The notes beneath the pieces are model-generated. The model saw nothing but the letters and a program-made list of their open reading frames with translations, searched no databases and was not told the DNA's origin. The translations under genes were made by a program, and so were the position numbers. DNA of 64,000 nt, taken from positions 7,998,001 to 8,062,000 of the forward strand of contig NC_088312.1 of NCBI RefSeq assembly GCF_910592395.1, given 5' to 3'. The DNA is from Lineus longissimus. Lineage: Eukaryota > Nemertea > Pilidiophora > Heteronemertea > Lineidae. Shown here piece after piece: positions 1 to 64,000 of this stretch. Every line of letters begins with the position of its first letter. Position 1 is the first letter of the stretch.

Positions 1-3000
1 GGCGTTCTTCTTGTTCGTCGGCATTTCCCCTGCGTCCAATCCTCATGATCAATACAAACAGAAAGGTTGCCAGGTGTGTTTGAGTCATTAACGTCAATGT
101 TTCAGGAAACCCCTTTGCAAGTCTCCTTGAGAAGATGGGGTAAACAGTCAAACTAATCAATGGGATCAATGGATAGGCATTCTGAAAATGGTGACTGAAA
201 CCTGAGTTAGCTTCATATAAGAGATAATATCATAATAGTAGTAGCTAGATGGTGATATCAGTGAGAGTATGGGGGTACCTGAATGGTAACATAGTTTTTT
301 AGAAAGCAACTTGTGTTGTTTTGACAAACAATGCAGGCATTGGATGTGGCACTGAGATAGCAGAGACAGAGCACCACTTTCCCAATCACTTCCAGTTCTA
401 TCGGCAAAGGTTAAAGGGAAGGCTATTAATTCTCACATCTCATAAACTGATTGGAGTGCCAAATTCATCTTAAACATCAGCAGCTAATAGCCCCTATTGA
501 TTAACTAACAGTTCTTCTATGTTAATCAAGTAAACGATGAGGCAGGCAATAGATCAGTCAACCATTTTCCAGTGCATTTCCTGAAATAAAAAGAATAAAT
601 CAAGGCGGTTCAGTTTTCCATCTCTTAGATGAATTACCTTAGCATAGCTCATGCGGAGCACTTGTCAATAACTTTTTTTCAGGCGACAGGAATTCACCAT
701 TAGCTATTGGAAGAAACACCCCACTAGGAAGATACCGGTTGGTGCCCGACTGCCAGGGGCATATATGTGCTGGCCACGACTGGACCCAAACAACCAAATT
801 GCCCGACTTTCGGTTAGGACTGATCTGGCTCGAGGGCATCGCAATCTCAAAGCCTTTTGTGTCAATGGGTTGGATCAGATTTATTTTGCTTGCTTGGAAC
901 CCATGCTTGTGGCTCAACTCCAGTAAGAGGTCTTATCTTCAGGTCTATTTTGAGATGAGAAACTACCAATCACTTCAATACCATTAGGAAGATGAAGTCA
1001 CCAGCATTTATCAACTTGTCTCTGCTGGTCACGTCAATATGATAACGCATCTGATACATTCATTTACTATCAGATATCAAGGTCAAACTTAACCATTACC
1101 TTCAAATTGACCAATTAGCCATTAGGAAGTTCTTGTACTGGGTATTGATTGCCGATAGCCTGAGCCTAATTGGCAGGAAGAGGAGATAGCCGCGAATGAT
1201 ACTTCTGTCCACTTTATCAAGTTATCTGTTTAACAGGAACAAACAAGGTAGAAAGGTCTGTAATGCATGGTGGACTCGAAACACTGTCAATGGTACTGAC
1301 CCTCAACCTGACACTAAGAGTTTTACTTCGTTTTAGCAAATTCCTTTACCCCCAGCAGATGGTGTATTCTAAAATCCAAGCAAATCACCAGTAGGAAGAA
1401 AGACTCCTGCCACAAAAGCCACACACATTTCTCAACTGCTGATGTGGGCTTTTGTTGAGCAAACGTAGCTTTTGTTCCTCGCCGTTGAGTCCGAAGAAAG
1501 GAGAAGTGGAAGAATGAACCAGAACACACATCCATCCAACAGGATGCTGTTGAGATGATGAAAGTTGATATTGCATGACGGAGTCAAAACCTGTCAAACT
1601 CAACTGCTGCTGTGGCTAAAAATGGAATCGCAGTAGAACCAATCATCTCAATATAGCTAACGAAAATCATGAAAAGATTGACAAATCAATACTAATCCAT
1701 TAGCAACTGAGCTCACAGCTTTATGATATATGGAAATATCGATGACCACTCTCAGCCTATGCACACTTCTCAAGGATACACGAGGACATCACATGTCAGT
1801 CACAGCTGATGTAACTCAAACATATAGCAAGCTTACACCTATTCATTTCCAAGTATCACGTAAGTGGCTTTGCCACTGCACCTCAACCACGCAGGACCCG
1901 AGACACTTTGCAAATAAGGTCATGCAATCCTAAATGGTTCATTGATGATTGAATTTGCTGAATCCCTCTTTTGCCAGTGTAACCAAGGTCACAAGAAAAC
2001 TGACATCGTTACTTGGAGCATCGACTGCTTAATATATCGAACTAGATGCACTGAAATGACAATGACAATTGGATCATTGCCCGCCATATATTCATTGATT
2101 GGTACTCACAACAAGAATGTCAGCAATTGAGATAGCAACATACAAACAAAAACTAATTTTGCTTCAAGAAGACAATGAAATCAACAGACGAGATAGCTCT
2201 TATAAATTGACTTTGTTGACGACTTTAAGGAGACGTCTCTTCGATAAAGATGTGGCCTCTCAAGAAAAGTGAGTCTTTAAACAATCGGAAGTCGTTTTGA
2301 AAATTGGAGAAGCTTCCGGTAGAAGGCTGCTAAAAGCTAGCAGCAAACAATGCTAATTGTCCAATCAGGAAGTCCGATGTTTCAAGTCAAAATTCAGAGC
2401 AACTTCAATTTTTGGTTGTAATCCACTCATGGCCCAACTCGGTATCGATTTCAATGCGATGTTCACCAAGTACAATTCAGCCCACTCAATAATTTCTAGG
2501 AGGAAGTTGGTAGCTCGGAAAGGATATTGAGTATATGTCTGACATATGAAGTGGCAAAAAGGAAATCAGCTTTGCTTTGTTCATTTAGAAATAAGAGTGT
2601 TGTGAGATAATGCAGTCCATAAAAGGAATCACAGAACTCTTTGAGTATTGCATTGAATTGATGAACAGGCAATCTCACCTAGTTGGCCAAATCATTTAAT
2701 TGTGATGAACGGGTTGAAAATAGATGCAAATATCAGTATTTTACGGGGAGAGATCAGTGGCATTGAGTGTCAGGCTTATAATTAGGAGGTCATGGGTTTG
2801 ACTCTCAGAAGGATCACCATAGTAAACTTCTCGAGAGCAAGCCAACACTCTGGAAACAAGGAGGAAATTCGAGGATGATATCCATTAGTTCGACTTCTTA
2901 ATGACGAAGCTGAACCAGTTTTACTGACATGACAACTTGTTCTCAAGGGACATAGCAAAGCAAGAAACACTTGGAAAGGCATTTTTATAACATCATAATT

Positions 3001-4037
3001 CTGATCACTTTTAGATTGCATACGAAGCAATAACACTAGAGACAGCTTCAAGGGGAATTGGATGACAACAACGACAGACCAGGTGACTTTGATGATGGTT
3101 GCTGACATGACGATCATATATAATTCAGATAGATTGGACATGAAGGTACCCGTGGGGACCTAAGCGGGCCGATGCCAAAGCCAATACCCTATTATAGCAT
3201 CTGAAGCACTAACCAATGTCTGGTGGTAAACCGCCAAGTGAGCTATAGAATGACATCAAGGTGACCACGTTATCAAAGTGGGATTCTGGTAGAAAACAGA
3301 AATTTGCTGAGAGGTATGACCTGTGATGACCACTGGCACTGCAAACAAGTGTTTCCCTTGCATGCAATTTAAATTACAGGTCTCATCAATATAAACCGCC
3401 TGTTTGCAATGAGCTTAAGTCAAAGCTGGGGGTACCACTCTTGTTAGAGAATTCTCAGATCACACTCTTAGTGAAGCAGGCTTAGGCAAGTTGAGAATGC
3501 AATATCACCGACAGTATTTCGTTACTAATACCAGTTAATCACGCATCGGGAGACAGCAGACTTATCAGCCAGAGTATTGATTATAACAAGAGGTACTGAG
3601 TACACAAAGTTAATGAATCAATACAAGAGGTTCATCACCATCATTGACCGAGTCTGCAATATGGCTATCCATCTCAATCGCTGATTAATCGGGGATCAGG
3701 AACGCTTTTCATTACAGGATGGGAGCCGAACTCATCGAAACCAATGGATTAAGGATCTAAACTTCAGAGTCCTTGACACAGTTTTACTTTTAGGTTTGCT
3801 TGTTCCTTCATTTATGACCCCAACACAAAATTCCTTTCATTCATGAAAGCCGGTCTTGAAGCGACGTTATGGAGAGCTAAATGCTCAAGATTACGAGAAA
3901 GAAACCATATCCCTTTGACAAGGTTTTAATCAACTAAATGGTCAATATAAAGCTTTGGTTTTACTTGCTTTGATCTCCTCAGGCCAGAAAGAGCCATCCA
4001 GTTGGCAATGAAAGCCATCATCTCTTCATTGCAGTGC
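1..4037. other. no supportable gene; intergenic or intronic
   Basis: I find no gene here that I can defend. Short open frames exist on both strands, the longest being a 119-codon minus-strand frame at 2782-3141. None has a recognisable domain or matched splice sites. A weakly tRNA-like stretch at about 2750-2820 (TGGCATTGAGTG followed by GGTTTGACTCTC) may be the head of an old SINE. The region may be intron or 3' flank of the Rab-effector gene at 11.9-15.4 kb, whose downstream exons I could not find. Confidence 0.5.
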
Positions 4038-4423
4038 AACACCCCTACGAGACTAGTATCCAGTTTACTGTCTCAGTATCCCTAGACTCTATTCTAAGAT
4101 GTGAACATTGCTAAAACAAGAAGAATGTCTCCCGTTTTGTCAATAGAAATACTTTCTAAAGAAATTTACCCAGGACATACGAAGATTGGAACTGCTGCTT
4201 GTGTAAGAGATGGAAAACAAATGTACTGAAAACACCCCTACTAGACTAGTATCCAGTTTACTGTCTCAGTATCCCTAGACTCTATTCTAAGATGTGAACA
4301 TTGCTAAGACAAGAAGAATGTCGCCTGTTTTGTCAATAGAAATACTTCCTAAAGAAATCTACCCAGGACATATGAAGATTGGGACTGCTGTTTGTGTAAG
4401 AGATGGAAAACAAATGTACTGAA
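4038..4423. repeat. 193-bp tandem duplication, two copies
   Basis: Two head-to-tail copies of a 193-bp segment lie at 4038-4230 and 4231-4423. Each begins AACACCCCTAC and ends ATGTACTGAA. They differ at only about ten positions, so the duplication is fairly recent. Neither copy has a convincing reading frame. Confidence 0.9.
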
Positions 4424-6730
4424 ACAAAACTAAGTAAAACACTTCCTCATAAACGACAATGAGCAAACGAATGAAACATGAGAAAATAATAAGAAACCTT
4501 TCCGATAGTTTCTTTAGAGAACGCTCAAAGACTCTAATTAAAAGACTTGTTCAAATAAATAACACTAATTGCAGTGAGTTCCATCAAACTGTTCATCACT
4601 GCGTGTGCTGCAAATTACTTAAAGAATTTCTGAGACAGACAGAGTGCTGAACGTGCGTTTTCGAGGTTTTGTCAGGTTTTCATTACACAAATCATGCGAA
4701 TTCCTTGTGCTTGAGGTGGATCATCTCAAAGAACTATACAACACCATATTTTGAAAAGACAAATTTTAAACTAAAAGAACATAAAATGCTCTATCTTCTT
4801 TATTATCAGATTTTAATCTCACATGTGCATATAGGTCAAATAAAACTGCTTTTAAAAGCTTTCAGTGGCATTTGTATCACATACCAATACACATCACAAA
4901 ATACCAGTATCTTCACGATATTCTGAAATGAACAACAAAGAACATACTCTTCTACTTCACATATATATTTCCCGCAGATGCTCATACCACGAAAAGCACC
5001 ATAGGGAATCTCGAGAAAATCACAATAAAAATAGTATCAATACTTCGGGCGAAACTGGTAACTCATAATGCATGCAAATAGCATCTAAATAATTCAAATG
5101 TGCTAAATTGAACGCTTTCTACGCTTTGGTTGAAACCCAGCCAACATATTTTTCTGGCTCATCTTCCCTAGCTTGCTTCTTCGTTTCAGTGGAGACAAGG
5201 TGTCCCAAGACAATGACTAAATGAGACAGAAATGGAACTGGCGCACCACAGGGACTTTTTCTCTTTCAAGTTTCATGTCATATCCTTTCTTCTTGTTCGA
5301 GTGCAGAAAAGGAGTGAATCTAAACGTGTACCCTGAGAATAAATAAGCATGATTCACAACAGAAATGACTTTCAGCTTCAAACAGCCACTGCGCATTACA
5401 TTAAGATTGGACCTATTGGCAACCTACATGTTGCTCCTTCGGACATGGCGTCGTAGTACATCCCATTGTGTTTTAACCTTTAGACTTCAAATGGGCGACA
5501 GTGATGACTTTAAAGATAAGCCACACCGACTAGCTAATGAGTAAAGATCATGGCGAGGCAAAGGAGACCAAAGATTAAAGTGTGTGGGTGTCATTGTTTT
5601 CGTTAAAGTAGGCTCAAATGAGTTCTGATTGAGGTGGAGTTGGCAAGACATGACAAGAGCACCAATTCCAAAAATTTGCTATTGATGTATTCTCAGCATG
5701 CTGGCTGACTTGCAATGACAAACTGATTTCTAATGATGTTTGCAGTTAATTTTATTTGCAGGAACAACAAATTAGGCATGCCTAAACAACACCTACACCC
5801 ACTGTAAGTTTTGCTTTGGTGAACTATAGCGAGAACTGACTTTGTTGAGTGAAATCAGGATGTATGGAGTGGATCATAAAAGGAGACTCCAGGGAATACC
5901 TGTAACAATTACTGGGTAACTCAAATGTTTTCACAGCTTGTATATAAGGTAAAGTGGTGAGATTGAGTGAGGCTATCAATGAACCAGTGCTATAATTGTC
6001 CCACCTTATCTTACTGAACAAACTGGCTTGAATCAAAATGTGACGTCAGTTTTCACTACAGAGGAACTTGCTCACCTCTTTCCAAACCCCTTCACATTCA
6101 CTTACACCACGTCATGAATATTCCAGAGCAATTTCCCCCCCTTGACACCACACTGAAAGAGTATCACTTTATCAGTTCCGCTGAGTATAGTGACATCAAT
6201 AGCGGCCGATGATATCGCTTATACATCATACATCGTCAAACCGGAAATACATGAGGCTGAGCTGATTTTATATTTTTGCCAAGTTTTACTTTAGGTTCTA
6301 AAAGTATCAACTGACTTCTCTCGATCTGGAAAATCTTTCACAAAACAAATGTTCTCATCAACCTGTGCACTTCAATTGTCATAAGGTGAATTACCATTCT
6401 TCATGACAAAAGAAAGGTTTACTTTTATTCTGTGTGTCATGATATACATCCCTTTGTCTTACATGTAGCCAAGATAAAAACAAACACCCACTCAAATCAG
6501 GCACAAATCCTCAATCTTCAGGAAAGTCAAATAAAAACTCACAACACAGAAATGTTCCAGTCCACCCACATGTTAATCCAAATGGTTTCTCATTTACTCT
6601 AAACCATTTGCAAGGTAACAGCTATACTCTTGATGTTGTGATACTCCTGGGCCTCTCGCTAGGTCTCAAAGGAACATGACCATTTGATATTTATCAGACA
6701 GTTGTGAAGGTGGGCGTGTTTGTCTTCTGT
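4424..6730. other. no supportable gene
   Basis: The sequence is AT-rich and noncoding as far as I can tell. Small ORFs at 4459-5068 (+) and 5824-6036 (-) show no family resemblance, and no splice-site pairing supports them. Confidence 0.45.
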
Positions 6731-7105
6731 GGCTTACCATATCTTTCAAAGTCCTACACCAGTTTTTCTCAACATCAGCCTCAAGACTGTAAGAGTGTCA
6801 CCAGACAGCTTTTGTGAACAACATCATCTTGACTCAGTCAATGTCGGCTTACCATATCATTCAAAAGCCTTTACCTGTTTTCTTCAATAAACTGGTGCCT
6901 TGTATGTGTCAGGAGTGCAGCCTCAATACTGTTACAGTGTCACAAGACAGCTTTTATAAACAACATCATCTCAACTCAGTCAATTTACGCTTACCATCAT
7001 ATCATTCAAATGACCTTTTTTTTCTCAATCTTGGAGAGTATAGCCCAACGACTGTTACAGTGTCACTAGACAGCTTTTGTGTGCAGCATCATGTCGACTG
7101 TGTGG
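6731..7105. repeat. three degenerate tandem copies of a 115-143 bp unit
   Basis: The phrase GCTTACCAT, followed by T-rich sequence and then GTGTCACNAGACAGCTTTTGTG and CAGCATCATCTNGACTCAGTCAAT-like sequence, recurs three times. Units start near 6731, 6846 and 6989. The plus-strand ORF at 6814-7122 is a by-product of the repeat and is not annotated as a gene. Confidence 0.75.
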
Positions 7106-10100
7106 GTGCAAAAAGGCTGTAAAAGGTTATAAATCACTCGTTGCGAAGCACTTGAGCATCATTGTCTCTTAGTAATAGTAAAACATGGCATGGACACAAA
7201 ACATGGAGAAAAAAAGGCTGCCTTGAATAATTCACAAGGCTAATTCAACTCCACGGTCACCAGCACTGCAATTAGCACAACATAATGCATGTTGCGTTAA
7301 TAACAGTGATGTATGATGCGCTAATGTGGAGGATAAAATAGATGATACTTAGGATAATGCACCTAAAAAAGCAGATTATTGATCCCGTGACTGCCAATGG
7401 CTGTGGGCGTCATCGCCACTGGACCGTCAAAAGCATATTCTTTGGAAACGTGCCATTTAAACCTTCGGGCGGGGGAGACATCAGTAGTCTTTACAACTGA
7501 ATCGATATAGAGTCATTACAACTCTGTATATCATTTGAATTTACTACAACACATTTTTTGTAAGAATATTGAATAAACAGAGTGGCAACAACTATTTTAA
7601 AGTATGCTTCAGCAAGGAACACCCATTTGTTTGAACACAGACTTGGAAATACTCTGAGTTTCTACAGTCCATCCTACTCTTACTCCTGATTATAGAAGTT
7701 GGCAGCAGCTGGTTCCAAAATGAGCAATGTTCCATTTTTGCAGTCGGCATACATAATTTAAATACTTTACACATCAAAAAAGCTCAGCTGTCATGTAAGT
7801 TAGCATTCTATTGATGATCCAATTTCCAACAACATGATATTGCGTGGTGTCATATCAGTATTACACAGTGGTAGTTGTACAGGTTGTTGTGCAGTAAAGC
7901 AAATTAGACCCAAGTGTATAACAGCATTACCGCTACTATGGCACAGACAAACAAATCAATGACAGTCTCAATAATACAAGTGACATTTTAAAATTCACAG
8001 AATTCTTTATAGTAAATGGAAGCAGTGGATAAGGCAACAAATTTTGAAGTTCAAAACTTGGATTTGCCTGCAAATTAGTCCTTTCTAGTCCATCACCTTT
8101 CAGTTAGATTCAAATGAACAGCGCTTTCTTTCTTGTAACCAGCAATAGCACTTTCCTCAAACGTCCAACACGATTGATCTACAGACGCCACTCAGTGCCA
8201 TGGAAATAAGACCAATCTCAGCAGCTGCGACTTTAAATGGTCCATCAACGCATTCCCCAGAAAATCAATTGCAAATTTTTCTTGCTAATTGTTAATTTCT
8301 GTTCTGATAGGTTCTGTTATCAAACAACCAAACACACAGCCATGGTAACTCCATTTTCCCAAAGTCGTGTGCCATGATTGGTTGACAATTCTCAGTCTTT
8401 CAAGTCTTTATGAGAATGTAATGAAAATGATTCCTTTTCTGTGTTAGAGAAGAGACAGTGATTTTTAACCATGAAGTTTGCTACAGAACATTCCACGGTC
8501 TCTACGGCTTTCTGTTGTTTTTCATGGCAATGATGTAATGTAATGTATTTTGTATTGCCTCATAGTAAGTGCATGTGTGTCATGACATCATCAGGCTGGT
8601 ACTTCAGGACTCTGTTGCATATGTCATGATGCTCTGTACTGAAATACAGGGCTATCGTAGTGAAATAGTTAACCCTATCACACGTGGGAGTCACTCCATT
8701 TTGTAGGAAGTTTTTTTTTCCCTGAAGACAAGTTACATCCCTCCCGACGCCATCCCAGGTCACCTGCACTCCACCCTGCCAGAACTAGCTTCTTTGTGAT
8801 TGATTCTCAAAGAAGTAGCACTTCTAATCAGCGTAAATGAACGGAGAAAAAACACACTGCAAGTAGAGGCCAAATTAGTCTAAGTGCACTTTTCTCGGTA
8901 ATAAGCTTTTGAGGTTCAAAATAAACTTCGATTTTCTCTTTTTTCTCCTAATGAGGTAAATAGCACCATCACGTCTTTAAAGGTCACACATTGATTCAGG
9001 GCAAATTTAAAATGAATGAGTATTGGTTTTGACACATTACATGACAACTTTTTTTTCACGATGCCGAACCAGCAGAGACCAAATATTGGATTTTTTCGAA
9101 GTAGAAAACAAGCAGCTAGAGCTGACTAACACACCAGATAAATTTCTAAATTAAATAAGAAATACATGAAAATACAAAAGGTCATTGATGATGCTTTTCT
9201 GTCTTATATGTTCTAGTCTCATTATCCAAAGTTGATTTTAGCAGGATACATCTGACAGAGACGGCAGCCGGTGTCTTCCTCCTCCAGATCAGTCAATTGG
9301 ATGTGTCTTATTATCATTGCCATGTTACTGAGCAGCTGATTTTATCCCAAAACACAGCCCAACATGAAGAGGCAGATTGATTATGGGAATCGTTATCTCA
9401 AATGATATGTTCTAAGGACAAAATTTTGCACTTAGCAACTTGTAATGCTATCGAGTGCAGCTACTTGCACACTCCTCCAGATTGGTTCCTCATCTACTCG
9501 CTAGATGGCAGGATGCAATGAGTATGTACGCTTTGCTGTATTTCACACAAAAAAGCATACCGATTGGCTGAGAGAAATTCAAAATGGCAGGCAGGACCAA
9601 TCAACTCATTTTGTCCTGCCATCTGTGAGTGGACGAAATACTGATCCAAGACGCCTGCAATGAAAGCTCTTGGCAAAGACACTTGTTACATCTTTGATAT
9701 TTATTCTTATCCCTCTGATATTCATCTCCTTTACGTGTATCTACAGGCCTTAACCTTTAAAAGACACACACTTGATGAATCATTCTGGCCATTATCTGCA
9801 AATGCAATCCCGCATTTTTACTTTCCAACGATATGTGTTGTTCTATATTCACCGCCATCTTGCAAAGTATTTGTCATCGAGGAATAAAAAAAACTTTGCC
9901 GCTGGTGGGCGGAATGATCCAGAGAGATGCGGGTTCATGGTATCCTGAATTTTTGCATTGCAGTCTAGTATTACTGGAGAATATCACCCGAAAATATCAG
10001 ACTGAAACTCGCCTGAGAATATCAGACTGAAAAAGTGGTTGATGACATGTAATCGTCGTTGGCTGTGATATCTGTGACGAGGATTATCTTTTCCCGATGA

Positions 10101-11894
10101 TGGCACTCGAGTATCCAGGGTTGCGGTGTCAAGTGAGGGATCACATCAAAGGTATAAATCTGATAGTCGAATCCTGAGATGCAACTGGTCGGATGACTCA
10201 ATGAAAGCTAAATGCATGTAATACCCCCCTTTCCTCGATGTGATCTGGCCGGCGGGGTTTGATGTGGTGCTCACTGCTGGAGTCATCATCAAAAAGCATC
10301 ATTTTTTATTTGCTTGCTAGAATAACAGAATGAACATTTTCTCAAACATGCCCCCCTGTCCCGTATGGGTCTGCCCCTATGCAATCATCACGAGTTGCTC
10401 TTCCCACCCACATGCCATAGAGTCCCTCTTTTCAAACCTCCAGAGTGGCACACTAGGAAACCTTGTATAGACCAAGTGCAACAGTCTGGCTGAAATGGCT
10501 CTCATAATGCCCTTGACTCATTCCGGTAATGGTATTGAACATTAGAACATGACAGGGCAAGACAGAGGGCTGGTTGAACACACTTGAGATGAAAATACAT
10601 CTCTGGGTTCACCAAGTATGGCATATGATCATGAGATCATAACCATTTTGCATAATAATGAGGGTAACTTAATGTCTGATTAGCTGTCTCATTTAAAGGT
10701 GTTCTAGAGCATCTGACCATTTTAACCTCAACAACATGCTTCAGGAGCCTCCCCCTCCTCCCTTCCCCCATTTGGAGCCCCGCCCACATTTGGACGTCCT
10801 CTAGTTTGGGTGCACACACACTGTTAGACGGTGTGTATTTAGAGTACATGTAACTGAGAGGCCTGCTCCTTTTTATAGTCACTTAAGTTCGAGCAGACCT
10901 GCATAGAACCCCACACCGACCTGTAAGATAAGGTCAAGCCCTGGTACAATTACAGTCTCAGTGTACATTGATGTGTACTATCAGGTCTTTTCAACACTGC
11001 ATGGGCTATAATTGTACTGGTGCTATAATTGTATCACTCTACCTTAGATACCCAGAGAGACAGAAAAACAAAAGATTCTCTGCTGGTGCTAAGGATCAAC
11101 TGGAGGAACAATCAATTCGAACACGAAACTAGCAACACATCAAACATTCTCGCACTATTGGTGTGAAATGTCGAAGTTCAACAGCAGAGACAACATGCAA
11201 ACTTGTCTCTAAGGCGACTGAAAAACACAAGATTCTCCGCAAAGGGATGAATGACAGAAATAAGCAATAATCAATTGAAACAAGGAACTTGCATCGGAAT
11301 CTAAGCATTGCATGACAATTGTCAAGAACGCTGATCTGCTGATGAAACGATACCACGACACCAGGTCTGACAAGGTTGGAAGAAACAAAAAGTTTAAAGT
11401 AACTGGCAATTGTTGCATGTCATTTTCAAGGAAGAAAACGAAACTTTTCGGGATGACAATTTTAAGGATGAGTGGCTTTTTTTACTTCTAGAAATGATCT
11501 CTGCATGGAGGTCTCACATTAAAATGGAATTCAAGTTTTTGTTGAATCTTATCATTATCTATGTTTTTAATGATGGAAATTGCTACTGAAGAATGGATTG
11601 AGGGGTGACTAGGCAACCGACAGCTTAGTAATTATGCCAATGTTGGGCCTGAATGACAGAGCTCATGTTGCCAAGTGACATCTTTAAAGACCTATACCAG
11701 CCATGTTCTTCGTATTTCCTTGTGGCTTAGGAAATAGAAACAAACACTGCTGTAGTACAGTTACTATGCATGCAAATTTGCTGAAACTTGCCATCTGTAA
11801 TTGTACACTGACGTGACCTTAAAGCCACATAAAAATACAGTAGGCCTATGCAGGGTTATTTGGAACCCTTTCTAAATGACATCACACATCTCAC
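7106..11894. other. no supportable gene; possible intron
   Basis: No domain-bearing exon was recognised. An imperfect hairpin lies at about 9582-9623 (ATGGCAGG... paired with ...GTCCTGCCAT). A 33-codon minus-strand frame at about 9230-9330 reads plausibly but lacks flanking splice sites. If the Rab-effector gene continues, this is intron. Confidence 0.4.
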
Positions 11895-11960
11895 CTGCTC
11901 CCTGGGCCTGGGCAAGTACTTCGCCCACAAGGCTACGGAACTTATCCAACATCGACATAT
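11895..11960 (-). CDS. Rab27-effector-like gene, probable exon 4
   Basis: This is a 66-nt minus-strand exon between a CTGCAG acceptor and a GTGAGA donor. It starts and ends in phase 1, matching the phase left by the exon at 14081-14211. It would encode 22 residues, (N)MSMLDKFRSLVGEVLAQAQ-like, an amphipathic helix. It is assigned to the Rab-effector gene only because of matching strand, phase and distance, since no known domain boundary demands it. The open frame on the plus strand here is a shadow. Confidence 0.5.
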
Positions 11961-14080
11961 CTGCAGATTTATCCACAAATCGTCAGAATATCCACAAATA
12001 AATCCTAAATCTCCACTACTAGGAGATCAACCACATGATGAACACTAGATAAAGCTTTAATCCTGACTCTCTCAATACTGATTCGATACGTTATGTTGAC
12101 ATTGGCTACGACGCACGTTGTGCTAAATTTCATGCATGCTACATCAGTGACTGGCGTAGATACACTACTCCCGATTGGTCAATACTCTAGCGATGAATAT
12201 TCATTAGCAGCATACGGCTAAAGTACCGGTACCGGTATGGCAATAATGGCTAATGGCTATAAAAGCACTAATGAAATAACAGACAGACTGGGTATGCTCT
12301 AAGCACAGGCAGGTGGAAATAATTGCTAGCTTGTTTAAAGGGGGACTGTAGGCAAAGTCAAAAGGGGTAACTTTGAGAAAACTGAATGAAAACAGGGCGC
12401 ACATTATGTGATATATTGAGTTGCTCCGAGCAGTATCAGTCATGGGCCTCCAAGAAGTGATTTTCAACAAAAATGATGCAAAATCTTTGCCTTTATTCCC
12501 CCTTTAAAGGACCAACAGAGTTATAAAGGGCAATATTACCAAGGTGTCGGCTGTCTACAGTAGTAAGTTCCCATCATCAAATTGCACATAATGCAAGAAT
12601 TCAACATTTTACTAAACTATCGTGCTTTTATGTCACTCGAAGTAAAATAGCCTAAAGAGTGTTGGTAGGACATCAAACGTCTAACTAAGTCTAAGACAAA
12701 GCTGTTTTTGAATAAGAAAACAGAGGAACAATTGACTTTAGAACAACATGCAAAAGAAACGAACTGTGCAGTGGACAGATGTTTCCAACGACATTCTAAT
12801 GCAATCAATAAGCATATATCGGGTGCATTTGTCTGTGTCATGCACAATCATCTAATGGGCAAACACAACAAAACAATGATGTCGATCTTACACGATGCAA
12901 ACTACGTAAAACTACGTAAAACGATGTAAATATTTTAATCATCTCCACACATGGTTTTTAGATTCAGAGTGCTTCTCACAAATTCGAATCCGCACACTTG
13001 TATAAGGTAACATCACCTGTACCAAAGGACATCGACACTAGCCTCTAGGCAAAATCCCATTCCATTGGCCTAGTTTCCCTAGCAGTGACCGTTGATGTCC
13101 CTTAATTCTAGCGGTGTTGCTTTACACGAGGGTGTGAGTTCGAATCAAGCCAGAAGCAGAATTGCATCTACATTCTGAACCTAAAAAACATGTTTTGAGA
13201 TATTAAAATAAAGATTTAAATTGTAGATCTATATTCAACACAAATTGCACCTCAACTGTGGGCACAAAACAACACAACCATTACCTCATAATCTCAATAT
13301 TACCATCTGCCTTTAAGTCTAAGAAGAAGGGAAGTCATAAGAATAAGCTGTATTGCAAGAAAGTGATGAGAAAAGAGATGTAAAAATATATTCCCACCAT
13401 CCCAATATTTATGTCATGTGATATTCATCCCAACTGAAGAATAGGTTTCCTGTTATAATATAGATTGGCAAATTGGCTAATTAGGGGCTGTTAGTTCAGT
13501 TCATTTGGTTGTGTTTTTTCTGTTTTTCTGTTGTCTGTATGTGTACGCAGGACTGACACGAGTGACATATTTTCTGAATTACATTAAAAATGCCCATTCA
13601 CCGCCATCCATCATGTTATGGAACGTATTCTAATTTCTATGGGATCAATCGACCTGGCATCATTTCAAAACTGAAAAAAGCCATTATCATGGCTGTGTCA
13701 CACATGTCATATTCAAAGAATAATACAATAGGGATTCCAACGGAACACACTTGTTTAGCAGATGATGTACAAGTTGACATCACAAACTGCAAAAATGAAT
13801 CTTTCTGAACAAATTCCTTCTGTTCTTTAAAGTGCTTTCACTTCTACTTGGTCTTTGACTTCGACTTCAAAGCGAAGTGCCATTGCCATCTACAAATCTC
13901 CCACAGAACTAAAATTGTCATATCATAGTGGTAAAGCGCACCCTGGTTATGCATAAGTAATTAATTTCATGCATCATTTTATGTTTACAACCTTTTAAGC
14001 AGAGCCCTTTGTATTTTATAAGACCGAATGGTTATTGTATTGCCAATGGTGCCAAGGAAAACAACTGAAAATCGACTTAC
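11961..14080. other. intron of the Rab27-effector-like gene
   Basis: This stretch lies between exon 3 and probable exon 4. I see no coding signal on either strand. A tRNA B-box-like GTTCGAATC at about 13137 lacks a convincing A box. Confidence 0.45.
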
Positions 14081-14211
14081 TGCTTGATATTCCCAGCTCC
14101 TTCTTGATGGAAGCCTTGACCAGTACACTCCCTGGCACCAATTGTTCCCGGCTGACACCCTTCTTCTTGGCTTGCTTCTTCAGCCAGTTTCCTGAGACTT
14201 TATCCAGCTCG
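14081..14211 (-). CDS. Rab27-effector-like gene, exon 3 (second Slp-homology helix)
   Basis: This 131-nt exon is preceded by ATTTTGCAG and followed by GTAAGTCG. It enters in phase 2, completing the Arg codon left by exon 2, and leaves in phase 1. It encodes ELDKVSGNWLKKQAKKKG and continues for about 25 residues. The S-G-x-W core matches the SHD2 helix of Slp/Slac2 Rab27 effectors, where SGxWF follows the zinc finger and contacts the Rab GTPase. The Phe after Trp is Leu here. Together with exons 1 and 2 it completes the Rab-binding domain. Confidence 0.8.
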
Positions 14212-14600
14212 CTGCAAAATAAATGGAATACCTCATTTTTTGATAAAATGAAATTTTGGCCCCACCAGTACTATAATCCTGCCCAGAAATCATCTACCTA
14301 TGTGCCAAATGGGGTTGACTGTATTCTTTAAGGAAGGTTACCATCTTCAAGAACAAATCTACATCTCTTCAGATGAGCACATCCTGTAGTGGAGTAGTCA
14401 ACTTTCTGGATTTCAACATCAAAGGCTAACACTATAAGTTGACCATTTTGTTTCCCCACAACAGATCCTCACACCAGTGCGCTCATCATGACAGAGGCAA
14501 ATAAACAGAACTTGGTGTTTCTATGCAGCGCTATTGCCTAAGAAACCTCAGCATTATTGCGAGAGTGAGGTCCAAAAAATGGGTTTGCAAACAAAGTTAC

Positions 14601-14816
14601 CGCTGTTTGTAGCAGAGACGACACAGCCACCTCCCAGGTGTATCAAATTGCATCATGCATTGTTGACACACTTTACTATGACATTTTGGACAGAGGTTTC
14701 CTCGGTCGAATATATATCCAAATCTTGCCCGACATCGGACACATGTCTTTTCGGGATCGTCGCCTGCTTTGATGACAGACTGATGTCTAATGTCTTTGAC
14801 TTCTTCTTTGAGAGCC
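14601..14816 (-). CDS. Rab27-effector-like gene, exon 2 (FYVE-related zinc finger)
   Basis: This 216-nt exon runs from acceptor TTTTTAAG to donor GTAACT and encodes the zinc-binding centre of a Slp/Slac2/rabphilin-type Rab-binding domain. In the joined protein, eight cysteines fall at about residues 62, 65, 79, 82, 87, 90, 102 and 105. They are arranged CVRC, CPKC, CQQC and CRLC, with FGYIFDRGNLC before the second pair and a Trp before the last. Slp3-5 and Slac2 proteins have this two-zinc finger between their two homology helices. The family bridges Rab27-bearing secretory vesicles or melanosomes to membranes or myosin. The phases join exactly to exons 1 and 3. C2 domains expected of a true Slp were not found in the window, so it could equally be a Slac2/melanophilin-type protein. 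Confidence 0.88.
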
Positions 14817-15228
14817 CTTAAAAAGTAACAACATAGATTATGTAAGTTATCCTCAAGTTTGAGGACAAAGAAATTGCCCCAGAGTGTCAATAACCGTTTT
14901 ATAAAACCTACTGAAAAGACAACCATTTGTTTGAAAGCTCTTCTGATAATCTTGAAAACGCAAGGCTCTTAGGTCCACAGATCTCCAGAAGTCTTACTTG
15001 TTAAACGGTGGGGATTTTTACTTCTTGGGTTATGACATGTATGATGTCTCTGATGGTACCATTCATGTCCAGTAACAATTTGTCATTATTCATATTGTAT
15101 TTCCTTATTCTGCATTGGCCATCAAACTCTTTTATTCAGAAGCCGTCACTATAAAGGCAGCAGTCTGGACAAGTTCTAAATATCCATTGAAATCAGGTCT
15201 AAAAACTAATGAACAGTGTGCGACTTAC

Positions 15229-15369
15229 TGTACTTTGGTCAGTTCCGTCTGCTGCAGTGCGTCATCCCTCTGTAGGACCTCAAGAATACGGCGTTTCTCT
15301 TCGAGGGTGAGGTGTTGACAGTTTATTAGCATATCCATGGCGAAAGCTGGAGTTCAGTTACACAATTAT
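15229..15369 (-). CDS. Rab27-effector-like gene, first coding exon (SHD1 helix)
   Basis: The coding part is 15229-15338. It starts at an ATG whose second in-frame ATG is two codons on, and ends at CA|GTAAGTCG in phase 2. It encodes about 37 residues containing LTLEEKRRILEVLQRDDALQ, the classic first helix of the Slp homology domain (consensus L-x-x-E-E-x-x-x-I-x-x-V-L-x-R-D). Bases 15339-15369 are 5' UTR behind a strong GTTTTTCAG acceptor, so a noncoding first exon, or a spliced-leader site, lies upstream. The gene is on the same strand as the zinc-finger locus about 4 kb further upstream. No promoter was identified. Confidence 0.85.
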
Positions 15370-17665
15370 CTGAAAAACGATGCAAAACTAATGAAAATTT
15401 TAGTAAAACCTAATCTGCTCAGCCAACTAATCAAGAAAACATTACGACATGTATTTTTTACCAAAAACTTCTCGATGCTCATTCCCACCTAGTATCCTCA
15501 TCACGAAGACAGCAGTTGAGACTTCTCAGAATCCATCCTGCCTTCCATGAATTGTTTTGTTTTTCAATGGAATAAAGATGACATTATGCCAATCTTATAT
15601 GGTAATGGCCCATCAAGTTTGTTGTTGACATAGGATTTCCTGGTCAGTGCCACATGTTATATACATGCATAATCCATGTCATTACCCTACTTCCTATAAT
15701 GTCCTATAGCATAGCATAGTCAAGCCTACCTATCATAGCACACATGACATGACAAGTTGGCCTAATTTACCATCCTAATTCTATGGAAGACTTATTTCCT
15801 TACCTTTCATTACAATAAAACACTTAAGGACTTTTTTCATGGATCTTTACCTTAGACTGTCACTGACAAGTCCAATATAAACAGATTGATTGAAGTTTGA
15901 CATGTTCAGTCCTACAATCTATGTATAAAATGGCCAAAACCTTTTTGAATGACCATCACAAAATCAATTAAAACTAAATTTTCTTTTGCTCATTCGCAAA
16001 GCGACAATCGAAATTTCAGTCTGAGCACATCAGCTCCCTCCTTCTAGGATGCATACATGTAAACTGACTGAACCACAAAGTTGATCTAGTCTTTCATTTG
16101 GGACACCCCTTATCAACTGCGAAAAAAATGTCCCATTTGTACTGGAAAATGAACTACCATACAGGCATTCATGAACCAAATCAAGAAAAACCCAATATCA
16201 CTTAGACAGTCACTTAGACAGTCACTTAGACCAGTGGCATAGATTAGAAGTCCTGACAGAAGCTATTCTTAAAATAGGCTTGTACTAAGTTGTAGCATGT
16301 ATAGCCTACCTTTAGCTACAAGATGAAACAACACGTAAGCCTAAAATATCTTATTTGAACTGAAATAGAGTTGCACAGCATACATACGAACCTGGGAATG
16401 AGACTAAAGCGAAAATATTAATGAATTGTAACCCGGAACAGAAGCCACTGCCTGAAAACCGAGATCGCAATGACCCAGTGTGTACCAGGAACAATGTTTG
16501 CCTTTAGTTGAATAATAGCTATCAGTGAACCAAGACAAATGTGGGCTTGCAGGCCTATATATGAGGGTAGTATGTTTTATATATGATGACATGCTGAGTC
16601 TAAATCCCAGTAGGTTATTGATGAATGGACACCAATCACCTAGTATCAGTCATTAAACCTTCCTAAGCGGAATATGCGTTTTATCAGTTTTTTTCAAGAA
16701 ATGACATTTACGATGATGGGCTGGAACCCAATTACACAAATGTACAGGTATAATTACGCCTTCATGATGACAATTGACATCATCTATTTAGGGGATCTAT
16801 AATTTTGATCTCCACTAGAACAAAAAGCAACTCTCTGCCCTCTGATGAGACTCTGTGCAGCCCTATAAACATGGTTAGTGGATTTTAAAAGCAACACTGG
16901 TACTCATATCTGGACCACAGGAGGAATGCTCACCAGAAGACAGTCAATTTGTGGTTCGCTTGTGATGTATAGAGAATGATACAGATAGAAAAAGTGACTT
17001 TTTCATCTACAAATGATTGCAACCAAAAGACATTTCACCTCAGTGTCCTAATTCTGTTCAAGGACGGAGGCATCTTGGCAAAATCCGATCAATCGCTTGT
17101 TATCCGTAATGTCACTAGACCGAACCAAAGTAAAAAATAAAAACACAAAACAAAACTCCTGAAAAGTTATCCAATGAAATTTAACTGAAAATTAATGTAT
17201 CCAACAATCACTTTGAGGTTGATTTCATCACACAACACCAATGAACTCATCCATTTTATATTGAAAAGCACGAGGATATGGCTGTTTATTTTTATGCAAA
17301 CTGGCAGCTGACATTAGTGACAAGCGGAAAATGCACCAACGATGCCTTGGATGTTTATTTAGGCCAGTTATATGTGTTTATATGGGATATGTTCACTGGG
17401 CCATTAGGTCCTTGTTAATGTTATGCAGTTCAGTTCAATCAACACCTGTTGAAATTCGCTGAAGATAATAAAATTCTGGTGTCAACCTCCTGAACCACTG
17501 ATAGTAGCAGCTGATTACATTCCCAATCATGAATCAATGGTTGAAGCCGGTGCATGGCCAAATACTATTATCATAATTGATAACTTCAAAGTGAAGTGGT
17601 ACTTTAATGTTTGCGGTGATGAGACAAAAAGAATGAGATTGAGGGGCCTCGCCTGTCTATGGCCT
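15370..17665. other. upstream region of the Rab-effector gene; no gene seen
   Basis: This stretch probably contains the noncoding first exon of the Rab-effector gene. The only structure I note is a short triplication of GTCACTTAGACA at 16200-16235. No coding signal. Confidence 0.4.
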
Positions 17666-17689
17666 GGGGGGGGGGGGGGGGGGGGGGGG
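17666..17689 (+). repeat. G24 homopolymer
   Basis: There are 24 consecutive G residues. Shorter G runs (13-14) lie at 40435, 51683 and 54521, and a C tract lies at 49269. Such runs can form quadruplexes and are also prone to sequencing error, so the length is uncertain. Confidence 0.9.
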
Positions 17690-18423
17690 CTAAAGTACCA
17701 GGAAGGCCACCAAGGCCAAGGCCAAGGGATCAGGGATCGGGAAAGGACTTGCATTTGAATGTTAGGCCTTCTCATCTACACATTTAGCGAAATATAGCCT
17801 TAGTTATAGGTCCTAGGGCATAGGCCAACAGACAACGCAAATGCAAAGGCCTACATGTAGATCTATAAGTTAGTGAAGAGTACTGGAGTGTACAAGTATA
17901 AAGCCCAAGGCCAAAATACAGTAGGCCTAAACCAGTGTTGAGTCTGAGTGTATGACTTGACAATTGACATAGGAATGTGTATATAGGTAACCTAATGATA
18001 GCTTGCCACCTGTCAGACATGTCTGCTGTTGTTACTCAGTAGATTTTGGTCTGTTGTGACCATATAACGAAAACTGCCAGAAATCGGGCAGAAATAGATA
18101 AAGAAAAGGTAGTCTTGACACAACAAAATTTCTGTCAGCTTTCCCTTTAAATTGGGAGGGGCATTTCCCAAAGTGACGTCATTGAATTTAAGGATTTCCC
18201 TTCTGAACCAATGAGAAAAGTTTACAGAAAAACTTTTTTCATTGGTGGAGCTTTGCGCGGGAATTTCAATTTCGAGCGTCACCCTGTTGTCAGAACTTAG
18301 AACTACTGATTGTCTCTGTCTTCATGAACAGTCACAACCACCACACAGGGCAGGTTCATTCACATCATAATTGACAGCCTAAATCATCTGTTCATTCGGT
18401 GTGGAATCAGAATATAGTTCTAG

Positions 18424-18720
18424 GTGGATCTGTCCTCTGTCACAACCAAGTACAGCACACCAAGTGATCACCAGTGTGTCAGTCATCTGTCACAACCAAC
18501 ATCAGGTCAGACTGCCATTTCTACTGGGTGGGTCTTTCTCTGTCACAACCATGTAGTTTTACCCAATCAGGTGATGCTCACACCAGAATGTAGGTCTGTC
18601 ATCTGTCACAACCAAGTAGTTTTATCCAACTAGGTGATGCTCACATCAGAAGGTGGGTCTGTCATCTGTCACAACCAAGTAAGTTTACACATCCAGGTGA
18701 TGCAGGGTTGGCGAGATTGG
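18424..18720. repeat. degenerate 50-63 bp minisatellite, about 5 units
   Basis: Units begin with CTGTCACAACCA near 18436, 18486, 18540, 18603 and 18665. They contain AAGTAGTTTTA(T/C)CCAA and GGTGATGCTCACA. The 69-codon plus-strand frame across it has no recognisable product. Confidence 0.75.
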
Positions 18721-19119
18721 TCAACAATTACCGTGCTCTTGCCCACAACCAGTTTTCTTGGGTCTGGATCTGAAGCCGATGCATAACCTCTGAAGTTGCC
18801 TTCTCCAGCTCTCAGCCATTGATAAATCTGGCCTGGATTGTCACAGCCAATTTTACACTAGAATGTGGTATTTTATAGTATCACAATCATACATGCGATC
18901 AGCTACACCAGCTAGAGTGTCTTTGCTGTGTGTCTGTTGGAACCAATAACTCATATCAGACACTGCCTCATCATGCCCTTGCTGTCAGATTCTGTCCTTT
19001 GCCAGACGCAGTGTTGCCATGCACTGTACCTGGCACAAATAAACTTATAGTCCTGTACTTTAATGTTAGAAAGACAGAAGCAAAATGAACACCAACATCT
19101 AGTACAGTATCAAATTGAC

Positions 19120-19125
19120 TTTATT
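19120..19125 (-). other. polyadenylation signal for zinc-finger exon Q
   Basis: AATAAA on the minus strand, about 212 nt beyond the stop codon of the last alternative exon. It supports a genuine 3' terminal exon. Confidence 0.55.
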
Positions 19126-19336
19126 GATGAAACGATAATACAGTGATACTAAGTACAAACAGAAAACACGTATTGAATAATAGCGATAGGGATAAGTAAG
19201 TGTTGCATCCCAACCACACCCTACATCACATCTAAACAGTACCCCATGTAACAGTACATCTCACCTGCACCCCAGACCATGTCACATCCCAAGCAATGTA
19301 CAAAAACCCGCCCCATACATGTATCAGCATAAAATC

Positions 19337-19669
19337 TTACATCAATGTTTTGTGAACAATCTGAACATGCTTCTTTAGATTGCACCTCTGTGTACTCTGG
19401 TATGAACACATTGTGCATTTATAAGGTTTGTCCCCTGTGTGAACTCTCAAATGTACTTTTAGATGGTCCTTACGATTAAACAGCCTTGAACAATAGCTAC
19501 AGATGTGCTTGAACTCTGGGTGCTGCCGACGAATATGGGCCGTCAGATGGGCAATGTCTTCATACTGTCTCTGACAGGCATGACACGTTAGCGCAAGGGT
19601 CTTTAAGTTTCCCCCAGAGATGGATGATATCTTGTGCGATGTGCTGAGACAGGGACGACTCGCCAACCA
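19337..19669 (-). CDS. alternative terminal exon Q, 3 C2H2 fingers
   Basis: This is the most distal alternative 3' exon of the coiled-coil/zinc-finger locus. It opens at TTTTGCAG|TGG in phase 0, the phase left by the constant exon at 37822, and runs 110 residues to a stop. Fingers lie at about residues 29-50, 57-77 and 85-106. The second and third are joined by HTGDKPYKC. The middle finger has the R-K-D-H-L recognition helix that recurs across the locus. The third has Tyr-Gln-Ser instead of the usual aromatic-x5-Leu spacing, so it may fold less well. The isoform would be a coiled-coil nuclear DNA-binding protein. Target and role are unknown. Confidence 0.85.
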   Translation of the reverse strand, partial: WLASRPCLSTSHKISSISGGNLKTLALTCHACQRQYEDIAHLTAHIRRQHPEFKHICSYCSRLFNRKDHLKVHLRVHTGDKPYKCTMCSYQSTQRCNLKKHVQIVHKTLM

Positions 19670-20188
19670 CTGCAAAATAAAAGGATAGCCTCAAATTTAA
19701 TTAATTGACTGAAGACAACAAACCTGACAACAAGGTAATATAACATGAAATGGATCAAGTTCATTTATTAGAGACAACATCAGACATTCAAGATCATGGT
19801 GATAAGTCACTATAACCAAAACAAAGCTTTTTCATGCCTCCTCATCTTAATATAGAGAGGACATAGTCACAAGCAGGGAGTGCCAGCATTAATTAATTTC
19901 TAATGGGGCAAGGAGAGCATTTCCTATGACTGTCTGAGCTACATGTATGAAGAAGACAAGCAAAAGATTTGAATAAACAAATGATTTCTATGGACGTGCA
20001 CTGAGAGTGACGAAATTTATGGTGGATTCTGATCAATATACCCCACAGAATAAGGATTCAGAGTGATCATTTTGTTGTAAATATAAGTACAATGGGTGAT
20101 ATGAATGAGGACTCATGACAAGTAAATGCTTTTACTTTAATTTTGTACAGAAAAGCCGAGTGTATATTAGTGAAAGCATTTACTAGTC

Positions 20189-20194
20189 TTTATT
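20189..20194 (-). other. polyadenylation signal for exon P
   Basis: AATAAA on the minus strand, 51 nt after the stop of exon P. Confidence 0.55.
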
Positions 20195-20244
20195 AACATC
20201 ACCCTACCTCTGCAAGCCTCAACACAAGAAGTGTCACTCTGGGA

Positions 20245-20781
20245 CTAGGACACTTGTTCCGTGAGGTGAACATGATATCTCACAATATGTGACTTCAGTG
20301 ACTGCTTCTGAGTGAAAGCTTTAGTACAATGAGGACAGGCAAAGGGTTTTTCTCCAGTGTGAACAAGAATATGCTTCCTTAAATGATCTCGGCGGTAGAA
20401 CTTTTTCGGGCAGTGTGGGCACTGCTGCTCATATTTCTTCAACTGAGCCATATCATGAACACTCAGACTTGGTCGTGCTGTCTCTGGAGTCGACTCCTGG
20501 CCTGGTGACCAATAATGCTCTGGTGGAGCTGGTCTAGAAAAGGACTCCATATATGGTACTCTGATTCCATGTGCTGGTGGGAAGGCAGACTGATAAATGC
20601 CTCTACTATGGCTTATTTGTTTGCCTGGTTGATACTGGCTTCTTTGGAATGGTTGGTCTCCATGCACTGCCTTTCCATCTGGCCCAGTCTGTTCCAGTTG
20701 TCCGCCAAATCTGTCCAGAAATTTTTCTAAAGATTCTAATGGTTTGATCCTTTTCCACTCCCCACTTGAAAAGGATGTCCG
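20245..20781 (-). CDS. alternative terminal exon P, 2 C2H2 fingers
   Basis: The exon starts in phase 0 at CTTCCAG|CGG, giving RTSFSSGEWKRIKPLESLEK and onward, 178 residues to the stop. The acceptor lies about 110 nt upstream of the first usable start-like codon, so a start-codon-based ORF call truncates it. A Pro/Ser/Gln-rich region of about 120 residues precedes two fingers at about 121-141 and 149-170, linked by HTGEKPFAC. The first finger has the locus-typical R-R-D-H-L helix. It has fewer fingers than its neighbours. A canonical poly(A) signal follows 51 nt after the stop. Confidence 0.85.
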   Translation of the reverse strand, partial: RTSFSSGEWKRIKPLESLEKFLDRFGGQLEQTGPDGKAVHGDQPFQRSQYQPGKQISHSRGIYQSAFPPAHGIRVPYMESFSRPAPPEHYWSPGQESTPETARPSLSVHDMAQLKKYEQQCPHCPKKFYRRDHLRKHILVHTGEKPFACPHCTKAFTQKQSLKSHIVRYHVHLTEQVS

Positions 20782-21745
20782 CTGGAAGAGAGAAATACAC
20801 AGGTAAGGTATGGAACGATAATATATCGAATAGGCCAGAAAATATCTATGTTCAGCCTTCGTCTTCTCCTACATTCAGATGTAATTCATTAAATTTCATC
20901 TAAAAGGAAAGAAAGGTTAGCTCACCCGTGTACGTCAGACAAAGTAAAAGTTTGGCGATATATCTCAACATCTCCTCCGTTATGGGAAAGAAAGCCTTCC
21001 CTTTTCAAGATTTGTTGGGGGCATCCAGTGATAATGGGGCCATCCCTTGAAGGAAGAATCCAGGGAATTTATACTGAAGGCCAACGTCTCCACAAGTATG
21101 GAGTGTACAACTTCCCTGCTCCATATGTCTGATACATCACACCATCATGGTGTATCTCTGAGCACGAAGTACGAAAATCATATTTTCTGACGGCTGATCG
21201 AGATTATCTCAAAGACCTTCTGCTTGGAATTGCTGTCCAAGAAGTATTTCTCTATGTTTGGGGCTTCGGGATGCAAATGGGAGAATTCAGTGCCAATGCT
21301 TATGGGATTCACCCTCACTGGCAATGTGTTGATCGAGACAAAAACGTTTGTTGTTTTTCAGGCCAGTAAAGTTAGATGTGGAGTCAACTGAAACAAAGAA
21401 TATTTCGGACAAGAACAGATTTCTATTGTATTTATTATATACATGTAACTATTCCTCAATATTTACACATTCATATCTGGCATCAGTCATCTAATACTAA
21501 AACATGAACAACAAATTACAAAGATTCTCAATGAATCTGGCATTGGTGGAAGTCAGGTTCTGAGCGCCTTAGTTGTTGGTATGAGGGAGAGAAAGAAGGT
21601 GCAAATGTCTCTGTAGTCCAGCCTAAGAGATGAACACCATTCCTCCATGCAGTTACCTCAAGCTGCAAAACACTCTGAATAACAGAATTCAGTAGACTGG
21701 CTCATCCGTTTTTGCAATGGGCCAAGAAGTCACGACCATGGTGCC
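20782..21745. other. inter-exon sequence, partly open on both strands, unrecognised
   Basis: Between exons P and O, about 21.0-21.36 kb is unusually free of stops on both strands. The plus strand reads about 50 codons, a TGA, then about 65 codons. The minus strand also has a run of about 55 codons. No domain is recognisable, and the minus-strand frame does not open at a phase-0 acceptor, so I do not call a gene. It may be a decayed alternative exon without fingers. Confidence 0.35.
21431..21436 (-). other. polyadenylation signal for exon O
   Basis: AATAAA on the minus strand, 310 nt after the stop of exon O. Confidence 0.4.
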
Positions 21746-22165
21746 TCACCTTGACAAATGAATGATCATATGAGAGCGAAGTTTACCTCTCTGGGCAAAA
21801 GCTTTCCCACAAAGTGGACACTTAAATGGTCTTTCACCTGTATGAATTCGAACATGTCGTTCAAAATTTGAATAATGCCTGATTGATTTGTGACAGAATT
21901 GACACGTTATTGCTCCATTTTCACCGATGTGCGTCTTCAAGTGATTGCGAAACAAGAGCCATGATTCATAAGTGTCACCACATACTGCACATTTTTGTGG
22001 ACTATTTGTAATTGGCCTCCGCATGGCCCATGGTGCCGGGTCACTCGTAGTGTCTCCAGGAGGCAAAGCTTGGCCAGAGAATGACCCGAACATGTTACTC
22101 TGCATTCTCAGATCTTTGCTCGAGTTCTCCATCGGGGATCCCACTTCTAATGGATATTCACCAAT
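21746..22165 (-). CDS. alternative terminal exon O, 3 C2H2 fingers
   Basis: The exon has a phase-0 acceptor GCTCCAG|ATTGGT and runs 139 residues to the stop. Fingers lie at about 59-79, 88-108 and 116-136. The last linker is HTGERPFKC. The last finger ([14 protein letters not shown]) resembles the last fingers of exons M and N and the first finger of D (AQKG or AQRG helices), suggesting a shared origin. A low-complexity Ser/Pro-rich leader precedes the fingers. Confidence 0.87.
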
Positions 22166-22516
22166 CTGGAGCGACAATAAGAAATCTCAAGTTAGGCTTA
22201 AAATCTATGACTTTGGATGCCGTTTCATGACAATGAGGTTGTATAGATGTCATCAAACTGTCACTCCTTAACAAGTCACAAGTTCCATGCAGTCCTTTCA
22301 ACACAGCTACAGCACTAGAAAATTAATTTACACGAAGAGACAAGTTAGATGATGACTGGCATGCCAAAATCGTGAAACAAGTCTTTGAAAAGTTATATGC
22401 AACTATAACAGGTTCTACAACAGACATACAAATATATTCAATACTGTCATTTACAATTACTGTTTTGTTCACTTCACTGAGAATTATTCTTATTGTCACT
22501 GGAAATAATGTAAAGC

Positions 22517-23041
22517 CTATGACTGATTGTCATTAGAACTGCCATGAACTGTAACAGCATGAAGCACCAGGTTGCCTTTCTGAGCAAACCCTCTGTTACA
22601 AAGTTTACAAACAAATGGTTTTTCTCCTGTATGAATTCGGATATGACGAACAAGATGGTCGCAGCGACGGAATGTTTTTTCACAAAACTGACAGCGAAAT
22701 TCACCCATGGCATTCGCATGAGTTTTTAAATGCTGTCGGAGGAGGTAATCCCACTGAAAGATGTCGCCACAGAGCTGGCAAGGGTGAGGTTCTGCATCGT
22801 AAGAAAGAGTGAGGTCAAGAGCACTTCCTGAATGTGGCTTATCGGTCTTTCCATCATGAGATTCTTTTTGTCCTTCAAGAGAATCTAGATGTGGTCTTTT
22901 TCTTTGGTGAAACTCAGCTGGTCTGCCCGATTGCAAACTTTGATTCCAACTTGGGGGACAAGCTGGACTACTTGGACGACAGGAGATCTTGGTCGGTATA
23001 AAACCTGGGGCAGGATATTCTTCTGTCTTTGCGTCAGTCCA
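22517..23041 (-). CDS. alternative terminal exon N, 3 C2H2 fingers
   Basis: Acceptor TTCTTGCAG|TGG, phase 0, 174 residues. A polar leader of about 85 residues is followed by fingers at about 88-108, 117-137 and 145-166. The linker between fingers 2 and 3 is HTGEKPFVC. Finger 1 ([17 protein letters not shown]) is clearly related to finger 1 of neighbouring exon M ([17 protein letters not shown]), which indicates tandem duplication. The finger-2 helix carries the R-x-D-H-L signature. No canonical poly(A) signal was seen within about 300 nt. Confidence 0.88.
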
Positions 23042-23357
23042 CTGCAAGAAGAATGCAAGCTTTTATAGTCAAAGTATTTTGAATGATCTTCGAAAAGACA
23101 TTTAAACATTTCAACAGAATCGTAATTCAGGCATACACTAATGCACGCAAGAAAACATGGAAAGGGAGTCTTCCTTGATGATAACAGAGCTACCATAAAC
23201 CTTCCACTCCACTTGCAGTTTATCTAAATGTACGTCACTGTCGCAGCCTGTGTCAATTTTCTCAAAGCCATCGTGGGGCTATATTCATGGGCTATATACA
23301 TGAACTATGGGCACCGCAACGACAACATGAACGAGAAAAGCAACACATATAGCACCT

Positions 23358-23744
23358 CTATTCGAATTCGGAGTTCATTTGATGCCTGATCATATGAGCC
23401 GACAACCCCCCCTTCTGGGCGAACCTATGACCACAAACAGAACATTGATATGGTTTCTCTCCTGTGTGAGTCCTGACATGAAGGCGGAGATGATCCTTCC
23501 GGAAAAACTTCTTCCCGCAATGGGAACATTTCAAAGTTTGTGATGAGTGATATTTCATGTGACGCCGGAGGCTGTACAGCCACTGAAAGGTTTTCAAACA
23601 AAGTTTACAGACGTAGCTGCCATCAATGTAATCCATGTGTTCCGTTAGAACAGGCGCCTTGAGTCCAGGGCTGACCCCTTCGTTACCAACTAAACGTCTC
23701 TGATGGGCTTGCCGAGGGCTTTGCAGAGACGGTGTACAGAAGAA
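23358..23744 (-). CDS. alternative terminal exon M, 3 C2H2 fingers
   Basis: Acceptor ATCTTGCAG|TTC, phase 0, 128 residues. Fingers lie at about 46-66, 73-93 and 101-121. Finger 2 has the helix R-K-D-H-L-R-L (Arg -1, Asp 2, His 3), and the linker to finger 3 is HTGEKPYQC. Finger 1 shares the FQW-x-Y-x-L-R core with exon N. It is likely a paralogous copy of N with diverged finger 1 contacts. Confidence 0.88.
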
Positions 23745-23776
23745 CTGCAAGATAAAATTGGAGTAGGATATGTCAT

Positions 23777-23782
23777 TTTATT
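23777..23782 (-). other. polyadenylation signal for exon L
   Basis: AATAAA on the minus strand, about 174 nt past the stop of exon L and just upstream of the exon M acceptor. Confidence 0.45.
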
Positions 23783-23955
23783 ATCTAAAATCATTCTTTA
23801 TACAACCTAATTGCATTACATGTACATGAAGTACGATTTACGAGTGAACCGTAAATAAATGAGCACAGAACTTGATGACAGCATTGACCTTCATACTTGT
23901 ATTTCGTCATTTGTACGGCTTGCAAAACCTGCCTACGATTACCATTTCTCAAGCA

Positions 23956-24324
23956 TCAAAACGTCCTCTCAGACACCGCACTTTGTGCAACAACCTGTTG
24001 GCTACCATTTTGCTGATGTAAAGACAAATGTTTCATAAGCGCTGCTTTTCGATGAAAGCTACTGCTACATAAATCACATTGGTAGCGTCTGACACCAGTA
24101 TGCACCCCGGCCACATGATCCCTCAAGTTGTCTATTCGATGGAAACCCTTGCGACAATATTGACAGACATGTTTCGGCTGCGTATGATTTTTCATATGTC
24201 TCACTAGACTGGTGTGATACTTGAAATCTTTTGGGCAATGAGGACACTTGAAGGGTTGGAGGTTGGTCTCGAACGCAAGCATACTACTCGTTCGATGAAC
24301 TTGGCCGGGTTGATAGTACACAAA
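23956..24324 (-). CDS. alternative terminal exon L, 3 C2H2 fingers
   Basis: Acceptor GTATTTTACAG|TTT, phase 0, 122 residues. Fingers lie at about 27-47, 54-75 and 83-103. Finger 1 reads CPHCPKDF...HMKNH and finger 2 reads CQYCRKGFHRIDNLRDH with a four-residue His spacing. The same two-finger pattern occurs in J and K, so J-K-L form a local duplication group. The linkers are not the canonical TGEKP type between fingers 1 and 2. Confidence 0.87.
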   Translation of the reverse strand, partial: FVYYQPGQVHRTSSMLAFETNLQPFKCPHCPKDFKYHTSLVRHMKNHTQPKHVCQYCRKGFHRIDNLRDHVAGVHTGVRRYQCDLCSSSFHRKAALMKHLSLHQQNGSQQVVAQSAVSERTF

Positions 24325-24522
24325 CTGTAAAATACAACAAAAAGTTCTTATTTTGGTGATTTCATGTAATAACACCGAAAAGATGCATGACATGCTCAAA
24401 ATGGCATGCAGTGGAGGGAGAAACGCTAGCGGAGCACACCTTTGATCCCCACACCACTCACTCGGGCAACGAAAACGGCAGCTCACTCATCAGTTGTTTA
24501 CAAACAAAACACTCTCATGACT

Positions 24523-24909
24523 TCAATCCTTTTTTAAGTCATCAAAGGTTAAGTTTGCACTTGGATCAGCCCAAGTGTTATGGTGGATAGCAATGTGCTC
24601 ATCCAGACTTCCCTTCTTGAAAAAGCTCTCCGGACACTTTAGACAAGGATAAGGTGTCATTTTATGGATGTTCCTAACATGTTTCATCAAATTATCCTTG
24701 CGGTGAAAATTTCTCTGACAAAACGAACATGAAAAATTTGCCACGGAGTGATTTCTCATATGTCTCAACAGACAGCCTTTGTTTTTGAAATGTTTTGGAC
24801 ATTCTGGACACACGAAAATTGAGTTATCACAATCTGTCAAGCCTTTCCCACGTCGGAAATGCAATCCTCTTGGAACTCGAATGTCAACGTCACCATAGGA
24901 GGTTGCCCA
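24523..24909 (-). CDS. alternative terminal exon K, 3 C2H2 fingers
   Basis: Acceptor GTATTTTACAG|TGG, phase 0, 128 residues. Fingers lie at about 34-54, 61-82 and 89-109. Finger 1 (CPECPKHF...HMRNH) and finger 2 (CSFCQRNFHRKDNLMKH) match the pattern of J and L. The acceptor itself is nearly identical to that of L, supporting a duplication that included the intron end. The C-terminal tail after the fingers is acidic. Confidence 0.88.
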   Translation of the reverse strand, partial: WATSYGDVDIRVPRGLHFRRGKGLTDCDNSIFVCPECPKHFKNKGCLLRHMRNHSVANFSCSFCQRNFHRKDNLMKHVRNIHKMTPYPCLKCPESFFKKGSLDEHIAIHHNTWADPSANLTFDDLKKD

Positions 24910-25247
24910 CTGTAAAATACAGAAAGAAAGTTTATTTCCAAGTCCCTCAAAACTGCCAATATGCATTCATGTCTCAGAGTAAAACCCGAGGCTTTTTGGT
25001 GTCCAGACTCAAATCGTACAGCTGGCGGTTTCAGTATAACTAGAACTGTCCTGAACCACCAAACGCATGGAACTGCCTCAAAAAGCCTCACTCACTTTGA
25101 GTATATTATGGCAGGCAGGTACTACAATGTACTCTTGGTACCAGTAATAAAATGTAGAATATCAGCTGAAAGCCAAGTGCAGAACAACACCAAGTGTAAA
25201 TCTCAATATCGTTGACATCAAGTGAAATGTCCCTTCCACCAACGAAC

Positions 25248-25658
25248 TCACTCCTTTATTGAATATAAAGCATATACACTGCTTTGGCTATGTTGGAGGT
25301 CTCCACTGCCCTCATCATGCCCTTGGGGCCCATGAACAAGACTCATATGCTGGTTCAACTGGTGCGGTTGAATAAATGACTGGGAACAAATCTTGCACCG
25401 ATGAGGTCTCAAGCCAGTGTTATGTTTGATCATAACGTGCTGCTCCAAATTGTCCTTGCGATAAAATCCCCTATTACAGTAACGGCAGACGTTAGTCGGT
25501 GTACAATGGTTCCGCATGTTTTGTTTGACTGATTGTCTGCATCTGAACTGCTTAGGGCAGTAGGGGCAGACAAAGCAAAGACCACTCCCACTGATGTTCA
25601 CGATTTTGAACAAAGATTTTCCGTTAGGTTGTTCTATGCCTGATTCATTGCCAGAGAA
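25248..25658 (-). pseudogene. decaying alternative exon J, 3' splice site lost
   Basis: The coding frame is intact for 136 residues. It aligns with K and L, with fingers at about 31-51, 58-79 and 88-109, but two defects are visible. At the expected acceptor the sequence is a long T run then CTTGCAC instead of CTTGCAG, so the AG is missing. The next AG (AATCAG) would put the reader straight into GCA TAG. In finger 1 the first zinc-binding His is Asn (S-V-K-Q-N-M-R-N-H). Finger 2 keeps the R-K-D-N-L helix. Most likely this is a recently inactivated member, or a polymorphic or sequencing difference. Confidence 0.72.
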
Positions 25659-25909
25659 GTGCAAGAAAAAAAACAGGCCTCGGTTTAAATTTTGACCCAT
25701 AACCGCAAAACAAATGATGTCCGGGTGATACAAAAACATCACTATTGGTGCATGAAATTGGTCAAGAAAGGTCTTGGTTGTGTGCGTCCATCAGTCAACT
25801 TGTTGCACATCTTGTCCAACGAGGCTATGATATCCTTACACCCTTGTGAAAACCTTAAGGAGGTGTTTGTAGGGCGGTCTTATTTCAATCAGCCATACAG
25901 TCGAGATAT

Positions 25910-26257
25910 TCAGTGAGCACATTTATGTCTGAGTAGATGACCAGTCTGATTGAAGGTCTTGCGACATAACTGACACATATATGGTTTCTCTCCTGTGTGG
26001 ATTCTCAAATGAACTTTGAGAGAGTCACTCCTCAAGAACAATTTACCACAAAAGGAACAGTTATGGCCAAACTGATCAAACCCAACACTGTGTGTTTTCA
26101 TATGTGTCGTAAGTCCTGCCATTAACGTGAACTTTTCACTGCAAAGAGTGCATCTGTATTCAGGATGTGACCCAGTGCCTCCAGGTGAAGTGAACAGACC
26201 AAGTTCAGCCCTCGGCTTCCAGTTAATACAAGGGGAGTTTGCATTGTAGGGATGGCA
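25910..26257 (-). CDS. alternative terminal exon I, 3 C2H2 fingers
   Basis: Acceptor TATCTTCCAG|TGC, phase 0, 115 residues, among the shortest modules. Fingers lie at about 36-56, 67-87 and 95-115. The last finger ends the protein at its second His (H-K-C-A-H-stop). The linker between fingers 2 and 3 is HTGEKPYMC. The finger-2 helix is L-R-S-D-S-L, a variant of the common R-x-D type. Confidence 0.86.
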
Positions 26258-26841
26258 CTGGAAGATATAAGTAAACATGATCTGTATAAAATCCGTTCAA
26301 AAGGACCCAGTGCACTTGCAGCAGTCATTTGCTTGGAAATTAGCAACGTCTCTGCCAATTTTCTTTCAAATAACCCTAGAATAAATATGATCAGTAGTTC
26401 CAGTTGTGTTAGACAGATGGCAGCTTCCTTTTCAAAGTATGAGCCAACATGTCCGTGAAAGGAAATAAGCTCTGACGTTTGTATGTTCGGATTTATTTCT
26501 GAATACTCTACATAGAACATAAAATCATCTTAAATATTCAACAAATATTTATCCGTACAGTAGTGATCATAGTAATGAGACAAATCTCTACCGTTGAAAT
26601 ACCAGACATTATACATTTCTTAAAATCTGCAACACAAAAGCACTGAACTTTGCCGACTCCACAGAAATACTCAAGTACAGCACATCAGAATCACTGACAT
26701 GATTGACTGAGTATGAGCAAAAACCCATTGGATAACAAGGAGAAACTACAGCATTACCAATCACCAATGTAGGCCTATCGAAATGAAAACGTAACTTTTT
26801 TTCCCGAGTTTGCTACTGAAGGGCCCACGTCAACTGGAGTC

Positions 26842-27279
26842 CTAGGAAAGTTCATGACTTTCTGGATGGTGTCGACGCACATGGTGATTAAGCGTGCCTT
26901 TCTGAATGAACCCCTTGAAACAAAACGGACACTCATACGGTTTCTCTCCGGTGTGCATCCTCACATGATCCTTGAGATGACTCTGGCAGTAGAAGACGCG
27001 TTTGCAGAAGTCACATTTGAACCCGGACGATGTATGCCGCTTCATGTGAAGCGTCAGGTTGCCTTTCTGAGTGAAGCGAGTCTGGCAATGAAGGCATTCA
27101 TATGGTTTCAGTCTGAAATTGCAGCTGTGCATATGAACCTTCAAATGCTCCAATTCCGGAAATACCTGACCACAATCCATGCATTCTAAAGATTTGGATG
27201 AAACCAGAGTTGATTGGCCAAAGTCGCCAAGGGTCCCTTCCGCATTCTTAGCAACGAGATGGCCGCAAGATTCGTCCCA
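26842..27279 (-). CDS. alternative terminal exon H, 4 C2H2/C2HC fingers
   Basis: Acceptor TGTCTTGCAG|TGG, phase 0, 145 residues. Four fingers lie at about 33-53 (ending H-x3-C, a C2HC finger), 62-82, 89-109 and 117-137. HTGEKPYEC joins the last two. It has one finger more than most sister exons. The finger-2 and finger-4 helices (TQKGNL, IQKGTL) are near-copies, pointing to internal duplication. Confidence 0.88.
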   Translation of the reverse strand, partial: WDESCGHLVAKNAEGTLGDFGQSTLVSSKSLECMDCGQVFPELEHLKVHMHSCNFRLKPYECLHCQTRFTQKGNLTLHMKRHTSSGFKCDFCKRVFYCQSHLKDHVRMHTGEKPYECPFCFKGFIQKGTLNHHVRRHHPESHELS

Positions 27280-27730
27280 CTGCAAGACAGACGGAGACAA
27301 GTCAGTATTATACCCAAGTTTTGTGTCAGTGTAATAAAATTTAGTTCAGTAGCTTTGCTAGGAAACAGACTAATGATACCATGAATGATGAAATTGAAAC
27401 AGACCCAGAGTAAGAAGCACTCATCACAGAGAAGAAATAAAAGCAGAATTCAAATGCAACGACTGCAAGCCAGCTTACATTTACAAAAACAATCAAATAC
27501 AGAACATTTCCAAAACACATTGTGACCTGTACCCAATCCCCTCCCAACCCATCTCCACCAACCCCACCAATCACCCTCCCCGACACACACACCTGAATAT
27601 ACGAATTTCACACCAAATTTTCCTGCAATCCATTTTCCGACACCAGCCAAATTAAGTTCACAACATATGTGTACACTTGATAGTCCAATTAAAACGAAGT
27701 AAATTTCAGTCAGTTATGTCATGCACCTCA

Positions 27731-28897
27731 CTAATTTGAACCTTCATCAGTATCAAGATGTTCATTATAGAGAGCGCCCATTTCATCATTATTCTTAGTT
27801 TCTTCATTCACTTCCATGGCTGCAGAAGCAGAATGCTCAGAGAGAATATGATTCTCCAGACTCTTTGCATCCAGGTGTGATGCACCGCAGCGAAGACACT
27901 GATGTGACGAAATTCCCGAATGAGTGTCCCTATGTTTCGATAGCTCATAATTATGAAGGAACTCTTCGTGGCAAATGGAGCAGACAAACGGCTTTGCATA
28001 CATGTTGTCTTTGTGTTTTTGCTGGATGTGCTCACGCAGTGATCCGTCCGATTTGAAAAGCTCGCCACATTCTATACAAACGAAAGATGCAACTCTCGGC
28101 ATGCGCATGTGTATGTTACGAATGTGGTCGTTCACTGCGCTTTTCCTTGCGAACATCTTCCCACAGTGTTCACATGCAAATGGCTTCTCTCCAGTATGTG
28201 AACGGATGTGATCAACACAATGATCCGCCCGTGCGAACTTCTTTGGGCAGTGCGGGCAAATGATTAATTTTTTGCCATCCTTTTCGACAGGCTCAGGGCA
28301 TTGGCGTGAATAATCAGCCTTGGGTGCTCTCTGTCTGCCTTGGAATTGTCCCTTCTCATATCCAGGTGGCGAATCTTTGCACAATTTCATATGATGATTC
28401 TTCTGTGATTTCCTTTTGAATTTTTTTGGACAAAAGTCGCACATGAACGGTGTTTCACCGGTATGGATACGGACGTGATCGACCCAATGATCATGGCGGG
28501 AAAACCAACGCCCGCAATACTCGCAACTCCACCCTTCTCCTTTAGGATGAGGCTTGTGGTGGCCTTGGATATGATGCAGAAGGCCATTATACGTCTTGAA
28601 CACTTTACCACAGTATTTGCAGAGCCTTGTCTCCAGTGGAATCTCTCGGTACAAATCGAACATCCATTTTTCCTTATGTGGCGGCGCACGAAATGCACTT
28701 CCAGTCATGTCTCCCACCTCTGAAGCAGAACCAAACCCTTGTGATGCATCGCTGTCTGATATTTCGTACTTGACGCCAGGATGTTCTTCAAAGCCTAAAG
28801 CAGGCTTAGTGGTCAATGGCAAATAAACAGAGTTGGGCTCGAGGTATGCGCTCTGGTGAAGGTCACCGGGGTCAAGGATGTCCAACGATCTCTCACA
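27731..28897 (-). CDS. alternative terminal exon G, 8 zinc fingers
   Basis: This is the largest module, with 388 residues in one exon after CTTCCAG|TGT in phase 0 (CERSLDILDPGDL and onward). Fingers lie at about 93-114, 125-145, 153-173 (C2HC), 214-234, 242-263, 274-295, 306-326 and 334-355. They form a triple, a gap of about 40 residues, then a run of five. Helices of fingers 2 and 4 (R-H-D-H-W-V-D-H and R-A-D-H-C-V-D-H) are close copies, so a finger block was duplicated within the exon. The C-terminus is acidic. If the isoform model is wrong, this is the exon most likely to be an independent gene, although it has no start codon near the acceptor. Confidence 0.88.
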   Translation of the reverse strand, partial: CERSLDILDPGDLHQSAYLEPNSVYLPLTTKPALGFEEHPGVKYEISDSDASQGFGSASEVGDMTGSAFRAPPHKEKWMFDLYREIPLETRLCKYCGKVFKTYNGLLHHIQGHHKPHPKGEGWSCEYCGRWFSRHDHWVDHVRIHTGETPFMCDFCPKKFKRKSQKNHHMKLCKDSPPGYEKGQFQGRQRAPKADYSRQCPEPVEKDGKKLIICPHCPKKFARADHCVDHIRSHTGEKPFACEHCGKMFARKSAVNDHIRNIHMRMPRVASFVCIECGELFKSDGSLREHIQQKHKDNMYAKPFVCSICHEEFLHNYELSKHRDTHSGISSHQCLRCGASHLDAKSLENHILSEHSASAAMEVNEETKNNDEMGALYNEHLDTDEGSN

Positions 28898-29068
28898 CTG
28901 GAAGACAGAAGGAAAATTTCACTGGAAACTTCCGTTTGAATAATGATTTTTACTCAACATATTTTGAGTTCAAGAAAGCTAGTGAAACGTATCTTTCACA
29001 AGTTTATTCCCTGCAATATAACTAGAGAAATCAAAATAACTTTTAGAAATGTCAGATGTTTCAAAAGT

Positions 29069-29074
29069 TTTATT
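29069..29074 (-). other. polyadenylation signal for exon F
   Basis: AATAAA on the minus strand, 188 nt past the stop of exon F. Confidence 0.5.
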
Positions 29075-29261
29075 GTCATACATGTATCATCAAGAATTAC
29101 AAATGACTAATAAAATTCAATCAGACACTGCAGTGATACACACTGAGACTGATAGCAAACACAGACAGAGAAACAGTGGCCTCGGTAAAGTGTAATTGTT
29201 CTTTTCACAATAAAAACTGTCCAGTCTGTAACTAAAATCCTTGAGGTACTTGCACCCAGCC

Positions 29262-29654
29262 TCACATTCCAAGATTCATTCTCAACTCCTGCCACTCCTG
29301 CGGATGTGATGACGATACATGAGACATAAGCTGAGCATTCTTGTCAAAAGCTGCATTACAAAATGAACAAGAATAGGCGTTTTCCTGAATATTGGAATGA
29401 GTCCGTAAGTGGGTCAGCAAGTGGACCTGACGATAAAACTTTTTATCACAATGTGGACACGGTAAACCAGCCGAGGTATGCTTTTTGAAATGATCCCGAA
29501 GATTCCGTTTGAACTTGAAAGTTTTACCACACTCTGGACAGCGACAATGTTCTGAACGGGTTAGACCTCTGGCGTGACGAGGGGTATCATGAGAAGCATG
29601 CCAAGGGAACGCAGGCTGTACAACCCTATTCAGACTACGGTAGAAGAGGCCATT
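29262..29654 (-). CDS. alternative terminal exon F, 3 C2H2 fingers, no start codon
   Basis: Starting in phase 0 at TGTCTTCCAG|AATGGC, the exon reads 130 residues (NGLFYRSLNRVVQ and onward) to a TGA. It has fingers at about 39-59, 66-86 and 96-117. There is no ATG until codon 109, so a start-codon-based search misses it; I found it by translating from the acceptor. Finger 2 is CPHCDKKFYRQVHLLTH and finger 3 is CSFCNAAF...HVSSSH. A poly(A) signal follows 188 nt after the stop. Having no possible start of its own, it supports the shared-5'-exon model. Confidence 0.86.
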   Translation of the reverse strand, partial: NGLFYRSLNRVVQPAFPWHASHDTPRHARGLTRSEHCRCPECGKTFKFKRNLRDHFKKHTSAGLPCPHCDKKFYRQVHLLTHLRTHSNIQENAYSCSFCNAAFDKNAQLMSHVSSSHPQEWQELRMNLGM

Positions 29655-30028
29655 CTGGAAGACATAAGATTACGGCCAGATTAAAGAATGCTGTAAATAG
29701 CCAATGGGTAAGCAAGCCTATCAGCAACAACCACACTAACACATGAATCTTACACCTTTAACAAACTCTGCAAACTTCACAGGGTGCGTACAACAGTGTT
29801 CCTTCTACAACAGCAAGTGCCGAGGCCAAGAATCCTTTTGAAATTAACCTTCAGCAGGCTCATTCCATCAATATCCAATATAAAACCACAAAATGTCGAC
29901 CAAAAGGACAGACAAACAAACCCAAACAAAATAGAAGTATATTTCAAGCATATCCCTTTTTCTAATGAGTACATGAGAGTACATACGTACTTTCGAGTCT
30001 AGTCTTTCCATCAATTATAAGTCAAATA

Positions 30029-30445
30029 CTAATGATTTCCAGCCACTTTGTGAGAGAACACATGCGCCAGCATACTCTGTTTATAAGTGAAGGCTTTATC
30101 ACATAGCGGACATTTGAATGGTTTCTCTCCTGTGTGAATCCTCATATGAATATCGAGGTGATCTCGACGATAGCAGACTTTCCCACAATAGGAACACTTA
30201 AACTGGGACGCAACGTCATGTTTCTTCATATGTTGAGTCAGGTTAGTTTTATACTTGAAGGACTTGTTGCAAAATTTACAAAGATTCTCAACTCGCTGTT
30301 GCTGTGCCAGAACATGAAATTCTGAATTGCTTTTGGACGGTTGGAACCTGCTTTGCGTATGGGCAGGATTGGGCGTTCTCCCAGCTGGCCAAGGCTGTCC
30401 TTCATTTTCAAGAGGAAGAGTTGTTCCGAAACCAAGACCACTGGA
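30029..30445 (-). CDS. alternative terminal exon E, 3 C2H2 fingers
   Basis: Acceptor TTATTTTGCAG|TCC, phase 0, 138 residues. A Pro/Ser/Gln-rich leader precedes fingers at about 56-76, 84-104 and 112-132. HTGEKPFKC joins fingers 2 and 3. The finger-2 helix is R-R-D-H-L-D-I. In finger 2 the hydrophobic core Phe is replaced by a Cys-Tyr pair (GKVCYRRDHL). Confidence 0.87.
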   Translation of the reverse strand, partial: SSGLGFGTTLPLENEGQPWPAGRTPNPAHTQSRFQPSKSNSEFHVLAQQQRVENLCKFCNKSFKYKTNLTQHMKKHDVASQFKCSYCGKVCYRRDHLDIHMRIHTGEKPFKCPLCDKAFTYKQSMLAHVFSHKVAGNH

Positions 30446-30911
30446 CTGCAAAATAAATCATACGCATTTTGATTTATTGAGTCAATGCAAAGGGTGGAAG
30501 GTCATTTTCACATCCACTCATACTGTGACCTCATTCTGAAATGTATATTTTTTGGGATTGACCCTCTGATGTAAGAATCAGTATAAACACTGGAGTCTTC
30601 ATAAATTCTTGATCTAAACTGAGTCAGATTGTATCACTCACTCAATCTTGCAACTTTAACATTTCTATATCAACTGTACCACGGACTGTATGATGGAACA
30701 AACTTCACCTCTGCTCAACACAGATTTTAAGATTCAAGCCACACAGACATTAGCCACCACACAAGTATGTATACATCTATCACACAAGCAAAGCAATCAA
30801 AGACATGACACATCGAAACTGAGCATCAAGAGTAACACACGCTTAGAAAAGCTATTTCGTCCGATAAGAAAGATGCATGTGACCACTGGGGATATGTCTG
30901 TTCCTCTGCCA

Positions 30912-31316
30912 TCAAGGATTGGGGAAGCCATCTTCAAATGCTTGTTCTCCAGGATGCTGTTTCACTCTATGATACTGCCACGCCGAATACGACATAAATC
31001 CGTCACCACAGATCTTGCAAGCATAAGGTCGTTCTCCCGTATGTTGTCGCATGTGTATCTTCAACACGTTACTGTGCTTGAAAGCTGATGAGCAGACGTG
31101 ACAATTATACGGCTTCTCCCCGGTGTGTATTCTCATATGAACAGTCAAGTTCCCCCTCTGAGCAAAGGCTTTTTCACAAAGTGAACATTTGAATGGTTTT
31201 TGGCTTTCGTTACTTCTAAAACGTCTTTCAAAAGTCACTGTCTGGGGTGTTTCAATGAAATGTGTCCTCTCGAGCATGATTGGGCTGATCCGAGTCGAGA
31301 TTCCCTTCAAATTTGA
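30912..31316 (-). CDS. alternative terminal exon D, 3 C2H2 fingers
   Basis: Acceptor AATTTTTCAG|TCA, phase 0, 134 residues. Fingers lie at about 44-64, 72-92 and 100-121 with canonical linkers HTGEKPYNC and HTGERPYAC. Finger 2 (CHVCSSAFKHSNVLKIH) shares the F-K-H-S-N core with exon B and the related F-K-N-S-N of exon C, so B-C-D form a local duplication group. AATAAA lies 434 nt downstream at 30473-30478. Confidence 0.88.
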   Translation of the reverse strand, partial: SNLKGISTRISPIMLERTHFIETPQTVTFERRFRSNESQKPFKCSLCEKAFAQRGNLTVHMRIHTGEKPYNCHVCSSAFKHSNVLKIHMRQHTGERPYACKICGDGFMSYSAWQYHRVKQHPGEQAFEDGFPNP

Positions 31317-31861
31317 CTGAAAAATTGAGAAGGAAGACGTCAACACAGGCCAGTTTGTCTGGTACCACCGCAGATGAAACTCCCAAGAATACCAACATCA
31401 TGAGGTAATTTCATGTGTTATACACTGTCACAATAAGTAGGTACCATTAAAAATGTCCCAGGCTAGTGTGTTTTGTGTCACTCCAATCTTTCTCTAGAGG
31501 GTGCTGTCAAAGCCTTAGAGTCAACGGTATTTCACCTAGAACTGATAGGGTAAAATGTCCCTTATTTTGTGTACGGCACATGATTGATTATGATTTTTCC
31601 TTCATGACATTTACTGATTGATTGATTGATCAATAATGGTACCAATATCAGCAAGTATGAGCAATCAATAAATCAATAGGTGTACAGTTCATTGTATACA
31701 GGGTTGTTCAGAATACTTTGTCTTTGACATGACAAATGTATTTAATTATTGACTAGTTCGGGTGAGGCAGAAACACTTTTAGATAGCTCAGAAATAATAT
31801 TCATCTTCCTCATGCCAGTTCAAATTAAAACATGATGAGCCTTTGCATAACATCAAATGCC

Positions 31862-32299
31862 TCAGGGTTGTGATGCCAAAGTAGATTCGTGGAACATCGT
31901 CTTAGAATTGTGGAACATGTTTTCCTCCAAGCTCTGTTTATTGATGTCGGACAAAGGACCATGAAAGTTGTGAACAGACTGAAGATGAACAAGAAGACAT
32001 TTTTGCTCTACAAACGAATGGTAACAAAAATGGCAAATGAATGGATTTTCTCCGGTATGGCGTCGTACGTGTACTTTCAAATTGTTGCTGTTTTTGAACG
32101 CTTTCTGACAATAGCTGCAGGTATAAGGGGTCTCTCCGGTATGAACTCGAATATGAACCTTCAAATTCCCTTTTTGGTTGAAGGACTTGTCACAGAAATT
32201 GCACTTGAATTTCTTGTAAACGAAGCCCTGTTTTGGCGAAATGTCTCCGCCGACGCTACTGGCTGGCCATGAGGTCATGCGACCAATAGGGGTGGTCCA
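31862..32299 (-). CDS. alternative terminal exon C, 3 C2H2 fingers
   Basis: Acceptor TTCTTGCAG|TGG, phase 0, 145 residues. Fingers lie at about 33-53, 61-81 and 89-110 with linkers HTGETPYTC and HTGENPFIC. Fingers 1 and 2 align closely with those of exon B (CDKSF...LKVH then AFKxSNxLKVHVR). ATTAAA lies at about 31740. Confidence 0.88.
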   Translation of the reverse strand, partial: WTTPIGRMTSWPASSVGGDISPKQGFVYKKFKCNFCDKSFNQKGNLKVHIRVHTGETPYTCSYCQKAFKNSNNLKVHVRRHTGENPFICHFCYHSFVEQKCLLVHLQSVHNFHGPLSDINKQSLEENMFHNSKTMFHESTLASQP

Positions 32300-32867
32300 C
32301 TGCAAGAAGAAACGAAGGAAGAAGTAAGACTAGGTGAAGGGGCGAGCTCGGTGTTAATCTGATCTGCACAACATCAAAACACTAGAAAAAGAAAGATAAT
32401 CTGACAACAACTGTATACTGAAGAATATTGTATTTTACACACTAATGTATGTATTTGAATATGAGGATTAGGCGAAAATCAGAGGTTATGCCTTTCTTCA
32501 ACTGGACACCGTCTTTTAACAAACATCAAATATACGACTGAGTGTACCAATACAACATTGCCTGGTAACTCAAGGCGTCAACTACTCAACTATAGGTATA
32601 ATATCGGAAAAATCTTCCAGATATGTCCACCCAGACATATTGATTTTTGTCAGCACAATGAATGTCATCCATGAAACTTGAGTAACCATGGTAACTGTCC
32701 AACAGTCAGGAATCTCAGTGGAGTGCCACACTGATTGCAGAATGCTGCAGTCTTGACTCCGGCCTCTTTCAGGCAGATAATAGACATCCAGTCTTCCATT
32801 TCAAACAAGACAACTGGTGTCGGAATGAAATGTCATGAAATCTCAGACTTCCAAACAAAACAAAATC

Positions 32868-33344
32868 CTATACTTTTTCCAACTTTATGCAACCAAGTCT
32901 CATGTGAGGTGGACACTCCACCCTTTCCTGACATAACAACATATGACTTTGTAGATGACGGTGCTCGGAGAAGCATTCGCCACAATTTTTGCAAATATAT
33001 GGTTTCTCTCCTGTGTGTTTCCTAACATGAACCTTCAAGTGATTACTATGCTTGAAAGCCTTTTTGCAGAATCGGCAAGTATATGGCGTCTCCCCAGTAT
33101 GAATACGCAAATGGACTTTCAAATTCCATTTAAGAGAGAATGACTTGTCACAATAACAACATTTAAACTGTTTTAGTTTTGGTAGACGTTCCTGTCGTGT
33201 TGTCGCGGGTAGGCCTATTCGCCACGGAAAATCCAACATCGACGGAAAACAATTCACCATAGACGGATATTTCCGTAAGAGGAGAGAGGTGCCTTTGTTT
33301 TGAGTGCGGAGGAGTCCGTGAGTTGTTACACCACCTTGCGTGCA
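32868..33344 (-). CDS. alternative terminal exon B, 3 fingers (last C2HC)
   Basis: Acceptor GTTCTTGCAG|TGC, phase 0, 158 residues. Fingers lie at about 62-82, 90-110 and 118-138. The third ends H-x3-C. The linkers are HTGETPYTC and HTGEKPYIC. The B, C and D modules share the F-K-x-S-N-x-L-K-(V/I)-H finger, and B/C are the closest pair. Confidence 0.88.
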
Positions 33345-33766
33345 CTGCAAGAACAAAATAGGGAAACCTGTAGCGGTACTGTCAGACAAGACACCAATAT
33401 AGACTACAGGAGCAGACGTCAGCTACCAATAACAACAATAACTGGAAAATCGAATGATTTGACTTTATTTTCTAAGAACTATTTACATGACAACAACAGG
33501 AACACAGAAACCAAGACTGATAAAACATGCCACGAAATATGTTAGGTAAAAGATGGGGCGGTCAACTTGTGGGAAATGCTAAAATGTCGAAGGTGACACT
33601 TTAATGTTGACACTTTTTTGTAACATTGGCTTTGAAGTTGCAGATTACAAAAGAAAGTTCAACCAAATATTTCTTTAGGAAACTTCATGGGGCACTGGTT
33701 TTTGCTGAAAACAATTCAGGTGTTTTCGATCTTGGCAAAAATTTCCCCCATACTTAATGCACTGTC

Positions 33767-33945
33767 AGTTGGACCACACTGCACAGGATGGTGCCACAAA
33801 GCCGCACTTGAAGGAAAACCCCTCCACAATGTCGACATCTGAATGGCTTGTCACCAGTGTGTTGATTAGCACATGGCTATATCGAAATTTCAGGCAACAG
33901 AATTCACAATGTATGCTTTTTCACCAGTATGGCATCTCATTCTGA
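33767..33945 (-). pseudogene. relic of a zinc-finger exon
   Basis: On the minus strand, broken C2H2 sequence is readable in several frames. It includes C-H-T-G-E-K-A-Y, then a stop, then a finger tail (F-R-Y-S-H-V-L-I), then after a frameshift Q-H-T-G-D-K-P-F-R-C-R-H-C-G. Two TGEKP-type linkers about 84-90 nt apart, plus stops and shifts, show a decayed module between exons A and B. It sits where one more alternative exon would be expected. Confidence 0.75.
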
Positions 33946-34513
33946 CGCATACTTGCAATTGCATTTGTAGAAAATTGCTGTTACGTTTCACTGCCCTGCT
34001 ACAATAACATGGAGTCATTGATCACTGGCAGTAAAGGGTGACCACGAATTCATGGCTGAAATCAAGACTCAGCAACATGAGACATAGCTGTAGCAGCCGA
34101 TGACCATGGTTGCCATAGTAACAGCAGAGTGGTTCTGACAATCCCCATGGCAACCTTGCGCAAAGGGAAGCAGGACTTGTTCATCATGCTGAAGCTGAAC
34201 CCTCCGGCTCATGTGACAGAAGATGACATTGATGTAGATACCTGATCGATAGCAATGATGTGAGGGAACAGCAGTGGAAGTGCTTCAGCTTTGAGCAAAA
34301 GGGAATGACTGAAGCTTTTCTTTATCATTTTTTACCATTTTTAAAATGAAGGCAGACGACTCAAAAATTGGAAAGGTGGTGTACCACTCGATAACCACTT
34401 TGAAGGAAGATAAATCAGGCATCAAATTGCACAATTGTAGCACTGACACAGCCTCTTCAGCGCAGAAAGCGGCAGCCCAGCAGTTCCTAACTCATTTCAT
34501 CATTCCCTCCTGA

Positions 34514-34879
34514 TCAGTAATATTTCTCTCTTGTATGGTAAATAAGAAAACAGTCATTTTTACACAATGGAACCTGGCATCCATCGCAGATGTAACGAGT
34601 TGCGCTTCGCTTTTTTCGCCTAGCGCAGACACGACATCTTCGCTGGGGGTATGGAGACCGTGATGTACTAGGTATATTGACCATTTTGTGATTTGCTTGG
34701 TTGCCATCAAGTCTGCCGGGAGGATCAGAATTTTGGTTGTTAAATCCTGCAACAGCGAGGAGTTCTTCCACAGTTTGGGGCATTTGTGCAGAATGTTTGG
34801 CCTTGTTTGTTATGGAATACCACCGTGATGGGTGCTGGTTATTATTGCCGGAATTCCACTGGATGGCACCACCGTGCAC
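34514..34879 (-). CDS. alternative terminal exon A, piggyBac-type zinc ribbon
   Basis: This is the first alternative exon after the constant part. Acceptor CCACTCCAG|GTG, phase 0, 121 residues to the stop. Instead of C2H2 fingers it ends in RRCRVCARRKKRSATRYICDG followed by CQVPLCKND-CFLIYH. That gives Cys at about 82, 85, 98, 101, 106 and 110 and His 115. This is the C-terminal zinc ribbon of piggyBac-family transposases (zf-Tnp_2 type). The preceding G-R-L-D-G and I-P-S-T segment also resembles the run-up to that ribbon. No catalytic DDE domain is present nearby. The best reading is a captured transposase DNA-binding tail used as an alternative module. In the transposase, this domain binds the element's ends. 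Confidence 0.82.
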   Translation of the reverse strand: MHGGAIQWNSGNNNQHPSRWYSITNKAKHSAQMPQTVEELLAVAGFNNQNSDPPGRLDGNQANHKMVNIPSTSRSPYPQRRCRVCARRKKRSATRYICDGCQVPLCKNDCFLIYHTREKYY

Positions 34880-35752
34880 CTGGAGTGGAAATAAAGAACG
34901 CGTCAATTTAGTAGATTTGCTCAAAGAAAGTGTTAGTAAAGTTTGCATCATGGCAAATTTCGTCAAGAAAACTTTGAACCAGTAACAGGAATGATAATGG
35001 GTTTGAATATCGACATAACAACCTCGTAGTGTTCTTTTTCTTATTACTATGTATACATCCCGACTCTCATGGTTTTATACTCCCTGCATGTACTAACTTA
35101 CTGATACTATCAAAAGTTTAATGGTAAGACTGACGACATGACCAACCACTTCCTCTCTAAAACAACAAACCTGAAGTCAAATAACTAAGGAGCGAAAGAC
35201 ACGGAAAAGAATAAAATATGGAAACCAAGTTTCAAGGACAAGCTGGTTTACACTACCTTCACAGATATGTAACTACAAAACATAGGCCTACTTTGACGCA
35301 CACACTAGCCAAGACAACCACTCCAACTAGACAGACCCGGAAATGTATCTTCAAGCGGAAATGTATCTTCAAGCGTTGCAGATGGAAAATTGCCCCTTTC
35401 CTTTGAAGTGCATCAATATTTATAAGTGTCCCAGTCCACATCCTTCATCCAAGACCACAAATCTCCTTTCCTTTTGCTATCCACTCATTCAGACCTCCTC
35501 TCTTCAGCACATGAAATAGATTATTTCCAAATTTCTCTCAGGGTCTTCCATTTTTTTAACATAACATATAGCTAGAAGTTGTATAAAATTCGTCTTTCTT
35601 CATGGAAGCATCACACTGTCACTGGTATGGTCGAAGTTATCAAATCAAGAGGAATCTTTTATCTCTTTTTTTACAAACTTGTATATTCCGCTAATAATCT
35701 AGAAATGACAAGAGTCAAGATGATCTGGAGTCAATTTTAAGCACTCCAAATA

Positions 35753-35860
35753 CATGTGTCATTTCTATGCAAGTCTTCTATCTAATTCTACACAGTAAAC
35801 GGTTATCATGTGTCATTTCTATGCAAGTCTTCTATCTAATTCTACACTGTACACGGATAT
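35753..35860. repeat. 54-bp tandem duplication
   Basis: CATGTGTCATTTCTATGCAA and the following 30 bases occur at 35753 and again at 35807. Differences are confined to the last few positions. Confidence 0.85.
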
Positions 35861-36684
35861 TAGGCTGAAAAAAACTTCCTGAAATAAAAGAAATGTGGGC
35901 AGTAGGGCTATGGCCAAAACAGAGTCAAGCAAAAGCCCCATTATCTTCCTTTCTTGTCTGGACTATAGGTGCTGAAACATTTCACAATGGTCAATCTCAT
36001 CCATGACAAACAATTCTGGACTAAACAACACAGACGCATTTCGTGCAATAACTTTTTACATCCTGGACAGTTGCAAAATTCTGAATTTCAATGCAACTAT
36101 TTTAAAGCTGAAGGATCTTTAAGATATATGATCGACTTTCAACGACTGACCTAATGTTGCCAAAATCGAAAGCATTTTGTTTCCCCACTTGTAACAGTGC
36201 TTCACAACTGGTGGCACTGATCAGGAATGAGGCAAATTGAAGTCTTTCAAAAACTTGAGCAAGAATCAGTATCATGTATATGTAACATATCTTAGAGGAG
36301 ACTGACCAATGTGACACAGAAAATACTGCATGCAAATACATGTAAGGAATGATGAAATTTTCAAGCATGAATTATGGAACTTTTTTCTCTCTCTTTCAGA
36401 GAACAAGCTTTTGTATCAAAGTCCCTGCACACAGAATGTATACATATTGTTAACAAGTTCCATTTGACATGCTTGATTGATAAACCAAGGAACTGAGAAG
36501 AATGTTCCCAAAATCTTGTTTGTCACCAAATTTTATATGATTCAAGAAGAAAAGACCACTTTTTTTCTCTCGAAAATTGCATGCAAGCCAGGGTGTTCTA
36601 CTGATCCCCACTGCCTGTTCGTGACAGTTCGATCAACATCACCAGCTACTACACATGAAATGACCTAAAAACAATGCCATCACA

Positions 36685-36976
36685 AAATGTCTTGATATTT
36701 GTATCAATTGTTTAAAATAGCAGTATTCTAACTGAGGCAAGTTGATGAAAATGCATGTAAATCTAGTTGTTGGCATGCCATCGCTTTTCATATCAAATAT
36801 TTGCAACATTTTTGTTGGCTCCAAGAAACAAAATGTCTTGATATTTGTATCAATTGTTTAAAATAGCAGTATTCTAACTGAGGCAAGTTGATGAAAATGC
36901 ATGTAAATCTAGTTGTTGGCATGCCATCGCTTTTCATATCAAATATTTGCAACATTTTTGTTGGCTCCAAGAAACT
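36685..36976. repeat. perfect 146-bp tandem duplication
   Basis: Copies at 36685-36830 and 36831-36976 are identical by eye. This means a very recent duplication or an assembly artefact. It lies inside the intron of the zinc-finger locus and has no coding content. Confidence 0.92.
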
Positions 36977-37821
36977 GACAAAGGGACTGTTTCGACGCCA
37001 ATGGTTGCATCACTGAAGATGAGTCAAGTTTTAAAGACATCGTTGATTCCAAAGACAGATAGTCAACAAACACCTTCAAGACAGCCACATTTTGGGTGTT
37101 AGCTGAATAAACCTAACTAAATGACATAATGCCTGCAAGTAGATACAGTAAGAAAGCAGTGCTCATGTGAGTGACTGACACTGCACACCTTGAAACAACT
37201 AGGTCCTAAATACCATTCATTACAGCACGAAGTCAAATAATGATTCTTCAGTGAAGCAGCCCCACAGCACCAAACTAGACCATGGATCATTCAACTTTTC
37301 TAGAAAAACATTGCTGATAGGGAAAAGACCAATTCCTTCAGAAGTATACCATGTTTACAGATGAATTTCTAGATATTGTTTGATGGCTTCACGGCTTTAT
37401 CTGATTTTAGGGAGTCTGGAAAGTTGAAGGAACAATAACGCAACTGCGTACATACCCGAATAGAAATGAATACACTGTGAAATATCACTCCAGTCAGTTC
37501 TGCGGAGTGTTTAAAATGAAGCCACCATCATATCATCAACAATTTTGTAATTCACTATACTACGGATTGGTAGACAGCATTATTTACCAATCAAAATGGA
37601 TTATTTTTTACCCTACTTTCATTTTTAAAGCACAACATTTGAACTTATCAAACTGCAGATTGCAGCAGAACAATTTTATGATCCCAAATCAAAATTTACA
37701 GGAATAATGTTCAAAAAGTTTCTTGATCCTGAGAGGTACAAAGTGACCATCCATTCATATTTTCCAAACTCCCCTAAACCAGATGATTTTAAAATCTTCC
37801 ATGATAAAAAAAGACACCCAC

Positions 37822-38361
37822 CTCTGCTGATGCTTCCTCCTTGAGCTCGCCTGACATGCCTGGAGCTGGCATGTCAGCGAGGGAACTCGATGGAATAGGC
37901 CCCGATACTGGCACAGGACTTGAATCTTGGCTTAGATTTGAATCAGACTGTTCCATCTCTACATCACCTATTTTCATTTGACTCGTATCGATTTGATTAA
38001 TATGAAAATTGTCAGAGTTTGATGAGGTAGGATTGTTAGGGTCTAACAAATGTAACGGAACTTTCCACGATTCCAAATGTGCATTATCATTTTGTGAACT
38101 TCTATTTTGCAAAGTCATTGTGCTAGTCCGTGGTACCTTCTTTTGAGGGCTATGTGAAACACTTTGTTGGAAAGAAGGCGAATTTAAAGGCCTGGAAGCG
38201 TTTTTTTGTTGTGAACTAGCAGTACATGTATATAAGTCTTTTCTTTTACCGTCAGCAGCCAAAGACATGATGCTTGAAATGGCAAAGTCTTGGTGCTCGA
38301 CAGACATGTCTAGGGTTGGTGGAGGGGAATCCGGAATCTCGATCACCTGGGAACCAGATGC
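37822..38361 (-). CDS. constant exon 2 of the zinc-finger locus (disordered linker, SIM)
   Basis: This is a 540-nt exon, 180 residues, phase 0 at both ends (acceptor CTACTTTCAG|GCA, donor GAG|GTGGGT). It is rich in Ser, Pro, Gln and Asn and probably disordered. Near its start, S-Q-V-I-E-I-P-D-S-P-P-P is a textbook SUMO-interacting motif (V-I-E-I plus acidic/phosphorylatable flank). Its last residues contain L-K-E-E, a psi-K-x-E SUMO acceptor consensus. Basic patches (GKRKD, QKKVPR) could serve in nuclear import. The donor is followed by 17 phase-0 terminal-type exons, so it is the hub of the alternative splicing. Skipping it keeps the frame. Confidence 0.85.
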
Positions 38362-38845
38362 CTGAAAGTAGAACATGCAGACATTTGTGAATTATGTAAT
38401 ATGATTGTTAACTCTTCGAGTGCCCTTGATGGATAAGTCCGATTTTTCGTCTTACACGTATCCTCCAAGTGCCCACGACGGAACTTTCTGATTTATTGTT
38501 AGTCCATCACCAGAAAGGTAGATGTCCTCTTAATCGCCGCGAAACAGTTGCTAACAATCGTCGATGAAGTTGGAATTCCCCAGATGTAGGGGCAAATCGC
38601 GAAAATCGATGTGTACTAAAAGAGTTAACAGCAATAACAGACATAGGAAGCCAATTGACAAACAATCAGGATTAGTTTTCGAATCACATCAACTGAGAGT
38701 GTTACCCATCCACCACATTATTGTACTGGAACATGTAGATGTACTGGTACATGTACATGTAACTTGTAGACACTACAACCAGCACATGTCCAGCTTCCAA
38801 CTCTTCTATTTACAAGTTACCTTAGTACGAGGAAGAAATACTTAC

Positions 38846-39527
38846 TGCTTTAGATTGAAGACGTCTCCTTGTAGCTGCATGTGCTCTTCTCTCTGAATCA
38901 AGCACCTCTTCTAACTGTCGAACTCGGTCCTTGAATTCTTCATTCTCACGTCGCATTTCATCCTGAATTTTTCGCAATAGTCGATCCTTGACACTCATCT
39001 GTTCATCTTTCACATTCAACTCCATCTTAAACTTTTCATTGTCCATTTTAATTTGTACCAATCGATTCTGTTTTTCCATCATTTCTGTCCGTGTTTCCTC
39101 TAACAAGTCCCGATGTGACGCCAAGTCATTTTGTACCCGATGTAGTAAATTATCAGTTGTTGTAAACTCTACCCTTAATTTTGAAATTGCCAGTTCTTTT
39201 GCATTCAATTCCTCCTGCAGCTTGGACAACTCTTCAGAACTGTTCCCCTGGCCTTCAACGAATTCAGCTTTCATTTCTTTGATTTGTGCTTTCTGAAACT
39301 CCATCTGCTTTTCTGCTACACTAATACTGTTTTCTCTCACAAAAAGGTCTGCTTGATACTTCGTAAAAAGACTGAATAAGTCTGACCAGACTTTACTAAG
39401 CAGAGCACCTTTCTCGTGAAGCTCCGCCTGCATATTCTGGACGGCTTCTTGAGACTCTGCCATTTCTTCAGTCATTTTTTTGTATGTTAATGCTATTGCA
39501 CCAAACTCTGTTTAATATTCCGCCTAT
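38846..39527 (-). CDS. constant exon 1 of the zinc-finger locus (coiled coil)
   Basis: Coding 38846-39475 (210 residues), starting at an ATG that has an in-frame TAA 39 nt upstream in the same exon, so this is the true N-terminus. It ends at GCA|GTAAGT in phase 0. Almost the whole exon is heptad-rich Glu/Lys/Leu sequence (for example LSKLQEELNAKELAISKLRV and RLLRKIQDEMRRENEEFKDR), i.e. one long coiled coil for multimerisation. It takes the place that BTB occupies in lola and mod(mdg4). Bases 39476-39527 are 5' UTR behind a CTGTTTTTCAG acceptor, so a noncoding exon or a spliced-leader site lies upstream. Confidence 0.85.
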
Positions 39528-39738
39528 CTGAAAAACAGAAGGGTCCTATCTTGACACACAGTTGAAAAAACAGAACCATAATATCAATAAACTTCACATC
39601 GCATCACAGTGAATTTGAAAAATAGCCTCAAATTTAATGCCAATTTGCAATAAGAATACTTCTTCACACTACAGACTACTGTATGTACAATGCATAGCTG
39701 CATTAATGTTGGGTAACCCTGTAATTTACAGTTACCTA

Positions 39739-39750
39739 CGCATGCGCAGT
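39739..39750. promoter_or_regulatory. NRF1-type palindrome CGCATGCGCAGT
   Basis: CGCATGCGCAGT matches the NRF1 site core (GCGCATGCGC). It lies about 210 nt upstream of the coiled-coil exon's acceptor, in the interval where the first exon and promoter are expected. Whether it is used is inference. Confidence 0.45.
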
Positions 39751-40039
39751 ACGACACAATTATGAACACATCACAAAATCACACCCAATAACCACCTATT
39801 TTAACAATTTCTGGTTTTAATAACAGATACATTCTAGTACCATTATTATGTACACATATTCAATGTGTATCTTACCAAGTTAAGATAACTAGATCATCAC
39901 ATATATAGCATTTTTTTTACAAATAAATCGAAGAAAACCCAAAGCGACGATTTGTTACATCCTCGATGTACACATTGAGGGATGTCGGAGTTCTTCTAGT
40001 AATAATAGGTGACGCCACCATTAGGTCATGAATTCCTAT

Positions 40040-40065
40040 GCGCGGGAAATACGAATGCGCACGTG
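40040..40065. promoter_or_regulatory. E2F-like and GC-rich promoter candidate
   Basis: GCGCGGGAAA (E2F-like) followed by ATGCGCACGTG (half NRF1 site plus an E-box) forms a small CpG-rich island in AT-rich DNA, about 510 nt upstream of constant exon 1. It abuts a MITE-like element. Confidence 0.35.
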
Positions 40066-40071
40066 TGGTCT

Positions 40072-40345
40072 TAAAAAAATTTAACCTTGACTAAGGTACT
40101 GCGAGGTATTTGTAGGGTATTGTAGGGTAAATAACAGGGGGTAATTTGGCCCGGGCCAAAATACTCTATCATTTAACCTACAATACCCCACTAAAACCAC
40201 ACTTTTTGGAAAGCGTCAAGGTATTGTGAGGTATTTGTAGGGTATTGTATGGTAAATAGCAGGGGGTAATTCGGCCCGGGCCAAAATACTCCCTCATTAC
40301 CCAACAAAAACCTCACAGTACCTCAGCCAAGGCTAAATTTTTTTA
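40072..40345. mobile_element. MITE-like element with about 60-bp inverted termini
   Basis: The left end TAAAAAAATTTAACCTTGAC and the sequence beyond it are matched by the reverse complement of the right end (TAAAAAAATTTAGCCTTGGC). The match continues through AGGTACTG(C/T)GAGGT. Inside, a block of about 70 bp is repeated directly (about 40098 and 40217), each copy containing the palindrome GGCCCGGGCC (40148-40157 and 40273-40282). There is no coding capacity. The target duplication is uncertain (possibly TA). Confidence 0.75.
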
Positions 40346-40446
40346 GTAGGGTTACAGTGTTGCATAGGAGGTTTCAGATTTTTTGAAAAGGGATGGCCCC
40401 CTGTAAGGACTTGTGATAATGTGAATGGTGTCCTGGGGGGGGGGGG

Positions 40447-40530
40447 GGATTCATAGTGGTGATTAACCATTTAATAGGAACTCAGGTGAATGTGATCATC
40501 TGAGAAATCGGATGTGGATTCATATTCATA
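40447..40530 (+). repeat. solitary monomer of the 64-bp satellite, behind G14
   Basis: GGATTCATAGTGGTGATTAACCATTTAATAGGAACTC and the following GTGATCATCTGAG match the monomer of the array at 51.8-53.35 kb, in the opposite orientation. The unit directly follows a run of 14 G (40435-40448). Confidence 0.75.
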
Positions 40531-43007
40531 TTTCCCTTTGTTAATACCAGTCAGGTGATATTTATTTACATGTTGTAGGGAATTTATGTCCTTCAGTAAA
40601 ATGTTTCTTTGTGCTACTGTAAAACCCCCCAGGACATGTTACGTCTTTCTATTCTAGTTTTCTTGTCTCTGGTCTTTGGTTTGCTAAATTTACACAGGGT
40701 TTTCTCTGGCTTGTGTATTTTCTCTGGTTTCTTTCACTGGGTTGTTCAACAAGAAAGTGTTGGCAACATTTAAAATTGCTTCCGTGGCGTTTTCAATTAT
40801 TACTGTATTTCTTACTATCTGTTTGTATTTTTCGAGTTAATTGGTCTTTTCTGGAATAAAGAATTGCTCAAAAAGCACACATCTGCGCATGCTTTGTTTG
40901 ATGAACTCCCAATTTACTCTGTCAATTGGGTTAACATTGCTTGACAGAGTAAGAGTTAGTGAGATATCTTTGAGATTTATTTTCCCTTGTCGGTACAGCG
41001 AGTGCTGAGACTGTGAAATACTGCACCGTCCGTTGTCGTCGTCATCCGTTCACAATTAACGAAACAGTGGCATGTCCCCCCAAGGATTTGCTTTTATAGA
41101 GCCTTTAACCACTCGAGAGGGCAAGCTCATGGCTTTTGTTGATTGTTGTGGCCAAACATGCCAAATCAATGTATCATGTTCATTGGCCCAGAGACCCTCT
41201 TTTCGGCCGGCCAGAGTCCCATCACTTGGTTGCGTAGTTTGCTAGCCCTTGCCCTGGAGCCAGGACACCAGGAAGGCCAACAAGGGACCACAGTTTTCCA
41301 TTTCGTTTCAAAGAGATAGAACTAGGCAGTTTTGGGTGAGTGTCAGTGCTTAATAACCTCAACAGAACAGAATCACATTCATGATGTTGTTACTGGAAAT
41401 CTATTCCCACTTTGGCACGGTCATGGATTGAGCACCTTGGTCAGATAGCAGCAGAGTACCATTAAAGAGTAGACTCTTCCAGTAGTCCGATTTTGTCATC
41501 CTGTTTATCTTTCTATCTGGGCTGTCACTGACTTGTACCAAATAAATGCAGGGAAACTGGTGTAGGCAGACTGAGGGAGGCTGTGACTGAGCCAGGTCCA
41601 ATGATGAGAGAGCTATTTTTGTGACTTCTCCATCTGGTCAGCTGCCTGGCTATCTGTGGTAGTGCCATTGTTTAAAGTACACTTCTCAACTTGCTTGAGC
41701 CTATTATGTCTGACGTTTGTCTTTGGTTATTACTGCGGACAAGCACGTCACAAGCATACCCTGCTTTACACACAGCAAGAACAGTCAATTGGTAACATCA
41801 TTTGTTATTTAGGGTGCAAGGGCACATTTTGATGCCAATGGTTTTACCCAGCATGAAAACAGCTCGAGTGTCATGTGGAAGTGGACTACCCTGCTAACAA
41901 ATACTATGATCAATGGACTCTTCTCCTTGGGGTGCAAAGGTCAGTATGGTCGTAGTCCAAGACAGTGCTGCAGTTATGGTCGTAGCAACTTTATGCATAA
42001 TCCACTAAGTAAGATGACCACTGGGGGCCACTGAAACTGATGACACTAAAAGTGTGTCATTTCCTACTTCCATTGGGATGCAAGACATAGGAAGAAGTGG
42101 GATTTTTATTTGACCTATTTCTAAGGTCAAAATCTGGTTAGCACAACGGCGGCTCTGGTTAAAAGTTTCTATTAGTGATGGTGTCCCAACAGGCGAGTCA
42201 ATAAGAAAAAAATTGTTTCTCTTTCAAAAAAACTTTATTGTTGTACATTACAAGGAAAACACATGACGATTTGCAATGTAGTGTAGGAGGAAACCCGCAT
42301 ACCGGGAGAAAACCTACGCAATCGGAGGGAGTCGCCATCTCCATCACACAGGTGACAGGTGCTTATGTTTGTAATGACTTAATACATTGTACATTATAGT
42401 TTAAACAATGATCATAGTCCATTATTTTATTTTTTACTGCACCACTCCGAAAGCCCAATACAAGAAGAGGACCAGGAGATAGGATAGTAGCACTATCCCT
42501 TTAAGACGTGGTCAACTTCTTCACAAGATGTCACAAAGAAACACTGATAAGTGTCCTTGCAACACAATGCTAAATTGAGATCAAACACTAGACTCAACTG
42601 CTCCACCACAATGGTTTGAGTTAGCACTTAAAACCTCTTCATGCATTCATCATGTTTATAATACATGAAGCTATTGTATTGAAACCTATTGTTCATGCCT
42701 TCAGGTGTGCCATGTGAGCTTACAATAGGTTTGGTCACTGCTGTTGATTTGCAGGACTCAATTTGAATAACAAAGGAACCACATTTGTCATGGCCACTGG
42801 ACAGAGCTGCAGGCTGCCACTTAGCATGACAAAAGGAGCAGTTCTGACATGTCATTTGCATGACAAAAGAGGTGAACTTGAGAGGGCAAATATTAAAAGT
42901 TGGCTTTGCCATACTTTTGTCAAGTCATGGAGTCTAGATCTCATTTAGACATTTTACAAACTATTTACATACGGGATTTACAAATACATTCATAGTGGAC
43001 AAACATT

Positions 43008-43105
43008 TTAAAACGTCTAAAAGTTGACGTTTTTAAATAGCACTTTTCTCAATCAATTCAGTATCCAAAAATTTTAAAACGTCTAAAGTTGACGTTTTTA
43101 AAATA
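43008..43105. repeat. paired palindromic repeats around AACGTC/GACGTT
   Basis: AAACGTCTAAA(A)GTTGACGTTTTTAAA occurs twice, about 66 bp apart. Each copy can fold into a short hairpin (AAAACGTC against GACGTTTT), and each is followed by CACTTTTCTCA. They could act as paired protein-binding sites or be remnants of a small element. Confidence 0.6.
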
Positions 43106-44133
43106 CACTTTTCTCATTCAAGCCAACTTTTAATCTTTTTAATAATTGTCATGATGGCATAGGCATCATGTGATCACCTTTTGTCCAAGGAGATGTACCC
43201 ATGGACAACATCATCATCAACAATTTGGGGTCCCTGGTAAGCCGTAACAAAACATGCATGCATGCCACCATTGTCGAATGACACACTTTGACAACGGCTC
43301 ACTGTGTTACCACTGGGGAAGGATCAGTCTTTAAATTTTCAATAAAACACAAGAGAGTTTATCTAACTGTTGTAGTTCAATTGGAAAGATGTTTTGGTAT
43401 TTCGAGAAGGAGGAAATTCTAATTTAGCAAATCACTGTTGGTCATTTGTCTCGAGCATGAAGGTACATGTATTGAGCAACTGAGCCAGCAAGTGTAATGT
43501 AAGGTCCAGGGCATCGGAGCCCAGGCCATGTCAGTTGATTCAGTGGTACTGATGAGATTGAGAAACAGTATGAAAGGCCTACGGTTCCATCAGACACATG
43601 TGTGGTTGTTTCGTGGGGTCAGCGAAACAACAACACATGGACCCCATGTCTAAAGTGATGGATATACCTTACTAATCAAATAAATATCTGATGAATTCGG
43701 TGATTTTTAAGCAGAAAAATAACTTTTGCCTGAAAAGAATTTCAGGGTCCTCATATGCCCAAGGCGGCTGTTGGCTCCTGTTGTAGCCAAAAACAACCCA
43801 TCCCCCAAAATTGTTGTTTCTTCTTATCTTAAGCACAAAATTTAGCTTGAAAATTATTTTGTTTGGGTTCTGGCGTGTTAGCCAGAAACAACCCAACCCC
43901 CCATAACTTCATCCCTTCTTTGAAAAAAGTGTAAGATTTTGAACCATGGCACAAGTCATGGTCATAACCAAACATAGATTTAAATAACCTATGCTTGTCA
44001 TATTAAAGCAAGGTAAATATTTGCCTTCACACCATCAGAAAAATTTGGATTTTCATTAAATCACCTTTCAATCAGATATTTTGATAAAATGATAAAGCCT
44101 ACGGTGACAAAATACAATCTAACCGTCGTACTG

Positions 44134-44214
44134 TTACATGACGGCGATGGGAGCATGGTTGGGATGTGCTGGGTCAACAACATCCTTCTCCCTTCTTTGG
44201 GATGGCTCATCGTG
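44134..44214 (-). CDS. possible terminal exon of an unidentified gene
   Basis: Behind the acceptor TTTCTTTTCAG, a phase-0 frame encodes HDEPSQRREKDVVDPAHPNH plus six residues and a TAA. It is compatible in phase with the donor at 48397. Too short for family assignment. It could be the 3' end of a small gene running from about 48.5 kb. Confidence 0.3.
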   Translation of the reverse strand, partial: HDEPSQRREKDVVDPAHPNHAPIAVM

Positions 44215-45572
44215 CTGAAAAGAAAAACACAACATGAGTTGATAATTCAATGTCAAGGGGCCATTGTGCTGACCGTATAAATATCTTGTATAAGTAGACA
44301 ATTCATGCTGGTTAAGATATTGTGCTATAGGTTTCATACAAAGAACTTTTCAAAAACATCTTCTCTAAAAACCTTCATTCAGGACTCTTACTCTGAGCGC
44401 TGCTTAGCAATAGACACAAATCTGTGTTCCTCCGTGACATGCCTGATGTCATTACAATGACTAATTCTATACTAAGAAAATCAGCAGTTGCAGAGGGAGG
44501 TAAAGGGCTGTAGAATTTGAGAAGTTTTGACAAAAGGGCGGTTTGGTTAAGGAACATTTTCCAAGTCATTTTTGGGATTTCGGAATTGATACCGAACTGG
44601 AGGTTTTAGGTTTTCTCGCCTTTGTAAGTTCATAACTAACTTTGCAACATTTTATTGGTTTACTGATTAAGATTGGTCCAAACTATCATCACCGTGAGTT
44701 TGATGAAAATCGCACTGTAATTGGAGTCGCAAAAACAATGTTGGATAATTGTTCCTCAACAGAGTGGCACGATCTCTAAAATAGGTCAATGGCTACACCT
44801 AATCAAGGACATTTGAAAAACTGAAATTGATTTGTTTATATTACCGTGTGATGGCATCCTTCCGAAAGTATGAGATAGGCTGTCGTCATGGTGGCTGCAG
44901 TGGAGGATATCATGTCAGGGCTCTATGTCCGTATAGCTTTCCCTAAGACGAGAGAGTCCCTTTGGAGCAGGAATGTCATTATAGTCCATCAGAAGATTGT
45001 CATTATAGTCTATTAGAATGACGGACATTTAAGAGTCCTAATCCATCCACACAGCAAACACGTTCCCTTCCTGATCTTAGCAAAGGTTCTCCTTGAATTG
45101 GTCTATCAAGGCATCGTTTACTGAACTGTGGTTCGTCACTCCTGCACATGGATATCCTGCAGCACAACCATTCGATCCACTGAATCCACTTGACTCTCAG
45201 ACGTCTGCCCGTATCTGTGAGCGACTGGAAAACAAAATTTAAGGTTACTCCATTGTTCAACCATAATTAATGCACTTGTGCCATAGGGCCTTTCATTCAG
45301 TTTCGTCAAATTCACCAAAGTAGTTTATGATAGAATCTCAACCCTTACATCCTACACCGTTCGTTAAAAACGAGAAGTTTGTAATTGAATTTGGGAAATT
45401 TCCAATTGCACAAATATGTACTAAATATAGATTTCAGCACTGGCACTGTCATTGTATAGAAATACAAATACCAGAAGTACCCAGTTTCAGCAAACTCGTA
45501 TGCGTAATAACTGTTCTACAGCATTGTGTAACTGCAATTCTATTGTCCTGGACCACCAGTACCCCTTAAGTT
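44215..45572. other. no firm gene; a second possible terminal exon
   Basis: At 45003-45224 on the minus strand, the acceptor TTTTGTTTTCCAG opens a 74-codon phase-0 frame with several Cys. An alternative phase gives about 30 codons. Neither has a recognisable domain, so this is only a candidate for an alternative end of the same unidentified gene. Confidence 0.25.
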
Positions 45573-45997
45573 AAAGCCCTCACTAAGAAGCCTCATGGCC
45601 TAGTGGTTTACACTGCTGGCCACCACGCAACAGGGCCCAGGTTCGATCCCGGGGAGAATCCAGGATCGTATGTCTGGATGAACCGGCTTGGCTTTCAAGG
45701 AATTAAAATTCCTAGCTCTTCACAGTCCTTCGAATGAGACTCAAAACCGAGGTTCCTTGCACCTGGTGTCTACGCCAGGGCAAGCCAAGACCCCACCAAG
45801 TGAGAAACATGAGTAGCTTGCGTGGACTCTATCTCTCTCGCCAAAGTCGGACCACTAGGCCAATAAACCCAATTGGCGCCTAATCGTAGTGGCACGGAGG
45901 ATACGCTCATCCCGCCTTGGAGGAGGATTACTCCTAGGAGAATGACCCCTCCAAGTGCAGAGCGAACGCTGAAGAAGAAGAAAAAAAAGCCCTCACT
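45573..45997 (+). mobile_element. tRNA-derived SINE with intact target-site duplication
   Basis: The tRNA-like head starts at about 45590. It has an A box (TGGCCTAGTGG, 45596-45606) and a perfect B box (GGTTCGATCCC, 45640-45650) for RNA polymerase III. A tRNA-unrelated body of about 300 bp follows, ending in a GAAGAAGAAGAAAAAAAA tail. The element is flanked by the exact 12-bp duplication AAAGCCCTCACT (45573-45584 and 45986-45997). Intact boxes and duplication mean a fairly recent insertion mobilised by a LINE partner not present here. Confidence 0.9.
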
Positions 45998-48396
45998 CAG
46001 CCCCTTATCTCAACGTGTCTTGACATCTTGTCTGTCCCAAGTATAATTTGCAAGTTTCAGGTTTCTAGTCTTGATATCAACATTGGTTGAGATTGTCACC
46101 CTACGTTTTACTCTTGCCCCAGTCTATGCTGAGAGCTTTCATTGGAACTGGAACTCAGATTAGCTGCTCAATCAGTACTACAAACTGAGCATTTTCAACC
46201 AGTAAGCCTGAGGGAGCTCATGACTGCTTGTCAGAGACCCCGAGTGCCACTGCACAACTGCGGCTCTTTTACTTTTATTTTTGACACAGTTTGTGTTTAG
46301 TATTGGGGTGAGGAGCGATGCAGTGACAAAACCATAGATGGAAAATCTAATAGTCTGTCTATTTTCAGTGCAGCCGCATACAGAACATATGGAATATTTA
46401 TTGGCACACCCTGTAAATACACTTTAGGGCTGAGTTCGTTCGGTTTCACGAGTACAGTATATGCAGCTCCAAGGTTTCCCAATCGACTTGCAAAATCTCC
46501 CTGAAGTTGCTGAAGTCTTCAAGCAATATGGGGATATTGTTAGCACAGCACATCTCTGCCCAAATAATCGGGTTGATCAAAACAAGGTGGCTGAAGTGGG
46601 GTTTTCAAAAATCATTGCCAATGTTTCTGGAAGGGGTTGGATGTTATATAAGAAATGTATTCTTGTCTTGATTTTCTAAAACCCTTTAATACCGACGACC
46701 ACAACGCTATACTAGTTGACACTTGATTTGTAATTAAATTCCAAACTGAGGTTGCTTGTGCAGTTTGAAGATGAATGCACCACTTTGCGACTTTAAATGA
46801 AACGAACTCAGCCCTTGGCGTGTTCACCCGTTACTATCTTGTCATCTGTTTATATTTACCATATATGCGTTGGATTCCTTCGTCATCCAAAATCTTTGAG
46901 AGTCACATCTACTATAGCACGAATTGTAGATCTTGGTTGAGCGTTTGGGTCTTCTTGACAGCCATCATCTCAATCTGCAGAGGGCTATAAGATAACAGGA
47001 AAAATACATTCAAGGACCTACATTGTATTCTCAAAATGAATAGATGAAACCAAAAGATGTTCTTCTTTTCATTTGGGTGAGATGGTTGTCACTACAAGTG
47101 TCAGGTTTCGTTTTCATTAACCGTTTCTGGCTTCACTTTTTAGCTCACCTTTCAGGGGAGCTTATACGATAGCGTGGCGTCCGCTCTCATCGTCGTCATC
47201 CGTCGTTAACTTTTGACAAAAGAGTAGCACGTTTCTTAACCACTTAACCTAAAAAGTGCATACTTGGTGTGTGGGTACCCATAGACAAGACCTTCTTTCA
47301 ACATGAAAATTAGCACAATTTGACTGCTTGTCTGCCATATAGGTGGCGCTCTTTAAAAAGCTATTTTTGGCTATATCTTATGAATGCTGCTAGCTAGAAT
47401 TTTGATTTGACCTACTTTTAAGGTCGCAGAGGTCAGAATTCGCTATCGGCATCGCCGTTAGGCACATTTCATAACCGCTGGTTTCACTGACATGAAATCT
47501 TGTACATATGTACCCCTTGGTCAAATGACCTCAGAGACTAAATTTCGACGTGATTCATGGATTGGCCACCATGTTGTCCATTTGGCTGTTACTTGAGCAC
47601 TCTCGGTCAGGTGGTCTCACTCGGGGATAAAAGTTCATGACTTGGCAACCAGGGTGCCGGTTCGGAGACATGAAAAATGATTTTTTTTCCCTCCTTCTGC
47701 TGGTTGAACATTTGTTTCATTAGTAGATATATTATCAACCAGGACTTAGTGATGCTCACCCTGGAGACTGCAACATCGTCTTTTGTGTCCCTTGTCCTTG
47801 TGTCCCTATTCCTTGTGTCCCTTGTCCTTGTGTCCCTTGTGGCCCTTGTAGAATGTTGGCTCGGGCTGCCTGAAAAGAATCATATTTTTTGTTGAGGGGT
47901 TTAGTCTAAGTTCTGAGTGTTTCTACTATATGCTGCATTCACACTGAATCCAATTTAAAACTGTTTTCCAGAGAGCACTCCCCGGAATACGAATTGGCTA
48001 CACCAGTTTCGAAACAGCTGCACCACACTTGGCCTAATGCGCATGCAATTCGATTTGAAAAGTGCAACTCTTGCCGCGTATTGTAGTACCGTGCCTTTCG
48101 CAGATTAATGCCCCTGCCCCTTGTTGTAATCAGAAGATAATCAAGACAGGAACAAGCTAGTGTGCAATTGCACTCTGCCAATAGTTACTGCGAATTCAAT
48201 AAAGCACATTCAATTGATAATCTGGAACCAAATTGGTTGAAGCGGTTTCAAAACTGTATGAACGGAATTGAGTGTGGCACCCCAATATGTATAAAAATTG
48301 AAATCGCACATCAGATTGATACTTTTTAACATCATTTTAACATCTTTGTAATGTTTCTTTTAATCCAGACGTAACTGACGACTTAGTGATGCTTAC
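45998..48396. other. intergenic, with dispersed repeat and minisatellite
   Basis: At 47150-47220 a phrase TTAGCTCACCTTTCAGGGGA...GTCGTCATCCGTCGTTAAC belongs to a dispersed repeat. At 47775-47850 a 15-bp minisatellite (CCTTGTGTCCCTTGT) occurs. It is adjacent to a copy of the exon end and donor sequence found at 48.39 kb (CAGGGTGAGCATCACTAAGTC). Confidence 0.45.
46461..46620 (+). CDS. possible RRM-like exon fragment
   Basis: After ATATGCAG, a frame reads LQGFPIDLQNLPEVAEVFKQ then YGDIVSTAHLC and onward. The pattern (hydrophobic strand, helix, then Y-G-D-I-V strand) recalls the first half of an RNA-recognition motif. No donor or partner exon was located, so this may be an isolated or retroposed piece. 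Confidence 0.3.
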
Positions 48397-48489
48397 CCTG
48401 TATGGCTCCAACATTGGCAGCAACATATTCTTCAGGTCCATCCAGTGTCTTCTCGGCTCTCGAGCTGGAGGCCGGCTCTCCTTCTTCAT
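48397..48489 (-). CDS. possible first coding exon of an unidentified gene
   Basis: An ATG frame of 31 codons (MKKESRPPAREPRRHWMDLK and onward, ending LEPYR) runs into a good donor, AGG|GTAAGC, in phase 0. It is basic and Pro-rich at the start. The donor and 20 following bases recur near 47765. It could join the candidate terminal exons at 45.2 or 44.2 kb, but this is unproven. Confidence 0.35.
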
Positions 48490-51400
48490 CTCCGTCTTGT
48501 CGATTTCAGCGGGTATATATGTTAGTTTTGTGAGGCACAAGGAGGTTGAGAACACTGTTGTTATTCAAAGAGCCCAATGTCTTCGTCATATGTACTAAAC
48601 TGGTTTAGCACAAGTCCCACACGGACACGCCTGACATTTCGTCCGACGAAATTCCGCAGGTTAACAACAGGCCTCTAACCCCAGTCATTCCATCCCCCTC
48701 GAGATCAGGTAGGGGATCGCTGGCCAGCTATTGCTTACTATTGTTAACAGTCGTAAGACTTATCCCGCCAACACTCTAAAACAAGGGGACCAATTGAATG
48801 ACTAGCGACACTCGACCATTAATTGCCCCCATCAATCAACCACAATGACTCAAGGGGAACACGTACTTTGAACCTAAGTCCATGTCATCACCGTCGAAAC
48901 TTAGATGAGGACCGCAGAACTAAGTGGCAAGCATGCCTGGGACCCAGCCACCGTACTTTGGACGTGAGTTAGACTCAGTCGCCAGACACGATAACCGAAT
49001 ACACCAAGCGTATAGCTTGAATCGAACCCGATCTTTCATCGTCATTGGTCACCTGGCCTGGCCTGGACAACTGAAAGCTGAATAGGTTAAAATAGATGAT
49101 AAGCAGGAACCAAAAGAATTACAACTATTATAGCTAGGTAACTACGATAGCTAGATAACTACGATAACTACTCTAAAAACTAGAATAACAACAAGAGCTA
49201 CAAACTGAGCAAGACAGTGATCAGACACACTTCCAACTCTCACACAATGCTCACCATACTCCATAGTCCCCCCCCCCCCACGACCTCCCACACCCTTTTC
49301 CTATCCGGTCTCAAACACACACACACACACACACACATCATATACTGTGGTTACGACTTTTGAACATCCACTCGCATGAATTGCTGATGAAGGCGTCACT
49401 GTCAATCTATATAACATGTTCAAAACTTGGTGTACATTGTAGCAATGGCTTTATTTGTACATTTTATTGAAATATAGTTTTGAATCCTTGTTCTCTCAGG
49501 AAAGTGCACATGAAAAGGTCCTTGCAATTGGGATAAAAGTTGTATGTGATTTACGATATTTTTAAAATTTCAGTATAAGTTCATATACCTCATTGATAAG
49601 GCTTGGTCTATGACAAGTGTTTGACTTGCTTATTGGTTTGTTATATCTTTCACTAAGTCATACTTACAATATTCAACTCTCAGTGTATGGCTTCTCTCAG
49701 TTTTCAACATGTGATATTTCTTTGATTTGAAACCGATGCACTGAATGGCAGGCAAATCTGCCATTAGCATTTTCAGTTAATAATGCTTAGCTTTGTTTTA
49801 CTATTTCACTGTTTGAATATTTTATTCTAATAACTGTTAAAAAAATTGACAGTGGCAACCCAATCAACAATTTGGGCAAGTTGTTACTTGATGCATACCC
49901 TTCATCTGATGATTTTTGCGGTTTATCCAAAAATCTTCGGCTGCAATTGCTGACAAGGTTTGTGGCATCTGTAATGATAAATTGGAACATGCATACTATT
50001 ACAGCAATTCTAGTGTTTTTAGTAATGAAATAACTGCCTAAAAATGATGTTGAAATACATCATCTTTAGTCATTACATTTCCTTCATGGAACTGATGGAC
50101 TTTACCTTTTATTTTATACTAAGGTGCCATTCTTACGACTAGTTATAACAAGGATTTATGTAATTTTGGGAATTAGGGAGTTGAGATTTGTGTTGGGGAA
50201 GGGCTGTGCTGGGAGGAAGGGTTAGGGTCTGGGTGAGGTTAATAAGGATTAAGACACAAAAGTGAATATGACTGTCGTGAGAATAGGCAGTTTGTATGTA
50301 AAATCCAAAGGGACCATCAGAACATTAGCTTCGGCCTTGTACATATGTAAACAATGTGAGCTAGTTCATTTCTCAAAACTCTTATCAATCCAAAACTATA
50401 GCAACCAATAAGATGGCATCACCGCTTCAAATATGGCCTCCTGATTTAGTGAGCGGATCGTACTCTCCATGTCTTTTGGACACAATTCTCATATGTTTTG
50501 TCATTTTGACAGTGGCACACAGGTCTCAACCAACCGGAAAGTCAGAATCTAATACTATACATACCTAAATGTAACCCTTCAACTTGCAAACCATACCAGC
50601 GAGAATCTTTCGTTGCAATTGCAGACGGTATGCGTCATCTGTAATGATAAATATGGCACAAATGCAAATTGAGAACATTTTTTCATTTTTAGCTCTGCAG
50701 TAGAATTTACAATCCCCGATCGGAAATGACGTAGTTTGATCGCATTCAATTATAAATCCATTGAACAGTGGTGCTTCTATAGTCAACCGATGACCTTTTT
50801 TTGGGCCATGAACGGGGATTGTAAAATCGTTCAAAATATACAAAGGGAAAATACAAAGACAAGTTGTCCTCTTCAAAAATCCTCTACGCCTACAAAAATA
50901 AAACATGAATAACGCCAAGATTCAGTTAGACAGAAGGTGATACCCACCTTGTAGAAGATTTGTGCTAAACACAAGTAATTTTGCTATTTCGGATGTTGAA
51001 ATAAGTCCAAATTCGAGCAAAACCATGTGCACCTTGCTGCAGGGAATGTTCAGCCTGCACTACACAGCAAGCATTGGAAGGCATAAAATGTGACAGGTAG
51101 TGGTTTTATGTAACACTCCCACACATTCTTTCAAGGTTGGCATAGCCTTTTGTTGCTCCAAACAATCAAACCTGAGATCAAACAAAGGATCGGAGGCTAA
51201 TCCAAGTTGGTAATGTGATTGGCCATAAGGAATAGATAAGTGACCAGTTTGATTTGGGTGGGACTGATTTGGAAATAGTATAGGGTGTTAATCAATAGTG
51301 TTGTTTGTTGTAATGTTGAATATTTTTTTATATATAATTTTTCTTTCTTAAAACAGTTCCTTACAAAAAAACCAAAAGGAAAAAATGGTGCAAACCTGAA

Positions 51401-51682
51401 TGATACTAGCCATTCATTCACACTTTTCATTGCCAAACTTCTTTTTGAAAGAATTCAGTCAAAAACTAGCAGTACTACTCGGTTAACACCCTGTTGTAAG
51501 TCATGATGTGGTTGGTTTGATTTGTTTTGTTTTCAACAAGATACATATTCCATTGCCGGATTAACACTTGGATTAAAAAATTTCATGAACAATTTAGAAT
51601 AGCAAATCCAAGCAAAAACAGAATACATGTTTCCAGACTTTTCACTTGATTTTCTTGATGAGGGGTAAAATTATGACTATTT
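48490..51682. other. intergenic; microsatellite and a duplicated exon-like segment
   Basis: Contains a C tract at 49269-49279 and an (AC)n run at 49315-49335. On the minus strand a segment TTTATCATTACAG|ATG with homologous sequence after it occurs twice (about 49975-49870 and 50650-50565). Each looks like an acceptor plus exon, but without recognisable products. Confidence 0.4.
50705..50826. mobile_element. possible small MITE with 13-bp inverted ends
   Basis: TTTACAATCCCCG at the left is the exact reverse complement of CGGGGATTGTAAA at the right, about 120 bp apart. No target duplication is evident. It could be a very short nonautonomous element or a chance inverted pair. Confidence 0.4.
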
Positions 51683-51695
51683 GGGGGGGGGGGGG
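51683..51695 (+). repeat. G13 homopolymer next to the satellite
   Basis: A run of 13 G about 90 bp before the satellite array. The lone monomer at 40.45 kb also follows a G run. Confidence 0.85.
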
Positions 51696-51788
51696 CAATG
51701 CAAAATGATATCTGGTCAGGGATAAAATCAATGGTCTCTTAAAAAGGAGACAGAAATGAGCGGCAATAGTGATTTATTTCAGTCAAAT

Positions 51789-53351
51789 CTCAAGTTAATG
51801 TGGTCATCTCAGGGATGAATCAATATTGGAGATAAACCTAAGTTCACATTGAATAGTTTAACTCTAGCATGAATCCATCATTCCTCTGATTACTGAAATA
51901 ATTTGCGATCACATTGAATGATTAATCTCCAGTTTGAATCCATCCCTCAGATGACCACATTAACTTGAGTTCCCATTCAATGGTTTATCACCAGTATGAA
52001 TCCACATCCCTCAGATGATCACATTAAGTTGAGTTCCCATTGAATGGTTTATCACCAGCATGAATCCACATCTCTCAGATGACCAATTTACTTGAGTTCC
52101 CATTGAATGGTTCAACACCAGTATGAATCCACATCCCTCAGATGATCACATTAACTTGGTTTCCCATTAAATGGTTTATCACCAGCATGAATCCACATCT
52201 CTCAGATGACCAATTTACTTGAGTTCCCATTGAATGGCTTATCACCAGTATGAATCCACATCCCTCAGATGATCACATTAAATTGAGTTCCCATTGAATG
52301 ATTGATCACCAGCATGAATCCACATCCCTCAGCTGATCACATTAAGTTGAGTTCCCATTGAATGGTTTATCACCAGCATGAATCCACATCCCCCAGATGA
52401 TCACATTAAGTTGAGTTCCCATTGAATGGTTTATCAACAGCATGAATCCACATCCCCCAGATGACCAATTAACTTGAGTTCCCATTGAATGGTTTATCAT
52501 GCACCAGTATGAATCCACATCCCTCAGATGATCACATTAACTTGGGTTCCCATTGAATGGTTTATCACCAGCATGAATCCATATCCCCCGCCACGATGAC
52601 CACATTAACTTGAGTTCCCATTGAATGGCTTATCACCAGCATGAATCCACATCCCTCAGATGATCACATTAACTTGGGTTCCCATTGAATGGTTTATCAC
52701 CAGCATGAATCCATATCCCTCAGCTGATCACATTAAGTTGAGTTCCCATTGAATGGTTTATCACCAGCATGAATCCACATCTCTCAGATGACCAATTTAC
52801 TTGAGTTCCCATTGAATGGCTTATCACCAGTATGAATCCACATCCCTCAGATGATCACATTAAATTGAGTTCCCATTGAATGATTTATCACCAGCATGAA
52901 TCCACATCCCTCAGCTGATCACATTAAGTTGAGTTCCCATTGAATGGCTTATCACCAGCATGAATCCACATCCCTCAGCTGATCACATTAAGTTGAGTTC
53001 CCATTGAATGGTTTATCACCAGCATGAATCCACATCCCCCAGATGACCAATTAACTTGAGTTCCCATTGAATGGTTTATCACCAGTATGAATCCACATCC
53101 CTCAGATGATCACATTAACTTGGGTTCCCATTGAATGGTTTATCACCAGCATGAATCCATATCCCCCGCCACGATGACCACATTAACTTGAGTTCCCATT
53201 GATTTTTTTAACACCAGTATATCCACAGCCTTCAGATGACCAAATTAATCTGAGTTCCCATTGCATTGAATTGTTTATCAGCTGTATGAATCCTTATCTC
53301 TCAGATGATCATATTAACTTGAGTTCACATTGAATGGTTTATCACTGAGTA
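51789..53351 (-). repeat. about 64-bp satellite array derived from a zinc-finger-like unit
   Basis: About 25 tandem units of 63-68 bp, typified by TGAATCCACATCCCTCAGAT then GATCACATTAACTTGAGTTCCCATTGAATGGTTTATCACCAGCA. The first unit (51789-51840) is inverted relative to the rest. Read on the minus strand, each unit contains ATTCATACTGGTGATAAACC then ATTC, which encodes I-H-T-G-D-K-P-F, and TGTGATCATCTGAGGGA (C-D-H-L-R-D). These are the linker and helix of a C2H2 finger, followed by a stop. The unit length is not a multiple of 3, so nothing is translated now. A segment of about 578 bp (9 units) repeats within the array (for example 52509-52620 recurs at 53087-53198), a higher-order structure. 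Confidence 0.9.
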
Positions 53352-53732
53352 TGGGCGGCTGCTAGCCCCCAGTAACAAAAAAGTAACTAATCCTACGGAG
53401 GGGACATCCTTTTAAAAAAATATGTAATCTAAAATCCTCTTAAGATCAGGCCGTTTCACTCGATACATAGCCTACCTGCTGCGTCAGGAGAGGGTCGTGT
53501 TGTAGGCCCTAGCATCCGGAGAGTGTTCGCTGCAGTATTTCTCTGAAGGAGAAAAGCTTGATGGGTTATATCCGGTACGCGCGAGACTACCGCAAAGACT
53601 TATTGGTACGTACCGCCAGCTCCCCCGGTCTGTACATCTTGATTGTAGTATACTCGAGCATTTTTTCCCTAAATTCACAACAAATATTTAGCCCGGAGTT
53701 TAGCACAAACTTGAAAAAATAATGACTCCACC
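53352..53732. other. no gene recognised between satellite and motif cluster
   Basis: Unique-looking sequence with short frames only. I see no domain or splice-site pairing. Confidence 0.4.
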
Positions 53733-53955
53733 CATGTAGCGAAACGACCTACGATGTAGCGAAATTACCTGCATCCATGTATGTAGCGAAACGACTCCAC
53801 CCATGTAGCGAAACGTCCTCCATGTAGCGAAACGACCGTACCCATCATGTAGCGAAACGACTCCACCCATGTAGCGAAACGACCTACCATGTAGCGAAAC
53901 GACCGCCACATGTAGCGAAACGACTGGTAGCGAACTGGCAATGTAGCGAAACAGC
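53733..53955 (-). repeat. cluster of 11 short motifs with variable spacers
   Basis: The 15-bp word ATGTAGCGAAACGAC (minus strand GTCGTTTCGCTACAT) occurs about 11 times, nine nearly perfect and two degenerate. Non-identical spacers are 4-18 bp. This is not a simple tandem repeat, because the words are conserved while the spacers differ in length and sequence. The 117-codon minus-strand frame over it is a product of the repeat and not a convincing protein. Confidence 0.85.
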
Positions 53956-54600
53956 CTGATACCCTTCTGATCCGTGTTGGGGACCGCTGAATGCAATTTC
54001 CCTGAAGTTCCGATGTCCGCCAATTTTGTGGGGGAAATCAAACATAAGTCCATATAGGCCGAGAGCCTCGATCTGCTACGCTGTACATCGACGAAGTTGG
54101 CCTTATTTAATCAAACATGGCCGCAAACTCGCCCCAACGCCGAACACCACCGAATTGCAGAAAAGTATACCGAGTTCAAGGCTTCCACCTAGCTTTGGTA
54201 TTCATACATCAGTAAAACCGATGCAGTTTTAAACGTTATAACTATAGCATTGAATATTAAAGTCGCTTCCCTCGAAAGTTAGTTATTTGGTTGGCAAACA
54301 TCATTTTGGACTTTTTAAATTGTGAATGTCCCAGGTGGCATGGAATTTCGTCCCCATATGGGCTGAATTATGGCATAGTGCGGCCAAGACGGCCGATGTT
54401 CGGCCGATATCGGGCCACTTTCGGGACTTTCCCTCCATCACTCAAAGGTGCCGGCATTTGGCCAGTATCGTGCCAGTATCGGCAGGAATATGTTTCTTTG
54501 CCAGACTCCAGCCAAGGTCCGGGGGGGGGGGGGGTAATAGTGAACCGAAACAGAACAATTGAAAACCAAACTCAGTTATGTCTTATGCTCTATATAATGT
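53956..54600. other. no gene recognised; G14 tract
   Basis: Mixed unique sequence with a G14 run at 54521-54534 and a CGGCC(A/G)-rich stretch (54380-54420). The plus-strand frames here have no recognisable domain. Confidence 0.4.
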
Positions 54601-54601
54601 A

Positions 54602-54607
54602 TTTATT
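54602..54607 (-). other. polyadenylation signal, Cys-rich peptide gene 1
   Basis: AATAAA on the minus strand, about 154 nt after the stop codon at 54761. Confidence 0.5.
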
Positions 54608-54760
54608 TGCCACGTAAAACGTAATTGTTATAAAGATGGTAGATGCTTGAGACTCATGAGATGGACTGACACTTTCACCGTGCGTGTCTGTAGGCCTATA
54701 AATGTATTGCATTTCTGTATTTGGTCTCTCATAGCAGATTGCATTCTCTTCTTCAATGTG

Positions 54761-55009
54761 TCAACACCTGAAACAGTCAGCAGACTGCAAGCACGAACTT
54801 TGTTGGCGTCGGCAGGTATTTTTGCAATCAAACTGCTCTATTGCTGACATGCCACCTTGCATGCTGGGTGAACACCCACCGGCGCAGACGGTGTAGTCAC
54901 TGACACAACCCTGGCAGTGCTGCTGGTTACATTCGCGACGGTATCTGTAAGGTTGCTTCGCTTCGGCAAGGGCAAGCATTCCCACCATTACCATCAGAAC
55001 AAAGAGGAC
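54761..55009 (-). CDS. secreted 10-cysteine peptide 1, main exon
   Basis: The exon opens at TTTATTTCAG|GTC in phase 0 and encodes 82 residues. Joined to the two-codon exon at 55353-55358 it gives an 84-residue precursor. The order is: signal peptide (MQVLFVLMVMVGMLALAEA, 19 aa), a short spacer KQPYRYRR with a furin-like basic site, then a mature domain of about 57 residues. Its ten cysteines are spaced C-x4-C-x2-C-x6-C-x3-C-x15-C-x3-C-x6-C-x5-C-x2-C, ending at the last Cys. The scaffold predicts up to five disulfides. I do not recognise a named family. Secreted defence, signalling or matrix peptide are all possible. A paralogue lies 1.3 kb upstream on the same strand. Confidence 0.82.
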   Translation of the reverse strand, partial: VLFVLMVMVGMLALAEAKQPYRYRRECNQQHCQGCVSDYTVCAGGCSPSMQGGMSAIEQFDCKNTCRRQQSSCLQSADCFRC

Positions 55010-55352
55010 CTGAAATAAAAATATGCATTGATTGAGTGATGGCGTACAATCCGACAAAAATGGGAACGATAGAGTGATATGAAGCACAGCAAATAAAAGG
55101 GAGGACGCACGGTGTTCCAGTCCAAATTAAACGTTAGTGTTGGGCCATTCGATACGCCTCGGCTGCAGGTCGATCTCAACAACATCAGTGAACATCGCCT
55201 TATATTGCTCACCGATGGCGATAATGGGAAAAACGCATGATTAACTCACTGATGGTCTATTTCGCACAGGACGTGACAATCCTCCAAAGCGTCCGCAAAA
55301 TGATGAAACCATACCAGCTGGCCATAGGATTTCGAAAATTAAAAAGTCCTAC

Positions 55353-55358
55353 CTGCAT
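55353..55358 (-). CDS. Cys-rich peptide 1, two-codon first exon (M-Q)
   Basis: ATGCAG|GTAGGA: only the start Met and a Gln precede the intron, and phase 0 joins cleanly to VLFVLMV. The paralogue has the same odd split, which supports both calls. The exon end at the 5' side is unknown. Confidence 0.65.
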
Positions 55359-55465
55359 TCTTCAGTAAATATATAGTGTTGGTTCCTGATTAGTAGTGAC
55401 AAGCTATGTTTCAAGTCACGGTACCTCCAGCCCACACGACTCGGGGCGCCCAACATGCCGTTTCT

Positions 55466-55501
55466 CCATTGTTGAAGACACGTCATTCGTGACGTCTCGC
55501 G
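55466..55501 (-). promoter_or_regulatory. CRE-like upstream element of Cys-rich gene 1
   Basis: CCATTGTTGAAGACACGTCATTCGTGACGTCTCGCG (read on the plus strand) contains paired ACGTCA/TGACGT half-sites. It lies 108-143 bp upstream of the gene 1 start codon. Nearly the same sequence sits upstream of gene 2 at 57269-57305, while flanking DNA is less similar. Confidence 0.6.
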
Positions 55502-55925
55502 TAGTAGAGAAGTTGTGCGCCATTTACGAGTGCCATGTTCATGCCTTTGTCATGTTTGTGAATGAAATCCATGTGCTTTTACCTTGCTGAACTCCCGGCG
55601 CTGGTGATCGGCGGCTCCGTCTCCCCTCACACCACTGCCCTGTCGCCTCCCATTCATACATGTTTGTGAGTGCCCGGTTCAAAGGCCTTCCATGCGAGGA
55701 TGGATCATTCCCTTGATAATGATGCTTTATGTAGCTCTGACAAAAAGCTTCCCTCTGATTTTGCGAACTTTTGTTTCTCAGATGACGTTATAGTCTCTAT
55801 TTTACCGGTTTCCTGGGCGTCTCAGTCTCTATAGACTGGGAACGTTGCCACAGAACCTCTCTATTGTTGGAACATAGAATGATTGGTGAAAAGACAAATA
55901 CAAAAGAACGGTTATCTCTTTTACA

Positions 55926-55931
55926 TTTATT
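55926..55931 (-). other. polyadenylation signal, Cys-rich peptide gene 2
   Basis: AATAAA on the minus strand, about 174 nt past the stop at 56105. Confidence 0.5.
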
Positions 55932-56104
55932 CTGACTCTCAGTTTCTATTTTGCAAACATTTTGACATGTTTGATACAAATGAATGGCAGATGCATAGGG
56001 TATGCACTTAGTACATGTATTGCATATATTCGAAACGAGAGTTTTAATTTTATTTTGGTTGTAAAGTCAAAGTTCTTCTTCCAGTTCTTTCTTAGAGGCA
56101 AGTA

Positions 56105-56341
56105 TCAACATCTAAAACAATTGTTCGTCTGCATGCATGAATCTGCTGTGTCCATGCATGACCTATTGCAGCTGTACTGACTGGTAGCAGTCTCTCTTAG
56201 ACTGCATCGGGCAGCGCAAGCACCTCGGGTAATCAGACAAGACGTGCAGGCCCTCTGGTCACAATCACGACGGAATCTGTAAATCTGCTTCGCCGAAGAA
56301 AGGGCAACCACTATCACCAGGACAAAGAGGATGCAACAAAC
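56105..56341 (-). CDS. secreted 10-cysteine peptide 2, main exon
   Basis: This is a paralogue of the gene at 54761. It opens at CTGTTTTTCAG|GTT in phase 0 with 78 residues, plus M-K from the exon at 57099-57104 (80 in all). It has a hydrophobic signal (VCCILFVLVIVVALSSA), then KQIYRFRR as a basic cleavage site. Ten cysteines follow with the same spacing as peptide 1 except an 11-residue central loop instead of 15. The C-terminal C-F-R-C is identical. Non-cysteine residues of the mature part have diverged strongly, the pattern expected of secreted effectors under changing selection. The shared intron position inside the signal peptide shows tandem duplication. Confidence 0.82.
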   Translation of the reverse strand, partial: VCCILFVLVIVVALSSAKQIYRFRRDCDQRACTSCLITRGACAARCSLRETATSQYSCNRSCMDTADSCMQTNNCFRC

Positions 56342-57098
56342 CTGAAAAACAGACAACGGGTCGTTACTCCCAATACTCGTTCGGCCGAAAAATGAGATGC
56401 GTGGCGTGGCGGTGATGCCTCTGCTGACATTGCTGATTATCAAGTAACATTCTGTATTCTGTGTAGTAGAGCGGCCACGTGTCACTGTCAGAGTCAATCC
56501 ATTCCATCTATTCAATCTAGGCATATCTTTGGTCGTTCACTCAGAAACGGGAATATTCATGAAGGTAAAGTAAGAGTCAAGTCAAAGACATAATCGGGTG
56601 ACTGAATTACGGTAGGCCTAGGCCTCCAACATACTTCACGATATTAACGATGAGATGCGGACAAAACATTGTCCAGTGTTTTGTCCGCATGCGCAGTCAT
56701 TGTCGTCACCGACGATGTACACTCAGTACAGCACAGGACATCATAGACATGCGTCGTATCGTATCGTCTGCATGCGCTGCCCCTTGAAGCAAGTCGAAGT
56801 TGTTTGAAGACTGAGTGAACAGTCGTCATTCATGTCATCTCACTGATTCCGACCCGAATTGAAATATTCTCAAATTTCTGGGCTGCGTCTTGTAAAACAC
56901 CCCACCGGTAGAAAATGACAAAAACGCATTATTCGTAAATGGTACAATACAAAAGATTATCAAAAATGAACCTTTTCATGCATTTTGCTGAAGACCTGAA
57001 GCGGCATGGACGATGTTCCAAATCACCAGTCATCACGTGCATCACGTGTATCACGTCGAAAAATCCTTCGAAAACGGCTCCAAATTGCACGGACATAC
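56342..57098. other. intron of Cys-rich peptide gene 2
   Basis: An intron of about 760 bp, against about 340 bp in gene 1. A short inverted pair around 56665-56690 (GACAAAACATTG / CAGTGTTTTGTC) is the only structure noted. Confidence 0.5.
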
Positions 57099-57104
57099 CT
57101 TCAT
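57099..57104 (-). CDS. Cys-rich peptide 2, two-codon first exon (M-K)
   Basis: GGATGAAG|GTATGT: start Met plus Lys, then a strong donor, phase 0, equivalent to the M-Q exon of gene 1. Confidence 0.6.
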
Positions 57105-57268
57105 CCTTTATTTTTGATGCCTAAGTCGTGAAAGAGCTTATAATTGTTCGTCCTTGTCAGCGCTGGTAGTGCATGTAGTGTCACTGTCAGTATGCGATTC
57201 GTACGATGACGATGTCACCTTGTGCAATGTCACCTTGTTGGATCGCACTACACCGTACACACGATATT

Positions 57269-57310
57269 CCATTGTTGAGATTTACGTCATTTTCGTGACG
57301 TCTTGCGTGC
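57269..57310 (-). promoter_or_regulatory. CRE-like upstream element of Cys-rich gene 2
   Basis: CCATTGTTGAGATTTACGTC then ATTTTCGTGACGTCTTGCGTG, 165-206 bp upstream of the gene 2 start codon. Aligned with the gene 1 element, the ACGTCATT...CGTGACGTCT core is conserved. A bZIP (CREB/ATF-type) site is the natural reading. Confidence 0.6.
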
Positions 57311-57326
57311 AAAGTGGCAAAAGGCC

Positions 57327-57502
57327 CCGCAAACGAGCGATTTAATCGTCGCGACCTGCGATAACCGCATGTAACAATAATCGGTAAGCGCAGCGCAAAA
57401 GAATCTCTCGTCTCTGCGGGTAAAACCGGTCATCGCTGCGACCTGCGATGACCACCGCAAACGAGCGATTATCGTTGCGCAATTTAAATCACTCGTTTGC
57501 GG
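57327..57502. mobile_element. MITE-like element, 19-bp inverted ends
   Basis: CCGCAAACGAGCGATTTAA (57327-57345) is matched by TTAAATCACTCGTTTGCGG (57484-57502). An additional copy of the left end lies at 57454-57471, and TGCGACCTGCGAT(A/G)ACC is duplicated inside. The element is 176 bp long and CpG-rich compared with its surroundings. No target duplication was recognised. Confidence 0.6.
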
Positions 57503-58775
57503 ACGCTTTGTAGTAGGCCTACTGTAATCTGAGGAGAGTGAGACCGCTCCGAACTCAGAAATAGGGGTCAGGTATAGTCTCAATGTTTGGTCGTCTTTCA
57601 GAACCAACGGCTTGCCGGAGGCGTCTGCATGGACGAGTAGTTTTAAACCAAATTTAACAATTTACATGTGAAACCTTTTTAATTCTTGTATCAGAATATC
57701 ATATTGGACTGCATAATCGGTAGGCCCTAAAACACAGGAATGCCCGGACCCTGCCTGCGGGAGTGTGAACGTCTTGCGGGTTGAGGTTACAAGGTTCCGC
57801 GTTGCTCGCAGAGTTGAATAGCCTACTTTATATAGTTGTACGCCCATAGCGAGTCGTCGATGTTGATCGTTCTTTTTCGGATAAAAAGATGAAGATACGA
57901 AATGAACCTTATCCGAAGAGAAGCAAACGAATTCTATTTATGGTAAAGTATTTATTGTAGTTTTTTTGCGCATTATTTTAGTAGCCTAAAGCCTATATCG
58001 GCATGCGCATGCAGTGGGGATTTCGGAGCCGAGACAGCACCGGCCTCTCGGCAAGCACGTCGTAACCAACGCGAGGTTGTAGTTTGTGCATGCTGTACGA
58101 GTTAGCTGATCAGCAGAATCCCCGGGCAGTGAACATGAATTCTGGCCAGGTAGTTGGCAAGGAGGAAAAACAAGTCCACTGGGGGCGCCATGTAAGCCAC
58201 TCCTCAAAAGGGTGGCCTTTCCCGGATAAGTTGAGGAAGCACCACTCACTGACCAGCTACTAGCCAGTGTATTGACCAATGACCAGGCCAGTGAACTTCA
58301 TCGATGGCGCTATGAGGCCACTTCCTTCTTTTTCGGAATTCCCTCTTCCGAAATCACCTTTCTTCTGGTGACAGGCACCGACTATAGGCCTACCCGCGGG
58401 CGACGTCGGTCTTTCCGATTCGACCACGATACCGGTATATATGTTTATTATTCCCACAGCCATTTGTATATGTACAAATAAAATACAGGTTATGAAATCA
58501 CGGTGACATTTTATGGAGCCTTTTCACGCTAAACGCGGTATAGTGACCTATAAGCCAAAGGCAACTGAACGGACTGTGAACAACCGCTGTATCCAAAAAT
58601 CGCGTATTATTTTGAAGCGCGACTGGTTGTGATCAATGTCCGCGCAACGTAAACAAATCTTCATCTTGTCACGACGAAGTCTCTGCATTAGGCTACTCCT
58701 AAAAAATAATGCTACAAATCACAGGGAGGCTGCATGAATGCGTTTATAATCTTTCGCTAATTATATAATTTTCAG
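57503..58775. other. intergenic; upstream region of the CCP gene
   Basis: No supported gene. The missing first exon of the CCP gene (start codon and first half of the signal peptide) should lie here or just upstream, but I could not identify it. Confidence 0.4.
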
Positions 58776-58824
58776 ACCTCGTTGCTGATTCCGTGTATGT
58801 TGTTTGGTCAATCCAATGCCCATG
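58776..58824 (+). CDS. CCP-domain gene, signal-peptide exon
   Basis: A 49-nt exon between AATTTTCAG and GTGAGTC. It begins in phase 0 and ends in phase 1, encoding TSLLIPCMLFGQSNAH, the hydrophobic core and cleavage region of a signal peptide. The start codon is in an undetected upstream exon, unless the internal Met is used. Phase 1 fits the CCP exon at 59115. Confidence 0.55.
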
Positions 58825-59114
58825 GTGAGTCGGGTAAGTTGCGACTTTGTAACCTGTGGAAAATTTCCCTACGACACCATTGTTTGCTTACGCCAAACTG
58901 TCTTGAATATTATGATAAGAAAAAGTCGATTATCTCAAATGTTGAAATATGTCACATTCGCAATACTGCAGTTTGGCAGATGGTGGAAGGTATGTTTTCC
59001 TGAACGAAGACAGAATTTCCTTTCACATCTGTAACTGAAATGCAGAGTCAGATTATTCAGGAACTTGAGTAGCCTTTCAGTCACTGGTGACACTTTTTTG
59101 CAACATCTTGACAG

Positions 59115-59339
59115 ATCAAAACTCATGTGCGCCAATCAAGCGACTTCCAAGCCGGCTCTTCCGGCGTGCCCGAAGTTGGCGACATGGCCGCATCATCCAC
59201 TTCTCGTTCCTGTGCGGCAAGTTTCACCAGCTTGCAGACGACATCCCGAAATTCGTAAGATGTGACAATGGCTCGTGGACGGACGGGAAACACCCGGTTG
59301 AGATCAATAGTCTGTTATCAGGGAGGCATATTTGTGTCG
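59115..59339 (+). CDS. CCP-domain gene, CCP module 1
   Basis: 225 nt, phase 1 on both sides (CTTGACAG|AT... to GTCG|GTGAGT). The four cysteines frame a complement control protein module: C-A-P-I-K..., ...H-F-S-F-L-C, ...F-V-R-C-D-N-G-S-W-T-D-G, ...R-H-I-C. The W between Cys 3 and 4 is the typical CCP Trp. It is somewhat divergent: the first loop is Arg-rich and the last loop long. Confidence 0.75.
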
Positions 59340-59748
59340 GTGAGTTTGGGTTGCGGCTTACCATATACACGTATCTAATTCCATTACCATTTAACTAATT
59401 CTCTGTCAGGCGTCGCTGACCAACTATACCCTGAACGTCCGACAAACTTTCCCTTGAGGTCGGGCTGCTCTTCATTGGTGTCTCTACTGGACGCAGACAT
59501 TGGTCTCACGATGACACTGATGGAGCCCTATTATTCCCACCTAAACATAGGCCTCTCGGTAAATCCCTACCTTGGGACCGCAACGCATCTACTTCTACTT
59601 GAAGTGTATATTGGCCAAGAGTTGTTCCATCGGCGTTAAGACAAACACCAACATTAGATCAACGTTGACATCATGAATATAGCATTATGGCTCTTGCCAC
59701 AGGAGCAGCGATTTTACAGCAGCATTTCCTTTACATCGTTGTTTTCAG

Positions 59749-59949
59749 CACGTAAATGTAACGTTGATTCTGGCTGGAAAACCATCCTCCCGCTGAGTGA
59801 CTCCTACAAACCAATCTTGAAGATCACGTTGCAGTGTCCGGCAAACCAAACATTGACCGACTACTACAAGTCCAAAGGCGGCAAGCTCATCTGCCAGAAG
59901 GGCGGGACATGGAATATGAATCTTACGGCGAATTTACAGCTATGCAGAG
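59749..59949 (+). CDS. CCP-domain gene, CCP module 2
   Basis: 201 nt, phase 1 at both ends (GTTTTCAG|CA to AGAG|GTATAT). One CCP module: C-N-V-D-S-G-W, ...L-K-I-T-L-Q-C, ...G-K-L-I-C-Q-K-G-G-T-W, ...L-Q-L-C. It is the second extracellular module of the same protein. Confidence 0.8.
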
Positions 59950-59986
59950 GTATATACGGATATGAGCTCTGGGTAGGAATGTAGAC

Positions 59987-60225
59987 CGTATACTTCAACA
60001 ACGGCAAAGAAACAAGGGGCTACCGCTGTGATGGTTCTTACCAGCCCGTCCGTCTTGTGGTGAAAGAGGGTGGAGTGAAAATTAGCACAACCAGTATTTG
60101 ATTTGCCTCAACTACGGCTCGAGTTGCCCCAACTGAGTCTCGAGTTAATGCCCGAACTAAGTCTCGAGTTGCCCGAACTACGACTCGAGTTGACCCAACC
60201 ACGACTCGAGTTGCCCCAACAGTGC
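59987..60225 (+). pseudogene. broken duplicate of the CCP-gene stalk exon
   Basis: This segment is homologous to 60394-60632 (offset about 407 bp), including the ACTTCAACAACGGCAAAGAA start and the CGAGTTGCCC repeats. A 1-nt loss (CCGTCCGTCTTGTGG instead of CCGTCCGTCCCTGTGG) causes a frameshift into TGA. There is also no acceptor equivalent to the CTTCATAG of the functional exon, so it reads as intronic relic. Confidence 0.75.
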
Positions 60226-60375
60226 AACGAATTGCTCTGCTGTCATCTTTGATATCACGAACATTATCCAAGATAACACAAAAAAGAGCACAAGGAAAAG
60301 AATATGGGAAGAATACCGGAAGAAAGGTAATGGCAATGATCGAGAGAGAAAACTTGATTTTTTTATTCTTCATAG

Positions 60376-60948
60376 ATATGACGGCTGCTGACTTCCGTAC
60401 TTCAACAACGGCAAAGAAACAAGAGGCTACCGCTGTGATGGTTCTTACCAGCCCGTCCGTCCCTGTGGTGAAAGAGCGTGGAGTGAAAACTAGCACAACC
60501 AGGATTCGATTTGCCTCAACTTCGGCTCGAGTTGCCCCAACTAAGTCTCGAGTTAATGCCCGAACTACGTCTCGAGTTGCCCGAACTACGACTCGAGTTG
60601 ACCCAACCACGACTCGAGTTGCCCCAACCACATCACGAGTTGCCCCACTTACGACAATGTCAGCGTTCATACGGCGAATGAAAAAAAAAATCGAAAAGGA
60701 GATGCGAGCGAGAGGAGAGATGCCGCCTTATGAGGCGACAGGAGGAAAAGAAAGTCCAGAGCACTGCGAAAAACCAGAGAACCACTTTGGGGCAAAATGG
60801 CTGAATCCTGGGCCAATCCGCATAGGGCATTCCGCTGTCTTCGTCTGTGAAGAGGGCTATGCGTTTGTGAATGGCAGACGGTTCTTTGTGACCACATGTA
60901 GTCCTGCAGATGGGAGGCTGGTCGTGAAAGCAGTGCCGAAGTGCAAAG
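60376..60948 (+). CDS. CCP-domain gene, Thr/Arg stalk plus CCP module 3
   Basis: 573 nt (191 codons), phase 1 both ends (TTCTTCATAG|AT to AAAG|GTAAGT). The first part is Ser/Thr-rich with a run of seven- or eight-residue repeats (RVAPTKS, RVNARTTS, RVARTTT, RVDPTTT, RVAPTTS), a likely O-glycosylated spacer. A basic stretch (R-R-M-K-K-K-I-E-K-E) follows. Then comes a CCP module with C-E-K-P-E-N-H-F, ...A-V-F-V-C-E-E-G-Y, ...F-V-T-T-C-S-P-A-D-G and ...V-P-K-C. The stalk repeats are DNA-level tandem repeats and should vary between individuals. Confidence 0.82.
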
Positions 60949-61241
60949 GTAAGTCCCAACTTCAACATGTTGGAGCGAGCTATGAGGTAAAGTTTCCCAA
61001 CAGCTTGCAGCCAACATCTTTCGTAGAATGGACGAGGTATGCTTAATATATATATTATTCCAACGCATCCTGCATCTCATATTGACTATACCACTGCACT
61101 TCGTATCTTTCTTTACGTTTACGCTTCATGAATCCTATAACTGCATGTATACTACTAATAGAAAGACATGATGCTTATTCGTGAATGGGCGCACAATTTG
61201 TTAATCCGCACATCGTGTCTGAACTTGTGATGTTCTTCCAG

Positions 61242-61433
61242 CAGTTGTTCAGTGTAAAAGGCTGAACCTGGCCAACACTGTGGCCACACCAAATTCGACC
61301 CTTCAATCTGTAGGCAAGGTGGTGTTCTATTCCTGTCTGGATGGGTACCGGTTTGGAGACGGAACAAGACATAGGCACATTCAGTGCGGACAGGATGGAC
61401 AATGGGACACGAAGATCCCAGGAGGATGCCAGG
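61242..61433 (+). CDS. CCP-domain gene, CCP module 4
   Basis: 192 nt, phase 1 both ends (TTCTTCCAG|CA to CAGG|GTGTGT). It is the most canonical module: C-K-R-L-N-L-A-N, ...V-V-F-Y-S-C-L-D-G-Y-R-F-G-D-G, ...H-I-Q-C-G-Q-D-G-Q-W-D, ...G-G-C-Q. It lies close to the membrane anchor. Confidence 0.85.
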
Positions 61434-61545
61434 GTGTGTATAAACTTCAACACTTTTTAAATGTCTTCTTCGGAGTAAGCTGTGATACTGTAAAATCGGC
61501 CAGGAGCGGTCTAGGGTTTTACTCTTATTTTCTGTCTTTTTTCAG

Positions 61546-61652
61546 AAGCAAAGGTTATTACATATCGCAGGAAATCATCGGGGGCTGAAAGGTGGACCAG
61601 TTGTGCTGTCGTCATTGTGACGATGCTGCTGTTACTAACAAGAATGAATTAA
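61546..61652 (+). CDS. CCP-domain gene, last exon, hydrophobic C-terminus
   Basis: Behind CTTTTTTCAG, entering in phase 1, about 35 residues end in a TAA. They are a short polar segment, then S-S-G-A-E-R-W followed by TSCAVVIVTMLLLLTRMN and the stop. With no cytoplasmic tail and small residues (S-S-G-A) before the hydrophobic run, a GPI-anchor signal is likely, and a short transmembrane segment is the alternative. Together the six exons give about 448 residues. The protein would be a membrane-anchored CCP protein, the architecture of complement regulators and cell-adhesion proteins. Confidence 0.75.
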
Positions 61653-63160
61653 TGGTGTTCGCATGATTACGGATAAGGTTTGGTCGAAAGACTTTTCAGT
61701 GATCAGTCGCATCATATACATGTACTAATCATTTGTAATATGATATTAAGGGTATCTGTCAGCAGGAGGGCTTCATATTTTGCGCCTGGCCTAAGTCCCA
61801 GTATCCACAGACATACTTCAGAGATCAGCCAACTTTTTTCACTGAGTTTTCTGTAGTCTAACACCGTATTTTCAGCATTTCATAGAGTTGGCTCTGTGAA
61901 TTTTTTCCTCCTAGCCACTTTTAAGCCAAGTGGCTGTCACTTTTAGCCAAATTGAGTCAGCTCCAGCCATTGCCGATCGTTTGTCCTCATGGGGCCGACC
62001 CAGCCCACAGTAACATGTGCGAGAATGGCAGCCCGGCAGTACTGAGACTAGCAAATCAACGAACGAGTCGAGGAACACGTGACCGGAGACTCCATGGCAA
62101 CGAAGCGAGCGGGAAACTATCCGTGTGCGTAAGGCGACCAGCAGCGCCACAAAAATCACTAGCGACAACGGGTAGAAATACAATGCAGACGATAGCAACC
62201 ACGTGTGATAGCGCGGCCGCACGCAATCGTTCCTTGGTGCATTTGGTGTGGAAGTGGATCTTTTTGACAGACTTTGATCAATTTTCGCACAACACTATTA
62301 CTCTCTCGCCAAATCATGGCAATTCAAATTGAATTCGCAAAATTTTTAGCCAGACATTGTTTTATATTCGCCACTCATGTGCAGCATTCCCAAGTGGCGA
62401 AAATGCGAATGGGCGCGCCAACCCTGATTTCAAAAACATATTTGAATTTGACCACTAAATACTGACAAGTAAGGGCCAGGTGACCCCTCTTGAGTCTTAG
62501 ACCCACCCGAGGGAACTGTCAGGTCTATGTCTTGCTATCCACAGAACCTCCATGTAACTACCTAGTGAAAAGGACACTGTCGGGAAGAAAGACATAGACC
62601 CATCAAGTGATCATAACAAAGGATTCCTGAAAGAGACTGGACTAATTTATGGATCAGCAAAAGGAATAAAATGAACACCAGACTTTCGTTTCACAGTAAA
62701 ATTATATTTGAAACAGTGGCAGAGTATATACTGAGAGAGACTCTTAAGTATCTTTCTTTCAAACTATTAAAACACTATTACATGTATCATTAACAATGCT
62801 TTCTGGTTTTCCCAGCTTCTTAAGTATAGAAGACACTTGATAAAATAAACTGGTAGGCAATTACTACAAACTGTAATACGTCAACTTTTTGGCTAAGACC
62901 TAGAATTTCATTTCTATCCCCTGAAACTCCCCATTTTAAACCATCTGAATACATGTAGATATGAAATATGTACAACATTGTGTGAGAATCTTGATTTCTG
63001 AAACAATATATATTACATGGAGCCTTGGAGGGAAATTCTATAAAATCAGAATATAAAATTGTTTATACACAAAACATATGTACACGTCATGCACTGTGCT
63101 TGGATGGGCAGACTGCTGTGAAGGGTTAGGGACATAGGTACGAACATACTTTTGCATTGG
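61653..63160. other. 3' flank and intergenic
   Basis: No further gene recognised. The first plus-strand AATAAA after the CCP gene is at 62664-62669 and another at about 62842. The open frames at 61911-62465 have no domain and overlap on both strands. Confidence 0.45.
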
Positions 63161-63345
63161 ATTGGATGGAAACACTGTTGTAGTGTATGGACAAACATAT
63201 ACTGTTGTGGTGGATGGATACATTGTTGTGGTGGATGGACTTACATATACTGTTGTGGTGGATGGATACATTGTTGTGGTGGATGGACTAACATATACTG
63301 TTGTGGTGGATAGATACACTGTTGTGGCAAGATCAACAGTACCAC
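63161..63345 (-). repeat. 48-bp in-frame minisatellite (16-aa repeat)
   Basis: ACATATACTGTTGTGGTGGA starts at about 63195, 63243 and 63291, giving a 48-bp period. The minus strand reads S-T-T-T-V-Y-V-S-P-S-T-T-T-M-Y-P repeats within a 110-codon frame (63038-63370). Because 48 is divisible by 3, the frame survives on both strands, so openness alone is weak evidence for a gene. A secreted Thr-rich protein is possible, but no signal peptide or splice support is visible. Confidence 0.7.
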
Positions 63346-64000
63346 ACAAGAAGTTGAGAACATGTAACATTTGTTAGATCTTCAAATAAATGCTTATTGC
63401 TCTGAAGAGGTGGATGGATGGCTAAAAAACAATTTGATATACATTTATCACAATACAATCATTTTCAAAACTCATCGTTGTACAGTGTGCGACAAAGACA
63501 TGATGTCAATTGTGTCCAAGTTTTGATTTCATTTTTACCCTCATGGCATACTTTCTAACTGACAGGTATTCTCAACAAACTTGTGGTCACTTTTACAGAC
63601 TTTTATCAAGAGTTGGGGCACTCCGTACCTCAAATCTTTGGATAAATGGCTGCTGATTGCAAGAATATAAACGAAGACATGTCTTTGTCCTTGCTCATAG
63701 CAATATTTAAACCAAGCCTAAACATTAACAGGTTATACATTAAACTAGTAATAATACAAATAACAGCGTTGATTTTATTTTTGCCAACTCACTTGCTGGA
63801 CGACCCTTAATAACAATACTTAACAAATGAACATGACACATAGACAAAAGTTTGGCAGATACATCGAAGTTTCTATTGGACATCATTGAAGCAATAGTGA
63901 AATACATGTACATGTTATCATGGATCGCTATATTGTATGAATGGAAAAGAATCCCTGTGATACCAAGAGGCATTTCATAAAATAGCAGAGCGAAGTTTAA
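63346..64000. other. no gene recognised
   Basis: AT-rich sequence. The 77-codon minus-strand frame at 63740-63973 has no recognisable domain. Confidence 0.45.

Follow-up and report, generated by a model that had tools for sequence, protein, structure and literature searches.

Results

The gene annotated by NCBI as LOC135487844 is encoded on chromosome 5 of the nemertean Lineus longissimus, on the minus strand of the 64-kb stretch of DNA analyzed here (the window). Its coding part opens with two constant exons. The first (39475–38846, minus strand; 210 aa) starts with an ATG at 39475 and is unchanged in NCBI isoforms P0001–P0003; an acceptor at about 39527, upstream of it, leads into the 5′ UTR. 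Its hydrophobic residues recur with a period of 3.50, a signal matched in strength by 0 of 5000 shuffles, and it is called a coiled coil by this periodicity and its composition. The second (38361–37822, minus strand; 180 aa) is a disordered linker with the motifs VIEIPDSPP and PVPVSGPI and a phase-0 donor. Both exons contain a whole number of codons and end at GT donors; they end in phase 0, as described in an earlier annotation made from the DNA letters (the sequence-only reading). Because no Pfam family scored above cutoff in either constant exon, we conclude that the front end carries no BTB domain, again in line with that reading, and the Pfam scan revealed no KRAB box. A profile of the constant region compared with solved structures gave weak coiled-coil matches only (E 0.13 or worse), and neither tRNA genes nor Rfam families were found in the window.

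Behind the constant exons, on the same strand, stands an array of 16 intact last exons, one dead exon, and one older relic. The intact exon nearest the linker, 34879–34514, encodes a piggyBac-type zinc ribbon, and the other 15 encode C2H2-type fingers. The tails at 33344–32868, 30445–30029, 29654–29262, 26257–25910, 24909–24523, 24324–23956, 23744–23358, 23041–22517, 22165–21746, and 19669–19337 (three fingers each) and at 27279–26842 (four C2H2/C2HC fingers) are recognized by their acceptor, frame, and finger count, while those at 32299–31862 and 31316–30912 (three fingers each), 28897–27731 (eight), and 20781–20245 (two) are also represented in annotated isoforms. The fingers total 50, in keeping with the earlier estimate of at least 50, and display 47 different four-residue contact codes. 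The finger pattern has 58 matches in the window, including a few duplicates and strays beyond the array, compared with 0–4 in each of 20 base-shuffled windows.

Each of the 16 acceptors terminates in AG, and the phase-0 frame behind it stays open up to a stop of its own. Positions −20 to −4 contain on average 13.25 pyrimidines out of 17, compared with 8.7 at 1115 control AGs of the minus strand, and 75% of the 16 acceptors, compared with 4.5% of the controls, have at least 13 pyrimidines there. The sequence-only reading, which had described a pyrimidine tract, an AG, and a phase-0 frame up to a private stop, was therefore accurate on this point. AATAAA or ATTAAA, as a candidate poly(A) signal of the tail's own, occurs between the stop and the next acceptor in 10 of the 16 tails (a count without a chance control).

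The same reading had counted 17 exons, 16 of them intact; it did not include an 18th, older relic. The broken exon (25658–25248, minus strand) has CAC at the phase-0 position where the others have an acceptor ending in AG, and Asn replaces the first His ligand of its first finger; its frame is still open. The relic, a decayed finger exon at about 34006–33775 (minus strand), contains stops and frame shifts.

NCBI transcript models join the constant part to this array. Exon 20781 is the tail of isoform P0002 and exon 28897 that of P0003, each joined at the predicted acceptor. In P0001, the first 47 codons of exon 32299 are joined through an internal GT to exon 31316, so that two finger exons are spliced together. 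The junctions that the sequence-only reading had predicted from 37822 are thus present in the models for acceptors 28897 and 20781, and also for 32299 (followed by 31316). Two single tails and this hybrid are all that is annotated among the 16; the other 12 tails are in none of the isoforms analyzed and, judging from their sequence, are predicted to be used as well.

Across seven loci, 17 of the 19 mapped NCBI isoform representatives consist of the coiled-coil exon, the linker, and one tail with its own stop, in a count that leaves out P0010–P0014 (which share only a short word with the locus at 5.761 Mb). One of these 17 skips 15 finger frames. The exceptions are P0001 and the paralogue isoform P0018, in which a helix-turn-helix exon is joined to part of a finger exon. 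A constant coiled-coil part spliced to alternative DNA-binding last exons, the core of the earlier proposal, is what P0002, P0003, and the 17 single-tail isoforms display, although its term "mutually exclusive" does not extend to P0001 and P0018, which each join two exons.

Exon 34879–34514 contains no C2H2 finger. It matches PF13842, the piggyBac C-terminal zinc ribbon, above cutoff (E 7.2e-9) and the piggyBat transposase 9c0f (E 2.5e-12), and this assignment replaces the description of the exon as an unclassified metal-binding domain, which we dropped. The acceptor, phase, and domain are present, and the exon is in none of the annotated isoforms analyzed. We also set aside a fresh transposon insertion: no other match in the genome spans the first 35 residues, the nearest copies are at most 51% identical, and the ribbon exon is isolated, with no in-frame transposase adjacent to it. 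A second piggyBac ribbon exon with a phase-0 acceptor is found in another coiled-coil locus. The paralogue isoforms P0034 and P0018 have Tc5/CENP-B tails (PF03221, E 2.9e-16 and 8.6e-9, respectively), and P0034 maps as coiled coil, linker, and one tail, which places a transposase DNA-binding domain in frame with a host domain in a transcript model. Some tails of the family derive from transposases.

The sequence-only reading had proposed a search for relatives of the constant exons. Word-based searches found them only in Lineus, where the genome contains at least 34 coiled-coil exons (33 of them on the chromosome of the window), and in metagenome contigs. The annotated family comprises 25 constant-region groups, 68 isoform clusters, and up to 190 member sequences, and 17 of the 25 groups have at least two tails. 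A VIEIPDSP-like linker motif is present in 21 and a PVPxSGPI-like motif in 17 of 25 paralogous loci; one coiled-coil match elsewhere contains a stop. Metagenome exon P0054 shares 80% identity with the coiled-coil exon of the window gene and groups with it at 100/100 in our tree. Three other metagenome exons are placed in different parts of the tree than P0054, indicating that the loci predate that split. For P0052, the closest Lineus row is the P0035 group by raw identity (76%) and P0040 with P0061 by the tree (98/91). Our literature search found no publications on this coiled-coil/finger-tail family, and "zinc finger" does not occur in the available excerpt of the genome note (PMC8593623). 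NCBI names the isoforms after their fingers, with "zinc finger protein 263-like", "B-cell lymphoma/leukemia 11A-like", "Sp8-like", and "MECOM-like" among the names.

The layout of the window is repeated at seven further stretches. Behind nine coiled-coil genes in the eight stretches, we count 136 finger-bearing open frames on the strand of the coiled coil and 0 on the opposite strand. By a crude score, 108 of the 136 frames have their best acceptor in phase 0 and 28 have it out of frame; among 480 random positions, 172 have it in phase 0 (p 3.6e-28). This common strand bears on whether the constant and variable parts might be joined in trans, with internal promoters serving some tails. Excerpts of PMC11426971 state trans-splicing for lola and mod(mdg4), and the Lineus arrays are long, spanning 20–30 kb. 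With 136 of 136 frames on the strand of the coiled coil, however, splicing within a single transcript is enough, and we regard joining in trans as improbable.

For 14 of the 16 window tails, the best match comes from the same locus. Neighboring tails are more alike than non-neighbors (permutation p about 0.0007), and similarity falls only weakly with array distance overall (Spearman −0.15, p 0.06). Across nine pairs of closely similar tails, pN of the framework ranges from 0.16 to 0.24 and pS from 0.57 to 0.97, values that reveal selection on the tails roughly, as synonymous sites are near saturation. The pN of contact positions exceeds that of the framework in seven of the nine pairs and equals it in two. 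An array composed mostly of decaying finger duplications, of which few tails matter, would account for the two dead copies in the window, the mere three annotated isoforms of its gene, and the stop in a coiled-coil match elsewhere. It is quite improbable given that 16 of the 18 copies are open with their ligands kept and that framework pN is well below pS in the close pairs.

Nor do the finger exons resemble separate small zinc-finger genes that have their own promoters and stand behind a coiled-coil gene by chance. At least one in-frame Met precedes the first finger in nine of the 16 tails, as such genes would need, and none does in the other seven; the earlier statement that most tails lack a credible start codon holds for those seven and fails for the nine. 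Phase-0 acceptors at all 16 tails, the use of three of them and of 32299 in annotated isoforms, the recurrence of the layout in seven further stretches with 0 opposite-strand frames, and the lost acceptor of the dead exon make independent genes highly improbable. Serial splicing of tails into long multi-finger proteins, an outcome that the sequence-only reading had named as evidence against itself and that the two-exon joints of P0001 and P0018 recall, is not the rule and can be dismissed with similar confidence, since each tail has its own stop, 17 of 19 isoforms contain one tail, and none of the 16 tails has an internal donor matching at least 8 of 9 consensus positions (a strict filter, which the real donors of exons 2 and 3, with scores of 6 and 7, would themselves fail).

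Discussion

We propose, with a probability of about 0.9, that the window contains one gene with two constant exons and 16 working alternative last exons, and that this gene is a member of a nemertean coiled-coil family. We observe this anatomy, with its phase and common strand, at the locus, and the annotated isoforms and paralogues repeat it. The donor at 37822 would normally be joined to one phase-0 acceptor of the array, with earlier ones skipped, and each choice would add another DNA-binding end (one of 15 finger sets or the piggyBac-type zinc ribbon) to the same front end. All tails would be used in this scheme. The coiled coil is predicted to multimerize, possibly also between paralogues, and heteromers may then have paired DNA specificities, as the sequence-only reading proposed; the tails are expected to bind DNA with different specificities, and the products would act as transcription or chromatin regulators. 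Arrays of the family would grow by local duplication and decay through loss of acceptors or ligands, and they have taken in DNA-binding domains from transposases.

The closest parallel is Drosophila lola, in which constant 5′ exons likewise lead to many alternative C2H2 last exons; excerpts of PMC11426971 give different C2H2 ends for 17 of 20 lola isoforms. The multimer domain at the front end of lola has its predicted counterpart, by heptad period, in the Lineus coiled coil. In place of the TTK-type BTB of lola, the Lineus gene has a coiled coil followed by a disordered linker. It occurs in a nemertean rather than an arthropod and is not a single locus but part of a family with at least 34 coiled-coil exons, and its strand layout needs no trans-splicing. 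For mod(mdg4), the same excerpts give at least 30 isoforms, in which a single constant part is combined with alternative ends (PMC11426971). The Lineus gene shares this plan but lacks a BTB, has finger frames on one strand per locus, and has mostly C2H2 ends, whereas those of mod(mdg4) are mostly FLYWCH. Of the features of a TTK-BTB switch locus, the Lineus gene exhibits constant 5′ coding exons and an array of alternative last exons; it does not have the TTK BTB, which these excerpts call arthropod-specific (PMC11426971), or an arthropod host. Because the BTB is missing and word-based searches found relatives only in Lineus and metagenome contigs, the family seems convergent with lola and mod(mdg4) and not a member of the TTK-BTB class, as the sequence-only reading had suggested for the convergence with lola.

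Cosby et al. 2021, as excerpted, describe transposase DNA-binding domains combined with host domains via alternative splicing (PMC8616336). The Tc5/CENP-B tails of P0034 and P0018 resemble such fusions, and the piggyBac ribbon tails are candidates for the same kind. Unlike in those fusions, the captured domain in Lineus is one option within a long array of alternative ends.

The KRAB zinc-finger clusters of tetrapods are lineage-specific clusters of finger genes. Contact residues that change faster than the framework, as in seven of nine Lineus pairs, are a point of likeness. In contrast to KRAB zinc-finger genes, the Lineus gene has no KRAB and its finger arrays are short (mostly 2–4 fingers), and most of the diversity in Lineus stems from alternative exons within shared genes.

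Isoform names based on fingers, as used by NCBI, can mislead orthology assignments and transcription-factor counts in spiralians. With loci, dead exons, and transposase-derived tails side by side, the family offers a setting in which to test the birth, diversification, and death of alternative last exons. We tentatively raise a wider reading, which we hold to be possible but rather doubtful, that a combinatorial system of regulators spanning a chromosome arose in nemerteans independently of arthropods. It would comprise some 30 paralogous genes, each with roughly 10–30 exchangeable DNA-binding ends (several hundred in all, if the 136 frames of nine genes are extrapolated), whose related coiled coils would pair within and between genes; transposases would feed the repertoire, which may track mobile elements or label cell types. 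The lola-type solution, in which one dimer-forming front end serves many exchangeable DNA-binding ends, has probably arisen on more than one occasion, here with another front end and on the scale of a gene family within a single phylum.

Organization and splicing of the gene

With its constant region as query, a protein search recovered the NCBI isoforms of LOC135487844 itself from Lineus longissimus, whose genome is given as 391 Mb and chromosome 5 as 23.94 Mb in PMC8593623. The window lies at C5:7998001-8062000. Coding begins at 39475 on the minus strand, and a coiled-coil exon (39475-38846, 210 aa) and a linker exon (38361-37822, 180 aa) both end in phase 0, as the sequence-only reading had stated. 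All 16 acceptors that it listed open phase-0 frames that run to their own stops on the strand of the constant exons, with pyrimidine tracts that are strong compared to 1115 control AGs. Its figure of at least 50 intact fingers agrees with the 50 C2H2-type fingers we counted, which carry 47 different contact codes and lie in 15 of the 16 intact tails. Of the proposed set of 17 exons, 16 are intact, and one of these lacks C2H2 fingers and matches PF13842. An eighteenth copy (about 34006-33775) survives as a relic interrupted by stops and frameshifts. The seventeenth (25658-25248) is dead, with CAC in place of the acceptor AG, one finger missing a His ligand, and an open frame; in this sole recently dead copy, loss of the splice acceptor accompanies loss of a finger ligand.

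In the NCBI isoform models, the constant part is spliced to exon 20781 (P0002) or to exon 28897 (P0003), exactly where the acceptors had been predicted. In P0001, the first 47 codons of exon 32299 are followed by exon 31316, so mutually exclusive tail use, as earlier proposed, holds for the former two and not for this model, which joins two finger exons. Among these three isoforms, annotated use is absent for 12 of the 16 tails.

The intron ahead of the array contains an exact 146-nt tandem duplication (36682-36973); a 54-nt tandem duplication (94% identical) lies at 35753-35860, and a MITE-like small element with 51-nt inverted ends (86% complementary) upstream of the gene at 40072-40345. A neighboring gene has a Rab-effector type FYVE_2 zinc finger exon (14597-14968, minus; PF02318, E 7.2e-9). 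Two similar minus-strand frames (54761-55126 and 56105-56536, the latter with no Pfam match) encode small cysteine-rich, apparently secreted peptides. Sushi (CCP)-like pieces (60102-61588, plus), one under Pfam's cutoff, adjoin low-complexity TTRVxPT repeats that are open on both strands.

A family of tail arrays

Three protein searches returned 73 proteins, of which 68 are Lineus sequences and the other 5 come from JGI metagenome contigs. The Lineus proteins form 25 constant-region groups, 17 with at least two tails, and their isoform clusters represent up to 190 member sequences. A genome search, in which the best candidates were scored across 391,118,348 bases, places at least 34 coiled-coil exons, of which chromosome 5 carries 33 and C11 the other; they are clustered (up to eight per cluster) on both strands, and one has an internal stop.

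Our reading covered the window, 30 kb downstream of each of six coiled-coil exons, and 20 kb downstream of the exon on C11; these eight stretches represent nine of the 34 coiled-coil genes. Open frames of at least 45 aa with at least two fingers numbered 136, the window's dead exon included, all on the strand of the coiled coil and 0 opposite. The strongest acceptor within 300 nt was in frame for 108 of them (one-third expected, p 3.6e-28), compared to 172 of 480 random control positions. The longest array among these stretches packs 29 finger frames into 30 kb and may extend further. Multi-finger long frames (up to 1406 aa) are also clustered at C14 about 13.26-13.33 Mb and at C8 about 10.40-10.52 and 12.12 Mb, where our search found no coiled coil.

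Of 24 isoforms mapped to the genome, five assigned to a wrong locus were set aside; among the other 19, from seven loci, 17 consisted of the coiled-coil exon, the linker exon, and one tail starting after AG and ending at its own stop; P0001 and P0018 are the exceptions. Isoform P0017 skips 15 finger frames. Finger motifs are absent from the tails of paralogue isoforms P0067, P0068, and P0070, and Pfam matches from those of P0068 and P0070; the arrays may include further kinds of domain.

The first tail of the window array (34879-34514, minus) matches PF13842 above cutoff (E 7.2e-9), and its last 72 residues match the extreme C-terminus of piggyBat transposase (E 2.5e-12). It is isolated in the genome: other piggyBac-like matches are at most 51% identical, and twelve belong to 778-aa frames that look identical and are spread over several chromosomes. 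A further piggyBac-like match, at C5:22374546, has a 91-aa frame opened by a strong phase-0 acceptor. It shares the strand of another coiled-coil exon, lies 1.8 kb downstream of that exon, and directly precedes the finger tail of isoform P0061. Paralogue isoforms P0034 and P0018 terminate in Tc5/CENP-B type helix-turn-helix domains. Splicing of transposase domains onto host domains is described for tetrapods in PMC8616336.

Evolution of the arrays

The best match lay within the same locus for 14 of 16 window finger tails (dead one counted), 30 of 77 tails compared (permutation mean 5.2, maximum 15), and 65 of 136 genome frames (mean 18.5, maximum 37). Adjacent window tails are more alike than non-adjacent ones (p about 0.0007); the plain correlation of similarity with distance is weak there (p 0.06). 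The within-locus matches and neighbor likeness point to local duplication. In nine close tail pairs, framework pN is 0.16-0.24 versus pS of 0.57-0.97, and the four contact positions show a higher pN than the framework in seven of these pairs and the same pN in the other two. Because counts are small and synonymous sites near saturation, we read this pattern roughly as constraint with freer contact residues rather than as positive selection.

Four metagenome coiled-coil exons each group with a different Lineus locus or set of loci; P0054 and the window gene share 80% identity and group at 100/100. These groupings indicate that the loci predate the split between Lineus and the metagenome animal, probably another nemertean. 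The metagenome sequences continue past the exon end into an apparent donor, as genomic exons would. Relatives of the constant exons were Lineus paralogues and metagenome exons, with none elsewhere at E up to 10; a more distant one could have escaped, because a hit in the protein searches depends on shared 5-residue words and one of these searches covered at most 8000 candidates.

Comparison with known systems and possible roles

PMC11426971 gives lola 20 isoforms, among them 17 whose C2H2 ends differ, and mod(mdg4) at least 30, and describes their TTK-type BTB as arthropod-specific. The nemertean family follows the same working plan but has a coiled coil and no BTB and lies outside arthropods. 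It is for these two reasons a convergent variant, as the sequence-only reading had proposed, and we found no description of it in the literature searched, whose coverage was limited.

Beyond the observed anatomy, phase, strand, annotated joins, duplication, and decay, we propose that one acceptor would be chosen per transcript, that the coiled coil, with its hydrophobic period of 3.50 (0 of 5000 shuffles as strong), would multimerize, and that DNA specificity would reside in the tails. The linker motif VIEIPDSP, present in 21 of 25 constant-region groups, presumably resembles a SUMO-interaction motif. By analogy, the family could comprise cell-type regulators, as lola, or recognize mobile elements, as KRAB-finger proteins; both roles fit, with neither preferred. 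The conservation of constant parts across loci is compatible with either, while the transposase tails and freer contact residues favor mobile-element recognition.
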